Shown piece after piece: positions 1 through 64,000 of a stretch of DNA of 64,000 bases. The stretch is from NCBI GenBank assembly GCA_017506865.1, contig JAFCMP010000077.1, positions 248,001 to 312,000 of the forward strand. The letters run 5' to 3'. The notes beneath the pieces are model-generated. The model did no database searches. It saw nothing but the letters and a program-made list of their open reading frames with translations, and was not told the origin of the DNA. Numbering within the stretch: position 1 is the stretch's first letter; each line of letters starts with the position of its first letter. A program made the translations under genes and the position numbers. Origin of the DNA: Tribonema minus (Eukaryota > Sar > Xanthophyceae > Tribonematales > Tribonemataceae).

Positions 1-2078
1 CAAGCGATTTGCAATGTTCGTGTCCTGCAGGAAACCTTGTTCCGGTCACAACTTCAACTTCACGCAACGGCGGCACTCAACCACAATGCTGCTAGCTTCG
101 CACATATGCTGACTTGCTTCGCGTATACGCTGTGTCCGCTGGCCTATGTTTGCTGCTGCAGACTGACGCAGCGAGGTGGGGATCATGCAACGCGCAGGCG
201 ACGATGCGCCTGTAACTGCCACGAACGTGACCGCCGCGAACGTAGGTGACGCGGAAGCAGGCGGAGGCGGCGAGTGCTGCCACAAGGAGCACCAGCCAGC
301 CACACCGGTAGGTCCCCATAAAACGTTTCGCTGCGATTACCCCTTCGTTTTTTGCACTGTAAACTGGTACTTGCGATGCGTGTGTCTTCGCAGCCGGATG
401 CGCTGAGCGTCCACGCGAGCTTGTCTCTGCTGCAAGCTGAGCGGTGCTGTTGCAACACCAGTCCGGCGCGCACGACCTGCAGCAGGTTGCGTGAACAAAC
501 ATGTTGTCATTTTTTGTCTGGTCTGACATCATATACCTACGCACATTGTCATAACAACGAATCAAAAGATCGTAGAGCTCTAGGTGACGAGGGGTGGTTA
601 GCCGCAAGTGCCTTCCACCAATAACCGTGGTCGCAGCTGCTGCAGCAATTGGCCACGAGTCAAACAGTACCACCATGTCCATAGTAGTCTAAAAGACTTT
701 TGTGTGCAAGCTTTTTAGCGTTCGAGGCTTGGGTGTTCAATATGGAAAGGTCTCACGTGTTCGGTAGGCCAGCTCCAGCTGGTAACCCGTTGTCATCATG
801 AGTATCACGCGCTGAAAGATACTGTACCGACATGAATGCGCGCCCCGCAAGCCCTCGTGCGTAAAATCCGGGACGCGCTGTTGTCCTGCATTCCGAGTCT
901 GCCGACATGGCAGCTCTCAGCGCGTTTCCTGCTGGTTACAGCCGTCAAGCAGAGAGCGCCGCTGATGTCATGCGCGCGCGGTCAAACTTCAACTTCATCC
1001 TCAATGATACATCACATTGAGTGCAACTCGGCAGTGCTCGGCGCGTTGGCGTGTTTGACCAATCATTATGGAATGACTTTTTTTGAAATAGACGTTCCTG
1101 ATATGGACAAAAGTTACCAAAGTGCTGAACTAATCATGTTAGAAAACTCAACTTAAATTCTTCTTTTAACCCCGGGCAAACAATGTTTTCTGTTGCCTTT
1201 CCTATCTTCTTCTGGTCAAACCCCTTTTATGCCGAGTTCCCGCCTCAATGCCAGCACCTGTTGCTTTTGAGCAGCGTAGCATGTGAACTGCGCGCAGTAG
1301 GTGCCTCCAACGGCTGCTTCTTCACAAACGCCTCGGATGTCATATGCGCACAGTGCTCAGCACACTTTATGCTGGTCAAGCCCTGTCGTGCCATCAACCT
1401 GCCTCAATGCCAGCACCTGGCGCTTATGAGCAGCGTCGCATGTGAAGTGCGCGCAGTGGGGTTAGGTTCACTTTCTCATGATGTCGCGCTGCCGCAGCAG
1501 CTGCTGCCTGTAGCGACCCCCTTGCATGAACTCAAGGATACTTCAAAGTATGACAGAAGGTCAACACCTTGGTTTGTGCGCCGAACCGATGGACATGAGA
1601 CAAGTTTGAGAAGGTTTTCGTATCGGCCAATCGCCTAGGGTCAGGGTACCCCCAACGGCTGCTTCTCCACGAACTCCTGAAGCGACTGCATTCAGATGAT
1701 TGATTTTGTCCGCGCTGCAAAGGCTGTTCCGCCCAATCTGGAGCTGCGAGATGTTTGGAACTGCCAGCCGAACTTTGAGTAGTGCTGTCATCACGAGCCT
1801 TAGGCGCTGACTGCCCTTGTGATGCAACGTTTGCTTGCCTTACAGGGCTCAATCTTTGCTCTCGTATTTACCACCCTATGTATGATGCAATCTTGTAGTC
1901 TCGACGCCGCCGTTGAGTACCGTCACCGCTGAAGCGCGAGCTCTACTTCAACAACCACCTCTCGTCGCCTTCACGAGCCTCAGGTGCTGACCAACTTCAA
2001 CTCTGCACCTCTGCAACTTCTTCTGCGCAGCCCGATGCGCTCCAGCTGCCGCGGCATGCCGTGCCGCCGACCACCGTG
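1..2078. other. 5' flank with no assignable gene
   Basis: No reading frame here shows family similarity. The stretch holds short (AACTTC)n runs, a dispersed repeat at 547-660, and a diverged direct duplication (1212-1303 and 1371-1463) that shares 'cctcaatgccagcacctg' and 'agcgt(a/c)gcatgtgaa'. A further partial copy of its neighbourhood lies near 1650 ('caacggctgcttct'). Two weak possibilities are a + exon at about 170-309 ending at a GTAGGT donor and a - leader-like peptide near 240-320; neither can be supported alone. Confidence 0.5.
547..660 (+). repeat. Dispersed repeat family R3, copy 1
   Basis: About 110 bp recurs at 44461-44575 on the same strand. Shared blocks are 'agatcgtagagctctaggtgac', 'ccaataaccgtggtcgc' and 'gctgc(a/g)gcaattgg'. 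One copy is intergenic and the other sits in intron 1 of the JmjC-TPR gene. No coding potential is shared, and no terminal inverted repeats or target-site duplications are obvious. Confidence 0.75.
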
Positions 2079-3182
2079 ATGTCGCGGATCGGGAACCTGT
2101 TGCTGTGGCTCAACCCGCTGCTGAGCACTGCGGTGCTGTGGCTTCTGCTGCGACAGCACGGAGCGCGTATACCTACCCCTGACCCAGTACACGTGCCAGC
2201 TCACAGTCAGCAGGAGCCGCAGCCGCCCGTCGCCGCGGAGAGAGCTCCGCACTCGAACCTCAAACGCTCAAACGTCAAAGGTGAAGTTGAAGTTGCGGGC
2301 GACGATGCGCGCCGGCGCCTCCTGCCGGCGGAGCTGACACCGTCGCGCAGCAGCGTCGAGCATCGCCGCCACGCGTCAGCGCTCGGGCTGACAAATGAGC
2401 AGCAGCGGCAGCGCGGCTACGACGCGATGCGCGCGCGCAGCGCTGTGATCACGGGCATCGCGCGCAACAACGCTCAGCACCTGGGCGCGACGCTGGCGCT
2501 GGTGGACGCTATAGGCGCGCTCTTCGCGTCGTACGCCGTCGTCCTGTACGAGAACGACTCCACGGACGAGACGCCCGCGATGATCGAGGCGTGGCGCGCG
2601 GCGAACCGCGGCGGCGCGGCGCGTATTGACTTCATCTCGGAGCAGCTCAATACGGTGTTTCCGATGGACCTTGGCGGTTTCGCCGAGGAGCGGTTTCGGC
2701 TGCTGGCGGATTGCCGAAATAAGTGCCTCGACGTGCTGCGCGGTCCCGAGTACGACGCGTTCTCGCACGTCATCGTGCTCGACATGGATCTCTACGACTT
2801 CGACCTGGACGGCCTCGCGCACAGCTTTGGCGCGCACGACGCCTGGGACGCCGTGAGCGCGAACGGCTACTTCATGCTGGGCGACAACGAATATTATTAT
2901 GACACGCTCGCCTTTCGCACCGCAGAGTTCCCCGACACGTGGCACTCGGACGCGCAGCGCGACGCCGCGCACCGCTCGTACGACGAAGCCATGCCGCTCG
3001 TGCCCGTGAATTCGGCATTTGGGGGACTCGCCGTCTACAAGCGGCGCTGCCTCGTGCAGTGCCGCTACAGCGGGCTCGACTGCGAGCACGTCGCGCTGCA
3101 CCACTGCCTGCAGCAGACGGCGGGATGCCGGCGCCTCTTCATGAACCCCGCCATGAAGCTGAACTACCACCTCTGGGACTGA
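2079..3182 (+). CDS. Type II membrane glycosyltransferase, DxD-type (CAP59/GT69-like)
   Basis: Single exon, 367 aa. An uncharged segment at residues 5-24 (LLLWLNPLL...WLLL) after a very short N-terminus is a signal anchor, so the product is probably a Golgi lumenal enzyme. A Pro/Arg-rich stem of about 80 residues follows. The catalytic part begins with ITGIARNNAQHLG, then VVLYENDSTDET (E158 on), then VIVLDMDLYDFDLDG with the DMD triplet at 235-237, a DxD-like metal/nucleotide-sugar motif. This order (A-R-N at the fold start, E-N-D-S-T-D, then D-M-D) matches fungal CAP59/CMT1-like alpha-mannosyltransferases (known family). Donor and acceptor sugars cannot be read from sequence. The start chosen is the first ATG before the anchor; an in-frame GTG lies 18 bases upstream. 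A 'ctgcgcag' at 2029-2036 could be an acceptor for an extra 5' exon. The last codons are duplicated just past the stop. Confidence 0.8.
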   Translation: MSRIGNLLLWLNPLLSTAVLWLLLRQHGARIPTPDPVHVPAHSQQEPQPPVAAERAPHSNLKRSNVKGEVEVAGDDARRRLLPAELTPSRSSVEHRRHASALGLTNEQQRQRGYDAMRARSAVITGIARNNAQHLGATLALVDAIGALFASYAVVLYENDSTDETPAMIEAWRAANRGGAARIDFISEQLNTVFPMDLGGFAEERFRLLADCRNKCLDVLRGPEYDAFSHVIVLDMDLYDFDLDGLAHSFGAHDAWDAVSANGYFMLGDNEYYYDTLAFRTAEFPDTWHSDAQRDAAHRSYDEAMPLVPVNSAFGGLAVYKRRCLVQCRYSGLDCEHVALHHCLQQTAGCRRLFMNPAMKLNYHLWD

Positions 3183-3183
3183 A

Positions 3184-3207
3184 GTTGAACTACCACATCG
3201 GGGACTA
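3184..3207 (+). repeat. Ghost copy of the glycosyltransferase 3' end
   Basis: Immediately after the stop codon, 'ttgaactaccac' followed by 'ggggactaa' repeats the final codons of the gene (LNYHLWD-stop becomes LNYHIGD-stop). It is the simplest example of the edge duplications seen at nearly every exon in the window. Confidence 0.75.
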
Positions 3208-4179
3208 AGCCTCGCTGCCGCCGCGCCGGCGGTGGTGCATGGAGCCGCGCAGCTGATTGAGTTGCCAAGGGGTGGGGTACAGGTGCTGCCGCGGCGGTTA
3301 GGGTTAGGGTTTGGGTCGGCCGCGGCGGTGCAAGGCAGTCTTCAGGGCCGCAGACCTACTAAGCGGTCGGTTGACGGTGACTAGTGCAGCCTTTGAACCT
3401 GGTGTATATGGATAGTGCAACAAGTTTTGAGCCATTTCATTGCCAGCACGTAGCGTGTGGAGTCGCAGATGCCACCCTTGCAGCTGCGGTGAGCGACAAC
3501 ATGAGCTTTTTGTCAATTGAGCCAAGTGCGCTGGGTCAGCCTTATTGCCTCATGTTGCTCCCATCATGACGTGTGCAGGAGTTTTTGCAGGACACTGGGT
3601 GAGCTGGCGTGCCTATGGCTTGAAAGCGCTGTGAAGGCCTGTGCCGACTTCATTGGGAATCATGCAGTGCCGCCATATTGGTTGCGTGTTGCACTACGCT
3701 CATCACACTGCCATAATAGGTTGCAATTGGTAGGTGCCTGCACTTGCCACGTCCCCAGTTCCCGAGACAGTTCTCGGGCAGGTTCTGTAACAGAAACTTG
3801 GGGTTGAATTAGATTTGAGCTTTGTGAGATGCCTCCTCCGAACCATATAGTAGATGAGCAAGAGTGCTTATCGGTGTTACATCCGACTGCATTTCTTAGT
3901 CACGTCGCTGAGTGGTGGTGGAACGGGCAGTTGCGATTTCCCACGCACAAGCTGGCGGTGTAGAGTACAGTAGTTCTGTGACTTTTAGCATACTTGAAGT
4001 CGCCAAAGCACAGTGAAAAGTGGAGCGCCTGCAACATTGCATGAGTGGCACAATCATACCGTAAGCAGCCATGGCAGCGCCAGAGCGGGAGCTGCGCTAG
4101 GTCACACCGAGAACGCCACAACCAGCAGCAGGAACGCTCTGGCCGCTTCGGTGTCCATTGCGACGAAGCTGCGTCGGCC
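3208..4179. other. Intergenic stretch, no gene seen
   Basis: Contains a short TTAGGG run at 3297-3312 and scattered short ORFs without codon or family signal. Nothing else can be assigned. Confidence 0.5.
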
Positions 4180-7100
4180 ATGGTGAATGTGTTCGGCCTG
4201 GCCTCCCATCTGGACATCGCCATCAGCTCACTGGCGCTGGTGGGGGTGGTTGGATTCACGGTTATCTTCGAGCACATCAGTTCGAAGCTGGAGCACCGGT
4301 TGGAGGGGACGCCCTTCAGGGAGATGCTCAACAAAATATACAAAGGTGAGGGTGAGAGCCCCACTGTTGTTTACAAAAACAAAAATATATATACAAAGAT
4401 GACAGCCACATTGTCGGAATAGGATACATTGGGAGATGCTCAACAAAACATACACAGGTGAGAGGAGGATTCATATGCTTGACAAGACTTAAAGCGGCAA
4501 GAGCGATGCTGCTGAACCGACAACATCTATGAGGTGTATGCTAAACAAGACTTAAAGCGGCAAGAGCGATGCTGCTAAACCGGCAAGAGAGATCAACTCT
4601 ATAAAGGTGAGAGCCATTCGGCAGGCTGGCAGCTGCGAGTGAAAAGGCAGATCATCCGAATTGTTGAAGCCTTTGAAGTTTGAATTGCGCAAGACCTTTC
4701 TCAGCAGGCTGAAATCCGTGAATACTTTCACCCTGCATTGTAGGTAGATGCACGTTCATCACAATTTCAGTGGAAAAGTTCCTGAAAACTCACGCCAGCA
4801 AACTCGGTCTGTATGAATTATTGTGCAGCGTGTTGCGACTCGCTGCCTGTGACACAGCGGTGCAAGTGCCATCAACTCAGGTAATCAGCGCTCTGCACAG
4901 TCATCTGACTGTGCGGGGCTGGGTTTAAGCGGCTTCGCACATTACTTGCATGCACACTGTGGCAAAACCCAGTCTTCTCTCAAGTCTTCTGTGAGCACGT
5001 CTATGAGACTTGTGCATGACAATGTGTTGTGGCCTGATCCAGCTGGCACGGCTCGCAAGAAATAGGTAGTCTGGTTATTGCTCACGCCTGACGCGCCGCC
5101 CGCCGCCGGAGCACTGCTAGTTGCGCTTAGGGTTAGGGTTAGGGTCAGGGGTTAAGGTAAGGGTAAGGGTAAGGGTTAGGATTCGCGCTAGTCCTCGTAC
5201 AGGCGCTTGCGCCCCTGCTGCACTGCATTCTGCACCAGCAAAATCTGCTTCAAAAAGCAGTGCGCTTGCTGCGCGCTGTGCAGAACTTCAATACAGTGCG
5301 CTCATCGTTCCCTGCAAAGTGAGTCCCTGTGAGCACTGCTCTATCGCGCTGATCCACGCGTAGGTGCGTGCGCCGGCGGTGTGCATCATCGCCATTGCCA
5401 GCAACTGGACTTGCGCCGCTCCGCGCACTGTTCACATGCTTCTTTGCGCAGCCATGTTTACGCGCGCGCCTTCTTCAAGGCTGTATGCGTCTGAGGTCCC
5501 CGATTCGTTCAACTGTAACTGTCAAGCAGGGGTGGTTCAATATATAAGTCCAAGCTGCCAGCCTTCGTTTGCGCCATTGTGCAAACACCGCACACACAAT
5601 TACACAGGTCACGTTGCTTGTGTGAGGCGTGTCATTGCCATAAACTGGTGTTGTATGCAATTACACACAGCCTGCACAATCTGTAAGCTATGTACTCTAA
5701 CCCTATCCTAGCCTTCACCCCCAGGTGCTAACTTCGGTGCTTGATGCAAGAAACCGCGGAGCAATCGACAGTTTGTCCCATGTTCCCAAAGCCTTGTAGT
5801 TTCTGCAGTCTTGAGTTGCATGCATGTAAAGCGCGTGGCACACACTATTAAGAGGCAGACCAGATGCGAGTACAACACCCTCACACCCCTCTGCTGTGGT
5901 CGTTTCCGTTTGTCAGAGCTCATGATCATCGGCCTTGTTTCGCTTGGCGTCACCATCCTGGAGAACTCCGGCAATCTGGTGCACGGGACCGCGTTCTACA
6001 GCTTCGAGGTGAGCGTCAACTTCAAATCCAACTTCAATGAGAACACGCAGAGTATCGACCTTGGTTGTGATGCGCCGAGGTGTCTCCTGAATCAGTCCTC
6101 TCAACCTCTGAAAGCACACAACATCTACTTCTGACCGCATGCATGGACCGCGTTCTACAGCTTCGAGGTGAACGTCAACTTCAACTTCAACTTGAGTAGG
6201 CATGCGCAGAGCGTAACTTCAGTTATGATGGTGTCTTTTGCATCAGTCCTCTGTACCTTTGGAAGCAGATGCTTCTATGTAGCTGCATGCTTGTGTCATG
6301 CTGACGACCCTTCTCTAAGCGGCCTGCAAGAACCTCTCACGTCTGTGAGTACACAAGTGTTTTTAGCCTTTTAAGCAAAAATACAATCAAGTATATCTAT
6401 CCATCACATGTATGTGGGTATGTAGAGGACATGCATGCCCCGTGCGTTGTGCAATGCAGAGAGACGCAGCCACGCCAATCGCATCGCAGGCCGGCATTTC
6501 AGAAGCCTGCTACGCTCGTGGTGCGCGTTGAGCCAATGCTCAACGCGTCATTATGCATGGGGCGTGCAACACCCCCCCTGGCCCCCCCTGGCATGTCTTG
6601 CAGCCAGCAACGTACTAACAGTGATGTTGCGCTGTGACAAAGAGCTTCTGTGAAACCTGAGCGCTGCTGTGACGCGCTGAGAACATGCCCCCCACTCACA
6701 CGCTTTGTGCTGCCGTCGCCGCTGTGTCCACCGTTTGTTGCAGTTTGCGCACCTGTGCCTGTTCTTCACGGTGAGTCACGCGTGCTGAGCGCTGCTGCAG
6801 CCCGTGCTGCAGCATGCGACAGTATGCAACGCACAGGTTTCGCTGCACATATGTGATGGCACGCGTGTTGTCGCATTGAAGTACCCTGTGATGTGCACTT
6901 CAACTGCATATACTGTGCACTGCAAGTCAGTCACCCTATACGCCCGTGGAACTATGGTGTGTTCACTCAGATCTCGGGAAACAGCTGCGTGGTGCATGTT
7001 GCAAGTTGCCTTCTCACACCGAGCACACTTGTAGGACAGCTCACAGCCTTTTATTGCAAACAGGCCAGAGTGTTGGTAGTGCAAAATGATTGCATAGCAT

Positions 7101-10100
7101 GCACATGGTCCCCGCCTTGGAGTGCCTCACCAATGAGTCACCATTCACGACCACACAACCTCTATGTTCAAGATTTTGGTACTCTTGATCATGTATACGC
7201 TACTCATTCCACATGAAATTTCACATCCCTAGCTCAGTGGGACCAGCCAAGGCCTGAGGGACTCCAGGGCGAAACGCGCATGGCGGCTCCACTGCACCCC
7301 TATCCATACCCTGAAAAATATACTTCAAGTAGAAGTATGTGACAGCGACACTTGCGCCGCGCTCCGCCGCACCCGCCGCCAGGCCGCCGATCTTCTTCGT
7401 ACTTCAAGCCAAGACATATACTTCAAGTTTAAGTATGTGACAGTGGCACTGCGCCGCGCGCTCAGCCATACACCCGCCAGGCGGTCTTCTTCGTGCTTCA
7501 AGCGAGCATGGTCATGCGCTTCAGCGCGCGGCTCAAGTGCCAATTCGATCATGCATGGCGCCCCGTTCCATACTCTTTGCAATGCAAGCGATCATGTAGC
7601 AGGATTGCAGTGCTGCGCCTATCCATATATCCTGAACTATGTATAATCATAACAGTGGCGCTGCAATGCCCTCCGCCGCTTCCACCGCAGGCGATCTTCT
7701 TCGTGCTTCAAGCGAGCATGGTCATGCGCTTCAGCGCACGCCTCAAGCGCCAGTACTTTTTACCATGCGCGTGATCGTGGAGAGGGACTGCAGTGCACGG
7801 CATGCGTGGCAGCTCAACTGCGCCCCGACCCATATCCTGTCATGTGTAACAGCGGCACTGCGATGCGCTCTCCACCATGTTCAATCCACAGGCAATCTTC
7901 TTCGTACTTCAAGCGAGCATGGTCATGCGCTTCAGCGCGCGCCTCAAGCGCCAGTTCGACCTCGCCACCAAGGTTCCCATCGACCAGATGGCGGCGCAGC
8001 TGTCGCTGCAGCGTCGCACGCGCGCGTACCGCGCCGTGTGGGTGCCCCTGAGCCGGCTGCGCGACAGCATGGAGTTTGTCATCCTGAGGCACCAGTTCCT
8101 GCGCACGTTTGAAGTTCCGCTCAACTTCGACTTTGGTTTGTATATGAGGTGAGCGCGCGCGGCGTGCGCACATTGCCGTCGGCAGTGGATTTGCGTACTT
8201 CAAGTATTGACGAGTAAGGTGTATTGGACGCACTGATGCGGGTTGCAAATCAATCATGGCATGCGCATCTACCTTGAGAACACCAGCATGCTCATGGTCT
8301 AGCATTGGATCTGGCTTGCCTGCTCAGGTTCGGCTTGCGGTTAGGACTAGGGTCATTGTGAACGGCACACGATCTATTGGTCAGATGGATAGAATAGCTA
8401 CATACTTTAATCGCCTTATGTTGCAGGTAAAAAAATACAAGTGCCTTCAAGTTCTACTGGACATACAGCCTGTGTCAATAATGTCTCTTCCTCTGGAACC
8501 AAAGCGATGGTTGTATACACAAATGCTGCCCACCTTTGCGTGCAGGTACAGCATAGACGAGTACATTTTGAGTTTACTGGACATACAGCCCGTGACGTGG
8601 CTCGTCGTCATCGTGGTGCTGCTTGCCAACTGGGGGCGCACGGCTGCCATGGATGCGCTAGATGACGGTGGTGATGATCAGCACATAACCGCTGCGGAGG
8701 AGGTGACGCACCGCGCCATGGCAGCAGCTACGTCAACTTCAATGCATGACAGGTGAGGCAACAGGGTGTGGCTTTGTGGGTTAATGTGGGATACTTGAAT
8801 TGCAGGTGCGACAATCGATGTGTCAGCGCAGCAGACGGCCCGAAGGGGGGGCACCGTGTGCCATGGTAGCAATTTCAACTTCAATGCGCGATAGGTGAGG
8901 CACCTAGGAAACAGGGTACCCTATGTATCAACTTCGATGCTGATGCATGCCGCCCACAGGGTTTTTCTGTTCTCAAGCATAAATTTCATGTCGCTGTTGA
9001 TGCGCCTGACTTTCCCCGCTCTGCATTGCACGCACTTCCATGTTGTTTGTCAGCAATGGCAATGATAGTGCCAGTGACCTCAGCAGCTTCTTATGTGTGT
9101 GTGTGTGGGGGGTAGGTGTGTCGCTTCAACTCTGGAAATTCAACTCTGGAAGTGCATGACCACGAGAGTCAATGCTGACATTGTGAGCATCGATGGCCTC
9201 GCAAGCTGTGCAGCGTGTTGCCCCGCACGAGGAGTTGAAGTTCTCGAAAGAGCACGGAAGCTTATGGCTACTTGTTCTAGCAAACCCAAAGCCCAATCAC
9301 CAAACCCTAATAGCACCTACACGTGCCGAGTGCTGTTGCCCACCACACCATGCACGGTCCCCTCTAGCTGCCCCTTGTGGTGCATCGGATGTCATCTTCA
9401 ACTTGTCTTTGACTTCAACTCTTGTGTGGCTGCAGCGTCTCACTCACGGTTGCTGAGCGCTGTTGCGCACCGCATCACACAGTGTTTTCTGCCTGTAACG
9501 ATGCATTGGATCTCATCTTCAAACTCACCTTCGACTTCAACTTGTGCGTGGCCGCAGCGTCTACGACAACAGCCCAATACTCAATGCGCTCACAGATGCT
9601 GAGCGCTGCCGCTTACCGCACCACACACAGACTCTTCTCGCCGCCCTTTGTAATACATCAGACCTCATCTTCAATACCTCTTCAACTTTGACTTGCGCAG
9701 CGTCTACGACAACAGCGTCCACAACAGCGGCCTGGTCAGCTTTGTGGCGGCCGGCTGGGTGCTGGTGCTGCTGGCGGTGGGCTACTTCTTCGTCACACGC
9801 GGCGTGGAGTTGAAGCTTCTCAGACAGGTCAGCTCGACTTCAACTCCACGAGAGACGAATCACGGCAGCAAATCGAAGCATCGCCGTGCGCGTGTGGCAT
9901 GCAGAATTGTGATATGGCAGGCATGGTGCGATGCAACTGACCTCCTGTCGAAAAACGTCTGCAAACCTGTGATTGACCACCGCAAAGTAGCATTCGCGCA
10001 TTGTAGTTCAGAGTCCGTCTGACGTGAATGAAGGTGCGTGCGCATTGGCAGGTCCACCTGCTACCTGACTCGAGTGGGGGCGAGTGGTGAGATTAAGACG

Positions 10101-13100
10101 AAGGCAAGGGCTCGATCAGCTCCAACCCTAACCCTTACGTCAACCCTAGCCCCGATACTAACCCTCTCTTCTACCCAACTCATGCTCATCGTTGGCGAGT
10201 TGTAACTGGCGGGTGTGAGGATGAGTGCGCATCGGCAGGTGCCAGTGCGACCTTTGTTGACTGTTGGATTATGGAGCATTCCTGGCACATTAGGAAATAT
10301 TCTGGAACCTTCACAGGTTGCCCTTGGAACCTTCACAGATTGCCCTTATAAGTTCCTTTGCAACTTCTGGCAGGTTCTGTCAAATTCTGGGGAAGGTTAT
10401 GCCCCCGCCTCTACTTCACCACCATGTCCTTGGTGCATCTTGTCAATGATCACTTCTCTTTTCGCACACGCGCAAGCCGCATCCATCGCCTCTGCTGTCC
10501 TCTGCTGCTATGCATTGGTAATGGTAGTGCCCTGCCAGACATTAGGGCTAGCTTCAGAGTGAGGGTTCTACGGGTTGGGGTACATACCTCTGGCCCTACT
10601 TCAGCTCCACGCTCATCAGTGGCTGCGGCATCACGCCGGGATGAACATGCAGAGACCTGAGCATTCCAAGCCTCCCTGGTAACTCATTCAAAACACTGGT
10701 AGAAGTTGCATGTAGTACTGAACTTTGTACGTTTTTACTTCGTATATATATTCTTGACACACAATGATGTACAAAACTGAATGACTGTCGCCCATTCGCA
10801 TGAACTAGTTGCACTGGGACCAGAGGCTGCTGTGCAGCGGTTTTCTGCAGTATAGCAGCAGTGCTCAGCCAGCATGCTCCTGGCGCAATGCCTAGAACGG
10901 GTCGCGGGCCGGCGGCGCCCTGTAAGCAGCGCATCGCAACACCTGAAGACATGTGGAGTGACCGCAGCACCGGTGCCATTCTGAAAAGCATTGCCTCCCT
11001 CACTTCAACACTGTACTGACGCTAACTTCGGCACTGTGCCGCCGCCAGGCCGGCGATGCCATCCTGACAGCATTGCCTCCCTTGAACTTCAACATCGCCT
11101 TGTTTAAGTTATCATTGCCTTTTTTGTGCCGCCGCCAGGCTGGCATGCGCCGTCTGAAGGACCACGAGCTCTAACTTCAACACTGTAATGATGCCAACTT
11201 CAACTTTAACTTTAACTTCAACACTGTATTGCTGCCAGGCCGGCGTGCGCCGCCTGAAGGACTACGGGCAGGTGCTGCACCGCCTCAACTTCAACATCAT
11301 CTTTTGTTGAATTTCAACATTGCATGTTCCCGTGACATTCAAAGGCCGGCGTGCGCCGCCTGAAGGACTACGAGCAGGTGCTGCACCGCCTGGACCTCGA
11401 TCAACTGCACGCGGGCAAGAGGCACCTCGAGGAGGGCCGCTCCGTGCGCCACGACCTGACTCAACTCAAGGCACAGGTGTGTATGTATGTATGTTGTGCT
11501 TGCGTTGTATACCTACCTGCTGTAGGTGACGTGCCACCTCGAGGAGGGCCGCCCCGTGCGCCGCGACCTGACTCAGCTCAAGGCGCAGGTGTGTATGCAT
11601 GTTGTGCTGTCAAACCTACCTTGACGTGCTACCTCGAGGAGGGCCGCTCCGTGCGCCACGACCTGACTCAGCTCAAAGCGCAGGTGTGTAGGTGTGTTGT
11701 GCTGCGCGTGGAACGCTTACGTACGTACTGCTGCGGAGGAATTGTTGCCGATGTGCCACGTGTTCAAAGCGCAGGTATGCACGTATGCTGTGAATTGTTT
11801 ACCGACCTACGTACTGCTGCGTGCCACCTGGAGGAGCACCGCTCCGTCCGCCGCGACTCGACTCGGCTCCAAGCGTAACCACGTATGCACGTTGTGCTGC
11901 GCTTGTTGCCTACTCTACAGCTGACCCTACCTCTGACCGTGCCGCTGGCCCGAACATTAGCCCTAAGCCGGCTCTACATACCTACCTGTGCCAGGTGGCG
12001 CACGCGAAGGTCAGGCGCGCGTTGACGCAGCACATATGCGTCAACTCGAGTCCCCCCACTCTTCCCCTGACCCTAACTCAACCTGTTAAGTTAGAGCCTT
12101 ACCCTACCGCTGTGACCCTACCTCCAACCATGCCGCTGACCTAAACCCCTAGCCCTAAGCCTGCTCTTCATACCTACCCCCCTCCCTGTGCCAGGTGGCG
12201 CATGCGAAGGCCATGCGTGCTTCTGCGCAGCACGCACGTGTCAGTTTGAGTCACCCGAATCTTCCCCTGACCCTGCCCCTGACCTCCCAAGCTAAAACTG
12301 TACCCTACTGCTGACCCTGCCTCCAACCGTGCCGCTGGCCGGAACCCTAGCCCTAAGCCGGCTCTGCATACGCATCCCCCTCCCTGTACCAGGTGGCGCA
12401 TGCAGAGGCCAAGCGCGCGTCCGCGCAGCACGCACGTGTCAACTTGAGTCACCTGATTCTTCCCCTGACGCTTACCCTAACCTTTCAAGTCAAAACTGTA
12501 CCCTACTGCTGAGGCTACATGCCTCTAGTCGTGTCGCTGTCCGGAACCCTAGCCCTAAGCCTGCTTTACATACCTACCTGTGCCAGGTGGCGCATGCGGA
12601 GGCCAAGCGCGCGTCCGCACAGCACGTGCGCGGCAACGTGCACATCGCCAGAACCCTCGGGCGCGGCCGCAAGCGCACATTCCCCTGCGCAGACCCTCCC
12701 GCCGCCGCCGCCGCCGCCGCCACCGCCACTGCCGCCACTGCTGCCGCCAGCCCGCGCAGCGCTGGCGTAGAGTCTGTTGAGGCCAACAGCACTGCTGCTG
12801 GCAGCGGCGGCGGCAGCGGCGGCAGCGGCGGCACAGGCATGAGAGCCGCTGCACTGTGCAGCGGAGGAGGGAGCGGCAGCAGTGCGTCACTGGTGAGCAG
12901 GACCCTGATGGAGAGTCACGGTTGCAGTTGGACTGCGTGGTCACTAACTTGAAGTTGAAGTTCAACGGACCGTATGAGAATGAGCGTGCCCGCGAGGCCC
13001 TGTGCTGTAGAACTAGTGCAAGGGTTGGAGTTACGGTAAGAATTGTAGCGGCAGGGTCATGGTCAAAAACAGGGTTAGGGGACACATGTAGGCGGCAATC

Positions 13101-14246
13101 CTGCAATGTCAAATGAGAGTGATGATTGCTGTACCTGATTCATAGATGACTGACACTTCAACAGTACGTCACTGAGAGACAATTGCGGTACAGCACGGAA
13201 TGGATAGTCAAGGTGACCGTGGACGTTAACGTGGCGTGGCTGAGCTTCAATTCGTATTGTGAAGCTCAATTCAAAGACCATGAAACCTGCTCTTGAACGC
13301 TTTTACTTAATCTTGGCCACAGATCAGCAATCAACAACAGCACATTTTCTCCATACACACGGCATGTACACTCAGGTCGCTGCAGATGACGCCATTATAC
13401 TGTGAGCCACCAGTGCCTAGTGCACTTGAGCGTACCCTACGTATAGCTTGCCCTCAACTCCCATTGTCAAGCTGAGTGTGCGCAACCAGCCCAGAGCAAA
13501 GCGGCTCGCCCCCAGTGCAATCCCTCTTTCGCACTCTACAGTAAGTCGCTGAGGGTTAGGGTTAGGGTAAGGGTTAGGGTTAGGGTTAGGCATGGGCGCC
13601 CCGCAAGCGAGTGCAGCAGCCGCTCACAACCTGCAGCGCACTCCTCTTGCAGCGCGCAGCAGCAGCCGCTGACGCTCACCACATGTCATACGTGCCTTAC
13701 ATCAACAGTTACAGCGGTCCCATTTCATTTCAACGACGACATGAAGCGAACCCAAAAACGAAATCATCTTATTGGATGTACGCACCCTGTATCAACAATT
13801 GCTGGTTTGTGGCGGCATATTGACAACATCGTCGCGGCCATCAGCCAGGTCCATGACGAGGAAGTTTTTTCTGAAGGTTTTCCTTCTCGTTTTCCACTAC
13901 CCCCCGCCCCCGCCGCCGCCCCCTCCCCCCTCGGTGCGCTGAGCCTCACCACACGCTGTACCTACCTACTCCCCCCCCCCCCCCGCCCAGGCCACCACCC
14001 CCGCCGCCGCCCCCTCCCCCCTCGGCGCGCTGAGCCTCACGCAAGGGCTGCGCCACAAGCGCGGCGGCCGCGGCAGTGTGAGCGGCGCGCTGCGCACCTT
14101 CAAGCGCGGCAGCGTGGACCTGCTGCGGTCGCGCCGCGCGCGCAGCTCGCCGGGACCAGCGCCGCAGCCGCCGCCACTGCGCGCGCCGCCGCGCGCCACC
14201 GCACTCAATGCGGCCGCTTCCGCCTGGGATGGCGGGAGCTCTGGCA

Positions 14247-14280
<34 letters not shown>

Positions 14281-14647
14281 AAGCAGCAGCGGCGGTGCTG
14301 GCGGTGACACTGTCGGCGGAGGCAGTGGCGGCAGCGGCAGCGGCGGCGGTGGTGCCGGTGCAGGGGTGGATCTGCAACATAGAACCGGCGGCGGTGGCAA
14401 CGGCGGCGGCAATGCAGGAGGCGGCGGTGACCGCCGCCACCCCAGCATCCCAGCACTGGGTATCATCACGATCAAAACGCCGCGGACCGATTGGCCGACG
14501 CTTGATGACAGTGGCGGCGGCGCCGCTGCCTATGGCGGCGCTGCCTACACCGATCTGACCATGTACTCATCAGAGGACTCGCTCGAGGAGTCGCTCGAGG
14601 AGTCACTCGAGAACATCGACCTGGAGGGGAGGCACGACGGTTTCGGC

Positions 14648-14742
<95 letters not shown>

Positions 14743-17700
14743 CCGCGGTCCTCTGAGCATCACCGTTGAATTCCTGGCTGACACCTCTGACGCCGCCGCG
14801 GCGCGTGTTTTCACCAGCAGCGGCGGCGGCAGCGGCAGCGGCGGAGATGGCAGCGACGACGTTGGCAGCAGCGGCAGCGGCGGGGGCGGCGGCAGCAGTG
14901 GCAGCGGCGGCAGCAGCGGTGGCGGCGGCAGCGGCCGCGGCGGTAGCAGCGGCCGCGGCGGTAGCAGCGGCCGTGGCCGTGGCAGCAACGATGGGGGCAG
15001 CGGCGGCGGCGGCAACAGCGGCGGCGGCGGTGACGGCGGCGGCAGCGGCAGTGGCCGAACACGGCCGCGGAGCAGCCGCGAGCCGACGGGCGATGGCAGC
15101 AGTCGCGCGCTGAGGAGTGAGTCGAGCGCTGCTGCACTGGCGAGGCCGCGCAGCGCGCTGAAGGCGAGCACGATAAGCGCGTACGGGGGGGAGGACAGCA
15201 GCGAAGCAGTGCTCAGCATTCTGCTGGCCAAGGACGCGCCGAGGTGCGTACGGCGATGCCACAATGTGTGCGCGTGAGGCACTCGAAAGCCTGTGAAGCA
15301 ACAAAGGCTGACGTTTTGGCGCTCACTTGAGGTACTCACGAATGGCCAGATTTCTTCAATGAGGTATAAGGAAGGCGGGTACGTGCGAGGGCGGCAGCAG
15401 AGAAGGAGTGTCCGTGGGCGTTTGCACGCGCAGCACTTGTATGTGGAGTTCACAGATAGCATCGACATGCTGGTGGCACACTCACTTGTTGAAATACTTT
15501 TCACACGTGGGTGAACCTGCAACACCTGCGCAACGCCCAGCCACCTCGCAGTTGTGGAGTCAGCAGCGGTGAGGAGGCAAAGCGGCATGAGAGGAAGGTC
15601 GCAGCGCTGCGGGCTATGAGCAAGCAACTGGCAGCCAAACGTGGCACGCACGGCGCCAGGCATGTGCATTGCGCCTTCGGACTAGCCTAAGCACCTCATC
15701 CGTACCGTTTTCCCTTAATCCCCCAACACTGGCGCAACTGACATGCTGCAAACATGGATGCGTCCCCTCCTGCATCACCGTCTTGAACAGACTGTCAGGA
15801 GTGCCAGCTTTTTCAGCACCGCAAAAAACGCATCTTCCCCCCCTCACCCCCCCCAACCCCCTCCTGCCCCCCCCCCCCAACTGCCCATCCAGGCCCTCCC
15901 GAATAAACAGCAACAGCAGCGGCGGCGGCGGCGCCACAAACCCAAGCTCGCCACGCAGGACTCTCTTCAGCGGCGGCAGCGCTGCATCAGCGCTCAACTC
16001 CCCCCGCAGCGGCGCGCCGACGCCGCGCAGCGCCGGCAGCTCTGGCCGCAGGACGCTGTTCAGCAGCGGCAGCAGCGCCGCCGCCGCCGCTGCCGCCGCC
16101 GGCAGCGCGCCAGTGTCGCCGCGCGGCATGCCGTTCAGGGGCGGCGGCAGCAGCGCGCACTGCTCGCCGCGCACGCCGTACGAGTTGGAGAGCGCAGACG
16201 CGGCGGCAGCGGCGGCGGCCGCGGCAGCGGCGGCAGCGGCGGCGGCCGCGGCAGCGGCGGCAGCGGCGGCGGCGGCGGGCGCGACGCCGCGCACGCGGCA
16301 GAGCTTCGTGGCGCGTGCGGCGCGGCTGTCGAGCGTTGCTGCGAACACCGTGCTGCGCGCGGCGCTGCCGAGGCGCGATATGACGGGACTTCAACAGCCG
16401 CATAAGGAGTTGAAGTTGGAGCACGACATCTCGCACCTGTACCCCCTCGGCAGCCCCGCGCTGTTCCACCGCGGCCTCGAGGTGCTGCTGGTGCTCAACT
16501 GCCTGTACCTGGCGGTGTGGGCGACGAATTATGTGGTGGTCGCGCGCGGCGTGCGCCTGGAGGCGCTGTACCAGGTATGTATGTATGTGTTGCGCGTCAG
16601 TGTATGTTTGTACGAAGTCATGTATGTGCAGTACGTCTTGTGTGTTCGCGCATGTACTTTGAAGGCATGCATGTGTGTGTGGCGCATGGCGTGCGCCTGG
16701 AGGCGCTGTACCAGGTATGTATGTATGTGTCATGTATCCGTGTATGTACCCATGTACCTCCTGGAAGCCCATCTGTAGCTGGCTTGGCGGTCAGTAACCG
16801 TTTGATAGTGTAACTATCGCATGTGTCACACGCTTGACACAGCACACCTGTACAAAAGTGGTATACTTCTCGAAGCATTTCTCGTTTTGCATACGGTCTC
16901 CGCCCCTTGAGCAGAAGTACATTACATACGTGTGTTGTATTTCCAGTATGCGTTGATGTATGAAAGCATGCATGTGTGTGGCGCGCAGCGTGCGCCTGGC
17001 GGCGCTGTAGCAGGAACATACTATGTGTTGCGTGTCCGTGTATGCACGTACTACATACACTTTGTGTTTGTGTACGCAGGTATGTGGGTGTGCATGCATG
17101 TGTGGCATGCAATGTGAGCGGCGTAGCAGGAATCTGAGAACTGATCAACGAAAGATGCCCAGGTACGACCGCCGCAGAAATGAGCAACACCCACCTTGAG
17201 ATAGGCAAGCGTTGCTTGTGTAGCATGGCTCAGACCCGGTTAGGACAGCAATCTGCTACAGCAAATTTCAGAATTCGCCAGGTCAACCGAAGTTGCTGTA
17301 TACGCCCCCAAGTACTCATGGTGGGTGAAGTTACAAGCCTCTAATTACGCCCGCCCCCCCTCATTCCTCCCCCCTCTCCCCCCCCTCTTCAGGTGCTCAT
17401 GGTTGTCCCGGTATGCCTGAACATCCCGGTGCTGGCCCTGTGCATCAAAGCGGGGGCGCTGCTACTAGCGGTCAGCGCCATCGCTCCGGAGGTCATGACG
17501 CGCGTCGTTGACGAGCAGCTCGACACGGAGCGGCTCGTAGACGACATGCGGCGCCGCCTGACTGACGCATTCGAGAGGTGAGGCTAGGTGCCTTGTCAGG
17601 GCTTGAGAGTTAAAGTTGGGGGTTCTACAGATTGACGCTGAGAGGCGGTCAGCGCCATCGCTCCGGAGGTGATGACGCGCGTCGTCGATGAGCAGCTTGA

Positions 17701-20700
17701 CACAGAGCGGCTCATAGACGACATGCGCCGCCGCCTGACCGACGAATTTGAAAGGTGAGGTTACATGCTGCTGCTTGCGGCGCCTTCGTAGGGTTCAGAG
17801 GCTAGGGCTGAATGCTGAGGTGGTGATGATCAGCAGAGGTCATGACGCGCGTCGTTGATGAGCAAGTCGACACGGAGCGGCTAGTGGACGACATGCGGCG
17901 CCGCCTGACCGATTCATTTGAAATGTGAGGCTGGGCGCCTCGTGAGGGCCTGAAAGCTAAGCTCAGGGGCTAGGGTTAGTGCCAGTTGTAGGGCCGGAGT
18001 TGAGGTTGCAAGTTGCAATATCACGTCTGTGCTGGCGCATTTGAAAATGGCGAAATGGCGAGATGCTCAACGTTACATGCGCAGCAGCGGCGGGACCGCT
18101 GCTTTACGCTGAGTTGGCGATGAGTAGCGATGCCAGATGGTGATGATCAGTGCCATCGCGCCGGAGGTCATGATGCGCGTCGTTGACGAGCAGCTCGACA
18201 CGGAACGCCTCGTAGATGACATGCGGCGCCGCCTGACCGACGCGTTTGAAGGTGCGGTTGTATACCGCTGCTTGCGGCGCATTCGTAGGGTTCACAGACT
18301 AGGGCTAATACTGAGATGGTGACGATCAGCAGAGGTCATGACGTGCGTCATCGACGAGCAGCTAGACACGGAGAGGCTGGTGGATGACATGCGGCGCCGC
18401 CTGACCAATGCATTTGAAAGGTGCGGTTGTATGCCGCTGCTTGCGGCGCTTTCCTAGGGTTAACAGGCTAGGGGTTAATGCTGAGATGGTGATGATCAGC
18501 AGAGGTCATGACGCGCATTGTCGACAAACAGCTAGACACTTAGCGCCTCGTAGACGACACGCGGCGCTGCCTGACCGACGCGTTTGAAAGGCGAGTTTGA
18601 GCGCTGGCGCATGCGCAGTGCCTTACCAGGTTTCGCAGGCTAGGGTGGCGTGGCGCAACGGTCACCCTTCCCAGGGCTCACGGGCTAGGGCTACGCGCCG
18701 CGACAGTTACCGTGCTGATGCTCAGTGACGACAGGCGCCGCCGCCTGATCGACGCATTTCAAGGGTGCGGCTGGACACCTTGTGAGGGCTTGAGGGTTGA
18801 GTGCAGGGGCCACTGCTGGTGCCAGACGTAGGGTCGGGGTCGACTTTGGAAGATGCGCCGCCGCGTTTGAACAATCAAACACGCAACGCCACACGTAGCG
18901 GCGCCGGCGGCACCCCCGCGCAGCACTGAGACGGTGATGAGCAGCGATGCCATGATGGTGATGAGCAGCGATGCCATACGAGCGCCTCGAAGACGGCATG
19001 CGCCGTCGTCCAACCGGCGCGTTTGCAAGGCGAGGTCGAAGAGTGCCGCACGCGCGGTGCCTTCTTAGGATTCACGGGCTAGGGTTATGCGCCGTCACAA
19101 TCACCGTGGTGATGTTCAATGATGCCATGCGCCGCCGCCTCACCGGCGCGTTGGGTGGTAAGAGCCGGCGGCGGTGGCGGCAGCGGCGGCAACAGTGCGC
19201 ATTGCGCGACATTGTCTCAGAGTCCGCTTTGGGGTCAGGTCGAGTGCTAGCAGTGCCACAATCATGTCCAGCGCAGTACTTGTACCCACACGGCCGTGTC
19301 TGCGCTCAGGTGAAAACAACATAAATCAAAACAGGTTGGGACTGGGCAAGAACGGCCTCTCTTTGAGTAGCCCCAAAGACAGCCTTGAGACCGCCGGTCT
19401 GAGAGCGAGAACTACCCAAGTAACGTTTGGCACTAAAATTGTACTTCGAAGTATACCCCTGTCGATTAGCCCTCACACTACCGTGTGCGCTCCACTGACA
19501 ATGAAAAAAAACGAGAAACAAACAAAAAACACGTTGGGACTGGGCAAGAACGGCCTCGCGCACCTCTTTGAGGAGGCCCCAGAGTCCGGCTCAGGATCAG
19601 GTTAAGTGCTAGTATACCATAATTATGTCCGCACAGTAGTTTTACCCGCGCAGCCGTGTCTGCGCTCCACTGACTCCCCCCCCCCCCCCCCACACACACA
19701 CACAGGCTGGGATTGGACAAGAACGGCCTTGCGCACCTCTTTGAGGAGGCGAGTCAGCTGGGCTCCGACACGCTGTCCCAGTCGTGCTATCTGTACTTTT
19801 TATCAATTCTCGCTCAGGGCGCGAAACAGCCCAGATGATTGGCATCTAGCTGTAAGGAATCTACATGTCATATGACAGTCTATCTGTACTATGAAACGAC
19901 CACTGACCGCCAAGCAACGTAATTGTACCCACATGGCCAAGTCTGCGCCTCTACTCTAACCCTAACCCTAACCCCAACCCTGAAAACAAACACGCAGGTT
20001 GGGACTGGGCAAGAACGGCCTTGCGCACCTCTTTGAGGAGGCGAGCCAGCTCGGGTCCGACACGCTGTCGCAGTCGCAGCTGAGCCAGCTCATGGCCAAG
20101 ATGGAGTTCCACGTGTCGGCGGAGCAGGCGCGGCGCATCTTCAAGGCCATGGACAAGGACCAGACGGGCGGCATCGAGCACGCCGAATTCTTCGAGGTGA
20201 GCGCTGCCGCACGCCAACCCTAACCCTAGCTGTAGTCCCTGACCCTCGATCTACGCGGAAGTCATGCCTGGAGCACAGCCTCCAAGTGTGTGTGAAGGTG
20301 TCATGGACCAAGCTCAGACGGGCGGCATCGAGCACGCCTAGTTCTTTGAGGTGAGCACTGCCGCACGCCAACCCTATCTAATCTGGAGCCAACCCCAGTT
20401 GGGGGCCTGGTTACACCGAACCGCATTCCACTGTGTACGGCTACGAAGCGTGTTTGGAAAGGCCATGGACAAGGACCAGACGGGCGGCATCGGGCACGCA
20501 GAGTTCTTCGAGGTGAGCACTGCCGGGAAGTGGTCCAGGGGGGTTGTGAGCTCAGCATGGCTGGTCACCTGAAGTTGTGCTTCAACAAATGCTGCTTTTG
20601 CATGTGCATGCAAAACACTACAGTGGATTCAAGGCGGCTGGCACATGGCAGGGACAGAAACAATGTCTGTGCTTCCGTTGTGCGACCTCGCTGCTACTTC

Positions 20701-20969
20701 AAGTCATCACCAACACAGAACGGCTACGTATAATATTGGGCATCCAGGCGGCCTTGACGCTGCTTTGCACTGGACATGATTCTCATTGGCGCATCAAAAG
20801 CTTTAAAAGCGCTGCCAGATCACTGTTGCGCTGAGCGCTGTTGCCCTGAGCCGTGCCCCACTCATCGCATGCTGCACTGCCGCAGGTGCTCTACCCGCAC
20901 CAGCACCGCATGGCGCAGACCGCAGCGCTCAAGATCAAGACCAAGACAGGCGTGCTGCGCTCAGCCTAG
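4180..20969 (+). CDS. MLO-family seven-transmembrane protein with long Gly/Ala insert and EF-hand
   Basis: Thirteen exons: 4180-4345, 5917-6008, 6744-6770, 7892-8148, 8546-8752, 9701-9827, 11345-11476, 12587-12892, 13991-15243, 15893-16574, 17393-17577, 19998-20196, 20886-20969. All joins are GT-AG with consistent phase; total 1238 aa. Seven hydrophobic segments lie at about 12-31, 57-71, 87-107, 197-210, 260-282, 1050-1073 and 1084-1110. The opening (EHISSKLEHRL, then LNKIYKELMIIGLVSLGVTIL) follows the plant MLO pattern of a first helix, a basic link and KxxLxxxKEELMLLGFISLL. The loop with LRDSMEFVILRHQFL and FDFGLYMRYSIDEYI matches the MLO loop with LRxGFI and FxFHKYxxRxLEDDF (family knowledge). 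Residues 336-1040 carry Gly, Ser and Ala runs. Plant MLO ends in a calmodulin-binding site; here there is an EF-hand, DKDQTGGIEHAE, at 1197-1208. MLO proteins are membrane proteins tied to calcium signalling. Exon 3 has only 27 bases. An in-frame ATG at 4045 is an alternative start. Exons 8-10 are the least certain. Confidence 0.8.
4436..4620 (+). repeat. Ghost copies of MLO-like exon 1 donor edge and a local tandem
   Basis: 'gagatgctcaacaaaa' followed by 'cacaggtgag' repeats the last bases of exon 1 (4320-4350) with its donor. Next to it a second unit of about 64 bp ('acaagacttaaagcggcaag') occurs twice, at about 4481 and 4545. The sequence has no open frame of its own. Confidence 0.7.
5128..5186 (+). 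repeat. Interstitial TTAGGG-like tract
   Basis: A run of TTAGGG with variants (GGGTTA, GGTAAGGG, GGTCAGGG) in intron 1 of the MLO-like gene. It matches the vertebrate/algal-type telomere repeat in sequence but is internal to a gene. Confidence 0.85.
6145..6172 (+). repeat. Ghost copy of MLO-like exon 2 donor edge
   Basis: Repeats 'accgcgttctacagcttcgag' plus a GTGA donor, found in the true exon at 5988-6012, in the following intron. Confidence 0.8.
7370..7750 (+). repeat. Ghost copies of MLO-like exon 4 acceptor edge
   Basis: At least three upstream copies of the exon 4 start: about 7379-7400 (decayed), 7478-7545 and 7684-7760. Each contains 'atcttcttcgt(a/g)cttcaag', two continue with 'cgagcatggtcatgcgcttcagcgc'. 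The nearest copies keep an AG just before the exon-like part. They encode the same peptide start (FFVLQASMVMRF) as exon 4. Confidence 0.85.
8424..8490 (+). repeat. Ghost copy of MLO-like exon 5 acceptor edge
   Basis: 'gcaggtaaaaaaatacaag' followed by 'ttctactggacatacagcctgtg' resembles the true exon 5 start ('gcaggtacagcatagacgag', then 'tttactggacatacagcccgtg' at 8572). Confidence 0.75.
9405..9700 (+). repeat. Ghost copies of MLO-like exon 6 acceptor edge
   Basis: Two upstream units, each about 130 bp, containing 'ttcaacttgtgcgtggc(c/t)gcagcgtc' (near 9418 and 9536) and a 'gctgagcgctg' block. They mimic 'acttgcgcagcgtctacgacaacagc' at the true exon 6 start. Confidence 0.75.
11134..11300 (+). 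repeat. Ghost copies of MLO-like exon 7 acceptor edge
   Basis: Copies at 11134-11172 and 11235-11290 carry 'ccaggc(c/t)ggc(a/g)tgcgccg' and 'ctgaaggac(c/t)ac', matching the real exon start at 11345 (AGVRRLKDYEQVLHRL). They are separated by (AACTTC)n-rich spacers. Confidence 0.85.
11525..11880 (+). repeat. Ghost copies of MLO-like exon 7 donor edge
   Basis: Three downstream copies (about 11528-11600, 11624-11690, 11818-11878) repeat 'cacctcgaggagggccgc' and 'gacctgactcagctcaa'. The first two end in CAGGTGTGTA donors like the true exon end at 11476. The third is more diverged. Confidence 0.85.
11946..12445 (+). repeat. Tandem ghost copies of MLO-like exon 8 acceptor edge
   Basis: Three units of about 200 bp precede the true exon 8 (12587). 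Each holds 'ccctagccctaagcc', a 'tacctacctgtgccag' type acceptor and 'gtggcgcacgcgaaggcc'-like exon sequence, ending in 'cagcacgcacgtgtcaa'. The four acceptors are spaced about 190-205 bp. Confidence 0.85.
13548..13590 (+). repeat. Interstitial TTAGGG tract
   Basis: Six or so near-perfect TTAGGG units in intron 8 of the MLO-like gene. Confidence 0.9.
14646..14742 (+). repeat. (GGC)n tract coding polyglycine
   Basis: About 32 GGC codons in a row in exon 9 of the MLO-like gene, encoding an uninterrupted Gly run in the predicted cytoplasmic insert. Related Gly/Ser runs follow to about 15060, and a polyalanine run lies at about 16198-16280 in exon 10. Confidence 0.9.
16672..17012 (+). repeat. 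Ghost copies of MLO-like exon 10 donor edge
   Basis: At 16685-16720 'ggcgtgcgcctggaggcgctgtaccag' is an exact copy of the exon 10 end, with the GTATGTATG donor. A weaker copy lies at 16980-17012 ('cgtgcgcctggcggcgctgtag'). Confidence 0.9.
17640..19150 (+). repeat. Array of ghost copies of MLO-like exon 11
   Basis: At least five clear copies of the last 80-111 bases of exon 11, near 17645-17757, 17835-17927, 18150-18251, 18330-18420 and 18505-18592, with more decayed ones near 18725-18770, 18975-19030 and 19120-19150. Most keep GACGAGCAG and the 'gacatgcggcgccgcctgac' block, and end in GTGAG or GTGCG donors. Several are open in the exon's frame. Confidence 0.9.
19328..19795 (+). repeat. Ghost copies of MLO-like exon 12 acceptor edge
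   Basis: Three upstream copies (19333-19390, 19532-19605, 19706-19790) carry 'ttgggactgggcaagaacgg' or a near match and most continue with 'cgcacctctttgaggagg'. The last runs furthest into the exon and is then broken by dispersed repeat R1. Confidence 0.9.
19794..19885 (+). repeat. Dispersed repeat family R1, copy A
   Basis: About 90-120 bp, shared with 31700-31820 and 55007-55130. The core is 'tctcgctcagggcgcgaaa', then 'agcccag(a/c)tga', then 'gtgacagtct'. All three copies have the same orientation. This copy lies in intron 11 of the MLO-like gene and interrupts a ghost exon. Confidence 0.85.
20300..20530 (+). repeat. Ghost copies of MLO-like exon 12 donor edge
   Basis: Two copies, 20303-20355 and 20460-20518, repeat 'atggacaaggaccagacggg', 'cggcatcg' and 'agttctt(c/t)gaggtgagc'. 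They duplicate the EF-hand calcium loop codons and the donor. The first has a TAG within the frame; the second is open. Confidence 0.9.
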
Positions 20970-22604
20970 CGTTAGGGTTATCCCTAGTGACAGGGCCACG
21001 TTTAGTTGAAGTTTCAAGCATCAGTGGAGCTGAGCTGCCGTGTCCTCATGGCAGTGACGGCGGCTGTCAAGACGGCGGCTGTCAAGACCAAGATTAAGGC
21101 TGGCGTGACCTCACTCTTGAGCCCAATTTGCTGAAGATCTGGTTGTGGAGGTCCCAAATGGCACAAGTTGGCGGTGTCGAGATTGAGACCAAGGCCGTTG
21201 AGCTCATGAGCATGCTTTGCCCTCGTGCTAGGGCTGGCACTGCTCAGTGGCTGAGGGGGACATGAAGGGGGACATGAAGCCAGCCCACACCTGATGTTTA
21301 CACCCGCACCGTACACGCATTTGAACGGAGCAGAGGCCGGCAAGCTTTGGTACAAGCATGCCGCGACCGCATGCACTACGGTGTCATTCACTTGCTACCA
21401 TAGTGAGTTCTACTCTAGCGCAGCGCTTCATTGACTGGGAGAGCACTGCTGTCAGACAGTACATCTAATCGCGCGTTTTCGGGCTCACGGGCCCCAAAGA
21501 ACTGCAGCCCTCAGACGGTGTGCATCAAATTCGACAACAGTTCAATGCACATGATCACAAACGTGTTGTTTCATGCTAGTGTGTCTCCACGAGTGAACCG
21601 ATCTGCTGCACTCTTCTTGCACATTCGCTCTGAACTCATATTTAGGCAGACTGCAAGGACTGCTGCGTTAAACCCCCAGGCTTACTCAGCCCCTAGAACG
21701 CTTGTCAATAAAGAAGTTGCAAATTCATAAAAGCCTGTTGTTTCGCACTGCCAACAAAACGGCATCAGCCCATTTGTTTAAGTAAATCCAGAACACAGTA
21801 CATGGCTACACGCGCACCTGGGCCCACTGCAACAGTAGGCAGCTCTCTGCAGAGCGGACATATAATGGGTTGAGAGCAGCTGCCTCGTGCACTTGAATTG
21901 GAGCTGCGCATTGTGACTCGGAATCTACGCCCCTAGGTACCACTTGGAGACCGGCAGCCCCACTCTGAATTCCCAGTACTTTTCTTGCAATATGCGCACC
22001 GACACAATTTGCAGCAACAGAAACAGAACACCACAGCTCAGCGGGTGACACACGGCGCCATTGGACGTTGTTTAGTGGAATGTTCATGTCATCATGATAC
22101 ACAGCGGCAGCGCACCGCGCCGCGCGCGCATAAAAGCAACACCCCCAGAGGGGAAAGCCCCCCCGCAACTCCTCCGCCTGCGCCAAAAATGAAGCACACC
22201 TTTAGTAGCCAGACCTCCCCTCCTCCCCCCCCCCCCTCGCAGCATGGCCGCCGCTGTATGATGGCACAACCCCTGCCGCCGGCGCTGCTGCAGCTGCCGC
22301 CGCCGCCGCTCGTGAAACCGTCAGACTGGCATCACGGCGCACCCCAAATGGTTTGCTGTGCACGCGTGCCTTCACACCGCCTCTTTGCGCCAACGTCGCA
22401 GAGCCCCCTAAAGCGCAGCCTGCGAGCGCGACCCCGTTTCCCCACCGCATCCTGGCTCTGATAGCCAGGGCCAGAGTTGAGAAAGAGAGGAAAGGGGTAG
22501 CCCCCCCTCCCTCCCCCTTACCCCCCCTCCCATAAGCTAAGCACTGGTAGTACACAGAGAGAAGAGGGCAGGACCCCCCCCCCCCCCCCCCGCGCCCTCC
22601 CCGC
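20970..22604. other. Intergenic region between convergent genes
   Basis: Just past the MLO-like stop, 21045-21110 and 21165-21210 repeat parts of the terminal exon ('gctgtcaagaccaagatta' and 'gagattgagaccaagg' against 'gcgctcaagatcaagaccaag'). An AATAAA at 21707 could serve as a polyadenylation signal. Poly-C/T runs occur at 22225-22240 and 22574-22592. No other gene is seen. Confidence 0.55.
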
Positions 22605-25600
22605 CTATTTCTTGCCAACAGTGGTGAGCACCCCCTCAGCGCCGAGGTCAAGCATGAGCGCCTTGGTGTCGAGGTACAGGCGGTTGGTGCCCTTGGAGAC
22701 GGTGGTGGCAATCTCGCGCGCGGCGTCGATGCGCCTTAGCTGCAGGAACCCCGGGTTGTCCTTGATGGCCTTGCCGATGAGCGCTGCCGACTCGGCCTCT
22801 CCCTTGGCCTTCAGCACAATGCTCATCTGCGCAAGACAGTAATGTGAGTTATTGTAAGCGTTGGCGGAGCGGAGGCTTTTGAAGCGTCAGCGCTCGATTT
22901 ATCGTTGTGAGCGCCGCTGTTGGCGATGCTCGACTACATTCCTTGATGGCCTTGCCGATGAGCACTGCCGACTCGGCCTCTCCCTTGGCCTTGAGAGCAC
23001 AATGGACATCTGTGCGCGCGACAGGGATCGGAATTGTGGTGAGCGTTAGCGAAGTTTATGGCGGGGGGCAGAGCTCACATCATCATCATGTTTCTAAGTG
23101 TGGGGGCAGAGCTCAGTTCATCATTGGGCCGCAGCGCATCAGATGAGCGTAGCCGACTCAGCCTCTCCCTTGGCCTTGAGCACAATACTCATCTGCGCGC
23201 GCGGGCATGGCTAGCATTGGAGGTATCGCGGGCGACGGTCATCTGAGAGCAAGTGATGGAAGATAGGCAGGTATGGTACTTGTGAGGGTGGTCAGATCAT
23301 CAGGCAAAGACGACCCAGCGCCTCCCCGGGCTTTGCAGCGGCTGCAGAGTTCGGCAGTAAGGCGAAGGTGAAGGTTAGCAATTTTATCGCGCTAAGCATG
23401 ACGGCAGATTTACGAACTTGCACAGCAGCAGTGACAGGGTTCGAGGTGACGTCAGTGGCCTCTCCTTTGGCCTTGAGCACACTGAGCAGCGGCCACAAAG
23501 TTGGGCATTGGGGCTGGGGTCAGCAGTCTCTCCCTTGACTCCGAGTAAAGCAATACGCTTGACCATGTGCGAAGCAGCAGTGACAGAATTCGAGGCAAGG
23601 GTTGGGCTGACCAATCTCTCCTTCGGCCCTGAACAGCTTTGCGTCCCGGCCAAGTGAGTGAGTACTCACTGAAAGTAATCGAAGTTAGTTAAGGATCAAC
23701 TTGAGTTGACGCCCGCTCACCTTCTCCTGCACCGCCTTCATAACCCGTACTTGGCGCGCTCAGCATCCTGCTGTGCGACCTGCCTGACCTCGATTTTCTG
23801 AAGTTGAACTTTGGAAAAAATTGAAGTTGGCGCTCGCTCCCACCTTCTGCACCGCCTTCATAACGACGTACCTGGCGCGCTTGGCATTAAGTAATTAAAC
23901 CACCAAGCAAAAACTCAACAACGGCATGCTGAGCCTTCAGCCATTTTTGTCGACTTGAACTTTGTACTCCAAAAGCAGGTGATGCTCTCACCTTCTCCTG
24001 CACCGCCTTCATGACGACGTACTCGGCGCACTCCACGTCCTGCTGCGCGACCTGCTTAGCCCCATATCATGAAGTTGAACTTGAGACTAAAATTATTGAA
24101 GTTGACGCTCGCTCTCACCTTCTCCTGCACCACCATCATGACGACGTACTTGGCGCGCTCAGCATCCTGCTGCGCGACCCGTTTTGGCCTCGCTCAAATA
24201 TTGCAAAGTTGAACTTTAACTAAAATGAATTGAAGTTGACGCTCACTCACCTTCTCCTGCACCGCCTTCATGACGACGTACTTGGCGCGCTCGGCATCCT
24301 GCTGCGCGACCTGCTTGGCCTCGATAGCCGCAGTGTACTCGCGCGAGAACGCCAGGTGCGTGATGGCCACGTCGTCAAGTTCAATCATGAAGTCGCGCGC
24401 GCGGAGCGTCAGCGCCTCGCGGATCTGCGGCCCAGCGCAGGACAGAGCGGCGGCGTCAGTTTTTCTGGTCATTAGTAAGAACAAAAAATCTTGTGATGAG
24501 AATATGCGCTGCTCTATCAACTGAAATCAGCAGCCAGCAGCCTCAACTCGTGTTACAGCATCTGCTACGATGGCACAACGGAGAGTGGTGTTGCGAACGC
24601 GAGCGCTGTCACACATCGTGCTTGTAGCTGATCCACTTTGACGTGTCTTTTAAGGGTGCTGTTGGATTGAAGGTGAGATGGTGGTGGGGCGGTGAGCCAC
24701 ACAACGCGCCAGGCGCGGTGGTAGAGGGGGGAAGGGGGGGGGGGGGGGCTGGCGTAGGCCACAAACTATAGATGGGTGACATTGAAGACCGTACGCGAGT
24801 TGCCAGCAAGGAGCATCGTCCGCGCAAGATTTATGTGACCATCTGTTTTTCGCACGGTACATTGTGTTGAGGAGGGAGCGCGCAGCAGGGCTCGTCGATT
24901 TGAACATGCACTTCGCGCGTCATCAGCAGCTCCTGCGCACTTGTCTGTTACAAGCGGCAGCCGAAGTGATAGGGGTCTCACCAGCTACACGAGTTGCACT
25001 GCAGCGCTCACGGCTTCGTCGCGTTGTCTGACAAAATTGGCATCCGAAACAGCATTATATCACAAGCTGCAACACAAGTTGCGCTGCAGTGCTCGGCAGA
25101 CTAGCGCAGCAGCAGCGCTTACCGATTTTAACACATCCTTACGCTTCATCACCAGCTCAGACACGTTGTCTGACGAAAGTGGCATCCAAAACAGCATTAT
25201 TATCAGCTACGCATCACACTGCAGTGCTTAGCAGCCTGATGCAGCATTGCTCGCCGATTTTGACACGTCCTCACGCTTGGTCAGCAGCTCGGACGCGTTG
25301 TCTGACAAAAGTGGCATCCAAGATAGCATTAACACCAGTGCTGCACTGCAGTGCCCAGTAAAGTGTCACAGCGGCAGCGCTCACCGATTTTGACACGTCC
25401 TCACGCTTGGTCAGCAGCTCGGACGCGTTGTACTTGGCCACCACCGCCTTGAGCACCTCGTTGATGATGGACGGCAGCACGCGGTCGTCGTAGTTCTGAT
25501 GCGGCGCAACGGAGCAGACATATGACAGTTACGGCGGTTGAGCGTTGCTGCATTACTGTAACGGTGGGCAGCAAGTTACTATGAAAACGGACATACACTT

Positions 25601-28600
25601 ATAATTGAGCGCTGCTGCACTACTGTGTGATGATGGACGGCAGCACGCAGTCGTCGTAGTTCTAAGGCACCGCAGCATATGACATACAGTTACAGTTTAG
25701 CGTTGCTGCATTCTAGTGATGGTTGGCAGCACGCGGTCGTCATCGTTCTGAGGCGGCATGGGTGATGACAGGTACGGTTGAGCGTTGCTGTATATGAAGT
25801 GATTAGGGGGGCAGCGCAGTGATTGCAGTTCTGAGGCGGCGCCGCAGCACAGACATGACAGTTACGGTTGGGCGCTGTTGCATCGCTAGTCTCGAGGAGG
25901 CAGCGCGCAGTCGTCGTGGTTCCGAGGCAGCGCGGCAGAACATGTGACAGTTATAGTTTGAGCGCTGCTGCACTACTAGTGACGGGGGGGCAGCGCGCGG
26001 TCGTCGTAGTTCTGAGGCGGCATGGCATATGACAGTTACGGTTCGAGCGCTGCTGCATTACTAGTGACGGGCAGCACTAAGTGTGCAGACTGAGCCCTGC
26101 TACCTGGTGCAAGCGCCCGTTGATGAACGGCAGCTGCGAGAATTTGGGGGGCTTGCGCAGCTCGCGAGGAGCGGCATCTACACATTTCACACATCACCTA
26201 TCTACAAAAAAACATACCAATCATATGTTGTACTTCAAATTGGTATGCACTTCACACAGCAAGCAGTCTGAGCGCGTGCGGAGCGTCAACTGCACAACTA
26301 CTTCAAGAGAACGATCGCCCGGTGCAGGCGCCGGTAGATGAACGGCAGCTGCGTGACGTTGTGGCGCTTGTGCAACTAGAGCGGAGCATCACCATTACTT
26401 GATCTACTTGACCAAAAAGGAGAGCAATAGAGATGTTTGTAAACAAGAAAAATGAAATAAGTGAAAAAATATTCAGAAATTCTGCGGAAGCAGCACTGCT
26501 CACCTGGTGCAGGCGCCGGTAGATGAACGGCAGCTGCGTGAGGTTGGGCTTGTGCAGCACGCGCAGCGTCACGTTGACCATCTGCAAGTCCTTGGACCCC
26601 GTGAGCGTGGTGAGCTGGTGCGGGCGCGTGCGGACGTCAAAGATGATGGGCCACTCCATGCCGGGGATGACAAAGTGCATGCCCTCCGAGTACGTGTTCT
26701 CGGGGCCGTCCTTGATGCCCGAGATACGGTTGAAGACGATCGCGCGGTGACCGCCCTCCACTGCGCACGCAGTTGAAGTAGCGAGGGGGGATGGGGGGGG
26801 GGGGGGGGGTAACGCGAAGCTCTGTCAGTGACGGTCCCTCCAAGACTTAAAATCTGACGTGGCGATTTGAGAGAGGCGGTTGAAGACGATCGCACGGTGA
26901 CCGCCCTCCACTGCGCACGCGTTTCAAGTAGCGAGGGGGGGGGAGGGGGGGTTAAACGCGAAGCTCTGTCAGTGACGGTCAAAGATGATGGGCCACTGCA
27001 TGCTGGGGATGACAAAGTGCATGTCCTCCAAGTACGTGTTCTCAGGGCTGCCCTTGCTGACGGAGAGACGGTTGAAGACGATGGCGCGGTGACCGCCCTC
27101 CACTGCGCACGCAGTCGACGAAGGGGGAGGGCGGGGTGTCACACGCGTAGCTCTGTGTTAAAACGCAGCCAGCCAGTGACGGTCTCTCAATCACTGAATT
27201 TCATGGTGCGATTTGAGAGCGGCAATTGAAGACGATGGCGCGGTGACCTCTCTCCACTGCGGACGCAGTTGAAGAAGGGGTGGGGTGGGGGGGGCTGAGG
27301 GGTGGGGGGCCGATGAGCATATGTGGAGCGCTGTCATCAGAGTTCGCCAGCCACTGGGTGTCCCCAAACACCGTCGATGACGTTGACTTGTACAGGCACA
27401 GGTTCTCAGACCAAGCAGTAATGGGACAGTCCTCATGTACCAATGAGGCGATTCAGTTGTGCGCGCCACTGACCTAGGGTTACGGTGAGGGTAAGCGTTC
27501 GGGTCAGACGTAAAGTGATCAAGGCTGCAGTGCACGCCCCACCAAAGCACTGAACAGGTGGCCAGTCCATGGCCAGCTTCTGTGTGGTTTTATTGAACTA
27601 TTTGAAGTCGAACTTCATCAGGTGACGCTCCTCGCAAGTACATGCCCAGCGGCTTTTGGCATTCTTTTTGGGGCTAGCCCTGTGCCTCACAGTGCGCACA
27701 GTGTCAGCGCGCGCTGGTCACAATGCGGACCCTGATCCTTATGGCAGCAGTCATCCGTACACCGACCCCGAATGCGACGGCAGACCCGCAGCCTACGGCA
27801 GCTCTCACATCTACTGAGCCAAGCCGTCGCACAGCCCCAGATACAATGAGCAAAGCAGACATCATGTGCTTGCACGACTGTGAGCGCACGAGCACAGATG
27901 GGTAGTGATGATGTTTGCCCATAGAATGGCAACAATGGCGTATACACTCAAAAAGCGCTGGCTCCCGGCCCTCTGGCACGGGACGCGTTACAATCACGAG
28001 GGTCTGCCCCCCCCCCCCCCTCACAGGCTGCCGCTCCCACTTCAGCCCTCAACACTGCTGACACACAGCGCGTACTGTGCTAAGCTCTGACAAAGAGTCC
28101 ATATACTCACAGTCCACACACTCCTGAGAGTCCACACTTAACTACATTTCGACTGTATTTCTTACTTCAAGTACTGGAGGTTGAATTTCATCAGGCGACG
28201 CTTCTCGCCCCTAGATCAGCTGTGCCCATCACCAAGCAGACACCAACAAATTGGGCATGTACCAGCACAGGTCCACCCTTTCAGATTGGCTGCTGCGGAG
28301 AGTACTGGCAGAGTGAACCTACTCCTACTTGAAGTACATGGTACTGGAAGGGTAAACCCACTACTTAAGCAGCACAATGCTCAGCAGCCATGTAGCGCAG
28401 GAGCGCCATAACTTAGGTTCAACCCTCGAGCTATCTTGGACGCTTGCGTTGGACCAAAGCCCTTAGCGCAAGTTCGAGTGCAAGTGGTACGTACTACATA
28501 CAGTCCAGCCAGTTTCGCGTTGACGCACATTCGTCAGGATTGCACTTGAACAGTGCAGTGCAGTACTTCACACTTCACAGAGTGCCATAGCCACAGACCG

Positions 28601-29325
28601 CACAGTTATGCGCATATGCAAATTTGCTCAAGAAAGCGTGCTTTGCTAGAAATGCGGCCAGTGCAGCACGCAGAAACAGCTGTTGTTGAAGCACACACAC
28701 CAGCTTGTGTGAATAGCATCATATGCAACATCCTGCCATCCTGGCTGAGCATTGACCACGTGACTTATTGTATGCATACCCACAGCAGGACTGGTGTTGA
28801 GCCATGAAAAAGAGATGGGCCATCTTTGCGATTGGGTCGACGGGGCGCAACTCTGTCAAGAGTATGGCAAGTAGCTGGTTGAGATGAGACTGCAGCAATC
28901 CTCGGCTACATCGTGCCGTGCTCTCAGAGAGCAGCGCGTGCTGCTGCGTGGTGTACGGCAAAAGTACCCATGCATGTGCGTGAGAAAAAAGGTCAAGGGA
29001 CGGCACGTTTGGCCAGATGATCACACTTCAAATTTCAAACTTCAAATGCCATCCGTGTGTCGGACCCCCAATGATGTGATGGGATCTGAGCCATTTAAAC
29101 CCGCTCGCCTTACATGCTTCATTGAGCACAATGCAGTTGTAAAAGCATCTTCACCGCTCGGTCAGCATTAAATTCATGAATCTACACATAAACACTCTAC
29201 TTGCCTGTGAAGACGGAGTTGTAGCCTGCTACGCCGAGAGCCCCCACGCCCAATGCCGCCTTCAGCACCGCCCCAATCGGTCCTCCGCCCTGCGGCATCT
29301 TATCAAAAGCCATTCTTCCCGCCAT
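22605..29325 (-). CDS. PHB2: Prohibitin-2 (SPFH/band-7 family)
   Basis: Five exons on the complementary strand: 29325-29205, 26760-26504, 25495-25385, 24424-24251, 22826-22605; phases close to give 294 aa (human PHB2 has 299). Residues 17-39 form the N-terminal membrane anchor ending SVFTVEGGHRA, a prohibitin signature. The SPFH domain follows ([37 protein letters not shown], then [25 protein letters not shown], here read in pieces). After it come [26 protein letters not shown] and the coiled-coil part, with [13 protein letters not shown] near the end. PHB2-like rather than PHB1-like wording ([16 protein letters not shown]) decides the paralogue. Prohibitins form rings with PHB1 in the mitochondrial inner membrane (family knowledge). 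Intron 1 (2.4 kb) has a GC donor (GCAAGT) required by phase. Introns are filled with ghost exon copies. Confidence 0.95.
22940..23490 (-). repeat. Ghost copies of PHB2 exon 5 acceptor edge
   Basis: Read on +, copies at 22940-23012, 23140-23200 and 23450-23482 repeat 'gccgactcggcctctccctt' and 'ggccttgagcacaat', the 5' part of exon 5. The first two keep the CAG-type acceptor environment ('atctg(c/t)gcgcg'). Confidence 0.9.
23716..24195 (-). repeat. Ghost copies of PHB2 exon 4 donor edge
   Basis: Four units before the true exon end at 24251: 23720-23790, 23840-23885, 23990-24055, 24115-24185. Each holds 'caccttctcctgcaccgcc' or a close variant, 'ttcatgacgacgtac', 'ggcgcgct' and 'tgctgcgcgacctgc'. 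The spacers are gaagttgaac-rich. Confidence 0.92.
25003..26035 (-). repeat. Ghost copies flanking PHB2 exon 3 on both sides
   Basis: On the donor side, about 25110-25175 and 25245-25320 repeat 'accgattttgacacgtcctc' and 'acgc(t)tggtcagcagctc'. On the acceptor side, copies near 25625-25665, 25700-25755, 25805-25840, 25890-25930 and 25985-26025 repeat 'cagcacgcggtcgtcgtagttct'-like sequence plus 'gagcgctgctgcat' spacers. The true exon is 25385-25495. Confidence 0.88.
26093..26380 (-). repeat. Ghost copies of PHB2 exon 2 donor edge
   Basis: Copies at 26093-26150 and 26318-26385 repeat 'acctggtgcaagcgcccgtt'-like and 'gatgaacggcagctgcg' sequence of the exon 2 end (true exon end 26504). Confidence 0.9.
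26868..27275 (-). repeat. Ghost copies of PHB2 exon 2 acceptor edge
   Basis: Copies at 26874-26925, 26985-27115 and 27220-27270 repeat 'cggttgaagacgat' and 'gcgcggtgaccgccctccac'. The middle copy extends about 130 bases into the exon, including 'gatgatgggccactgcatg'. All keep the acceptor context and are separated by G-rich runs. Confidence 0.92.
29204..29204 (-). other. GC donor of PHB2 intron 1
   Basis: Exon 1 ends ACAG and the intron begins GCAAGT. Joining G to TG GAG GGC gives the conserved SVFT-VEGGHR junction, so the GC-AG reading is required by phase and family sequence. Confidence 0.85.
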
Positions 29326-31220
29326 GATTGTATCGCCTCCCTGCTCCCTGGATGCAAGTGCTGGGTGCAAATACGATATAGCAACACAGGGATTTGCGTA
29401 GGTTGGAGGGTCACTGTGCACAGACAACAATTGCACCTGCAAAGAGAGAAAAGTGATCACTGATAGGATATTCAACTGTTAACGGATATCAAGGCCTCAG
29501 AGGAGCATCAGCCTACCGCAGCTGAAGCAGAGCAATCAGGTGGCAGTCAGAGAGTGGACACGCCGACAACACACAGCTGAGTTGACGCCAGCATCGTCAG
29601 AACCAAAGAGTGGCCAGAAAAACAGCAGACACTAGTAGCCGTGACATCTACCCCGCTGTGGTGGGGGGGCTGCACGCAAGATGGCGAAGAACGTGCTTGG
29701 TTCCTAGGTTCCACAGATGTCCTAGGCCGCAAGTTTTTGCAGCGCACACAGCTACTGTATGAATATGGCTGAGCTCTCACCTGTATGCTACGCGGTGGGC
29801 ACTACCGATCAATCAGATTACGCCGCGCTCCTCTTCCTGTGTCAAGGATCCAGGGCTGCGAGTTCCTGAGAACTCGCAAGTCTGAGTTGCTGAGTGAGCG
29901 CGACTCGAAACGAAGTGGGTTGAATGTGCAGGTTCTGCATGCCGCCCCCGTAACGCGTAAGGACAGTAGCGGGGGCTCTGATGCAGGTGAGGGGGCGGCA
30001 GCGGATGAAGTTCGCCTGGATGCCTACTGTAGCCGGTTCTGGTCATGACTTGAAGTTGCAAGAGAGGCAACAAAAGCTGACACTTGGTCCCATGCCCTTG
30101 ATGAGCTTCTGTGTTCTTCGTGATGGCATCATTGTCTGGCATAATTGTATGTGTGCTGCTGATACTCTAGTGGTCAGAGAAATGCACAAGGAACATAGAG
30201 AGTGCCAAGCCCACGGCGTACTTCATAATTGACAAGCAAAAAACCATGGTCACAAGGTCCATTACAGTAATAGCAAAGAGCTCGAGGTTTACTATGCCAA
30301 TGACATTGCATGCTGCCAGAAGCACTGCAGTGCCGTGTACTACTTCAGAGTATAGGTTTAAGTAGAAGTATCTCTTATGAGGCACAACTTCATTATCGGA
30401 CTTGACTGACTTGTGCACCCAGCACAAGAAAACGACTCTGCTGCATTGGCTGCAAGGCATCGCAGTCAAAGCGCTGCATGGCATCAAAATTAAACAGAAG
30501 CAGTCAACAGGGGTAGAAAAAGGCAACACGCGTGGCGCTCTTTTGATCGTGTGACATTCTTTGCATTGACACAGGCAAGCAGCGCTGAGATCTCATCACT
30601 CGAAGGAGCGCTCAAACCACAGTCAGCCCCCAGACTCACATCACAAGATTGTCACACTTTGAAGTAGGACACTCTGGCCGGCACAACACCAGGAACAGAG
30701 CCATTGCCACTGTAGCTCTACGTACCATACTTGGGGGAGACAAAAGCCGCTGCACTGCCCGGCAGCGGGGTGTCGCCAGCCACGCATCCCAACTGGTGTA
30801 ACCCAAGGGCACCACAGTTCGTAGCAAATGCTGACCACAGCGACGAGGGAACCTCCTCATTTGATTCAGCTACTACTAGTAGTACAGTCCTACAAAACAC
30901 CTGATTTGCAATCACTTGTACAAACTGGTTGGCCTAGATTACGTGCACCCTCTTTGTATGCGCACGTGAACTGCATGAGCGCTGCTGCTGTTGCTGTGGC
31001 CGCCGCCGTCGCTGCCACTGCTTACACCAGATGCTTCAGCAGTATAGATGGCTGCACTGCCGCTGCACCAACCCGTCTTGTTGCTGCTGCCATCACCGCG
31101 CCCTTTGGGCATGCGCTGCAAGGGTCGCCATGTCATGTCGCCTGCTGCTGCGCAAGCTGCTGCGCTTGCTGCACCTCTTCCCCCTGCTGCTGCTGCTGCT
31201 GTTGGCGGCGCTGCTCTACG
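29326..31220. other. Region between PHB2 and the JmjC-TPR gene, no firm gene
   Basis: On - a hydrophobic reading frame at about 30400-30167 (with VVHGTAVLLAACNVIGI and MVFCLSIMKYAVGLALSMF) looks like a membrane segment pair ending in a stop. A possible partner exon lies near 30850-30726, ending at a GTACGT donor. No family was recognised, so these remain weak candidates for a small membrane-protein gene. The rest shows nothing assignable. Confidence 0.35.
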
Positions 31221-31321
31221 TCAACCCTGCTGCTGCTGCTGCTGCTGCTGCCGGAGCTCGTGCACCTTGTCCTGCTCATGCTTGGGTTGCTGCTGCTGCA
31301 GCTGCTGCTGCTGCAGCTGCG

Positions 31322-31352
<31 letters not shown>

Positions 31353-31500
31353 GTGCTGGTGGCGGACCTCCTGCGCCTTGTCCTGCTCATGCTTGGGTTG
31401 CTGCTGCTGCTGCTGCTGCAGCTCCTCGTTGTCGTGCTTGGGTTGCTGCTGCTGTTGCTGCTGCTGCCGCTGCCTCGCCTCTTCTGAGCGCTGCTGCTGC
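31180..31500 (+). repeat. (CTG/CAG)n tracts coding the Gln-rich tail
   Basis: Interrupted CTG runs on + read as CAG glutamine codons in the last exon of the JmjC-TPR gene. A longer block 'ttgtcctgctcatgcttggg' occurs twice (about 31268 and 31378), giving two KHEQDK repeats. Confidence 0.85.
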
Positions 31501-34500
31501 TGGTGCCGCTGCTGCTCGCGCAGCCAGCCGAGATGCCGCGTCAGCTGCGCATCAGTTGGCGTCTCGTCTATGGCAGCGGAGAGCAGGGCGAGCGCCTCTT
31601 CCCAGCGCTCCTGAAGCACACAATACGGACATAGGACCCGCCTTTGAGAACGTTGAATATGACACCCTGAGCCTTTCTCCACAGGTGAAGACATGTTGTT
31701 TTCATTGAAATCTCGCTCAGGGCGCGAAAGAGCCCAGCTGAATGGCGTCTAACTTGAAGCTTGCTGTACGAAATCTACATGTCGTGACAGTCTGAGACTG
31801 TCTCAACGATAACCACTGTACCTCAGACGTACTTCCAAAGTCCCGGTCGCATGCGCGAGGCGCAACGTCTTAGAGTTAGGAATTCGGGTTAGGGTCAGGG
31901 TGCGTTGCGTGCCATGCCGCGAACTGAGCAGAGAGCGGCGGTTGATGTGATGGTATGCCTTGTGCCAGTGCCACTTCTGCGCAATGAAGCGGCACCGCAC
32001 ATGGCTCCGGGGTATGAGAACATGCATCCGGCTGGTCTCTGACTGTAGAGAACATGGAAGATCGAATTGTCTTTGCTGCAGCACGATTGTACGAATGCAT
32101 AAGCAAAGGCATGAAAGCAGACTGCGCGCCACGTGGGGCTTGTGGGTGTGTGAGTGGGGGGGGGAGGGCGTGAGCAGCAGTTGGTCTGAGCCAATGGAGC
32201 GGCCTTAGGATTGGGCAGACGAAGCTGCGAATGTGCAAAGCAGACATCAGAGCCGCCCCTGCGCACACCAGCAGCGCATGTCGGAGCAAGCACGAAACGT
32301 GTCAAGTCGAAATGCCGCCGCTAGGGCAAGCATGGCAGGTAGAAACTGCTGCCGCCGCATGTGCGCGCAGCATCCCTGCTCCATCGTGCACTTTTGCAGC
32401 GTCGAATGTCAAGTAGTGGTGAAGAAAAACATCTACCACCAACAGGTGTTGTCGTTGAAACAAGCGCTACTTGTGTATCCTCAATGATTGGTAAAACAGC
32501 ATACATAACGTCTGCCGAAGCAGTGCTCAGCCCTAGGACACCCAGCTGCTGCCACATGCTTGCAGCGCGGAGCGAGTAGTCATCAGTAACCGCATCGACT
32601 CGCAACAAGCGTTGTCCTTTGAAACCGGGCTGATTCTATTCTGTTAAAGGGACATGCATACATACCTGCCCTGCCAGTGCAGTGCTCAGCTCTAGGATGG
32701 CCTCTGGAAAAGGCCCCGCAATGGGGAAGATGCCCTGCTTGATCTGCTGCTCTGCGTGTTCGTAAAGCCCCGCCGACACCATGAATCTGCAGATGCATTT
32801 TGGACAGCACAAGCAGCGCTCAGCATCACAGTGTGCAGAGAAACATTTTTTGTGTGAAGTGGATGAGTATAAGCCAGGATATGCTTTGTACTTTGTACAT
32901 GTCTGTCAACTTCAAGTTGATATGCACCTACATGTTGTGCATACCAATGAACTCACCATTAGCAAGGGTCAACTCAGCAATTGCAAACATGTTGGGATCA
33001 TTGTATGCCGTCTTTTGTAGGGAACAAAAGTGCCATTCAGGAACGGACCAGGCGTCGTCGCCGTGAGCCTGCGCCATTTGAACAATATTCAAAAGTCAGC
33101 AGTTCTGCGCCTTCTCGTCTTGAAAGGTTTTTGCCCGATTGCATTGCCCGATTTTCGTCATCATTTCGATTTTCGTCCTCATTTCGAGGCAACAACACGT
33201 CACTTTCTGTCGACACTGGCGCGGAAAACAACAGAGCATTTGGGCCCCGGTTCTGGACACCGGATTTGAACGCCATAAAAGATGGCCTTAGCTCAAGAAG
33301 CAGCCAAAATGAAAACGAAAATGCTCTTGCAGCGGTGCAGGCCGCACCGATGGGTTTGCCATTGCGACATCGCAGCGCGCTTTCAGTACCAGGATTAGCC
33401 TGTCTCTAAACCCCCCACACCCTAATCCAAAGCTGCTGCATGGCACATGTGCCGCCCCACCGAGCTACTGGGAGGGCGGCAGCATGTATAGAGAGATATA
33501 TATAGAGATATATATATATAGAGAGGGCATGCATGAATGTATATAGGGTATGGCCTTGCTCAGGAGCCAGCAATGTCCAAGCACCTGCTGCGGTCAGGTA
33601 GCGCTACGCTCCACCAATCCCCCGGATTCCAACCATTGGAACCAAACTGGGGAGATACGGGGGTGGCAAGGGGGGCGGGAGGGGCGGTTGCAGGCACAGA
33701 ACTGTGGCAACAGCGACTGTTGTGTGGCGTAGCGGCGGCACCTCCGCCGGTGCAAACAGCGGCGACAGCCTAGACTCAGGCCAGAGTGTGTACATCAAAG
33801 AACTCGCCAGCAGTTGTGCTGCGAAACCAACAGTCAACAGGAGTACTCCATGAACATGGTGAATATTTATAGTATCACCTGGCAAGGTTGAGACGTGCTG
33901 TCACGGGCGTGGCCGGCGGCACCTCCGCAGCACAGAATGCTGCGACAGCGCCTAGTCTCAAAACAGTAGATTTGCAGATAGCCATGTTTTCCCACAAGCC
34001 GTCAGCACTTGTGGCGCAAATAGATATTCACTGGAAGCATTCGTCTATCAATGATCTCCTGGCAAGGTTGAGGCGTGTTGTAACCAGCGCGGCCGGCGGC
34101 ACCTCCGCAGCACAGAATGCTGCGACAGCACCTAGTCTCAAAACAGTAGATTTGCAGATAGCCATGTTTTCCCACAAGCCGTCAGCACTTGTGGCGCAAA
34201 TAGATATTCACTGGAAGCATTCATCTATCAATGATCTCCTGGCAAGGTTGAGGCGTGTTGTAACCAGCGTGGCCGGCGGCACCTCCGCAGCACAGAATGC
34301 TGCGACAGCGCCTAGTCTCAAAACAGTAGATTTGCAGATAGCCATGTTTTCCCACAAGCCGTCAGCACTTGTGGCGCAAATAGATATTCACTGGAAGCAT
34401 TCATCTATCAATGATCTCCTGGCAAGGTTGAGGCGTGTTGTAACCAGCGTGGCCGGCGGCACCTCCGCAGCACAGAATGCTGCAACAGCGCCTAGTCTCA

Positions 34501-37500
34501 AAACAGTAGATTTGCAGATAGCCATGTTTTCCCACTAGCCGTCAGCACTTGTGGCGCAAATAGATATTCACTGGAAGCATTCATCTATCAATGATCTCCT
34601 GGCAAGGTTGAGGCGTGTTGTAACCAGCGTGGCCGGCGGCACCTCCGCAGCACAGAATACTGCGACAGCGCCTAGTCTCAAAATAGTAGATTTGCAGATA
34701 GCCATGTTTTCCCACAAGCCGTCAGCACTTGTGGCGCAAATAGATATTCACTGGAAGCATTCATCTATCAATGATCTCCTGGCAAGGTTGAGGCGTGTTG
34801 TAACCAGCGTGGCCGGCGGCACCTCCGGCGGCACGGACTGCGACGCCAGCGCCTAGACTCAAAGCACTGTATCACGTACTTCAACAGCTTGGGCAACACT
34901 TGTGGCGACGACTTGACGTTCAGCAGAAGTACACATACTTGTGCTTACACTCGCCTGGCAAGATTGAGACGTGCTGTCACGAGCGTGGCCGGCGGCACCT
35001 CCGCCGGCACGGACTGCGGCGATAGCGCCTGCGCGGCGTGCGCAGCGACGTCCGCCGCCGCCTGCCTCTCGTTGAGATGCAGCAGTACCTCACCGAGGAG
35101 GAGGGCCAGTTCCGGCTGGCCGGGCTGCAGCGCGACGGCCCTGCACGGAACAAGTTCAGGATTGTTGTCTTGTGCTGACTTTTGAAGGTAGTACTCGGGA
35201 GTGACGACACGTTGATGTTTGCTGCCGCAAACTGCTTGACGTTGGTGTGTGCTGCAGACTGTTTAATCATGGCGCTGATGACTAAGGCAGTAGGGTTTCG
35301 CCGAGGAGAAGGGCAAGTTCCAGCTGGCCGCGGTCCGGCGCAGCAGCTGGCAATGCGCAACAAAGGTGACATGTGTGAAAGTTCGCGACCGACCGGCATC
35401 CAGACACTGTAATGCTTCGGAATAACATTCTGTTTAAGCACTCGAAGCAGCATGCTTCAAAGTACATCAGGTGCGACACAATAATCACAGGAGCAGGCCT
35501 CGCTATGATGGAGGGTGCGCTCCGGGTTAGGGTTAGGGTTAGGCTCAGGATAGGTGGCATGTGGTGACTTCAGTGAAGAAACGTGAATGTCGTAGTCAGG
35601 AGCATGTACTTCGCAGTGATCACGTTGATGTTTACCGCCAACTGTTTAACAGTTGTGATGATAATGAAGGCTGAGGGCCTTGCCTTGCGAGGGCGAGCTC
35701 TGGCTCCCGGGCTTAAGGTTTGACTTAGCCTATCCTAAACCCAATTGCAGGGCTTAGGGTTAGCCAATTCTAACCCTCACAGCCCTGCGCGTCGCAGAAT
35801 GATAGTAGTACTTTAAAGTGGGCATATGTATCAGTCGATCGAGAAAATGACAATTATCACGCTGACAAGATCCACCTCCACCACAATATCAATGGCAGCA
35901 GGGCTCTGCCGAGGAGGAGGGTGAGCAAAGTGGAGCATTGACAGCAGTGCGACGGTCCTGCGCCGCACAGAACACAGGCCCCGATATATCGATGACTTTG
36001 AAGTACAGTGATTGTGGAAAATTCGAAGTGGGCACAACGCCTGCATTGAAAGCAAGAGCGTGTATACCTCAAGTAGACTTTCGCCTGAGCTTTGAAGTGG
36101 GAACCACACCTGCTCTCAAAGCAAGAGCGTGCACATACTAACCCTACACCTGACCCTAACCCTAACCCCGGCAAGCCGCACGCCGCCATAGTGTCAAATA
36201 CCGCTTGAACGTGCGGCGTGGCATCCGGCTTACACGCGCAACGCGAGCATCGCCGCCCCCTGCCACAATGCGCACCAGTTCCGAGTGTGAAAGCAATTGA
36301 GCGAAGACTCAGCGTTGAGCACTGGCACAGCATCCTTTAAGCGTCTCTACGCGCACAAGTTGTGCCCCTGCAGCGTTCGTTGAGGCGATACCAGCACACT
36401 ACTAGTATGTGTTCACGTAGGCGGTTCAGCGGCAGGGTTGAATGCGCTGTCCAAATAAAAGAAGCGCTGGTGTCTTTAAAGGGTAGGAGAAATCTAGGTA
36501 AACTTCTGGTCAAGAGGGAGAGTGCTCGCTGTAGGTGATCAGGCTAACTGCGGTGGTTGATACCCAGCCCTAATTTGCGGCAGGGGCGTCACCTGTAGAA
36601 GTTGTCCGCTGCCGCCCTCAGCAGGCGCGTCCTCTCGCTCAGCCCAGGCGCCTGCGACGAGCACGGATCACAGCGCCAATTCACAAATGTGAACCACAGC
36701 ACAATTCACACATGCAAACAACAGCAACATCCACACGTGTGAACCACAGCAACATTCGCACATGTGAACAACAGCAACAATTCACACATGTGAATAAGGC
36801 CTGCGTCAAGCGCTGAGCATTGGGCATGAGGCGCTCGGATCATTTGTACTGCAAATCAAGGGCTAGGGTCGCCTAACCCTTACTCGACCTGACCCCCTAG
36901 CTCCTGTAAGCCCTTGGTTCCACACTGCTCAGCGGCTGACCTGGTCCACCTGCACGTCTTCGGGTACAGGAGCGCTAGGCCCTTGTGAGCGAGCGCCAGG
37001 ACCAGGAAATGTATGGGTATGCACATCAGCCCCTGCAGCACCTCAGTGCTGGCTGAAAATGCTGGCTGAAGCCCATCCTAGCCCCTTGGCAAACCTGGGG
37101 TGAAGGTCAGGCTCTCGCTAGAGTGGGGGGTGCGATGCAAGCACCGCTAGACTTTGGTGGGCGAGCGCCAGGCCCAGGGATACCTGAAAAGTGTGCTGCG
37201 CCGAGACTCAGATTTGAGACCAGAGAGCACCATCATCTGCACCATACCGCTATTTCGAAGCTGCTGTACAGCACTGCCACCAAGAAGCGGCCCTTACTTC
37301 CACACTGCTCAGCTCGGCTTAGTATGTTAGGTCATTAGGGTTGGGGTTAGGGTTAGGATTGGCGTTAGGCCTACCTGCGCATCTTTGGGGCAGCGCAAGG
37401 CCCTTGTGAGCGAGCGCCAGGCCCAGGGGTATGTATGGGTATGAATACCACCCCCTGCAGCACCTCGACCTTGTCAAAGAGCGCGGGCGAAAGGCCATGC

Positions 37501-40500
37501 CCCTTTGCAAACTTGTCTTAAGGTCAGGCTTTCGGGGGTGCAAGTACCCGCTTAACGCGCTGCGCAGTGACCCACCTGGCTGTCTTCGGGCAGCGCCAGG
37601 CCCTTGTGGGCGAGCGCCAGGCCCAGCCCCTGCAGCGCCTCCACGTCATCAGAAGACGCGGCAAGAACGGCGCGGCAGTCGGACTCCCTGGCCGCCGACG
37701 CGTACGCCGCCTGGCCGCCCACGCCGACCGCCTGCGCCGTGTGCGCCGTGAGGTTGTGCAATCAGTATGGACAAGACAATAAAGACAATCACACATCCAG
37801 GTATGCATATCCGAAGAACATGCTGCAGTTAAAACTCTGGACATCACTGCTCGTATAGGCAGTCTGCCTCTCTGTCCGCCGACGCGTACGCCGCCTGGCC
37901 GCCCACGCCGACCGCCTGCGCGCAGCATGAGATGTCGCCGTCAGTATCAACTAGACAATTGCGCTTCGAGGTAGGCACATCTAAAGTACTTCAGAGTTGA
38001 TTGTGTGGGCAGTTGACGACCCTGGCTGCCGACGCATAGGCCGCCCACGCCGACCTCCTGGGCGCGCCATGAGGTGTTGCGGTCAGAGTGGGCTAGACAC
38101 TCGCGCTGCGAGGCATGTACATCTAGGTATGCATCTGAAGTGTTTCAGAGTGCTTCAGTGGAAAATCTCGGACAGTACTGATTGTGTGGGCAGTCGGCCT
38201 CTCTGGCCGCCGACGCGTAGGCCGCCTGGCCGCCCACGCCGACTGCCTGTGCGCGCCATGAGCATTCAGAGCAGCGTTGGCAACTCGATCAAACACTCAA
38301 ACGTGCATCAAAGTCCAACAGTTGATGCCGGAAACGATTGCACATGATTGCAATGACGGCGTACTCCTCGACAGGTGCTCGCTGCATAGGCCGCCTACGC
38401 CGACCGCCTGAACACGCCGTGAGGTGCGTCGCCACCAGTATCAATTGGACAGTCACGCTTCAAGGTATGCACACCTGAAGTGTTTCAGAGTGTTTTAGAG
38501 TGCAAATCTCGGACAGGCGATGCGTAGGCCGCCTGGCTGCCCACGCCGAGACTACAAACATCAGTGCATCAGAAGCCTGGCGACAGCGCGCGTTAGGGTT
38601 AGGGTTAAGGGTTAGCATTGCAGCTCTGTACATCTGCATGTCTGACAGGGTGTCCGCCCTTCAAACGCAGGTGAATAGAGCACAGGCAAGCATAGAAAGC
38701 TTTTCAAACCTTACCTCGCCCCGGAGGGAGTACGCTTACTCTGTTGACAGATACTTGAGACAAGTCAAAGACACCTTGTTAAAAGCGGCAGACCACACTC
38801 ATCCTCTAGGCCGCTGCGTGCCCTACGGCCAGCAATGACGCGACCCAATGACACAAGCAATGCGGCCAGCTTCACTTCACCTCCTCAAAAAGAAAAGCCC
38901 CAGCGTGGGGTGGAAATTCTCACGGCACCTCGCCATAAAAGACAAAAAAAAGTGTGGGCAACGAAACAACTGTGGACAACGTCACTTCACCCCATAGAAA
39001 AGAAAGCAAGCGTGCACAACTTGACTCCACCTTGCAAAAAATAAACAAAAAGTAAGCAAGCGCGCACAACTTCAATCTTCACCTCGCCGACGTTGGGCGT
39101 TGCGTGCTTCCAGTTGGCGGGCAGAAAACCTCCAGCAACTGTGGGCAACTTCACTTCACCCCACCAAAAAGAAAAGAAAACGAACGAGTGTGGGCAACCA
39201 CACTTCAACTTGCAAGAAACAAGCGTGCACAACTTGAAACTTCACCTCGCCGACGTTGAGCGTTGCGTGCTTCCAGTTGGCCGGCAGGTACACCACGTCG
39301 CCCGCGCGCTGCACAAACTGCAGCGGGCGGCGCGCCTCCGGCAGCAGTGGCAGCTGCGCGTTGAGGAAAAAACAGCACATAAGTAGGGTTAGGGTTTGAG
39401 GAACTGCAGCGGGCGGCGCGCCTCCGGCAGCAGTGGCAGCTGAGCGTTGAGGAGGAAGCAGCACACAACTAGGGTTAGGGCTAGGCCAACTGCAGGGAAT
39501 GGCGCGCCTTCGGCAGCAGCGGTAGGTGAGCGTTGAGGGAAGCAACATGCAACTAGGGTTAGGCATTGGGCAACTGCAGCAGACGGTGCGCATCTGGCAG
39601 CAGCTAAGCGTAGAGGGCAGCAAAGTTAGGTTCACAGTTGACACTGAGATCAGCGTGGTGTCACAAAGCGGTCATGCTCGACTCGCAGGATCATCATCGT
39701 GCAAGCACTGCTGCGCGCAGAGCAGTGGAGCCGCTCTTGGTGTTTCTTGCGTCGTGCAACGTCATGGTCGGCATCAACGACAGCACGCGTGGCAGGTACA
39801 GCAGCACAAGACATCAGTGTTTGCCATAGTGCCAAATTCACATTGTAGAAAAATGGCTCAACAGCGTGTGCCTGGAGCGCTTCAGAGCAGACCCCATGTG
39901 GAAGGCAGGCAGCAGAAAGCAGAAGACACCAGTGCCTGCAAAAGTCATGTTGGAATGGCTTGACAGCGTGTGCCAAAAGCGCTTGAGCGCGGAGCGCCTG
40001 CTGGTGAAAGCGCTGCAACAGAGACTTGCCACGCGCGTGAGGCACTCGTATGCAAGTGCCTCTTTCCAGGAAACACATGGAAATGCAGCGCCAACATCAT
40101 CAGCGACGCAAAGGTGAAGGACGAGCTCGCACTCATTTGAATCAGTCGCACGCAACAAGCAGTAGGTGGCACTACCAGAAAAAACATGCGGAGACGCAAC
40201 TCTAGCAACAAAATATGACGGCATCCTCAGCTCAACTCTCAAAAAGGGACTCACAGAGCACGTAAACCATTCATAGGCGCCGAGCAGCGGGTGGCACTTC
40301 TAGAACACTACGGAAGCAATTCAAGCATAATGAACGTCACTGTTTGCAGTGCAAACTTCAACAACAGACTCACCACGCGCGTGAACCACTCGTAGGCGCC
40401 GAGCAGCGGGTGCCAGCCAGCTGCACGCTCGGCCTCCGCGCCGGCGCTGCGGGATGCAAGGGTAGCACGGCAAGTCATCTTCAACTTGAATATTTTTAAC

Positions 40501-41718
40501 TTCAACATGCACAGGACCGCGGCGTCACAAGAGTACTGTAGTGGCAAGATGTGGAAACAGACCACGGTCATTGGCAGTATTGAACTCCTGGCTACATCCC
40601 GATCCGTCGCTCCATCCCGCAATGCGGCTGGTCCTACAGTACTTCTAAAAGCACTAGCTGACATCATTGACTGCCATGCAGCCGGATGTTCACTCCAGTT
40701 TATGCTCTAGCGCTTTGGCGGCGTGGAACCGGAAGTAGGGTTTAGGCCTCACCATGACCACAACTTGAAGTGCGTGCGGGCACGAGCCAGTTTCTGCAGT
40801 GACCGCATTAACGGTATATTGGTCTTGTGGATGCAGTAGAAGGTCTCGACATCCAGCGGCATGTACAATGCAAGGTAGATTAGAGCAAAAGTTCTCCGGT
40901 GTGGATGTGCACCTCAACTACCAATGAAGTTGCCAGTACACCTCACCTGATGCCGGGGGGGTACAGGAACCAGTGCTTGGCGCCGTAGACGAGCGCGAGC
41001 CACGTCTTCCCTTAGATGTTAACTTCATTGAATGAATACACAATCAAGCTTTCGGTTGTATTGTGCCCCTGAGACACCTCGGAGCGACCAAAAGCTCAAT
41101 TTAAACTCTTGTGTTAGAACAAATGACACCGCACCTGCTGCCGGGGGGGTACAGGAACCAGCGCTTGGCGCTGTAGACGAGCGCGAGCCACGTCTCCCCT
41201 TGGACGTTTACTTCATACAATGAATATAATCAAGCTTTGAGTTAAGTATGCACCTGCGACACCTAACAGCGACCGGAAGCTCAATTTAGACTCTTAGAAG
41301 AACGCCTCACCTGCTGCACGGGGGGTACAGGAACCAGCGCTTGACCCCTTAGACGAGCGCGAGCCACGTCTCCCCATGGAAGTGGGCTTCATTCAACAAA
41401 CTCAATAAAGCTTTGCATTGAAGTGTGCACCTGAGAAACTTCAAGCAAACATAAAGTCATCTTGACCTAAAGTACGCCTCACCTGCGGCCCGGGGGGTAC
41501 AGGAACCAGCGCTTGGCCCCGTAGACCAGCGCGAGCCACGTCTCCCCGTGCACGTGCAGGGGCAGGCCGGAGCGCGAATCACCAAGGCTGGCGACGTACC
41601 AGCTCTCGCCAAAGCGTATGGCGGCGTCGCCGCTGAAGCCCTGGAAGTGCGGCGGCGTCCTGAAGTCCTTCAGGAGCTGCGAGGTGGCAGGAGGGGGGGG
41701 GAAGGAGGGGGTGTGTGT

Positions 41719-41755
<37 letters not shown>

Positions 41756-44700
41756 GTGTGTGTGCGCGCGCGCTCAAGACGACGGCATGAAAGATGGGGG
41801 GGGGAAGGGGGGGCGCGGGGGGGGGAAGAGCCTCTGCCATGGCAGCGCCTTGCAACGCAGCTTGTGGCGGCGCCATGCAAGCTGGTGCACGCCATGACTC
41901 GCAGGACTGAAGAAACAGTGCCCAGATGATGTGAGGGGTTGTCGGGCTGCGCGTAGGGTTGATGCACGTATACCTCAGCGCATGCTGAGCCCTGCACTAA
42001 AGCGGAGGTCACTGGTTCGGCGAGTTGCGCACTGAGGTTGTCATCAAGGGCTGCACTTAAAGTTTGGCCGATGACGATACGCGGATATAACGTACAGTCA
42101 TTACAAAGACCCAATACCGAGCAATGTCTTCCTGGAATGTTAAACTTCACCTCATATACTGCCATGAAACGCACGCCGTCAAATGATGTGAACCCCCCGC
42201 CTCCCGGCGCAGGCACAAAGGATGAGTCCAGAGCTAGGGTTAGGGTTACACGCGTCCCTCGGCATGTGCACGTCAGGCATGATGATGAGCCTAGCGCAGG
42301 GCTAGGGTTGGGATTACGCATGACCATGTGCTTCGGCTCGCAACGTCAGGTACCAGTTGGACCAGGGCTGCACTTGAGGCTACTCGCACCCAAAGCCGTT
42401 TGCACTGCGCATCGCGCACCTTGCCGAGCCTAGGGTTATGGTTAGAGCTAGTGACCGTACTCATACCTACCCACGCACCTCGGCATTGCGCGTCATGAAG
42501 CTGACGTCAAAGATGAAGTCGCGACCGCTCGGTGCCGACGCGTTCGCGCTCTGAGCGCTGCCGCCGCCGCCGCTGCTGCTGCTGCTGCTGCCGCTCTGAG
42601 CGCTGCTGCTGCTGCCGCCGCCGCTGCTGCTGCTGCTGCCGCTCTGAGCGCTGCTGCTGCCGCTGCCGCTGCTGCTGCCGCCGCCACTGCTGCTGCTGCT
42701 GCTCTGAGCGCTGCTGCTGCGCATGCCGTCCAGGAAGTCGGCGAGCGGCACGGCGCGCGTGCGCCCGCCGCCGCTGTACACAATGCCTGCGCCCGGTGCC
42801 ACATTGACAGGCCTGCGCCACGTATGTATGTATGCGCGAATGTCGCAGAGGAGTTGAGTGATACCTAACCCCAACCTTAAATTTGTTAAAGATATATGTT
42901 TTTTAAACCTAGTTGCAAGCTTTCAACGAGTTCAATGTTTTTATGATGCCCGCGCCACGCCGACGGGCCTGCACCGCGTATGTATGCGTGCATGTCGCAG
43001 AGCACGCTGAGTGAGCCCGCATATGGACAAGCGCTTAGGGGGTCAACCCTACACCTAACCCTAACCCTAACCCTAACCCTAATCCTAACCTGATTTCAGG
43101 TACCTACTGTAGTCTTGTAGTAGTGCCTGACCGTAGTCATGCAAAATGACTACAAGTTCAACGTGAGCATTACCCTGCGCCCGGTGCCACGTTGACGGGC
43201 CTGACACGCGTGTGCGCGCGTGTCGCAGAGGAGCCGAGTGATACCTAACCCCAACTCTGACCCTAGATACCTGACCCTACTTGCAGACTTTCAACAAGTT
43301 CAATGTTCTTATGAGATGCCCGCGCCCGGCGCCACGTTGACAGGCCTGCGCCATGTATGCATGTATGTGCGCATGTCGCAGAGGGCGCTGAGTGATACGT
43401 GACACCCCCTAGTTGCAAATTTTCGATGACTTCAATGTCCTTAGTAGTTTGTGCACGAGCAAGGGCGTAGGGCTAGGCGGGGTAGGGTTGGAATTGGGGT
43501 TTGGGCTAGGGTTACCCCAACCCTTATATCAAACCCTCAGCACGTACTACAGTGCAGTAGAGTGAGCTGGCGCGCATGTCGTAGAAGGCGCTGAGTAATG
43601 TTGCTCGTGGATACCTGACCCTACTTACAAAGAGTCGATGAGTTCAACGTCATTGGTAGCTACTTAGTGCATGAACAAGGAGCTGAGGGTTACAGTGGAG
43701 GTGGGCCAGTATAAAGTCCATTTGTGAAGTTATTATCGTTGCAGACATCATACCTCCGCCGGAGCCGGCAGCCGCCAATGCATTCACCATCTCAAATGCA
43801 GCGAACGCCGAGAAGTACGTACACCCACGCTTTCGTGGCATCTCACGGCCAACCCACCTCCCCTGCTCTCTTGTGCCCCCCCTCGTGCCACTCTTTGCAA
43901 AAGAACCGGAAACGACAGTGCTGATAGCCAAGCGGCAAGAAACTAGCAAGCTCATTGACGTTGTCAGGCAACTCCCCTCCCCCCATAGCACCTGAGTGCA
44001 TGTACATTTAGCCTTTGAGCATACTCCAGAAGCAATTCAACTGTGCGTACAGTCACTTTGCGCCCCACCTGTCGCCAAACCGCGCCTTCAGGGCCTCCCT
44101 CGCCCACCTCCCCTCCTCCCTGGCGGGCCAGTCAACCCCCCCCGCCAACCCCTCTATGACCACCGGCGCGCGCCCCCTGTATCTGGCCTCGAAGAGCGCG
44201 GGAGTGAGGCGCGAATGGTGCACCCTGTCCACGTCGCAGCCGCTCAGCTCCAGCTCCGCGGGCCTGCGCCGCACAGTTGAAGTGACGTGCCGCTGTGAGC
44301 TGCGGTATGTTCATTGTACTTCTGTGAATTATACATATTGCATATTCGTGAAAGACGTTCGAGTCAACATCAGCTTGAGCTCCGCGGGCCTACAGCTCGC
44401 AGTTGAAGTGACATGCCGCTGTGAGTTGCGGTCGTGTTCATCAACGCTTAGAGGTTTATATGGTAACGAATCAAAGATCGTAGAGCTCTAGGTGACAAGG
44501 TGTGGTCAGCCGTCAAATTGAGTGCCGTCCGCCAATAACCGTGGTCGCCGCTGCTGCGGCAATTGGCTATATATTACAGATAATTGAATGTCCGCTGAAG
44601 AGCCGTTGTCAGCTCCAGCTCCGCGGGCCTGCACCGCACAGTTGAAGTGACGTGCCACCGTGAGTTGTGGTGCTTTTCATCAACGCCATAGAGTTGTACT

Positions 44701-45654
44701 TGTATAGATTACAAATAATTGGCTTGACTGCTGAAGACGTTCGAGACAACATCAGCTCGCGCTCCGCGGGCCTGCACACGCAGTTGAAGTGACGTGCCGC
44801 CTTGAGCAAATCGCCCAGTTGAAGCGACGTGCCACTGAGAGTCGTCGGGTCTCGACGGTGATCGCCAACGTGGCATTTTCGTGAACGTGAATCGCTACAA
44901 GTATGTGACTGAGTGTTTGCAGAAGTCGCTAGAGTCCAATCAGCTCAATGCCCATGGGGGCATCACGCAGTTAAAGTTACGTGCCGCCGCGAGATCATGG
45001 TGGTGTTCATCAACGCCATAGACCTGTATTGTGTCTTGAAAGGCTACACAGAGCTGCATGTCCTTTGGAATATGCTACTTGAGTCACAATCTGCTGACGC
45101 TCAGCAGGACTACACATGCAATTGCCATCATGAACTCATCGATTGAACTGTTGTTTGCAAGAAACGTCATGCAAGAAACGTCATGCAGTGCAGATACTCA
45201 GAAATTGCACGGTCACTGCTACCGCGATTTGCAGAATCGTTCAAAGCCAGCAGCACAGATTGCTGGTGGCACTCAATGTACATGTTGAGAATGTGTCTTG
45301 TCCGAACACCTCTGCGGAAATTCGGCCAATGGAGTTGAAGGGGCTACGCATAACTGGATGTATCTGGGGCGTCCTAATTGCAACAGCAGCAGTCAATGTA
45401 CAGTTACACCTCTTAACTGAAAAAGCTCGCAATACTTCTCAGCATCTGCAACAGCTGCACGTTGATCACCTGATATCTAGGGCCCACCCTCCATCGCCGA
45501 CACTCCGTCGACTGCTTGCACTCAGACCGGTTGCAACAGGGGAATATCGCAGGTACCAAGCCACTAGAACACATGCGAGAGATCCGACTACTATCACTCC
45601 CGGCAGGAATCGTCTGCTGGGTTTGCTCCTCGCCGTCCCATTCGCCGACTTCAT
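31221..45654 (-). CDS. Membrane-anchored JMJD8-like JmjC/cupin domain fused to TPR repeats
   Basis: Twelve exons on -: 45654-45470, 44263-44069, 42812-42479, 41676-41483, 40446-40374, 39353-39246, 37731-37576, 36651-36593, 35140-34951, 33011-32957, 32786-32666, 31610-31221; about 686 aa. Exon 1 has a basic N-terminus and one hydrophobic helix (FLPGVIVVGSLACVLVAWYL), a signal anchor. Then LTPALFEARYRGRAPVVIEG and FGDR open a cupin_8/JmjC domain. An Ser/Gly-rich insert interrupts it. The core GLPLHVHGETWLALVYGAKRW with FLYPPG (H279, H281, E283) and RAGDVVYLPANWKHATLN (H356) follow human JMJD8, an ER-lumen protein, in order and spacing. TPR-like helices (ALQGLGLALAHKG; ELALLLGEVLLHLNERQAA; ERWEEALALLSAAI) come next, then a Gln-rich tail with KHEQDK repeats. 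Phases close except exon 10 to 11, which is one base short for the frame that continues. Substrate unknown; whether metal is bound is uncertain because the HxD position reads HxH. Confidence 0.8.
31700..31820 (+). repeat. Dispersed repeat family R1, copy B
   Basis: Shares the core 'tctcgctcagggcgcgaaa', then 'aacttgaagcttgctgtacg' and 'tctcaacgataaccactg', with 55018-55130. Located in the last intron of the JmjC-TPR gene, antisense to it. Confidence 0.85.
33487..33532. repeat. AT/AG dinucleotide tract
   Basis: Alternating 'agagatatatatagagatatatatatata' type sequence (about 45 bp) in an intron of the JmjC-TPR gene. Confidence 0.9.
33720..34850 (-). repeat. 180-bp tandem array derived from JmjC-TPR exon 9 donor edge
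   Basis: Five full 180-bp units plus a partial run from 33886 to about 34830 and differ at only a few bases each; a diverged unit precedes (about 33720-33885) and another follows (34821-34860). Each unit contains 'ggccggcggcacctccg' and 'ctggcaaggttgag', the complement of the true exon 9 end at 34951-35010, followed by about 100 bp of intron-like sequence. The donor in the units has changed to GAGATC. Because 180 is divisible by three, long spurious ORFs appear on +. Confidence 0.93.
35285..35965 (-). repeat. Ghost copies of JmjC-TPR exon 9 acceptor side
   Basis: Copies near 35297-35350, 35668-35715 and 35905-35960 repeat 'gccgaggag', 'gggcaagttccagctggccg'-like and 'cagcgcgacgg' sequence of exon 9. 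They sit with 'cgttgatgtttgctgccgc' spacers that themselves recur. Confidence 0.75.
36690..36805. repeat. Short tandem of 'cacacatgtgaa' units
   Basis: Four to five diverged units of about 27 bp with 'cacatgtgaac' and 'cacagcaacatt', upstream of exon 8 of the JmjC-TPR gene. The core 'cacatgtg' is palindromic. Confidence 0.8.
36955..37445 (-). repeat. Ghost copies of JmjC-TPR exon 7 donor edge
   Basis: Copies at 36950-37000, 37140-37185 and 37372-37440 repeat 'ctacctgcgcatctt'-like, 'ggcccttgtgagcgagcgcc' and 'aggcccagg' (true exon end 37576-37630). The nearest to the exon is the best conserved. Confidence 0.9.
37865..38555 (-). repeat. Ghost copies of JmjC-TPR exon 7 acceptor edge
   Basis: Five copies (37870-37925, 38022-38070, 38200-38262, 38383-38415, 38518-38550) repeat 'gccgacgcgta(c/g)gccgcc', 'tggccgcccacgccgac' and 'gcctg(c/t)gcgc'. 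Each includes the acceptor, and the spacing is about 140-180 bp. Confidence 0.92.
39060..39130 (-). repeat. Ghost copy of JmjC-TPR exon 6 donor edge
   Basis: 'cttcacctcgccgacgttgg', then 'gcgttgcgtgcttccagttgg', repeats the exon 6 end at 39240-39290, including codons for the metal-site WKHATLN segment. Weaker 'gtgggcaac' copies occur back to about 38870. Confidence 0.9.
39390..39615 (-). repeat. Ghost copies of JmjC-TPR exon 6 acceptor edge
   Basis: Three copies (39398-39450, 39487-39535, 39570-39605) of 'aactgcagcgggcggcgcgc', 'ctccggcagcagtggcag' and 'tgagcgttgagg' follow at about 90-bp spacing, each ending near 'ctagggttagg'. Confidence 0.92.
40018..40300 (-). repeat. Ghost copies of JmjC-TPR exon 5 donor edge
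   Basis: 40025-40060 and 40245-40300 repeat 'cacgcgcgtgaaccactcg'-like and 'taggcgccgagcagcgggtg' sequence, as in the true exon end at 40374-40412. Confidence 0.85.
40940..41390 (-). repeat. Ghost copies of JmjC-TPR exon 4 donor edge
   Basis: Three units of about 180 bp (40945-41020, 41130-41205, 41308-41380) repeat 'ggggggtacaggaaccag', 'gcttgg(c)gcc' and 'gacgagcgcgagccacgtc'. They duplicate the codons for the KRWFLYPPG motif and are separated by 'tgaatgaatacacaatcaagctt'-like spacers. Confidence 0.93.
41695..41775. repeat. G-rich tract and (GT)n microsatellite
   Basis: A poly-G stretch followed by about 20 GT dinucleotides just upstream of exon 4 of the JmjC-TPR gene. On the coding strand it gives a CA run and pyrimidine-rich acceptor tract. 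Confidence 0.9.
42548..42722 (+). repeat. GCTGCTGCC-type repeats coding the Ser/Gly insert
   Basis: Three to four blocks of 'ctctgagcgctgctgctgcc' with CCG/CTG runs lie inside exon 3 of the JmjC-TPR gene. They code AQS-Ser(n)-Gly(n) units. The same 'gagcgctgctgc' word recurs through introns across the window. Confidence 0.9.
42940..43400 (-). repeat. Ghost copies of JmjC-TPR exon 3 acceptor edge
   Basis: Three units (42945-43015, 43160-43230, 43312-43385) repeat 'cgcgcccggcgccacgttgac', 'gggcctg(a/c)' and 'gtatg...gcgcatgtcgcagag', matching 42785-42850. A TTAGGG-complement run (CCCTAA) at 43050-43082 lies between. Confidence 0.9.
44365..45005 (-). repeat. Ghost copies of JmjC-TPR exon 2 acceptor edge
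   Basis: Copies at 44365-44430, 44607-44665, 44752-44800 and weakly 44810 and 44960 repeat 'agctccgcgggcct', 'cgcagttgaagtgacgtgcc' and 'gctgtgagttgcgg'. They follow the true exon start at 44263 and its flank. Confidence 0.92.
44461..44575 (+). repeat. Dispersed repeat family R3, copy 2
   Basis: Second copy of the 547-660 repeat, inserted between two ghost copies in intron 1 of the JmjC-TPR gene. Confidence 0.8.
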
Positions 45655-46080
45655 GTTGTGATTGCCGTCTGCAAGTTGTGAATGATGGACTCGCAGCAAG
45701 CAAGCTGCCACCGTTACAGCTGGAGCTGAAGCAGATCAAGCTGTCAGCGTCTGTATCAGCTCACTGCGTTGCTCACGTCTCGCGCCACACACACACACAC
45801 TATGAAAGCAAACTTCAAGAGCACGTTCCGCGAAGCAAGAGTGGTCCTCCAGGATTGGGCCCGGGAATCCTGAATCACACCCCTTACCTCCTATGGAGGG
45901 AAGACCGTCGCTTGAAGCCTTCAAGTACGCCTTTCGGTGCTTCATTCGTTGGGCAGCGGGTCTCAGCAGCAGGAATTGCAGCACTAGCGGCAGCAGCAGA
46001 TAAGATCAATTCGCAACCACCACAGGCACACCAATAGTTTCAGGAGCAACGGGAGAGCAACGCGCTCTAGCAGCACCAGC
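45655..46080. promoter_or_regulatory. Short divergent intergenic region
   Basis: About 426 bp separate the start codons of the JmjC-TPR gene (-) and the TRIAP1/Mdm35 gene (+), so this region presumably holds both promoters (inference). No TATA-like or other motif could be picked out. A + reading frame here ending at 46037 shows no family similarity. Confidence 0.4.
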
Positions 46081-46323
46081 ATGGCGGATGATGAGTTTTT
46101 CAATCCCCTTGATGCCTGCAGAAGGCACGAGAAGCGACACAAGAAGTGCATGCGAAAATGGTACACGGAGCACTTCATGAAGGGGGATGTGGGTGGGGGA
46201 GATGTCTGCCATCAGCTTTTGTTGGACTGGAAGGAGTGCGTTGCTATAGCGGTGGAGGATCACAAGGCAGGCAAGACAAGAGATGCATCAGGTAGCAGTG
46301 CTGATAGCGCAGCTCGAACATGA
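46081..46323 (+). CDS. TRIAP1/Mdm35-like twin CX9C protein
   Basis: Single exon, 80 aa. Two CX9C motifs are exact: C13-x9-C23 and C43-x9-C53. The linker has KWYTEHFMKGD, matching the WFxEKFLKGD of human TRIAP1 and yeast Mdm35 (family knowledge). These small proteins are imported into the mitochondrial intermembrane space, oxidised by Mia40, and pair with PRELI/Ups proteins to move phosphatidic acid for cardiolipin synthesis. There is no cleavable leader, as usual for the family. The C-terminal Ser/Ala/Asp tail after residue 62 is not conserved. It is one of two identified complete genes here with no intron, and shows no edge duplications. Confidence 0.92.
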   Translation: MADDEFFNPLDACRRHEKRHKKCMRKWYTEHFMKGDVGGGDVCHQLLLDWKECVAIAVEDHKAGKTRDASGSSADSAART

Positions 46324-48194
46324 CACGCACCCTCAGTGTTGCCCTAGGTCTTGTAAATACAGAGCTGCACCCCACTTCGAGGCCCGGCGGTGTGCCTGCT
46401 TTACACATGTGTGTGCTGTCTGCCATGCAATGAACACATCTACATTCTTGCGCTTTGAAAATTCTCAAGCAATTTTTTCTGTATTTGCAGCTCTCGTGAC
46501 TTGTGATGGCAGCAGATCGGCGATTGCAATTTTTGTAGCCATGAACGGGTGCTGCCAGCAAGCGCTGTTACCGCTAGACCGTGCCACACACATTTCTTCT
46601 ATGAGGGGCCAAACACGCTTTTTCGAGAATGCTCACAGATCTGAAGACGCATGGCAGCTGTCGACGCTGGCCGCTGGTTGGGAGGGCTGACACATTTGAC
46701 GGGCTGACACATTTGACGTGCAGTTGTGGCCAGCCAGAAAACGACGGTGTTTGACTCTGCAAGGGAACTCTTGAGGGTTACAGGCCCATTTGAATGTGAG
46801 CTACTTCATGCACCCTACCAGCGAGAAGCTGCCATGCGCATGGATTCTGTGACGGCATTGGTCCAACTGCGGAGTCATTGGCTATGGCGCAGGTTGCTTC
46901 TCATGGGCACGCAGCGGGACCGCCAGCAGATATATGCCTTGTGTAGGTATGATACTAGGTGTGTGTACTGTCTACTGTGGCGCATGTGTCAAATCACACA
47001 GGCTAGCAGTCTGACCTTGAAGTAATTGCTTGAAGCTGCAACTTGCAGCTGCAGCTGCACAAGAATGCCTAGCACATCCGCCGCATGCACTCACACCACA
47101 GGCATACTGTAGATGGACACACATGGCAGCAGCAGCTATCGCACCTCAGACACTGCGATGATTGGGGAATTGCCAGGCACGCACGGACTTATGTGACGCA
47201 TCAGAAGTGACAATAGCATGCCGTCGCGGCAAGGTGTAGAATTGACCACTCCTAACAAAAACACAGCAATGTTGTAGCCCCCCCCCCCACGAGCGTGTGC
47301 TTACCGTCTGACGCGACGTGTACACCGCTCGGCAGCCCGCGCCCCCTGATTGACAATACCTCGTTGTAAACTGCTTTGAACTACTGCTGTTTGCATCGTG
47401 GCTCACTTATTAGTTAGTATGTGACTGAACGGCATGGCCTACCTCTCCCCCCCCCCATGTTGCCTCACTAGCAGCATTCAAGGGTCACGTGACCCCTCAG
47501 GGACAGCTCTCAGCAACCTTAGTGTTAGAGCTATGCGGCGCCGCACGCGTGCGGGCGCCAGTGATTTGGCACGCAGGGGGGGAAGGGGGGCACATGCGCT
47601 AAGACGCTCGCAACCTAGGGTTAGCGCTGTGCGACCCCAGGAGCCAGCGCTCAGCGCAACAGCGCAGTGTACCCCTCAAACCACCGGTGAGCCGCACAGC
47701 AGCGCGTGCGCGTGCTAATACGCGGAGCACTGCTGCCACACGCCGAACACCATCCGGCCGCAGGCGACCGCACGACAGGGGTACCCGCGCTCGCGTTGCT
47801 GAGCCTGCTGCCCCCCGAGCTGAGTGTGCCACTGCGACCTGCGGTTCGCCTGCGGCCGCCGCCGCTTCCGCGACTGACGGGGCAGGGCATGCGCATGCGC
47901 CGTGCTGAGCGCTGCTGCACCCTGGGATGAGCAACGCTGTGACCTGCTGCAGCGCGCGCGCCGCTACGGTAGCAACCCCAGGTTGAGCGCTGCTACAACG
48001 CGTTGTACACCTCCGGCCGCCGGTGGTCGGCGATGCGAAACACGCACGCACACGGATTGCTGAGCACTGTTATGACCTCTGAGCTGAGCGCTGCTGCAAA
48101 TGCCCTGTACACCTCTTGGCGCCAGCGACGCTGCTGCGGCAGGGTGTGCGCATGCGAAGTTTTTGAGCGCTGCTGCAACCCAGGTTGAGCGCTG
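46324..48194. other. Region between TRIAP1/Mdm35 and NIT1-like genes
   Basis: A + frame at about 46716-46911, between a CAG and a CAG-GTTGCT, could be an exon (VTGPFECELLHAPYQREAAM), unidentified and weak. A poly-C run lies at 47280-47290. From about 47640 on there are 'gagcgctgctgc' words and decayed copies of the NIT1-like terminal exon. No firm gene. Confidence 0.4.
47990..48140 (-). repeat. Ghost copies of the NIT1-like terminal exon, past its stop
   Basis: At 47998-48050 'cgttgtacacctccggccgc' with 'cggtggtcggcgatg' repeats the last codons (DHRRPEVY) of the gene, at 48196-48240. A second decayed copy ('ccctgtacacctcttggcgcc') lies at 48103. They lie downstream of the stop, so they arose outside an intron. 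Confidence 0.88.
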
Positions 48195-51100
48195 CTACAG
48201 CCCGCTGTACACCTCCGGCCGCCGGTGGTCGGCGACGGGCATGCGCGCGCGTATCTCGCGCAGGCGGTTCAAGTCAATGTCGGCCACGCACATGCCCTCG
48301 CCGTCCGCGCAGCGCGCCACGACTTCGCCCCACGGATCCACGACCATGCTGTGCCCGTAGCTCTCGCGTTTCTGCGCAGGGCGGCAAATACAGTAGGAGG
48401 GTTAAACAAAGCGAGCGACTGTGTGGGGCGTGAGCTGCGACATCGCCCCCCCAGATTGATGATAATGCTGTGGCCGTAGCCCTCGCCGTTCTGCGCGAGG
48501 GCCACAACCTGGCACACCGCGTCTCAATCAATGAGCCGTACTGCGGCACATTCACTGAACACCAATACGTGCGAGTGACTCCGTCCATAGAGGTGAGAAT
48601 ACTTGGAGCACCACCAGTACTTCAAGTGACACCAATGCTCTTCGAGTACCTCGTTGCGTCGCCGCGACTGCGGTGCCACCGCCACATAGCACCGCGTCTC
48701 GATCAATAAGAAGCAACACTGCAGCGCATTCACTGAACACCGATAAGTGAAAGTGACACTGTGTACAGGTGTTTAGATGGAGTACTTGAGGTGCGACTCA
48801 TGACTGAAATACGACTCGTACGTTAAGTGACACCAATGCTCCTCATGTACCTCGTACTTTGAGTGACACCAACTTTCTCTAAGTACCTCGTTGTGCCGCC
48901 CCGACTGCGCTGCCGCAATCACGTAGCACTGCATCTCCATTGATGAGCAGCACCACTGCAGCGCATTCACAGAAAACCGACACTCAAAAGTGACACTGTC
49001 CATATACTTCAAAGTATGAGATACTACTTGAGGAGCACCACCAAGTAGTAGTTTAAATGAACCGATGATTGTCAAGTACCTCGTTGTGCCGCCCTGACTG
49101 AGCAGCGGCCACCACGTAGCACTGCGTCTCGATCGCGCGCGCACGCAGCAGCACCTCCCAGTGCGCCTGTCCTGTCGGCACTGTGAACGCGGCCGGTATC
49201 AGGATGACCTCCGCTCCCCTCTGGCGCAGTGCCACATAGAGCTGCCACCAATCACAGCGGCAAACAGCAGGGCGAGTTGGGTTGGAATCGATGATGGTGG
49301 GTTGTTGTAGGTATGTAGGTAAGTTGGTACAGCAGCCACGAATCACAGCTATAAACGTGGTACGAGTACCATTGGTCCCATGCAAGCGGCCAGAGCTGCT
49401 GAGGCGGGTGACAGGCAGATGCACGGAGTCGTTGGGGACGCACGGCATTTCGTGCGGGATTTCGCGCAGAGCAACTTGCCAGCAAACACGTAGCCGGTGC
49501 TCAAAGTCATTGGGTGCGGGATTGCGCGCTGAGAAACTTGCCAGCACAGCAAAGACATCACGCAGCGCAGTCACTCTCCTGCTGCATGGGCTACTTTGAG
49601 AATGGCAACAGAGCGTAGGCGGGTTCGAGTGTGCGCAGCGCTTCGCTGCTGCTGTCGGCTGCTGGCCACGCATCAATGGCCTGCTGCCTGAAGTTGAGGT
49701 TCAGTAGGCATCAATGGCCTGCTGCCTGAAGTTGAGGTTCAGTAGGCATTTCTGTACTTGAAGTAGGCGTCGACAAGCACATGTTATGCAATGTCGACAG
49801 TTTCTCTCGTTGGCACATGCAGCGCGTCGACCTCTGGTGGCGGCATAGTTCTCGCTGCCATCAGTGCAAGTGCAGTTTTGTGCACCTGCCGCTAGCGCAA
49901 CTTCATCAACGTAACTGCCAATCAGCCAACCGCCGATGGCACGGCTGCCTCTGGCATAACTGCAAGCGTCAGATTCACGCCATGCTATTGACCGCGCAGC
50001 AGCGCCCGACAGAGCACACAGTGGTTCTGAGGGCAGTCTAACAGATGAACACACACACACAGCGCGCTTTGGCACTCATGTTGGTGTACGGAGTGATTTT
50101 CTATGTTGAGGAAAGCAAGCGCAGGTTGTGGCAGGTACATGGATACAACGCCGCGCTCCAGTTTTGAGTAGCTGTTTTTACCTCAGGAAAGCGCAGGTCG
50201 TAGCAGATGGACACGCCCAGCTTCCCCACCGGACTGTTGGCGACTGCGGGCGCAGGAAGTTGAAGTACAATTCTTGAAGTTTGATCATTGAGCGCTGCAG
50301 AGTGCGGCAGTGCTGTGCTTGCGTGCCCAATCATGTGTGCATTACGAACTGCTGCGGACAGCTTCACCTGGCAGCCGCCGTGATGCACACTGCAAGTCGA
50401 AGTTAAACAAGGGCCACCCCCCACACATAATTGTTGCAATGGGATGAAAGCATTGCGTGCCCAGCGTATTCTGCACTCCTGGCGTCCAATTTGCAATCTG
50501 TGCTGCAGTGGGGTGACACTAGAACATACATTGCTTTGGAACGCTCCACAAACAGAAAAATGTCAGCTTGAAGTACATTTGTAGCTGCTTCAACAAAAGT
50601 TATTCCACATGCATGGCAAGCTCTTGCTCTTCTTTTCGGAAGGACGGTACTTCTGGTGATGGCACCTGGGCCAAACTCCCTCAAGGGGTACAGTTACTGC
50701 GCAAGGGACTGCTGCATATGGTCCTATTTATGAAGGCCAGGCGGCGGTTGACAAGCAATGGCGCGAGTAGTGCTGAGCAATGCTGCACACATGTGCAGCT
50801 TTGGTAAGGGACAGCTGCATACTTCGAGTATTGTCCTGTTTTCTTGAGAGGCCAGGCGGCGGCCGACGAGCAGCGGAGCGGGTAGTGCTGAGCACTGCTG
50901 CACGCATGCGCAGCCCACTGGCTCCTTCTCAATATTTCGACGACGTATCAACAAGCATGTGTCACCGTGAAGTGGAAAACAGCGATGTCAACCGGAGCAA
51001 CGCTTTTGCACAAGCACATGAAATATAGTCCCACAAGTGCGGGCTACGGTAGGGGTCAAGGCTGGAGCTGGAGTCATGCAAGCAATATGAGCATCACCAT

Positions 51101-54100
51101 CATCAGGTCGCCCCCCTGCTGTTTCACATGTGCGCGAGAAATACAGTTTCACAAGTAAGGTTGACCTCAGAGTTATGAGGACGAGATGAGCATCACCATC
51201 ACCCCCTGCTATTTCCACACGTGCGCGAGAAATACAGTTTCACAAGTAAGGTTGACCTTAGAGTTATGAAGGCGAGATGAGCATCACCATCATCAGGTCG
51301 CTCCCCTGCTATTTCCACACGTGCGCAAGGAACGTCAGTTTCACAGGTGAAATCAGAGTCTGGGTTCGACCTAGAGTTATGAAAGCGGAGTGAGCATCAT
51401 CATCGTCGTCAGATCGCGCACCTGCAATCGAGTCGCCGGCCTTGGTGAAGGCGCTCTCCTTGAGGTTGACGTATGGAGCGTCAAACATGTGCAGCTTGCG
51501 GTAGCGCGACTTCAACTCTCCCTCCGCGTCAATAATGACGTGGCAGTTCTGCAAACGAAGTATCAGAGATTGTGCAGCGACGGTCGCTTGAGCCGCCGGG
51601 CTGCTGCGCAGGTGCAGGTGACAGTCTTCAACTACAATGTGAAAAGTGAAGTTTATGATCAGTCTCCAACTACACCCAGTGAAGTTTGTGTGCATTCGAG
51701 GCGAGTGCACTCGCGGTGATGCTGTGATCAGTAACACCCGTGTGCAGAGGCGCTGGCAACGTTCTGCGGTGCTGCACCTCGTGGACAGCGCGCATGGCGC
51801 GGAGAGTCGCTGCATACATTTCAAGAAACTTCAACACGGATAGCGGTTGGTTTTTTCAGCGCGCAACTGCGCTCAGCCAAATCATCATGGGCCATCCTTA
51901 TGCACATGAAGTGACACAGTACTTTGAACCGGGTACACACGGTAGTGTGCACAGCAGCAACTCTGCCAAGGGCTCGAATGAAACAGTTCTGCCAAACTGT
52001 GGCCAGGGCTGACGCTGGATGTATTTCCTGCCGCTCATTCCGGCCTTGGCCCCAAACCTAGCTGCCTAACGAACCCCGTGCACGCGCCTGCTGACAACGC
52101 CTTTTACACTAGCTGCCTTTTACGCTAGCTGTCTGACAATGTGCGCTGGCTGACAAAGCCTTCTACGCTCATGACACCGTGCACTGGCTGACAAAGCCTC
52201 ATATGATTAAAAACACATCGGTCCAGCATCTCACCAAAGTCCTGCATTGTATGCGGTTCAACCTCCATTATCGGTGGGCGTGTAACCCTGTGCATCACCT
52301 CAACCTTGATTGCCTCTTTCTGTGCAGTACTTGCTGACAGCTCCTCTGCAAGGCAGCATGACACACAAAGTTGAAGTTCTGAACTTGAAGTCACCGCAAT
52401 CACCATTCTTGCCCCCCTTCCGTGCTAGCCACTATCGATAGAGCTATATGAACTTCCATACACACTGGTGCAGAGCATGCCATCGGTGAACAGAGACACA
52501 CGAACTTGAACTTGAAGTTTCATGGTGATTGAGCTCACCGCGATGAACTCCTTGTCCCCCTCCGCCCCTTCCTCCGTTTGCTGGTCAATCTTCTCCTGAA
52601 ACCCCCCCAGGCTGAGCCAGATGCCCAGGTCCTTTGCCAGCCCCCTGTACCTGAGCAATGTTTTCCCCTCCAGGGGCTCCGCTATATCCAAGCTCTTCCG
52701 AACGCCTGACCCCAGAAAGTTGAAGTTCTGTGGACACATGCGGGTGCGTAGTGCGCACGGTGACTTGCTTGCAGCCTCAAAGCAGTTAGGACCATAAGAA
52801 GCTTCACAGTTGCGCCTTCGTTCCTTCACACCGCTTCTCACGAAAAGCTGCAGTGTCATGCCTGCCATACTGCACTCATGAGCAGCTGGTAGGTCTTGTT
52901 TGCGGGCTGACACAGGCAAGGTCAGGGATTGAAAAACATTCCTCACTTACAATAAACAAGTCATGTCTGTTGTCGCGATGCGCCGTCATTGAGTTCGACC
53001 ATGCTGCTGCTTACACTTTTGAGGGTGCAAATGCGTGACATGCAACGCGTGTCACACAAGTGGCTAATGTTGTCCAGTCCTGTGCCTCCAACAGGCCAGG
53101 GAACAGGACGGAGGCGTTGTGGCAACGCTCCGCAACATCCAATTCTAAGACTTTCACTTTTTCATTCACAGCGTGTCGCGTGTATGTGAGGCAGAAGGAG
53201 GAGGGCGTGCCTGTGCTGATTGGGCCACAGGACATACAGCCGGTACATCACAGACTTGGAAGCAGACTGACTTTTCGGTGCACTGTCACGTCCTGTCATA
53301 CTTTCGCCTGCCCTGTACGGCTCTACAAAGCCAGCACCGGGTGCCCAGTTGCCAAGACACTAAACATGTGCCTGGTGTGCTTTAACATGTGCCACACATG
53401 AATCTGTAAGTCTGTGCTGCACTGGCTCTATATGCTAAGGCCCAATCAGCAGAGGCACGCCCTTCTCCTCCTGTCTCACATACGTGGGGATACGTTTGAG
53501 GTTGTGCATGAAAAACGGAGCGTCTTCGTCTTTCGAATGCGATATTGCGGGGCGTTGCCACAACGCCTCTGTCCTGATTCCTGGCTTGTTGCAAGAGCAA
53601 GAGAGAATGACATCTGCCACTTGTGTGGCAGGTGCTGCATCTTGGCGGCAAGAGATAATCACACGCTGTAGACTCTATAGATGGCTCTACCTGGTGGGTG
53701 AGTGTCTGCTTCCGAGCATTGCATGTGGACCGTCTTGTGATTGTCAGATGGCGGTGCAAACTGTGTGTTGTGCGGCATACAAAACATGTGTCAAGCTCGC
53801 GATTGGATCTGCGGCATGGCACTTGGGATCCAAGCGCAGGTGCTAGGGATTTCGGGAGCAGAAGTGCACATCGCTCAGGTTCATATTTGGAAAAAAGACC
53901 GGTTGCTGCAGCAAAGCACAGCTGATTGCAGCAACAGGAAGGTCGGGCACTCCAGTTACGGTGTGAACTAGCCTAAACAGTGCTTCTCCAATGTAAAGCA
54001 GTGCTCCTCGAATGTAAAGAACATGCCACTCACCTCGGGGAAGCACGCCAGCGAGGCTCCGCATTCCTGCGCCAGCGCCGCAAATTTCGCCACCGCAGCA

Positions 54101-54363
54101 AAGTTCTTCTCCACATCGTCCGTGCTGCACAGCTGGCATACTGCGATGCGGCTCACATTCTTCTCCGGACTCCACAGCGCAGGATACACTGCGGTGTCAG
54201 GCGCAGCAGATGCACCTTTTTTGACTTCACTGGAATCAGGCAACGGCATGCTCGTCATGGCCAGATGTCGGGACTGCCGCAGCACTCTAGCGGGGGCTGG
54301 AGCTGCTGCCAGTGTTGCCACGCCCACTGCTCTCCACAGGGAGCGGCCAGCTGTTATCAACAT
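48195..54363 (-). CDS. NIT1-type nitrilase-superfamily amidase
   Basis: Six exons on -: 54363-54034, 52727-52539, 51548-51422, 50243-50182, 49241-49080, 48371-48195; phases close to 348 aa. Residues 1-37 (basic, Ala-rich, [24 protein letters not shown]) look like a mitochondrial leader. The body follows human NIT1 closely: [92 protein letters not shown] and DHRRPEVY. The nitrilase triad is E110, K191 and C229. NIT1 hydrolyses deaminated glutathione, a metabolite-repair reaction (family knowledge); this substrate is inferred from similarity. No Fhit fusion is seen. An acceptor two bases short of the start (CTCAG, TGC ATG) suggests a further 5' exon, possibly near 54790-54870. Confidence 0.94.
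48440..48510 (-). repeat. Ghost copy of NIT1-like exon 6 acceptor edge
   Basis: 'gatgataatgctgtggccgtag' with 'ccctcgccgttctgcgcgaggg' repeats the exon 6 start (48340-48375), diverged. The shared words are 'atgctgtg(c/g)ccgtag' and 'ttctgcgc'. Confidence 0.75.
48590..49070 (-). repeat. Ghost copies of NIT1-like exon 5 donor edge
   Basis: Two units (about 48640-48735 and 48880-48975) repeat 'agtacctcgttgtgccgcc', 'cgactgcg', 'acgtagcactgc' and 'tctcgat', as in 49075-49135, followed by 'gcagcgcattcac(t/a)gaa' spacers. Confidence 0.88.
51080..51400 (-). repeat. Tandem copies at NIT1-like exon 3 donor
   Basis: Three units of about 95-115 bp with 'gatgagcatcaccatcatc', 'tttcaca(t/c)gtgcgcgagaaat' and 'aaggttgacct(c/t)agagttatg' lead up to the true exon end at 51422, whose own intron start has the same words. 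Confidence 0.88.
53040..53650. repeat. Inverted repeat in NIT1-like intron 1
   Basis: Arm 53075-53235 and arm 53445-53610 are inverted copies with moderate divergence. Shared words in complementary sense are 'gaggcgttgtggcaacgc', 'tatgtgag(g/a)caggag' and 'gggcgtgcct(g/c)tgctgattgg'. The loop is about 210 bp. Both arms keep the same open frame (ALWQR ... [11 protein letters not shown] type), but no family was recognised. Confidence 0.8.
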
Positions 54364-54639
54364 GCACTGAGGTGTGCAGAGCAGTGGAACTGCACAAGCT
54401 CCACTCGACCAACGCCTGTGTGTGTGGCTTCCGCAGCCGACAACCTACCGGAACTACGAGACGATCACTTTGTGATAGGATGTCATCGAGGTGACAGCAG
54501 CATCATTTGTGTCACAGCTCTTGTTCAGTGCGAACAGAAGGTGAAGTTCAGAAGGTGAAGTTCGTCATGAAAGTGATGATGCTCAGTTCGGATAGGAAAG
54601 GGTGCAGTACAACATAGGGGGCTCTCAGTCTTGGGTTGC

Positions 54640-54870
54640 AGCATGCTTGCCCATCTGGGCTAGTGGATATGCATGAAAACCTCCATGCGCATCGTGCTGC
54701 GTGCTCAACACATGGTGCTCAAAATTACTTAGAAGGTAGGAGAGGGTCGAGGCCCTCAACTTGAGGGGAAGGGGCTCATATATGTATACCTGCCCGTCTG
54801 GCTCGAGGACATGAATGAGAACATCCATGCGCATTGCGTTGCATGCTTGGCAGCACATAGTACACTTCAG
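54640..54870 (-). repeat. Putative 5' exon of the NIT1-like gene with a ghost copy
   Basis: 54785-54870 and 54650-54720 are diverged copies sharing 'tgcccgtctggctcgaggac'-like, 'atga(a/g)aac(a/c)tccatgcgcat' and 'gtgctcaacac(a)'/'cttggcagcac' words. In other genes here this arrangement marks an exon edge, and the - strand has a GTATAC donor at 54788. Joined to 54365 it would be in frame with the NIT1-like start. Coding status is unproven. Confidence 0.4.
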
Positions 54871-55006
54871 AAAGAATGCCGGACCGGTGCCGCCGTGGCC
54901 AGGGGTTTGCACCTGGTCCGGCTGCGACCGGCGCGCTGCGGCCAGAGGTTGTGGCCGGGGCGAGCGGCGCCACCAGTCCCAGAGTCGGGAGGCGCAGGCA
55001 CATGCG

Positions 55007-55130
55007 TACTTTTTATCAATTCTCGCTCAGGGCGCGAAAAAGCCCAGATGAATGGCATCTAACTTGAAGCTTGCTGTACGGAATCTGCGTCGTGTGACAG
55101 TCTGAAAGCGTCTCAACGACAACCACTCAA
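55007..55130 (+). repeat. Dispersed repeat family R1, copy C
   Basis: The longest copy: 'tactttttatcaattctcg' start, 'ctcgctcagggcgcgaaa' core, 'acttgaagcttgctgtacgg', 'gtgacagtctgaaagcgtctc'. Lies upstream of the NIT1-like gene. Confidence 0.85.
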
Positions 55131-55574
55131 ACACCGCCGCCGCCAAATGGCATCTCGGGATCCTCCCTACGTCCTCCTCCCTGTGCCGCCCCTCCCTGGA
55201 TTCTGCCATGTGTGTCATGACACGGCCAGAATACGCCATGTGGAGCACTGCCGACAGAGCCGAGCGTAAGCGCGCCAGGGCGTGCCTGAGTGCACGTTGG
55301 CCATGTACTGTCACAAGTGACTTGTGACGCAACTGGCGATACTCGCAAGTGTAGTCACGAGTATTGCTCATTACTCGCGAGTTTACTCGCAAGTCCTGCC
55401 TAGGGTTAGTGTTTGAACTAGGGTGAGTCATGACCGTAACCCTAATCCTAACCCATCTGTAAGCTCTATGGGCCTTAATAGTGACTGTAGAAGCACTAGA
55501 AGCCTTAATAAGAGTTGGCTCGAAACCCAAAGTCAGTTGCGCCAAGGCCGTCTGAGTTTAGACGCTAGCCCAGG

Positions 55575-56628
55575 GCGCTCGCAATCAAGGACAAAGCCCC
55601 TTGTGCTATCAACTCGTGCGAGGCGGTCCTAGGAAGCACGAAGGTGGTGCTCTTTCGAGCGCCTGTCTAAGGGCAGGAACTGGTTCAGAACTTCCGATAC
55701 GGCGTCATCGACTGCGAGCACCTGATAGCAGGCGCACACTGGCGCCGATATAGACTTTTCGATCCCAAGGACACCATCGAAGGCACGGCATTCACCATCG
55801 CCAAGGCCTTAGGATGGACTTCGAGTTCGCACCTGACGCGGCCGCTAAGGGTCCTGGAGGTCAAGGACGACGGGACTCTCAGGCGAGTACCTGGCGCTCT
55901 CTCTAGGTTACAGACGCCATGCTCTTCGGCGCTTTGATGTCCTTATTCTATCCTTAGGCTATTCGTTGCTGCATTGGTGCTTGTGATGTCATTGAGTCGC
56001 ACCTCCTTGCGGATCTATTACACCACCAACTGGTTCGGGACATGCACGCACGCTCCGCTTCTAACACTGGCTCAACTTATGCCCTTGTTGCAGCTGGGCC
56101 AGGCCACAAAAGTGGAAGGGTTGGCGCCAAGAAGCTAGTGAGCAGAACACCCTGTGCTTGCATGTCCTGAAACCAGTTGGTGGTGTAACAGATCCGCAAG
56201 GTGCGACTCCATGACATCACAAGCAGCATTTTAGCAAGGATAGGTAGAAAGCATCAAAGCGCCAAAGAGCATGGCGTCTGTAACCTAGAGAGAGCACCAG
56301 GTACTCGCGTGAGAGTCCCGTCGTCCTTGACCTCTAGGACCCTTAAAGCCCCCGTCAGGTGCGAAGTCGTCGTCCATCCGAAGGCCTTGGCGATGTCGAA
56401 TGCCGTGCCTTCGATGGTGTCCTTGGGATCGAAAAGGCTATGTCGGCGCCAGTGTGCGCCTGCTATCAGGTGCTCGTAGTCGGTCACACCGTATCTGAAG
56501 TTCTGGACCAGTTCCTGCTGTAAACGGGGGCTCGGAAGGGTGTCCTGCTACCTTGGTACTCACTCTAGAACAGCCTCGCACGAGTTGATGGCAAAAGGCG
56601 CTTAGCCCTTGATCTCAAGCGTGTTTTC
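55575..56628. repeat. Fold-back (palindromic) element with two copies of a protein fragment
   Basis: Arms of about 475 bp, 55575-56055 on + and 56155-56628 in complement, are roughly 90% alike in their core, with a loop of about 100 bp. The core of both arms encodes the same segment (CEHLIAGAHWRR / YEHLIAGAHWRR, LFDPKDTIEGTAF, SHLTGALRVLEVKDDGTL, RVPGALSRLQTPCS). The frame is on + in arm 1 and on - in arm 2 (56487-56254). Outer parts have stops. The family was not recognised. It is consistent with a fold-back mobile element or an inverted duplication of a gene fragment. Codon use and the absence of (AACTTC)n words differ from nearby sequence, which may mean foreign origin (inference). Confidence 0.85.
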
Positions 56629-59604
56629 AGAGCGCATAGGTAACCAGAGGCGAGCGAGGCGTCCTTTCTCAATTTCACCACTGCAACTTCAAGTTGAAAC
56701 TGAACGCTGAAGTGAAGCTGCGCGCGCTCTCAGAAGCTTCAAGGCTCGGCCACATGTATGCATGCAGGCATTACCTGCGGAAAGCAGTGCACTGGCAGGC
56801 ACCACCACGGCTGATGCAATGCAGAGTGAGCTGGCGGCCTCGCGTGCTTATGTAAGCGACAGCAATACGCTGGGTGTATTGTGTCATACAATGACGCAAA
56901 ACAATTGGTTACACTAAGATTGTAAACATTTTGCCAAGGTCATTCTATGAGGCTGGTGTTTCCTGCATGTAGCCAGACCATCATACTGAATTCGCTACGT
57001 AGCCATGAACTTAATTGGGAAGTACCTGCTGACTTGCCGCAGCTTTCGAAAGGAAGACGGTTCCTGTGATTCTGCGAGAATTCCGTCCGAGAACTCCAAC
57101 ACTCAATTCTCTGAGCGAGTTGATCAGAAAACAGCTTGGCCAGACCAAGTGGGGTGATCTTCTGCAGTCTTCGGCAAAAGTTAACCACGCTGGAAGTGTC
57201 TCGTTGGTTGACATTTGCTCTGCAAGCTGCAATGCTTGGTGTGTGCAGTCACACAGTGACTCACACGATCTCATCCGGCTTCATTGACCTCCCTCCCTCA
57301 CTTTTTACTCTGCACACTGATGCCCTTTATATACAGCAGTCAGGAACTGCCTTGACTTTGCATCCCGATTTTGCACCCGCAATTGGACGTGCGCGGGCAC
57401 AGCATTGAGGCGACGGGACTGTTCATTTGCAGGGAAGCCCCTGAAAATCCCATGTCTTGCCTGCAAACGTACTGACTTCAATGATTAAGCAGCGTTGCAT
57501 GGAGTGATATGCACGAGCCAGATGATCCACCCAAGTCTTTTGCGGCGTTCACTTCAGAGTTCATTCTGAATTGAATCTTCACAGCTCTCTACTCTGATAA
57601 AATGATGAAAATGATGAGTGAGTCGCTTGTGAAGAGGGCACACCACGGTGCTAGCTATATCAGCGCGTTGCGTGCCAGCGTGCACGGCATGCAGCGGCCC
57701 GGGCTGCTGCACTAAAGTCTGCTGTGTTCTGGTTTGCAGCAAATGCAGGTCCATCAACGCCTAAGCTACAAGTAGCGCCTGCGAACGGGTAGGTTTAACT
57801 GACGTCAGTTCTTGCTGCCCCTCATGGCTAGCAAGCCTCTCCTCGGTACCGGTTTCGCGCGCACTCGCTGTATGTTTTTGGGGCGGTGGGGTGTCTGAGC
57901 TGATGTTTCTTCAGGAGCCGCCACTCTGCAGCTGCGACCGGCAGCAGATTTGTGCGCAGTCACCTCTTCAGGTGTGCCTGGCCCAGGACTCGATGGTTCA
58001 TAGTGCACGTACTGATGACCTTATGGTCTGACCTATTCATTTCAATGCTTTATGACTGATGTGATGCTCGAAAAGTATTGAGTCACTCACAGCTCGTTTT
58101 GTTCCTCCTGCCTACATGCCCCCCCCCCTCTCTCTTGGGCTTGGGAGGGGGGGGGGGAGGGGGGGGTACAGGCTGCCATGCTGGCTGCAGCTCTCGGCGA
58201 GCGTCTTTTTGGCGATATGGTCTTGTGAACAAGGTGCGTGAGGTGTCTCAAGTGATGTTGTCACAGTAACCATTGATGACCATAGTGTTGCGCGCACGGC
58301 GCTTTGCTGTAGCCACATGTCATGAAGCGATGTCCCAGCTGCTGCAGTATGGATTTGCTCAGATGCCGCGTCGAAGGAGGGTGGAGCGCACTGGGCTTTC
58401 ATGGCACACATTGTAGTGTATCTGCGGCATTGAAATGTTGGCGCTACTCTTGGGCTTCTGGCGCCTCCACTGCTGGCACTAATGAGTGTTTTGTTGCCGT
58501 AATTTCAGAGCTTTTTTGCCAAACACCAGCGAATGTATCCTGTGTCAAGTGGTCAGATGTCAGCAAAGCACACTCCACATGAAAAGTCACGACGCCTCTT
58601 ATGATGCAGCCTGTCACAGCCACTTCAAGAACGAGGTCTCTGCCTGCATGATATTTGTTTGGTCTTACCTTCGACTGCCCTGTCCTGCTATTCCGTTGAC
58701 TCTTGTGCGCCTTATTGCAGCAAGACTTGAGCGCATCTGAGTACTTGCGGGGCGCTGCTGTATCACAGCAAGTTGAACAGCTGAGCCCAGGCCACCCGCC
58801 ACACCTGAAGTCTCCACAGACTGGGGAAGCGCTTGGGTCCCTTTCGCATAAGGAGTGTTGGCGATACACTGTGGAGCACTCTTGCAGTTTATAAAGTTGT
58901 GGCCTACTGCCTATCTATCCACCACTCCATTGGCGCTGCATCTGTTTGAGACGTAATAAAGCTCCTTCAGTGCCAATGACGGAGATCATTGTACAAGCCA
59001 CCCAATAATTATCGCAGAGTGCATCTTGGTTGCCTGCTTGTTTGACGCCCTAGCTTGTCACCAATGTATGCTGCACCGCTTGACTTGAGCTGCAGATGCA
59101 TTGCATAAATGTTTCTGTTTTTGTACCACACTGTTTTTGTACCACACGGACAAATGCCTTTGCACGAGCGAATCACGTTCTCATAGTTTGAGCATGCCTA
59201 TGCCTGCACATGAGCCAGCAGCTGTCCTGAATCAGCAACACGGCGCAACACAACACCAGGGTACTACAGTGGGCGTTGTGTACAACAGTACGCTTTGTCT
59301 ATATACGAAGCCATGAGATTGTCGAAAGCGGCATGACGATCTGCATATGAGTCGTCTTCTATCAACCTCCTGAGTTGATCACCTGCCTGTTGTTTGAATT
59401 GTCAGAAAGATGTCAACTCGCTACGCAACTCAGTCAAAGCATGCATTTGTCTCAGTGCCAGTCGTTGCCAGTCAGCAATTCCAATGTGGTCGCATTTACG
59501 GGTTCAGCTAATCAAGTGTGTCTGTGGCTGAGTCAGCAAAATAGGCATGCAAGGCAGTGCAACATCACTGCACTCGCACAATGGCATCATACTTCAAGTT
59601 GCAT

Positions 59605-59690
59605 GTACGTATGGACTTGTATTATAAAGGCCCAAGGGAGGCCGGGTTGCCTATGCAATCGAAAAGCTTGCGTCAACGCAGCAGCCACCA
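59605..59690 (+). repeat. Dispersed repeat family R2, copy 1
   Basis: About 80 bp almost identical to 62044-62126: 'gtatggacttgtat', 'ataaaggcccaagggaggcc', 'gggttgcctatgcaatcg' and 'aaaagcttgcgtcaacgcag'. The single-base difference in the T run suggests a recent duplication. Confidence 0.9.
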
Positions 59691-60223
59691 TGATCGTTTT
59701 TTTTTAAAAAAGCACGCCATGTAAGTACGTCCTACTGCGCACGAAATGCGCCGATGTGCATGCATGTTCTCACGTATGTCGACATTGACTGGACGGCGCC
59801 AAACTATGTATGCACCCAGCAGAGTTGTACCAGCGCGCAAGTGTCACCAATTAGGCTCGATTTATTCTTGACGGAGTGTCACTGTTGCCGTTGTGGATTG
59901 AAGAATACGTTTTTGCATCATCTGGCATTGGCTGTTGAAACATCACGGTACAGCCTTCCCAGGAGTGGCCTATCTGTGGTTGAAGGAGCCTGAGGCGCAC
60001 CCCGCCACACCTGCCACAGAACTCCGCTTCTTTGAACCCCGCCGCGCGCAGCGCGTTTATTCCAAACAGCAGCAGCAGCAGCATATAACACAGCAGTGCG
60101 TGCTCAAGCAGAGCAACTGGACAACTGGTCGCAGGCTTGCCACACCACTTGGTAGGTTCTTCTTGCCGCTTAGCTCTCCTACCCTTGCTCCAGAATGCCC
60201 TGTGTGCCGCCGCTGCTGCGACC

Positions 60224-60224
<1 letters not shown>

Positions 60225-60259
<35 letters not shown>

Positions 60260-60290
60260 ACTACTGCTACTGCTGCTATCTGCCATGTGC
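60225..60290 (+). repeat. (CTG)n tract
   Basis: About 15-18 CTG/CTA triplets that read as leucine in the leader-like + frame from 60195. On - it reads as CAG. Confidence 0.9.
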
Positions 60291-60959
60291 CTGAGCTCGG
60301 CAGACGCACGTGAGACACAGTCCTCAGGCCTCTGGTGTTCTGTAATGCGCCAGCAGGACCAGCATAGTCGCAGGACTGGACACGAGAGCTGAGCGGCACC
60401 GGAGCTCACGACAAGCGGCACAGCCTGGCACGGCGGCGTGGCGCAGGGAAAGGCTGGTTTGTGAGAGGCGTTCCAGTTGCTGCTGGTGTGCAGGTACCGC
60501 CACTTAACGTCATGGCTTTCATGCATCTTCGGGTGCCGTGCCCTTGACTTGAACGTCAAGTCCAGTTAGAGTTCACATCTCGTTCTACATGCGTTGTGTT
60601 TATAGACAAACATTGGAAGCAGAGTCAAGGCCCCACCTTGGCAAAAGTCGCCCGGTGTCTGGTGAGCATATATATATATAGGTGCTGCAACCCATGCACC
60701 TACTGTGCTGATACCTATCTGCTTGGACTCAGCATAGGCCATCTAATGAGGTCGGTTGCGTTGTTGTAATATCTACAACCCGAGCTGCTTCCTGTCATCA
60801 TGGAATTGAGATTTTGAATGGCAGACAAGTGGCACCTTGCTGCTACTGTGCTCTGCATGCCTTTTCATCTTGCTCAGTTGCCTGCAGCAGGAGCAAGCAG
60901 CTTGACAGCAGTGCCTGCTTTGTATGGCTCTCGCCTTGCCGTATCAGCAGCATGCACAC

Positions 60960-60989
60960 AGCAGCAGCAGCAGTAGCAACGGCGGCAGC

Positions 60990-61081
<92 letters not shown>

Positions 61082-61092
61082 AAGCAGAAGCA
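60960..61092 (+). repeat. (CAG)n tract
   Basis: About 40 CAG triplets with regular TAG interruptions over 130 bp. TAG stops in one frame argue against a polyglutamine protein in that frame. Confidence 0.93.
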
Positions 61093-61417
61093 TAGCAGTA
61101 CCTATGCGTTGAAGTCGTCGTTCCTCTGTGGCACTTTTGTCGACGAACAGTGCATTGTAGCAATGACTGTGAGGAGACTGGGTCATCAACACCTCATTCA
61201 AGTGCACAAGGTTTTGACCTTCACATCTGTGCTGGGCCTGTTGGTAAAATACGAATCTCAACAAGATCACGAGACTACTGTAGCACGTTCGCTTTCCTGG
61301 TCCTTTATTTGCTGGCCACAGTTGTCCTTGTGCGTGTTTATCAAGGAGTTACCTACTTGTTTCCTTACTACTGCAGTGTTCCGTGATTTCGCCGTTGCTG
61401 CCGCTGTTTGCAGGGGA

Positions 61418-61831
61418 ATGACCAAGCTCTCCGCCACACTATTCGAGAATCGCGCAGGGCAGCCAATCGTCGTCGCTCTCGAAATTGCCGAGGGGCATGT
61501 ATGGACACGCACAGGCATCATACCGCCCGGCGAAACCCGAGAGACTCTCTCTGCGCCTTTGCTGTATGGTATTGCTGTCAGCAGAGTTGAAGAGGGCCAG
61601 GCCCCTGTATTCCACACACTGCGAGGGGCATACCGCATCGTAGATGGCAAGAAGTGGATCGTTGAGTGCAGGCCCGATGGCAAGTTCCGTCTGCGCAAGC
61701 CAGAGACTGAGGCTGGTTCCAGCTGTTTTACGCGCGCTGCCACGCAGCTTGCGCACTTCTTTCAACCGGGACATGATGCTGCTGAGGCGCAGCCACTCAT
61801 GCACGGGGAGGCGTTGCCGTGTAGGACATAG
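61418..61831 (+). CDS. Hypothetical protein, 137 aa
   Basis: An open frame from ATG 61418 to TAG 61829-61831 with protein-like composition: VVALEIAEGHVWTRTGIIPPG, then APVFHTLRGAYRIVDGKKW, then a Cys/Phe-rich tail. No membrane segment or known motif was recognised. A 'ctgtttgcag' acceptor lies at 61404-61413, so this may be the last exon of a longer gene, with the ATG internal. If an exon, it must be entered with two bases of the preceding codon. A leader-like exon at 60195-60309 does not match that phase directly. Confidence 0.5.
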   Translation: MTKLSATLFENRAGQPIVVALEIAEGHVWTRTGIIPPGETRETLSAPLLYGIAVSRVEEGQAPVFHTLRGAYRIVDGKKWIVECRPDGKFRLRKPETEAGSSCFTRAATQLAHFFQPGHDAAEAQPLMHGEALPCRT

Positions 61832-62043
61832 CTCAACTTCAACGATACAATGCTCCCAACTTCAACGACACAATGTATGTGCACATCCAACAGAAAAGCA
61901 ATCTGTAAATATATCCATACACATCTATTGCAGCTTGTGTGTCACTTGCCCCCCCCCCCCCCCCAGACGTTCAGTTGCTTGCTCCATGCACGAAGGCCTG
62001 CGGTGGCATGTCCTTGACGAATGACTGCTAGGCGTTGCACTGC

Positions 62044-62126
62044 ACGTATGGACTTGTATTTATAAAGGCCCAAGGGAGGCCGGGTTGCCTATGCAATCGA
62101 AAAGCTTGCGTCAACGCAGCAGCCTA
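62044..62126 (+). repeat. Dispersed repeat family R2, copy 2
   Basis: Near-identical to 59605-59690, same orientation, 2.4 kb away. Confidence 0.9.
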
Positions 62127-63669
62127 GTCTGCGCTGACATGCTGCTGTGGTGCACAACGGGCTTTTTTGTGCTGTCAGAAATGAGATGAATACAAATGTA
62201 AATGGCAGCAAGCTTGACATCAGCCGACGTCAGCCATTCTCTGGGATATTTGCGCCCTGGGTGAGAATTGATGTATCATCATCAACAATACTCTGCTATG
62301 CATATATGCTAGCTCAAATGGTGATGTACTCCATCCGGACCCTCGACTTGCATGGTGCATGAGATACGTCTCTTGTAGTTGCCATTAACTCTGTCGCGTG
62401 CAAGCAACTGGTGCAACGTGGCAACGGCATCATTTGCCAGCACTGGAGAGTGAACAGTTGGGCTCACAATTGAATTCGCGAAAGGCATAGCATGGGTCGG
62501 ACTATTGTTCCTCGAAGACAACAAAAACACGTGACTGTGCGAGATGAGCTGATGAGCGCTGCTGCAGCCTCCTTGGAATGCGCTGACGAGCCACGCTCTG
62601 CATGATGTTGTGATCAGCGGGAGAAACAAAATGCTGACACATTTTGACATATGGCGCATCAACTCGCTGCGCCGAGGGGCGTTTGTGAATGGAACAGGAG
62701 GGCCCAGTGACACCTAGCCACGACACTCTCAAAACCACATGGGGTCTACATCTGAATCTAAGAACTTCAGAAGGAAGTGGCACATTGTCACAGCAGCACA
62801 AGCATCGAAGGTGTGTCCACAGCATGTGCACGCAGCATGTGCTCGCATAAAGACAACCCGTCAGATGAATGCACGCGCGCACAACAGACGGGCAAGGCAA
62901 CAAGACGTCCAAGCTGTACAAGTGCGTCTCCCGTCGGAACATTTAGTCTCGGGAAACTGCAAAGACTGCCACATGTATATATCCCCAGCCACCGCGCCAG
63001 GCTCGTGCCATGGTTACACTCATATTCTGGGCATCTGCCCCCCTTGCTTCCAAACAAAGACAAGCCTCCTCACCCCTTTACCCCCCCCCCCAACCCCATC
63101 ACCACCCCTCGGCGCTGCCTTGCCAGCTGAGAGCACCGCACCCCCCCTACTTCCCGCAGCAGAGAGCTTTCTCGCACGCGTGCTGACCTGCCAGGGGGGT
63201 GGGACAGTACCCTACCTCAACAGTCCGAGTACAGATTGCCCCCCATCGTTTTGGCTGCCCACAGAGCGCTACAATGCCAACACAAGACGTCTCCTCGATC
63301 ACGGCGGTGATGGTGGGGGTAGGTAGGTATCATGGGGGGCTTAGGGGCTCAAAGCGACACGGCGCCAGTTGCGGGAGGAAGGCCACGCAAAGGGGCTCTC
63401 GGCACACACTCATCGATCATCACACCTCGGACTCTTGCGCTACAGAAAGTACGAGTTTGTGTTTCAATGCGCTTGGTACGCGCTCCCCCCCCCCCCCCCC
63501 CCTGCCCCCCATTCGCAATCGGCACCTTGTAGGCAGGTATGCTTACACTACACCAGAAAGGCACATACGCAAGGGGGAGGCGAAGAGCAGGCACGGAAGC
63601 CGGTTGTCACATCAGCCGAGAACGGCGCCGAGAACGGCGCTCACAACGAAAGCCGCAGCGCTCACTCCC

Positions 63670-63880
63670 TGACACCACAGCAGCGCTCAGGGCCCGGGCC
63701 GCAGCAGCGCTCGGGCCCTGGCCGCAGCACCGCTCAACCTCTGGCTGCAGCAGCGCTCGGGCCCTGGCCGCAGCAGCGCTCAGACCCTGACCACAGCAGC
63801 GCTCAGAGCCCAGCTACAGCAGCGCTCGGGGCCTGGCCACAGCAGTGCGAGCGGGGCCCGGGCCGCAGCGGCACCGCGCA
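63670..63880. repeat. Tandem repeat of 'cagcagcgctcgggccctggccg' type
   Basis: About seven units of roughly 27-30 bp just past the cullin stop codon. Each carries 'cagcagcgctc', the complement of the 'gagcgctgctg' word found in introns throughout the window. Confidence 0.88.
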
Positions 63881-63893
63881 CGGGGGGGCGAAA

Positions 63894-64000
63894 TCACGCC
63901 AGGTAGACGTACGTCCTGCGGTCCTTCTCGTCGCGCTGCAGGTAGTCGCGCTCTATGAGCGCCTCGATGCGCTTCTTGATGAAGACAGGCGCGGGGTTGA
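63894..64000 (-). CDS. Cullin C-terminus (partial, cut by window edge)
   Basis: Only the last 35 codons are present, reading from beyond 64000 to the TGA at 63896-63894. They read [19 protein letters not shown], then [17 protein letters not shown]. This is the conserved end of the cullin neddylation domain (IKKRIExLIExxYLxR ... YxYxA), in which the Lys of IKKRIE lies near the site modified by NEDD8. Wording is closest to CUL3/CUL4 types from memory; the paralogue cannot be fixed. Cullins scaffold RING ubiquitin ligases. The rest of the gene lies outside the window. Confidence 0.9.

Follow-up and report, generated by a model that had tools for sequence, protein, structure and literature searches.

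Tribonema minus is a yellow-green alga belonging to the stramenopiles. In a 64,000-nucleotide stretch of its genome (the window, G000:C77:248001-312000), a first-pass annotation had described decayed copies of exon edges in the introns beside most exons, and had suggested either slippage and template switching or repeated insertion of partly spliced cDNA as the cause. We asked whether these copies, here called ghosts, are real, how far they extend through the genome (158.2 Mb, 554 contigs) and whether their placement demands a process acting on splice junctions. The observation was confirmed and extends past the window to other genes of the genome.

At the PHB2 locus, the joined exons encode a protein 100% identical over 294 aa to the annotated T. 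minus prohibitin-2-like protein, in which no ghost sequence occurs. Six edge arrays accompany its eight edges: exons 2 and 3 carry one on either side, exon 4 on its donor side and exon 5 on its acceptor side (Table 1), in line with the earlier statement that exons 2-5 bear edge copies. At the exon 4 donor, the tandemly repeated, decaying unit takes in the donor itself together with ~70 bases of exon and ~60 of intron. Searched against the genome, a PHB2 array matched itself alone.

The six exons of NIT1 were joined by the transcript-derived protein P0121, a EukProt Trinity ORF. P0121 contains no ghost sequence and comes from another source, whose gene may or may not have ghosts. Exons 3 and 5 bear an array on the donor side and exon 6 on the acceptor side, and these are the three exons named previously; the exon 3 array was scored as intron-only in the 54-array count given below, for which 8 exon bases were required. 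Introns 1 and 2 had no arrays, introns 3 and 4 held interior repeats too, and a further array crosses the stop codon. For the MLO-like gene, one exon end was checked, giving eight plus-strand matches downstream, three of them partial (the query was the first copy, and the working exon may be another). A homologue search with the joined MLO pieces returned no match. The arrays of the other MLO exons and of the JmjC-TPR exons were seen as repeats.

Table 1 Exon models and repeat arrays in the window (positions counted from its first nucleotide).
Feature	Position	Strand	Basis or remark
MLO-like exon end and copies	17483..19153	+	Exon end 17483-17578, then 8 decayed copies
PHB2 exon 5	22826-22605	-	Model
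PHB2 exon 5 acceptor array	22759..23203	-	Repeat comparison
PHB2 exon 4 donor array	23704..24325	-	Unit about 121-132 bp
PHB2 exon 4	24424-24251	-	Model
PHB2 exon 3 donor array	25020..25431	-	Unit about 130-142 bp
PHB2 exon 3	25495-25385	-	Model
PHB2 exon 3 acceptor array	25462..26077	-	Unit about 85-91 bp
PHB2 exon 2 donor array	26093..26563	-	Repeat comparison
PHB2 exon 2	26504..26760	-	Model; joined protein equals annotated T. minus protein
PHB2 exon 2 acceptor array	26636..27302	-	Decayed copies of intron end and exon start upstream of true acceptor; range includes exon start
PHB2 exon 1	ends 29205	-	Model
Tandem array, region called JmjC-TPR by first-pass annotation	33874..34863		180-bp x 5.5, 96% matches (Tandem Repeats Finder)
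NIT1 stop-codon array	47881..48235	-	Coding/non-coding edge without splice site; 93.5% over 62 bp
NIT1 exon 6 acceptor array	48320..48502	-	Repeat comparison
NIT1 exon 5 donor array	48515..49134	-	Repeat comparison
NIT1 exon 3 donor array	51065..51428	-	7 exon bases in repeat

Beyond the window, we sampled 21 stretches holding members of the CCT, ATP-synthase and proteasome families (PF00118, PF00006 and PF00227), a hand-picked, non-random choice; kinase and carrier matches were left out of the intron sample, and loci L038, L039 and L051 contributed no intron. Splice edges were refined using reading frame, model position and GT/GC-AG ends. A first batch yielded 40 refined introns from 13 loci (15 exon pairs with non-contiguous model positions were skipped) and a second batch eight (one skipped), to which four PHB2 and five NIT1 introns were added, giving 57 introns with both edges modelled and a length of 47,387 bp. 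In two cases (L036 intron 2 and L042 intron 3) the automatic edge was a ghost and was replaced by the copy that runs on into the exon body. Low-complexity matches and those shorter than 25 bp were dropped ahead of counting. Continued use of the original edge is suggested by the annotated protein for PHB2 and by the other-source transcript protein for NIT1; elsewhere edges rest on homology. Splice sites in the sample are ordinary (AG/GTGAGT and CAG/G). GC-AG introns number two of 52, namely PHB2 intron 1 (window 29205) and L045 intron 2.

In these 57 introns we detected 54 local direct-repeat arrays (E 1e-3), 41 of which include exon bases from the edge they adjoin, split into 22 at donors and 19 at acceptors. 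The repeat unit has a median of 149 bp and mostly measures 80-200 bp. Totals vary slightly by rule: 54 arrays (41 edge), 55 (43 edge) or 49 (39 edge, NIT1 excluded). By the 55-array count, 43 edge arrays stand at 114 splice edges, that is, at over a third. Under a stricter rule applied to 44 introns, 27 of 41 arrays extend across the edge with 7 or more exon and 8 or more intron bases, and six cover the exon part only. The distribution among genes is uneven, from seven arrays at ten edges in L042 and four at four in L047 to none in four of the 20 sampled genes (L041 with 14 edges, L040, L045 and L053). Edge copying is thus recurrent, but the initial wording that it affects most exons was too strong, because edge arrays occur in 32 of 57 introns, leaving 25 without, and are absent from those four genes. 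The proposal that the copies would explain intron length was partly borne out: local repeats cover 14,777 bp (31.2%) of the intron DNA, and introns with an edge array have a median length of 942 bp versus 565 bp for those without (P=0.002).

These matches exceed chance and, as far as tested, are local. Shuffled introns gave no matches in three replicates of 44 introns. Of 88 edges compared with the 44 introns, 38 recurred as direct copies within their own intron beyond 60 bp, and none as an inverted copy. Matches elsewhere than in the own intron numbered 29, of which six fell in a different intron of that gene and the remaining 23 in other genes; among the 25 of 29 listed, the other-gene matches either joined paralogue pairs (L047/L048 and L040/L046) or measured 26-38 bp. 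The copies are direct and adjacent, with exon and intron parts duplicated together. This anatomy fits the suggested slippage or template switching, that is, local tandem duplication at the DNA level. The other cause proposed at the outset, recurrent integration of partly spliced cDNA, or else RNA-templated repair, would account for the splice junctions in the copies, which are a sign of unspliced RNA; given the lack of inverted copies among the 88 edges, the position beside the parent edge, the co-duplicated intron sequence and, among the 25 of 29 matches listed, only short other-gene matches beyond paralogues, we find it barely credible.

Exon interiors were copied less often than edges; equally frequent copying of exon centres would, according to the first-pass annotation, have refuted the pattern. 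For 33 internal exons, 43 of 47 exon-to-intron copies reach the edge and four are central; none of the 47 is a whole-exon copy, and no copy lies wholly within an exon. In 15-bp windows, 20 of 66 edges and four of 33 midpoints were copied, a thin margin (P=0.051). Tandem duplication also inherently favours edges.

We consider it probable that the arrays go back to recurrent tandem duplications of local segments over splice edges, followed by growth and largely neutral decay, with a modest hotspot in addition. Segments of ~150 bp (mostly 80-200 bp) including a splice edge would be duplicated in tandem, by slippage, template switching or the filling-in of staggered breaks. A duplication within an exon would break the protein and presumably be purged. 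An edge-crossing duplication would be harmless: the copy joined to the exon body would still be spliced, the extra edge falling in the intron, and such events would survive because the intact edge keeps being spliced. The intron would lengthen as arrays grow, while the ghosts would decay largely neutrally. With a unit that matches many exons in length and takes up a large part of many introns, edge-crossing events could be common without any targeting.

The ghosts decay as non-coding DNA. In 18 arrays with at least two ghosts, changes private to the exon fell at codon positions 1, 2 and 3 in a ratio of 1/0/11, 11 of the 12 being synonymous, while those private to ghosts were distributed 60/42/80, with 72 synonymous and 110 non-synonymous changes among 182. 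Polarized in this way, the substitutions point to coding constraint on the true exon copy and to none, or hardly any, on the ghosts. Pairwise exon-ghost mismatches (57/849, 36/843 and 126/843 by codon position, PHB2 left out) lean strongly toward third positions, partly because the exon itself changes there. An initial reading of this skew as strong ghost constraint largely, if not wholly, disappeared after polarization; the pairwise lean and the mild one among ghost-private changes both exceed plain ghost neutrality, perhaps owing to synonymous exon change together with GC-rich third positions. Across 56 ghosts, exon parts show 8.7% substitutions and intron parts 23.6%, which comes close to the 1:2 ratio predicted when one side of each exon-ghost pair is free to change. 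Gaps are rarer in exon parts (0.6% per bp versus 6% per bp), below half the intron rate, a shortfall made less telling because trimming at BLAST ends favours gap-free stretches.

A splice dinucleotide (GT/GC or AG) is retained in 49 of the 56 ghosts. Together with the third-position lean, this could speak for ghosts that are used or regulatory, as alternative exons, splicing enhancers or decoys under selection. By our own arithmetic, however, such retention is about that of neutral sequence at ~9% divergence, with no selection either way; moreover, 110 of the 182 ghost-private changes are non-synonymous, and neither the annotated PHB2 protein nor the NIT1 transcript protein, the latter from another source, includes ghost sequence. 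A functional role therefore appears very improbable. Retention at about the neutral level and two proteins free of ghost sequence are also what bears on the idea that the copies supply decoy splice sites.

In the ATP-synthase paralogues L047 and L048, one and the same edge has a donor array in both genes, but the array content differs. Unless the two originated in parallel, arrays can thus outlast gene duplication and keep changing. One exon region of this pair is 97% identical while the intron array content has diverged, which makes it a natural test of array turnover.

How far does local duplication alone account for the concentration at edges? We calculated expectations by placing units at random and filtering out exon-internal ones. 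With pre-array intron lengths, from which all array growth and one repeat-family insert had been removed beforehand, 26.0 edge arrays were expected and 41 of 54 observed (P=1e-5), a ratio of 1.58 (1.32-1.88, bootstrap over genes). Using current lengths minus each array's own expansion, the expectation was 20.7, and 0 of 200,000 simulations matched the 41 observed. At E 1e-6, 41 of 49 arrays were at edges versus 22.3-23.6 expected on the pre-array basis. Geometry hence accounts for at least half of the pattern at edges (21-26 expected, 41 seen). The systematic targeting proposed in the first-pass annotation is only partly needed, as random duplication with an exon filter by itself predicts 21-26 edge arrays.

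Geometry might even suffice without any hotspot if introns were short when the duplications happened, since nearly every ~150-bp segment not lying wholly within an exon would then cross an edge. By our arithmetic, pre-array lengths were about 170 bp for L036 intron 3, 190 bp for PHB2 intron 2 and 380 bp for PHB2 intron 4, and lengths as short as these are expected to put about half of the arrays at edges. One of three long intron interiors tested contains a repeat family. However, the excess of 41 over 26.0 persists on the pre-array basis, and introns of at least 700 bp before arrays still have six of ten arrays at edges versus 2.3 expected (P=0.012), or eight of 11 versus 2.8 at E 1e-6. Furthermore, genome searches with interior sequence of PHB2 intron 1 and of L046 intron 1 gave no or one short other match (very common words skipped). 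We judge this purely geometric account rather unlikely. Repeat-family insertion as the reason for array-free interiors was likewise seen in only that one of three long introns. The interior concerned belongs to an ATP-synthase-family intron (L050 2802-4302, G000:C224:433801-435301) and carries a ~1.1-kb repeat family with 45 genomic matches listed, mostly 73-88% identical.

Other sources of the excess were considered. Detection bias was rejected as its main cause: in simulations at observed ages, 248 of 260 edge arrays and 236 of 260 intron-only arrays were recovered, the latter being nearly as detectable at equal age. A young-array subset (best match at least 90%) had 14 of 14 arrays at edges and was given no weight, being biased because exon-ghost pairs diverge about half as fast as intron-intron pairs. 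Telomere-like repeats were rejected as seeds, lying a median 313 bp from edges versus 234 bp for random positions. Interstitial TTAGGG-type tracts themselves are very common, with 27 counted over 42,265 bases from 52 introns (0.64 per kb) and examples in the window at 5127-5180, 13552-13590 and 43045-43090. A shared breakpoint motif was set aside, the splice sites being ordinary and GAGCRCTG-type words occurring 37 times in the interior versus four near donors. As to word usage in general, the 9-mer TAACCCTAA exceeds its second-order expectation about 370-fold in 232 kb, and words of the AACTTCAAC / ACTTCAAGT type occur 20-40 times as often as expected in the window and L036-L055.

The excess could also reflect a strong hotspot linked to RNA processing, in which splicing or transcription paused at junctions breaks or re-replicates DNA. 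Donors and acceptors are affected alike (22 and 19), the exon part of the unit is non-uniformly placed (KS P=0.010, n=36, in a measure affected by detection limits), and five of ten intron-only arrays in the 49-array count lie within 14 bp of an edge, four of these within 4 bp. Splice edges also have 43 arrays at 114 edges versus one at 11 stop codons, that of NIT1 (10 genes, of which the tails of L037 and L055 are doubtful, plus NIT1), but this contrast is not significant in a Fisher test that equates 43 arrays with 43 edges (P=0.095). Repeat coverage stays level, at 0.30-0.38, over the first 600 bp counted from the nearest edge and drops to 0.08 farther in; the flat stretch counts against a sharp hotspot. 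We therefore regard a strong RNA-linked hotspot as unlikely. In our preferred account of local tandem duplication, the residual 1.3-1.9-fold excess over the conservative baseline would represent a modest mutational hotspot at splice junctions or intron ends. A bolder formulation, which we offer tentatively and hold to be possible though doubtful, is that splice junctions are hotspots for ~150-bp tandem duplication, destabilized by transcription or splicing, with introns growing inward from their splice sites.

Among known systems, the arrays most directly recall boundary-crossing tandem duplication, as they consist of direct adjacent copies containing exon and intron of the same edge. In potato, a tandem duplication crossing an intron-exon boundary of RdRp made a new intron (Ma, Lan and Niu 2016, PMC4974935), and splice signals were carried along, as they are here. 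Unlike that single recent case of a new intron, the T. minus duplications are recurrent, affect over a third of sampled edges and often include several decayed copies. The AGGT model of intron gain, also described in PMC4974935, and the origin of introns from tandemly duplicated exonic segments bearing a proto-splice site (PMC2891723) share with our arrays that tandem duplication followed by splicing leaves the protein intact. In these models an exonic piece creates an intron, whereas in T. minus a piece of exon plus intron is added beside an existing one. Under the AGGT model, the start of the intron should resemble that of the next exon, and its end that of the previous exon. No array joined both edges of an intron, but the ghosts described above had been selected for spanning their own edge.

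Introners of Amoebophrya (PMC7789003) form dispersed families in which short repeats occur, both direct ones of 3-5 nt and inverted ones of 8-20 nt. They too place repeats at exon/intron borders in a protist, but ghosts are private to their own locus as far as tested, and among the 25 of 29 matches listed, related copies in unrelated genes were not found. Duplication of mutually exclusive exons is not indicated either, with no whole-exon copy among 47 and ghosts that accept non-synonymous changes. Minisatellites consist of head-to-tail units and grow in copy number, as do our arrays, most of which, unlike minisatellites, start from the splice edge they belong to and include exon bases. The brown alga Ectocarpus has long introns (autosomal median 524 bp), and edge copies are not mentioned in the part of the text examined (PMC12477816). 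A search of titles and abstracts, with most subscription journals outside its reach, found no report of recurrent edge duplication.

The arrays provide a visible route to longer introns without transposons, making up 31% of sampled intron DNA with most of them edge-anchored. Ghosts furnish a neutral standard of comparison next to each exon, and, as decoy splice sites in natural decay, they lend themselves to tests of why a site is used. If the hotspot is a true one, splicing or transcription would shape DNA mutation, at a scale testable in one genome.

Some further observations concern the gene families searched. Kinase matches on G000:C144, C223 and C278, and likewise on C90 and C179, had identical or near-identical scores on different contigs, which suggests unmerged haplotypes or recent segmental copies. 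Five proteasome-family exon matches over 33 kb (G000:C223:32962-65868) perhaps represent a local gene family.
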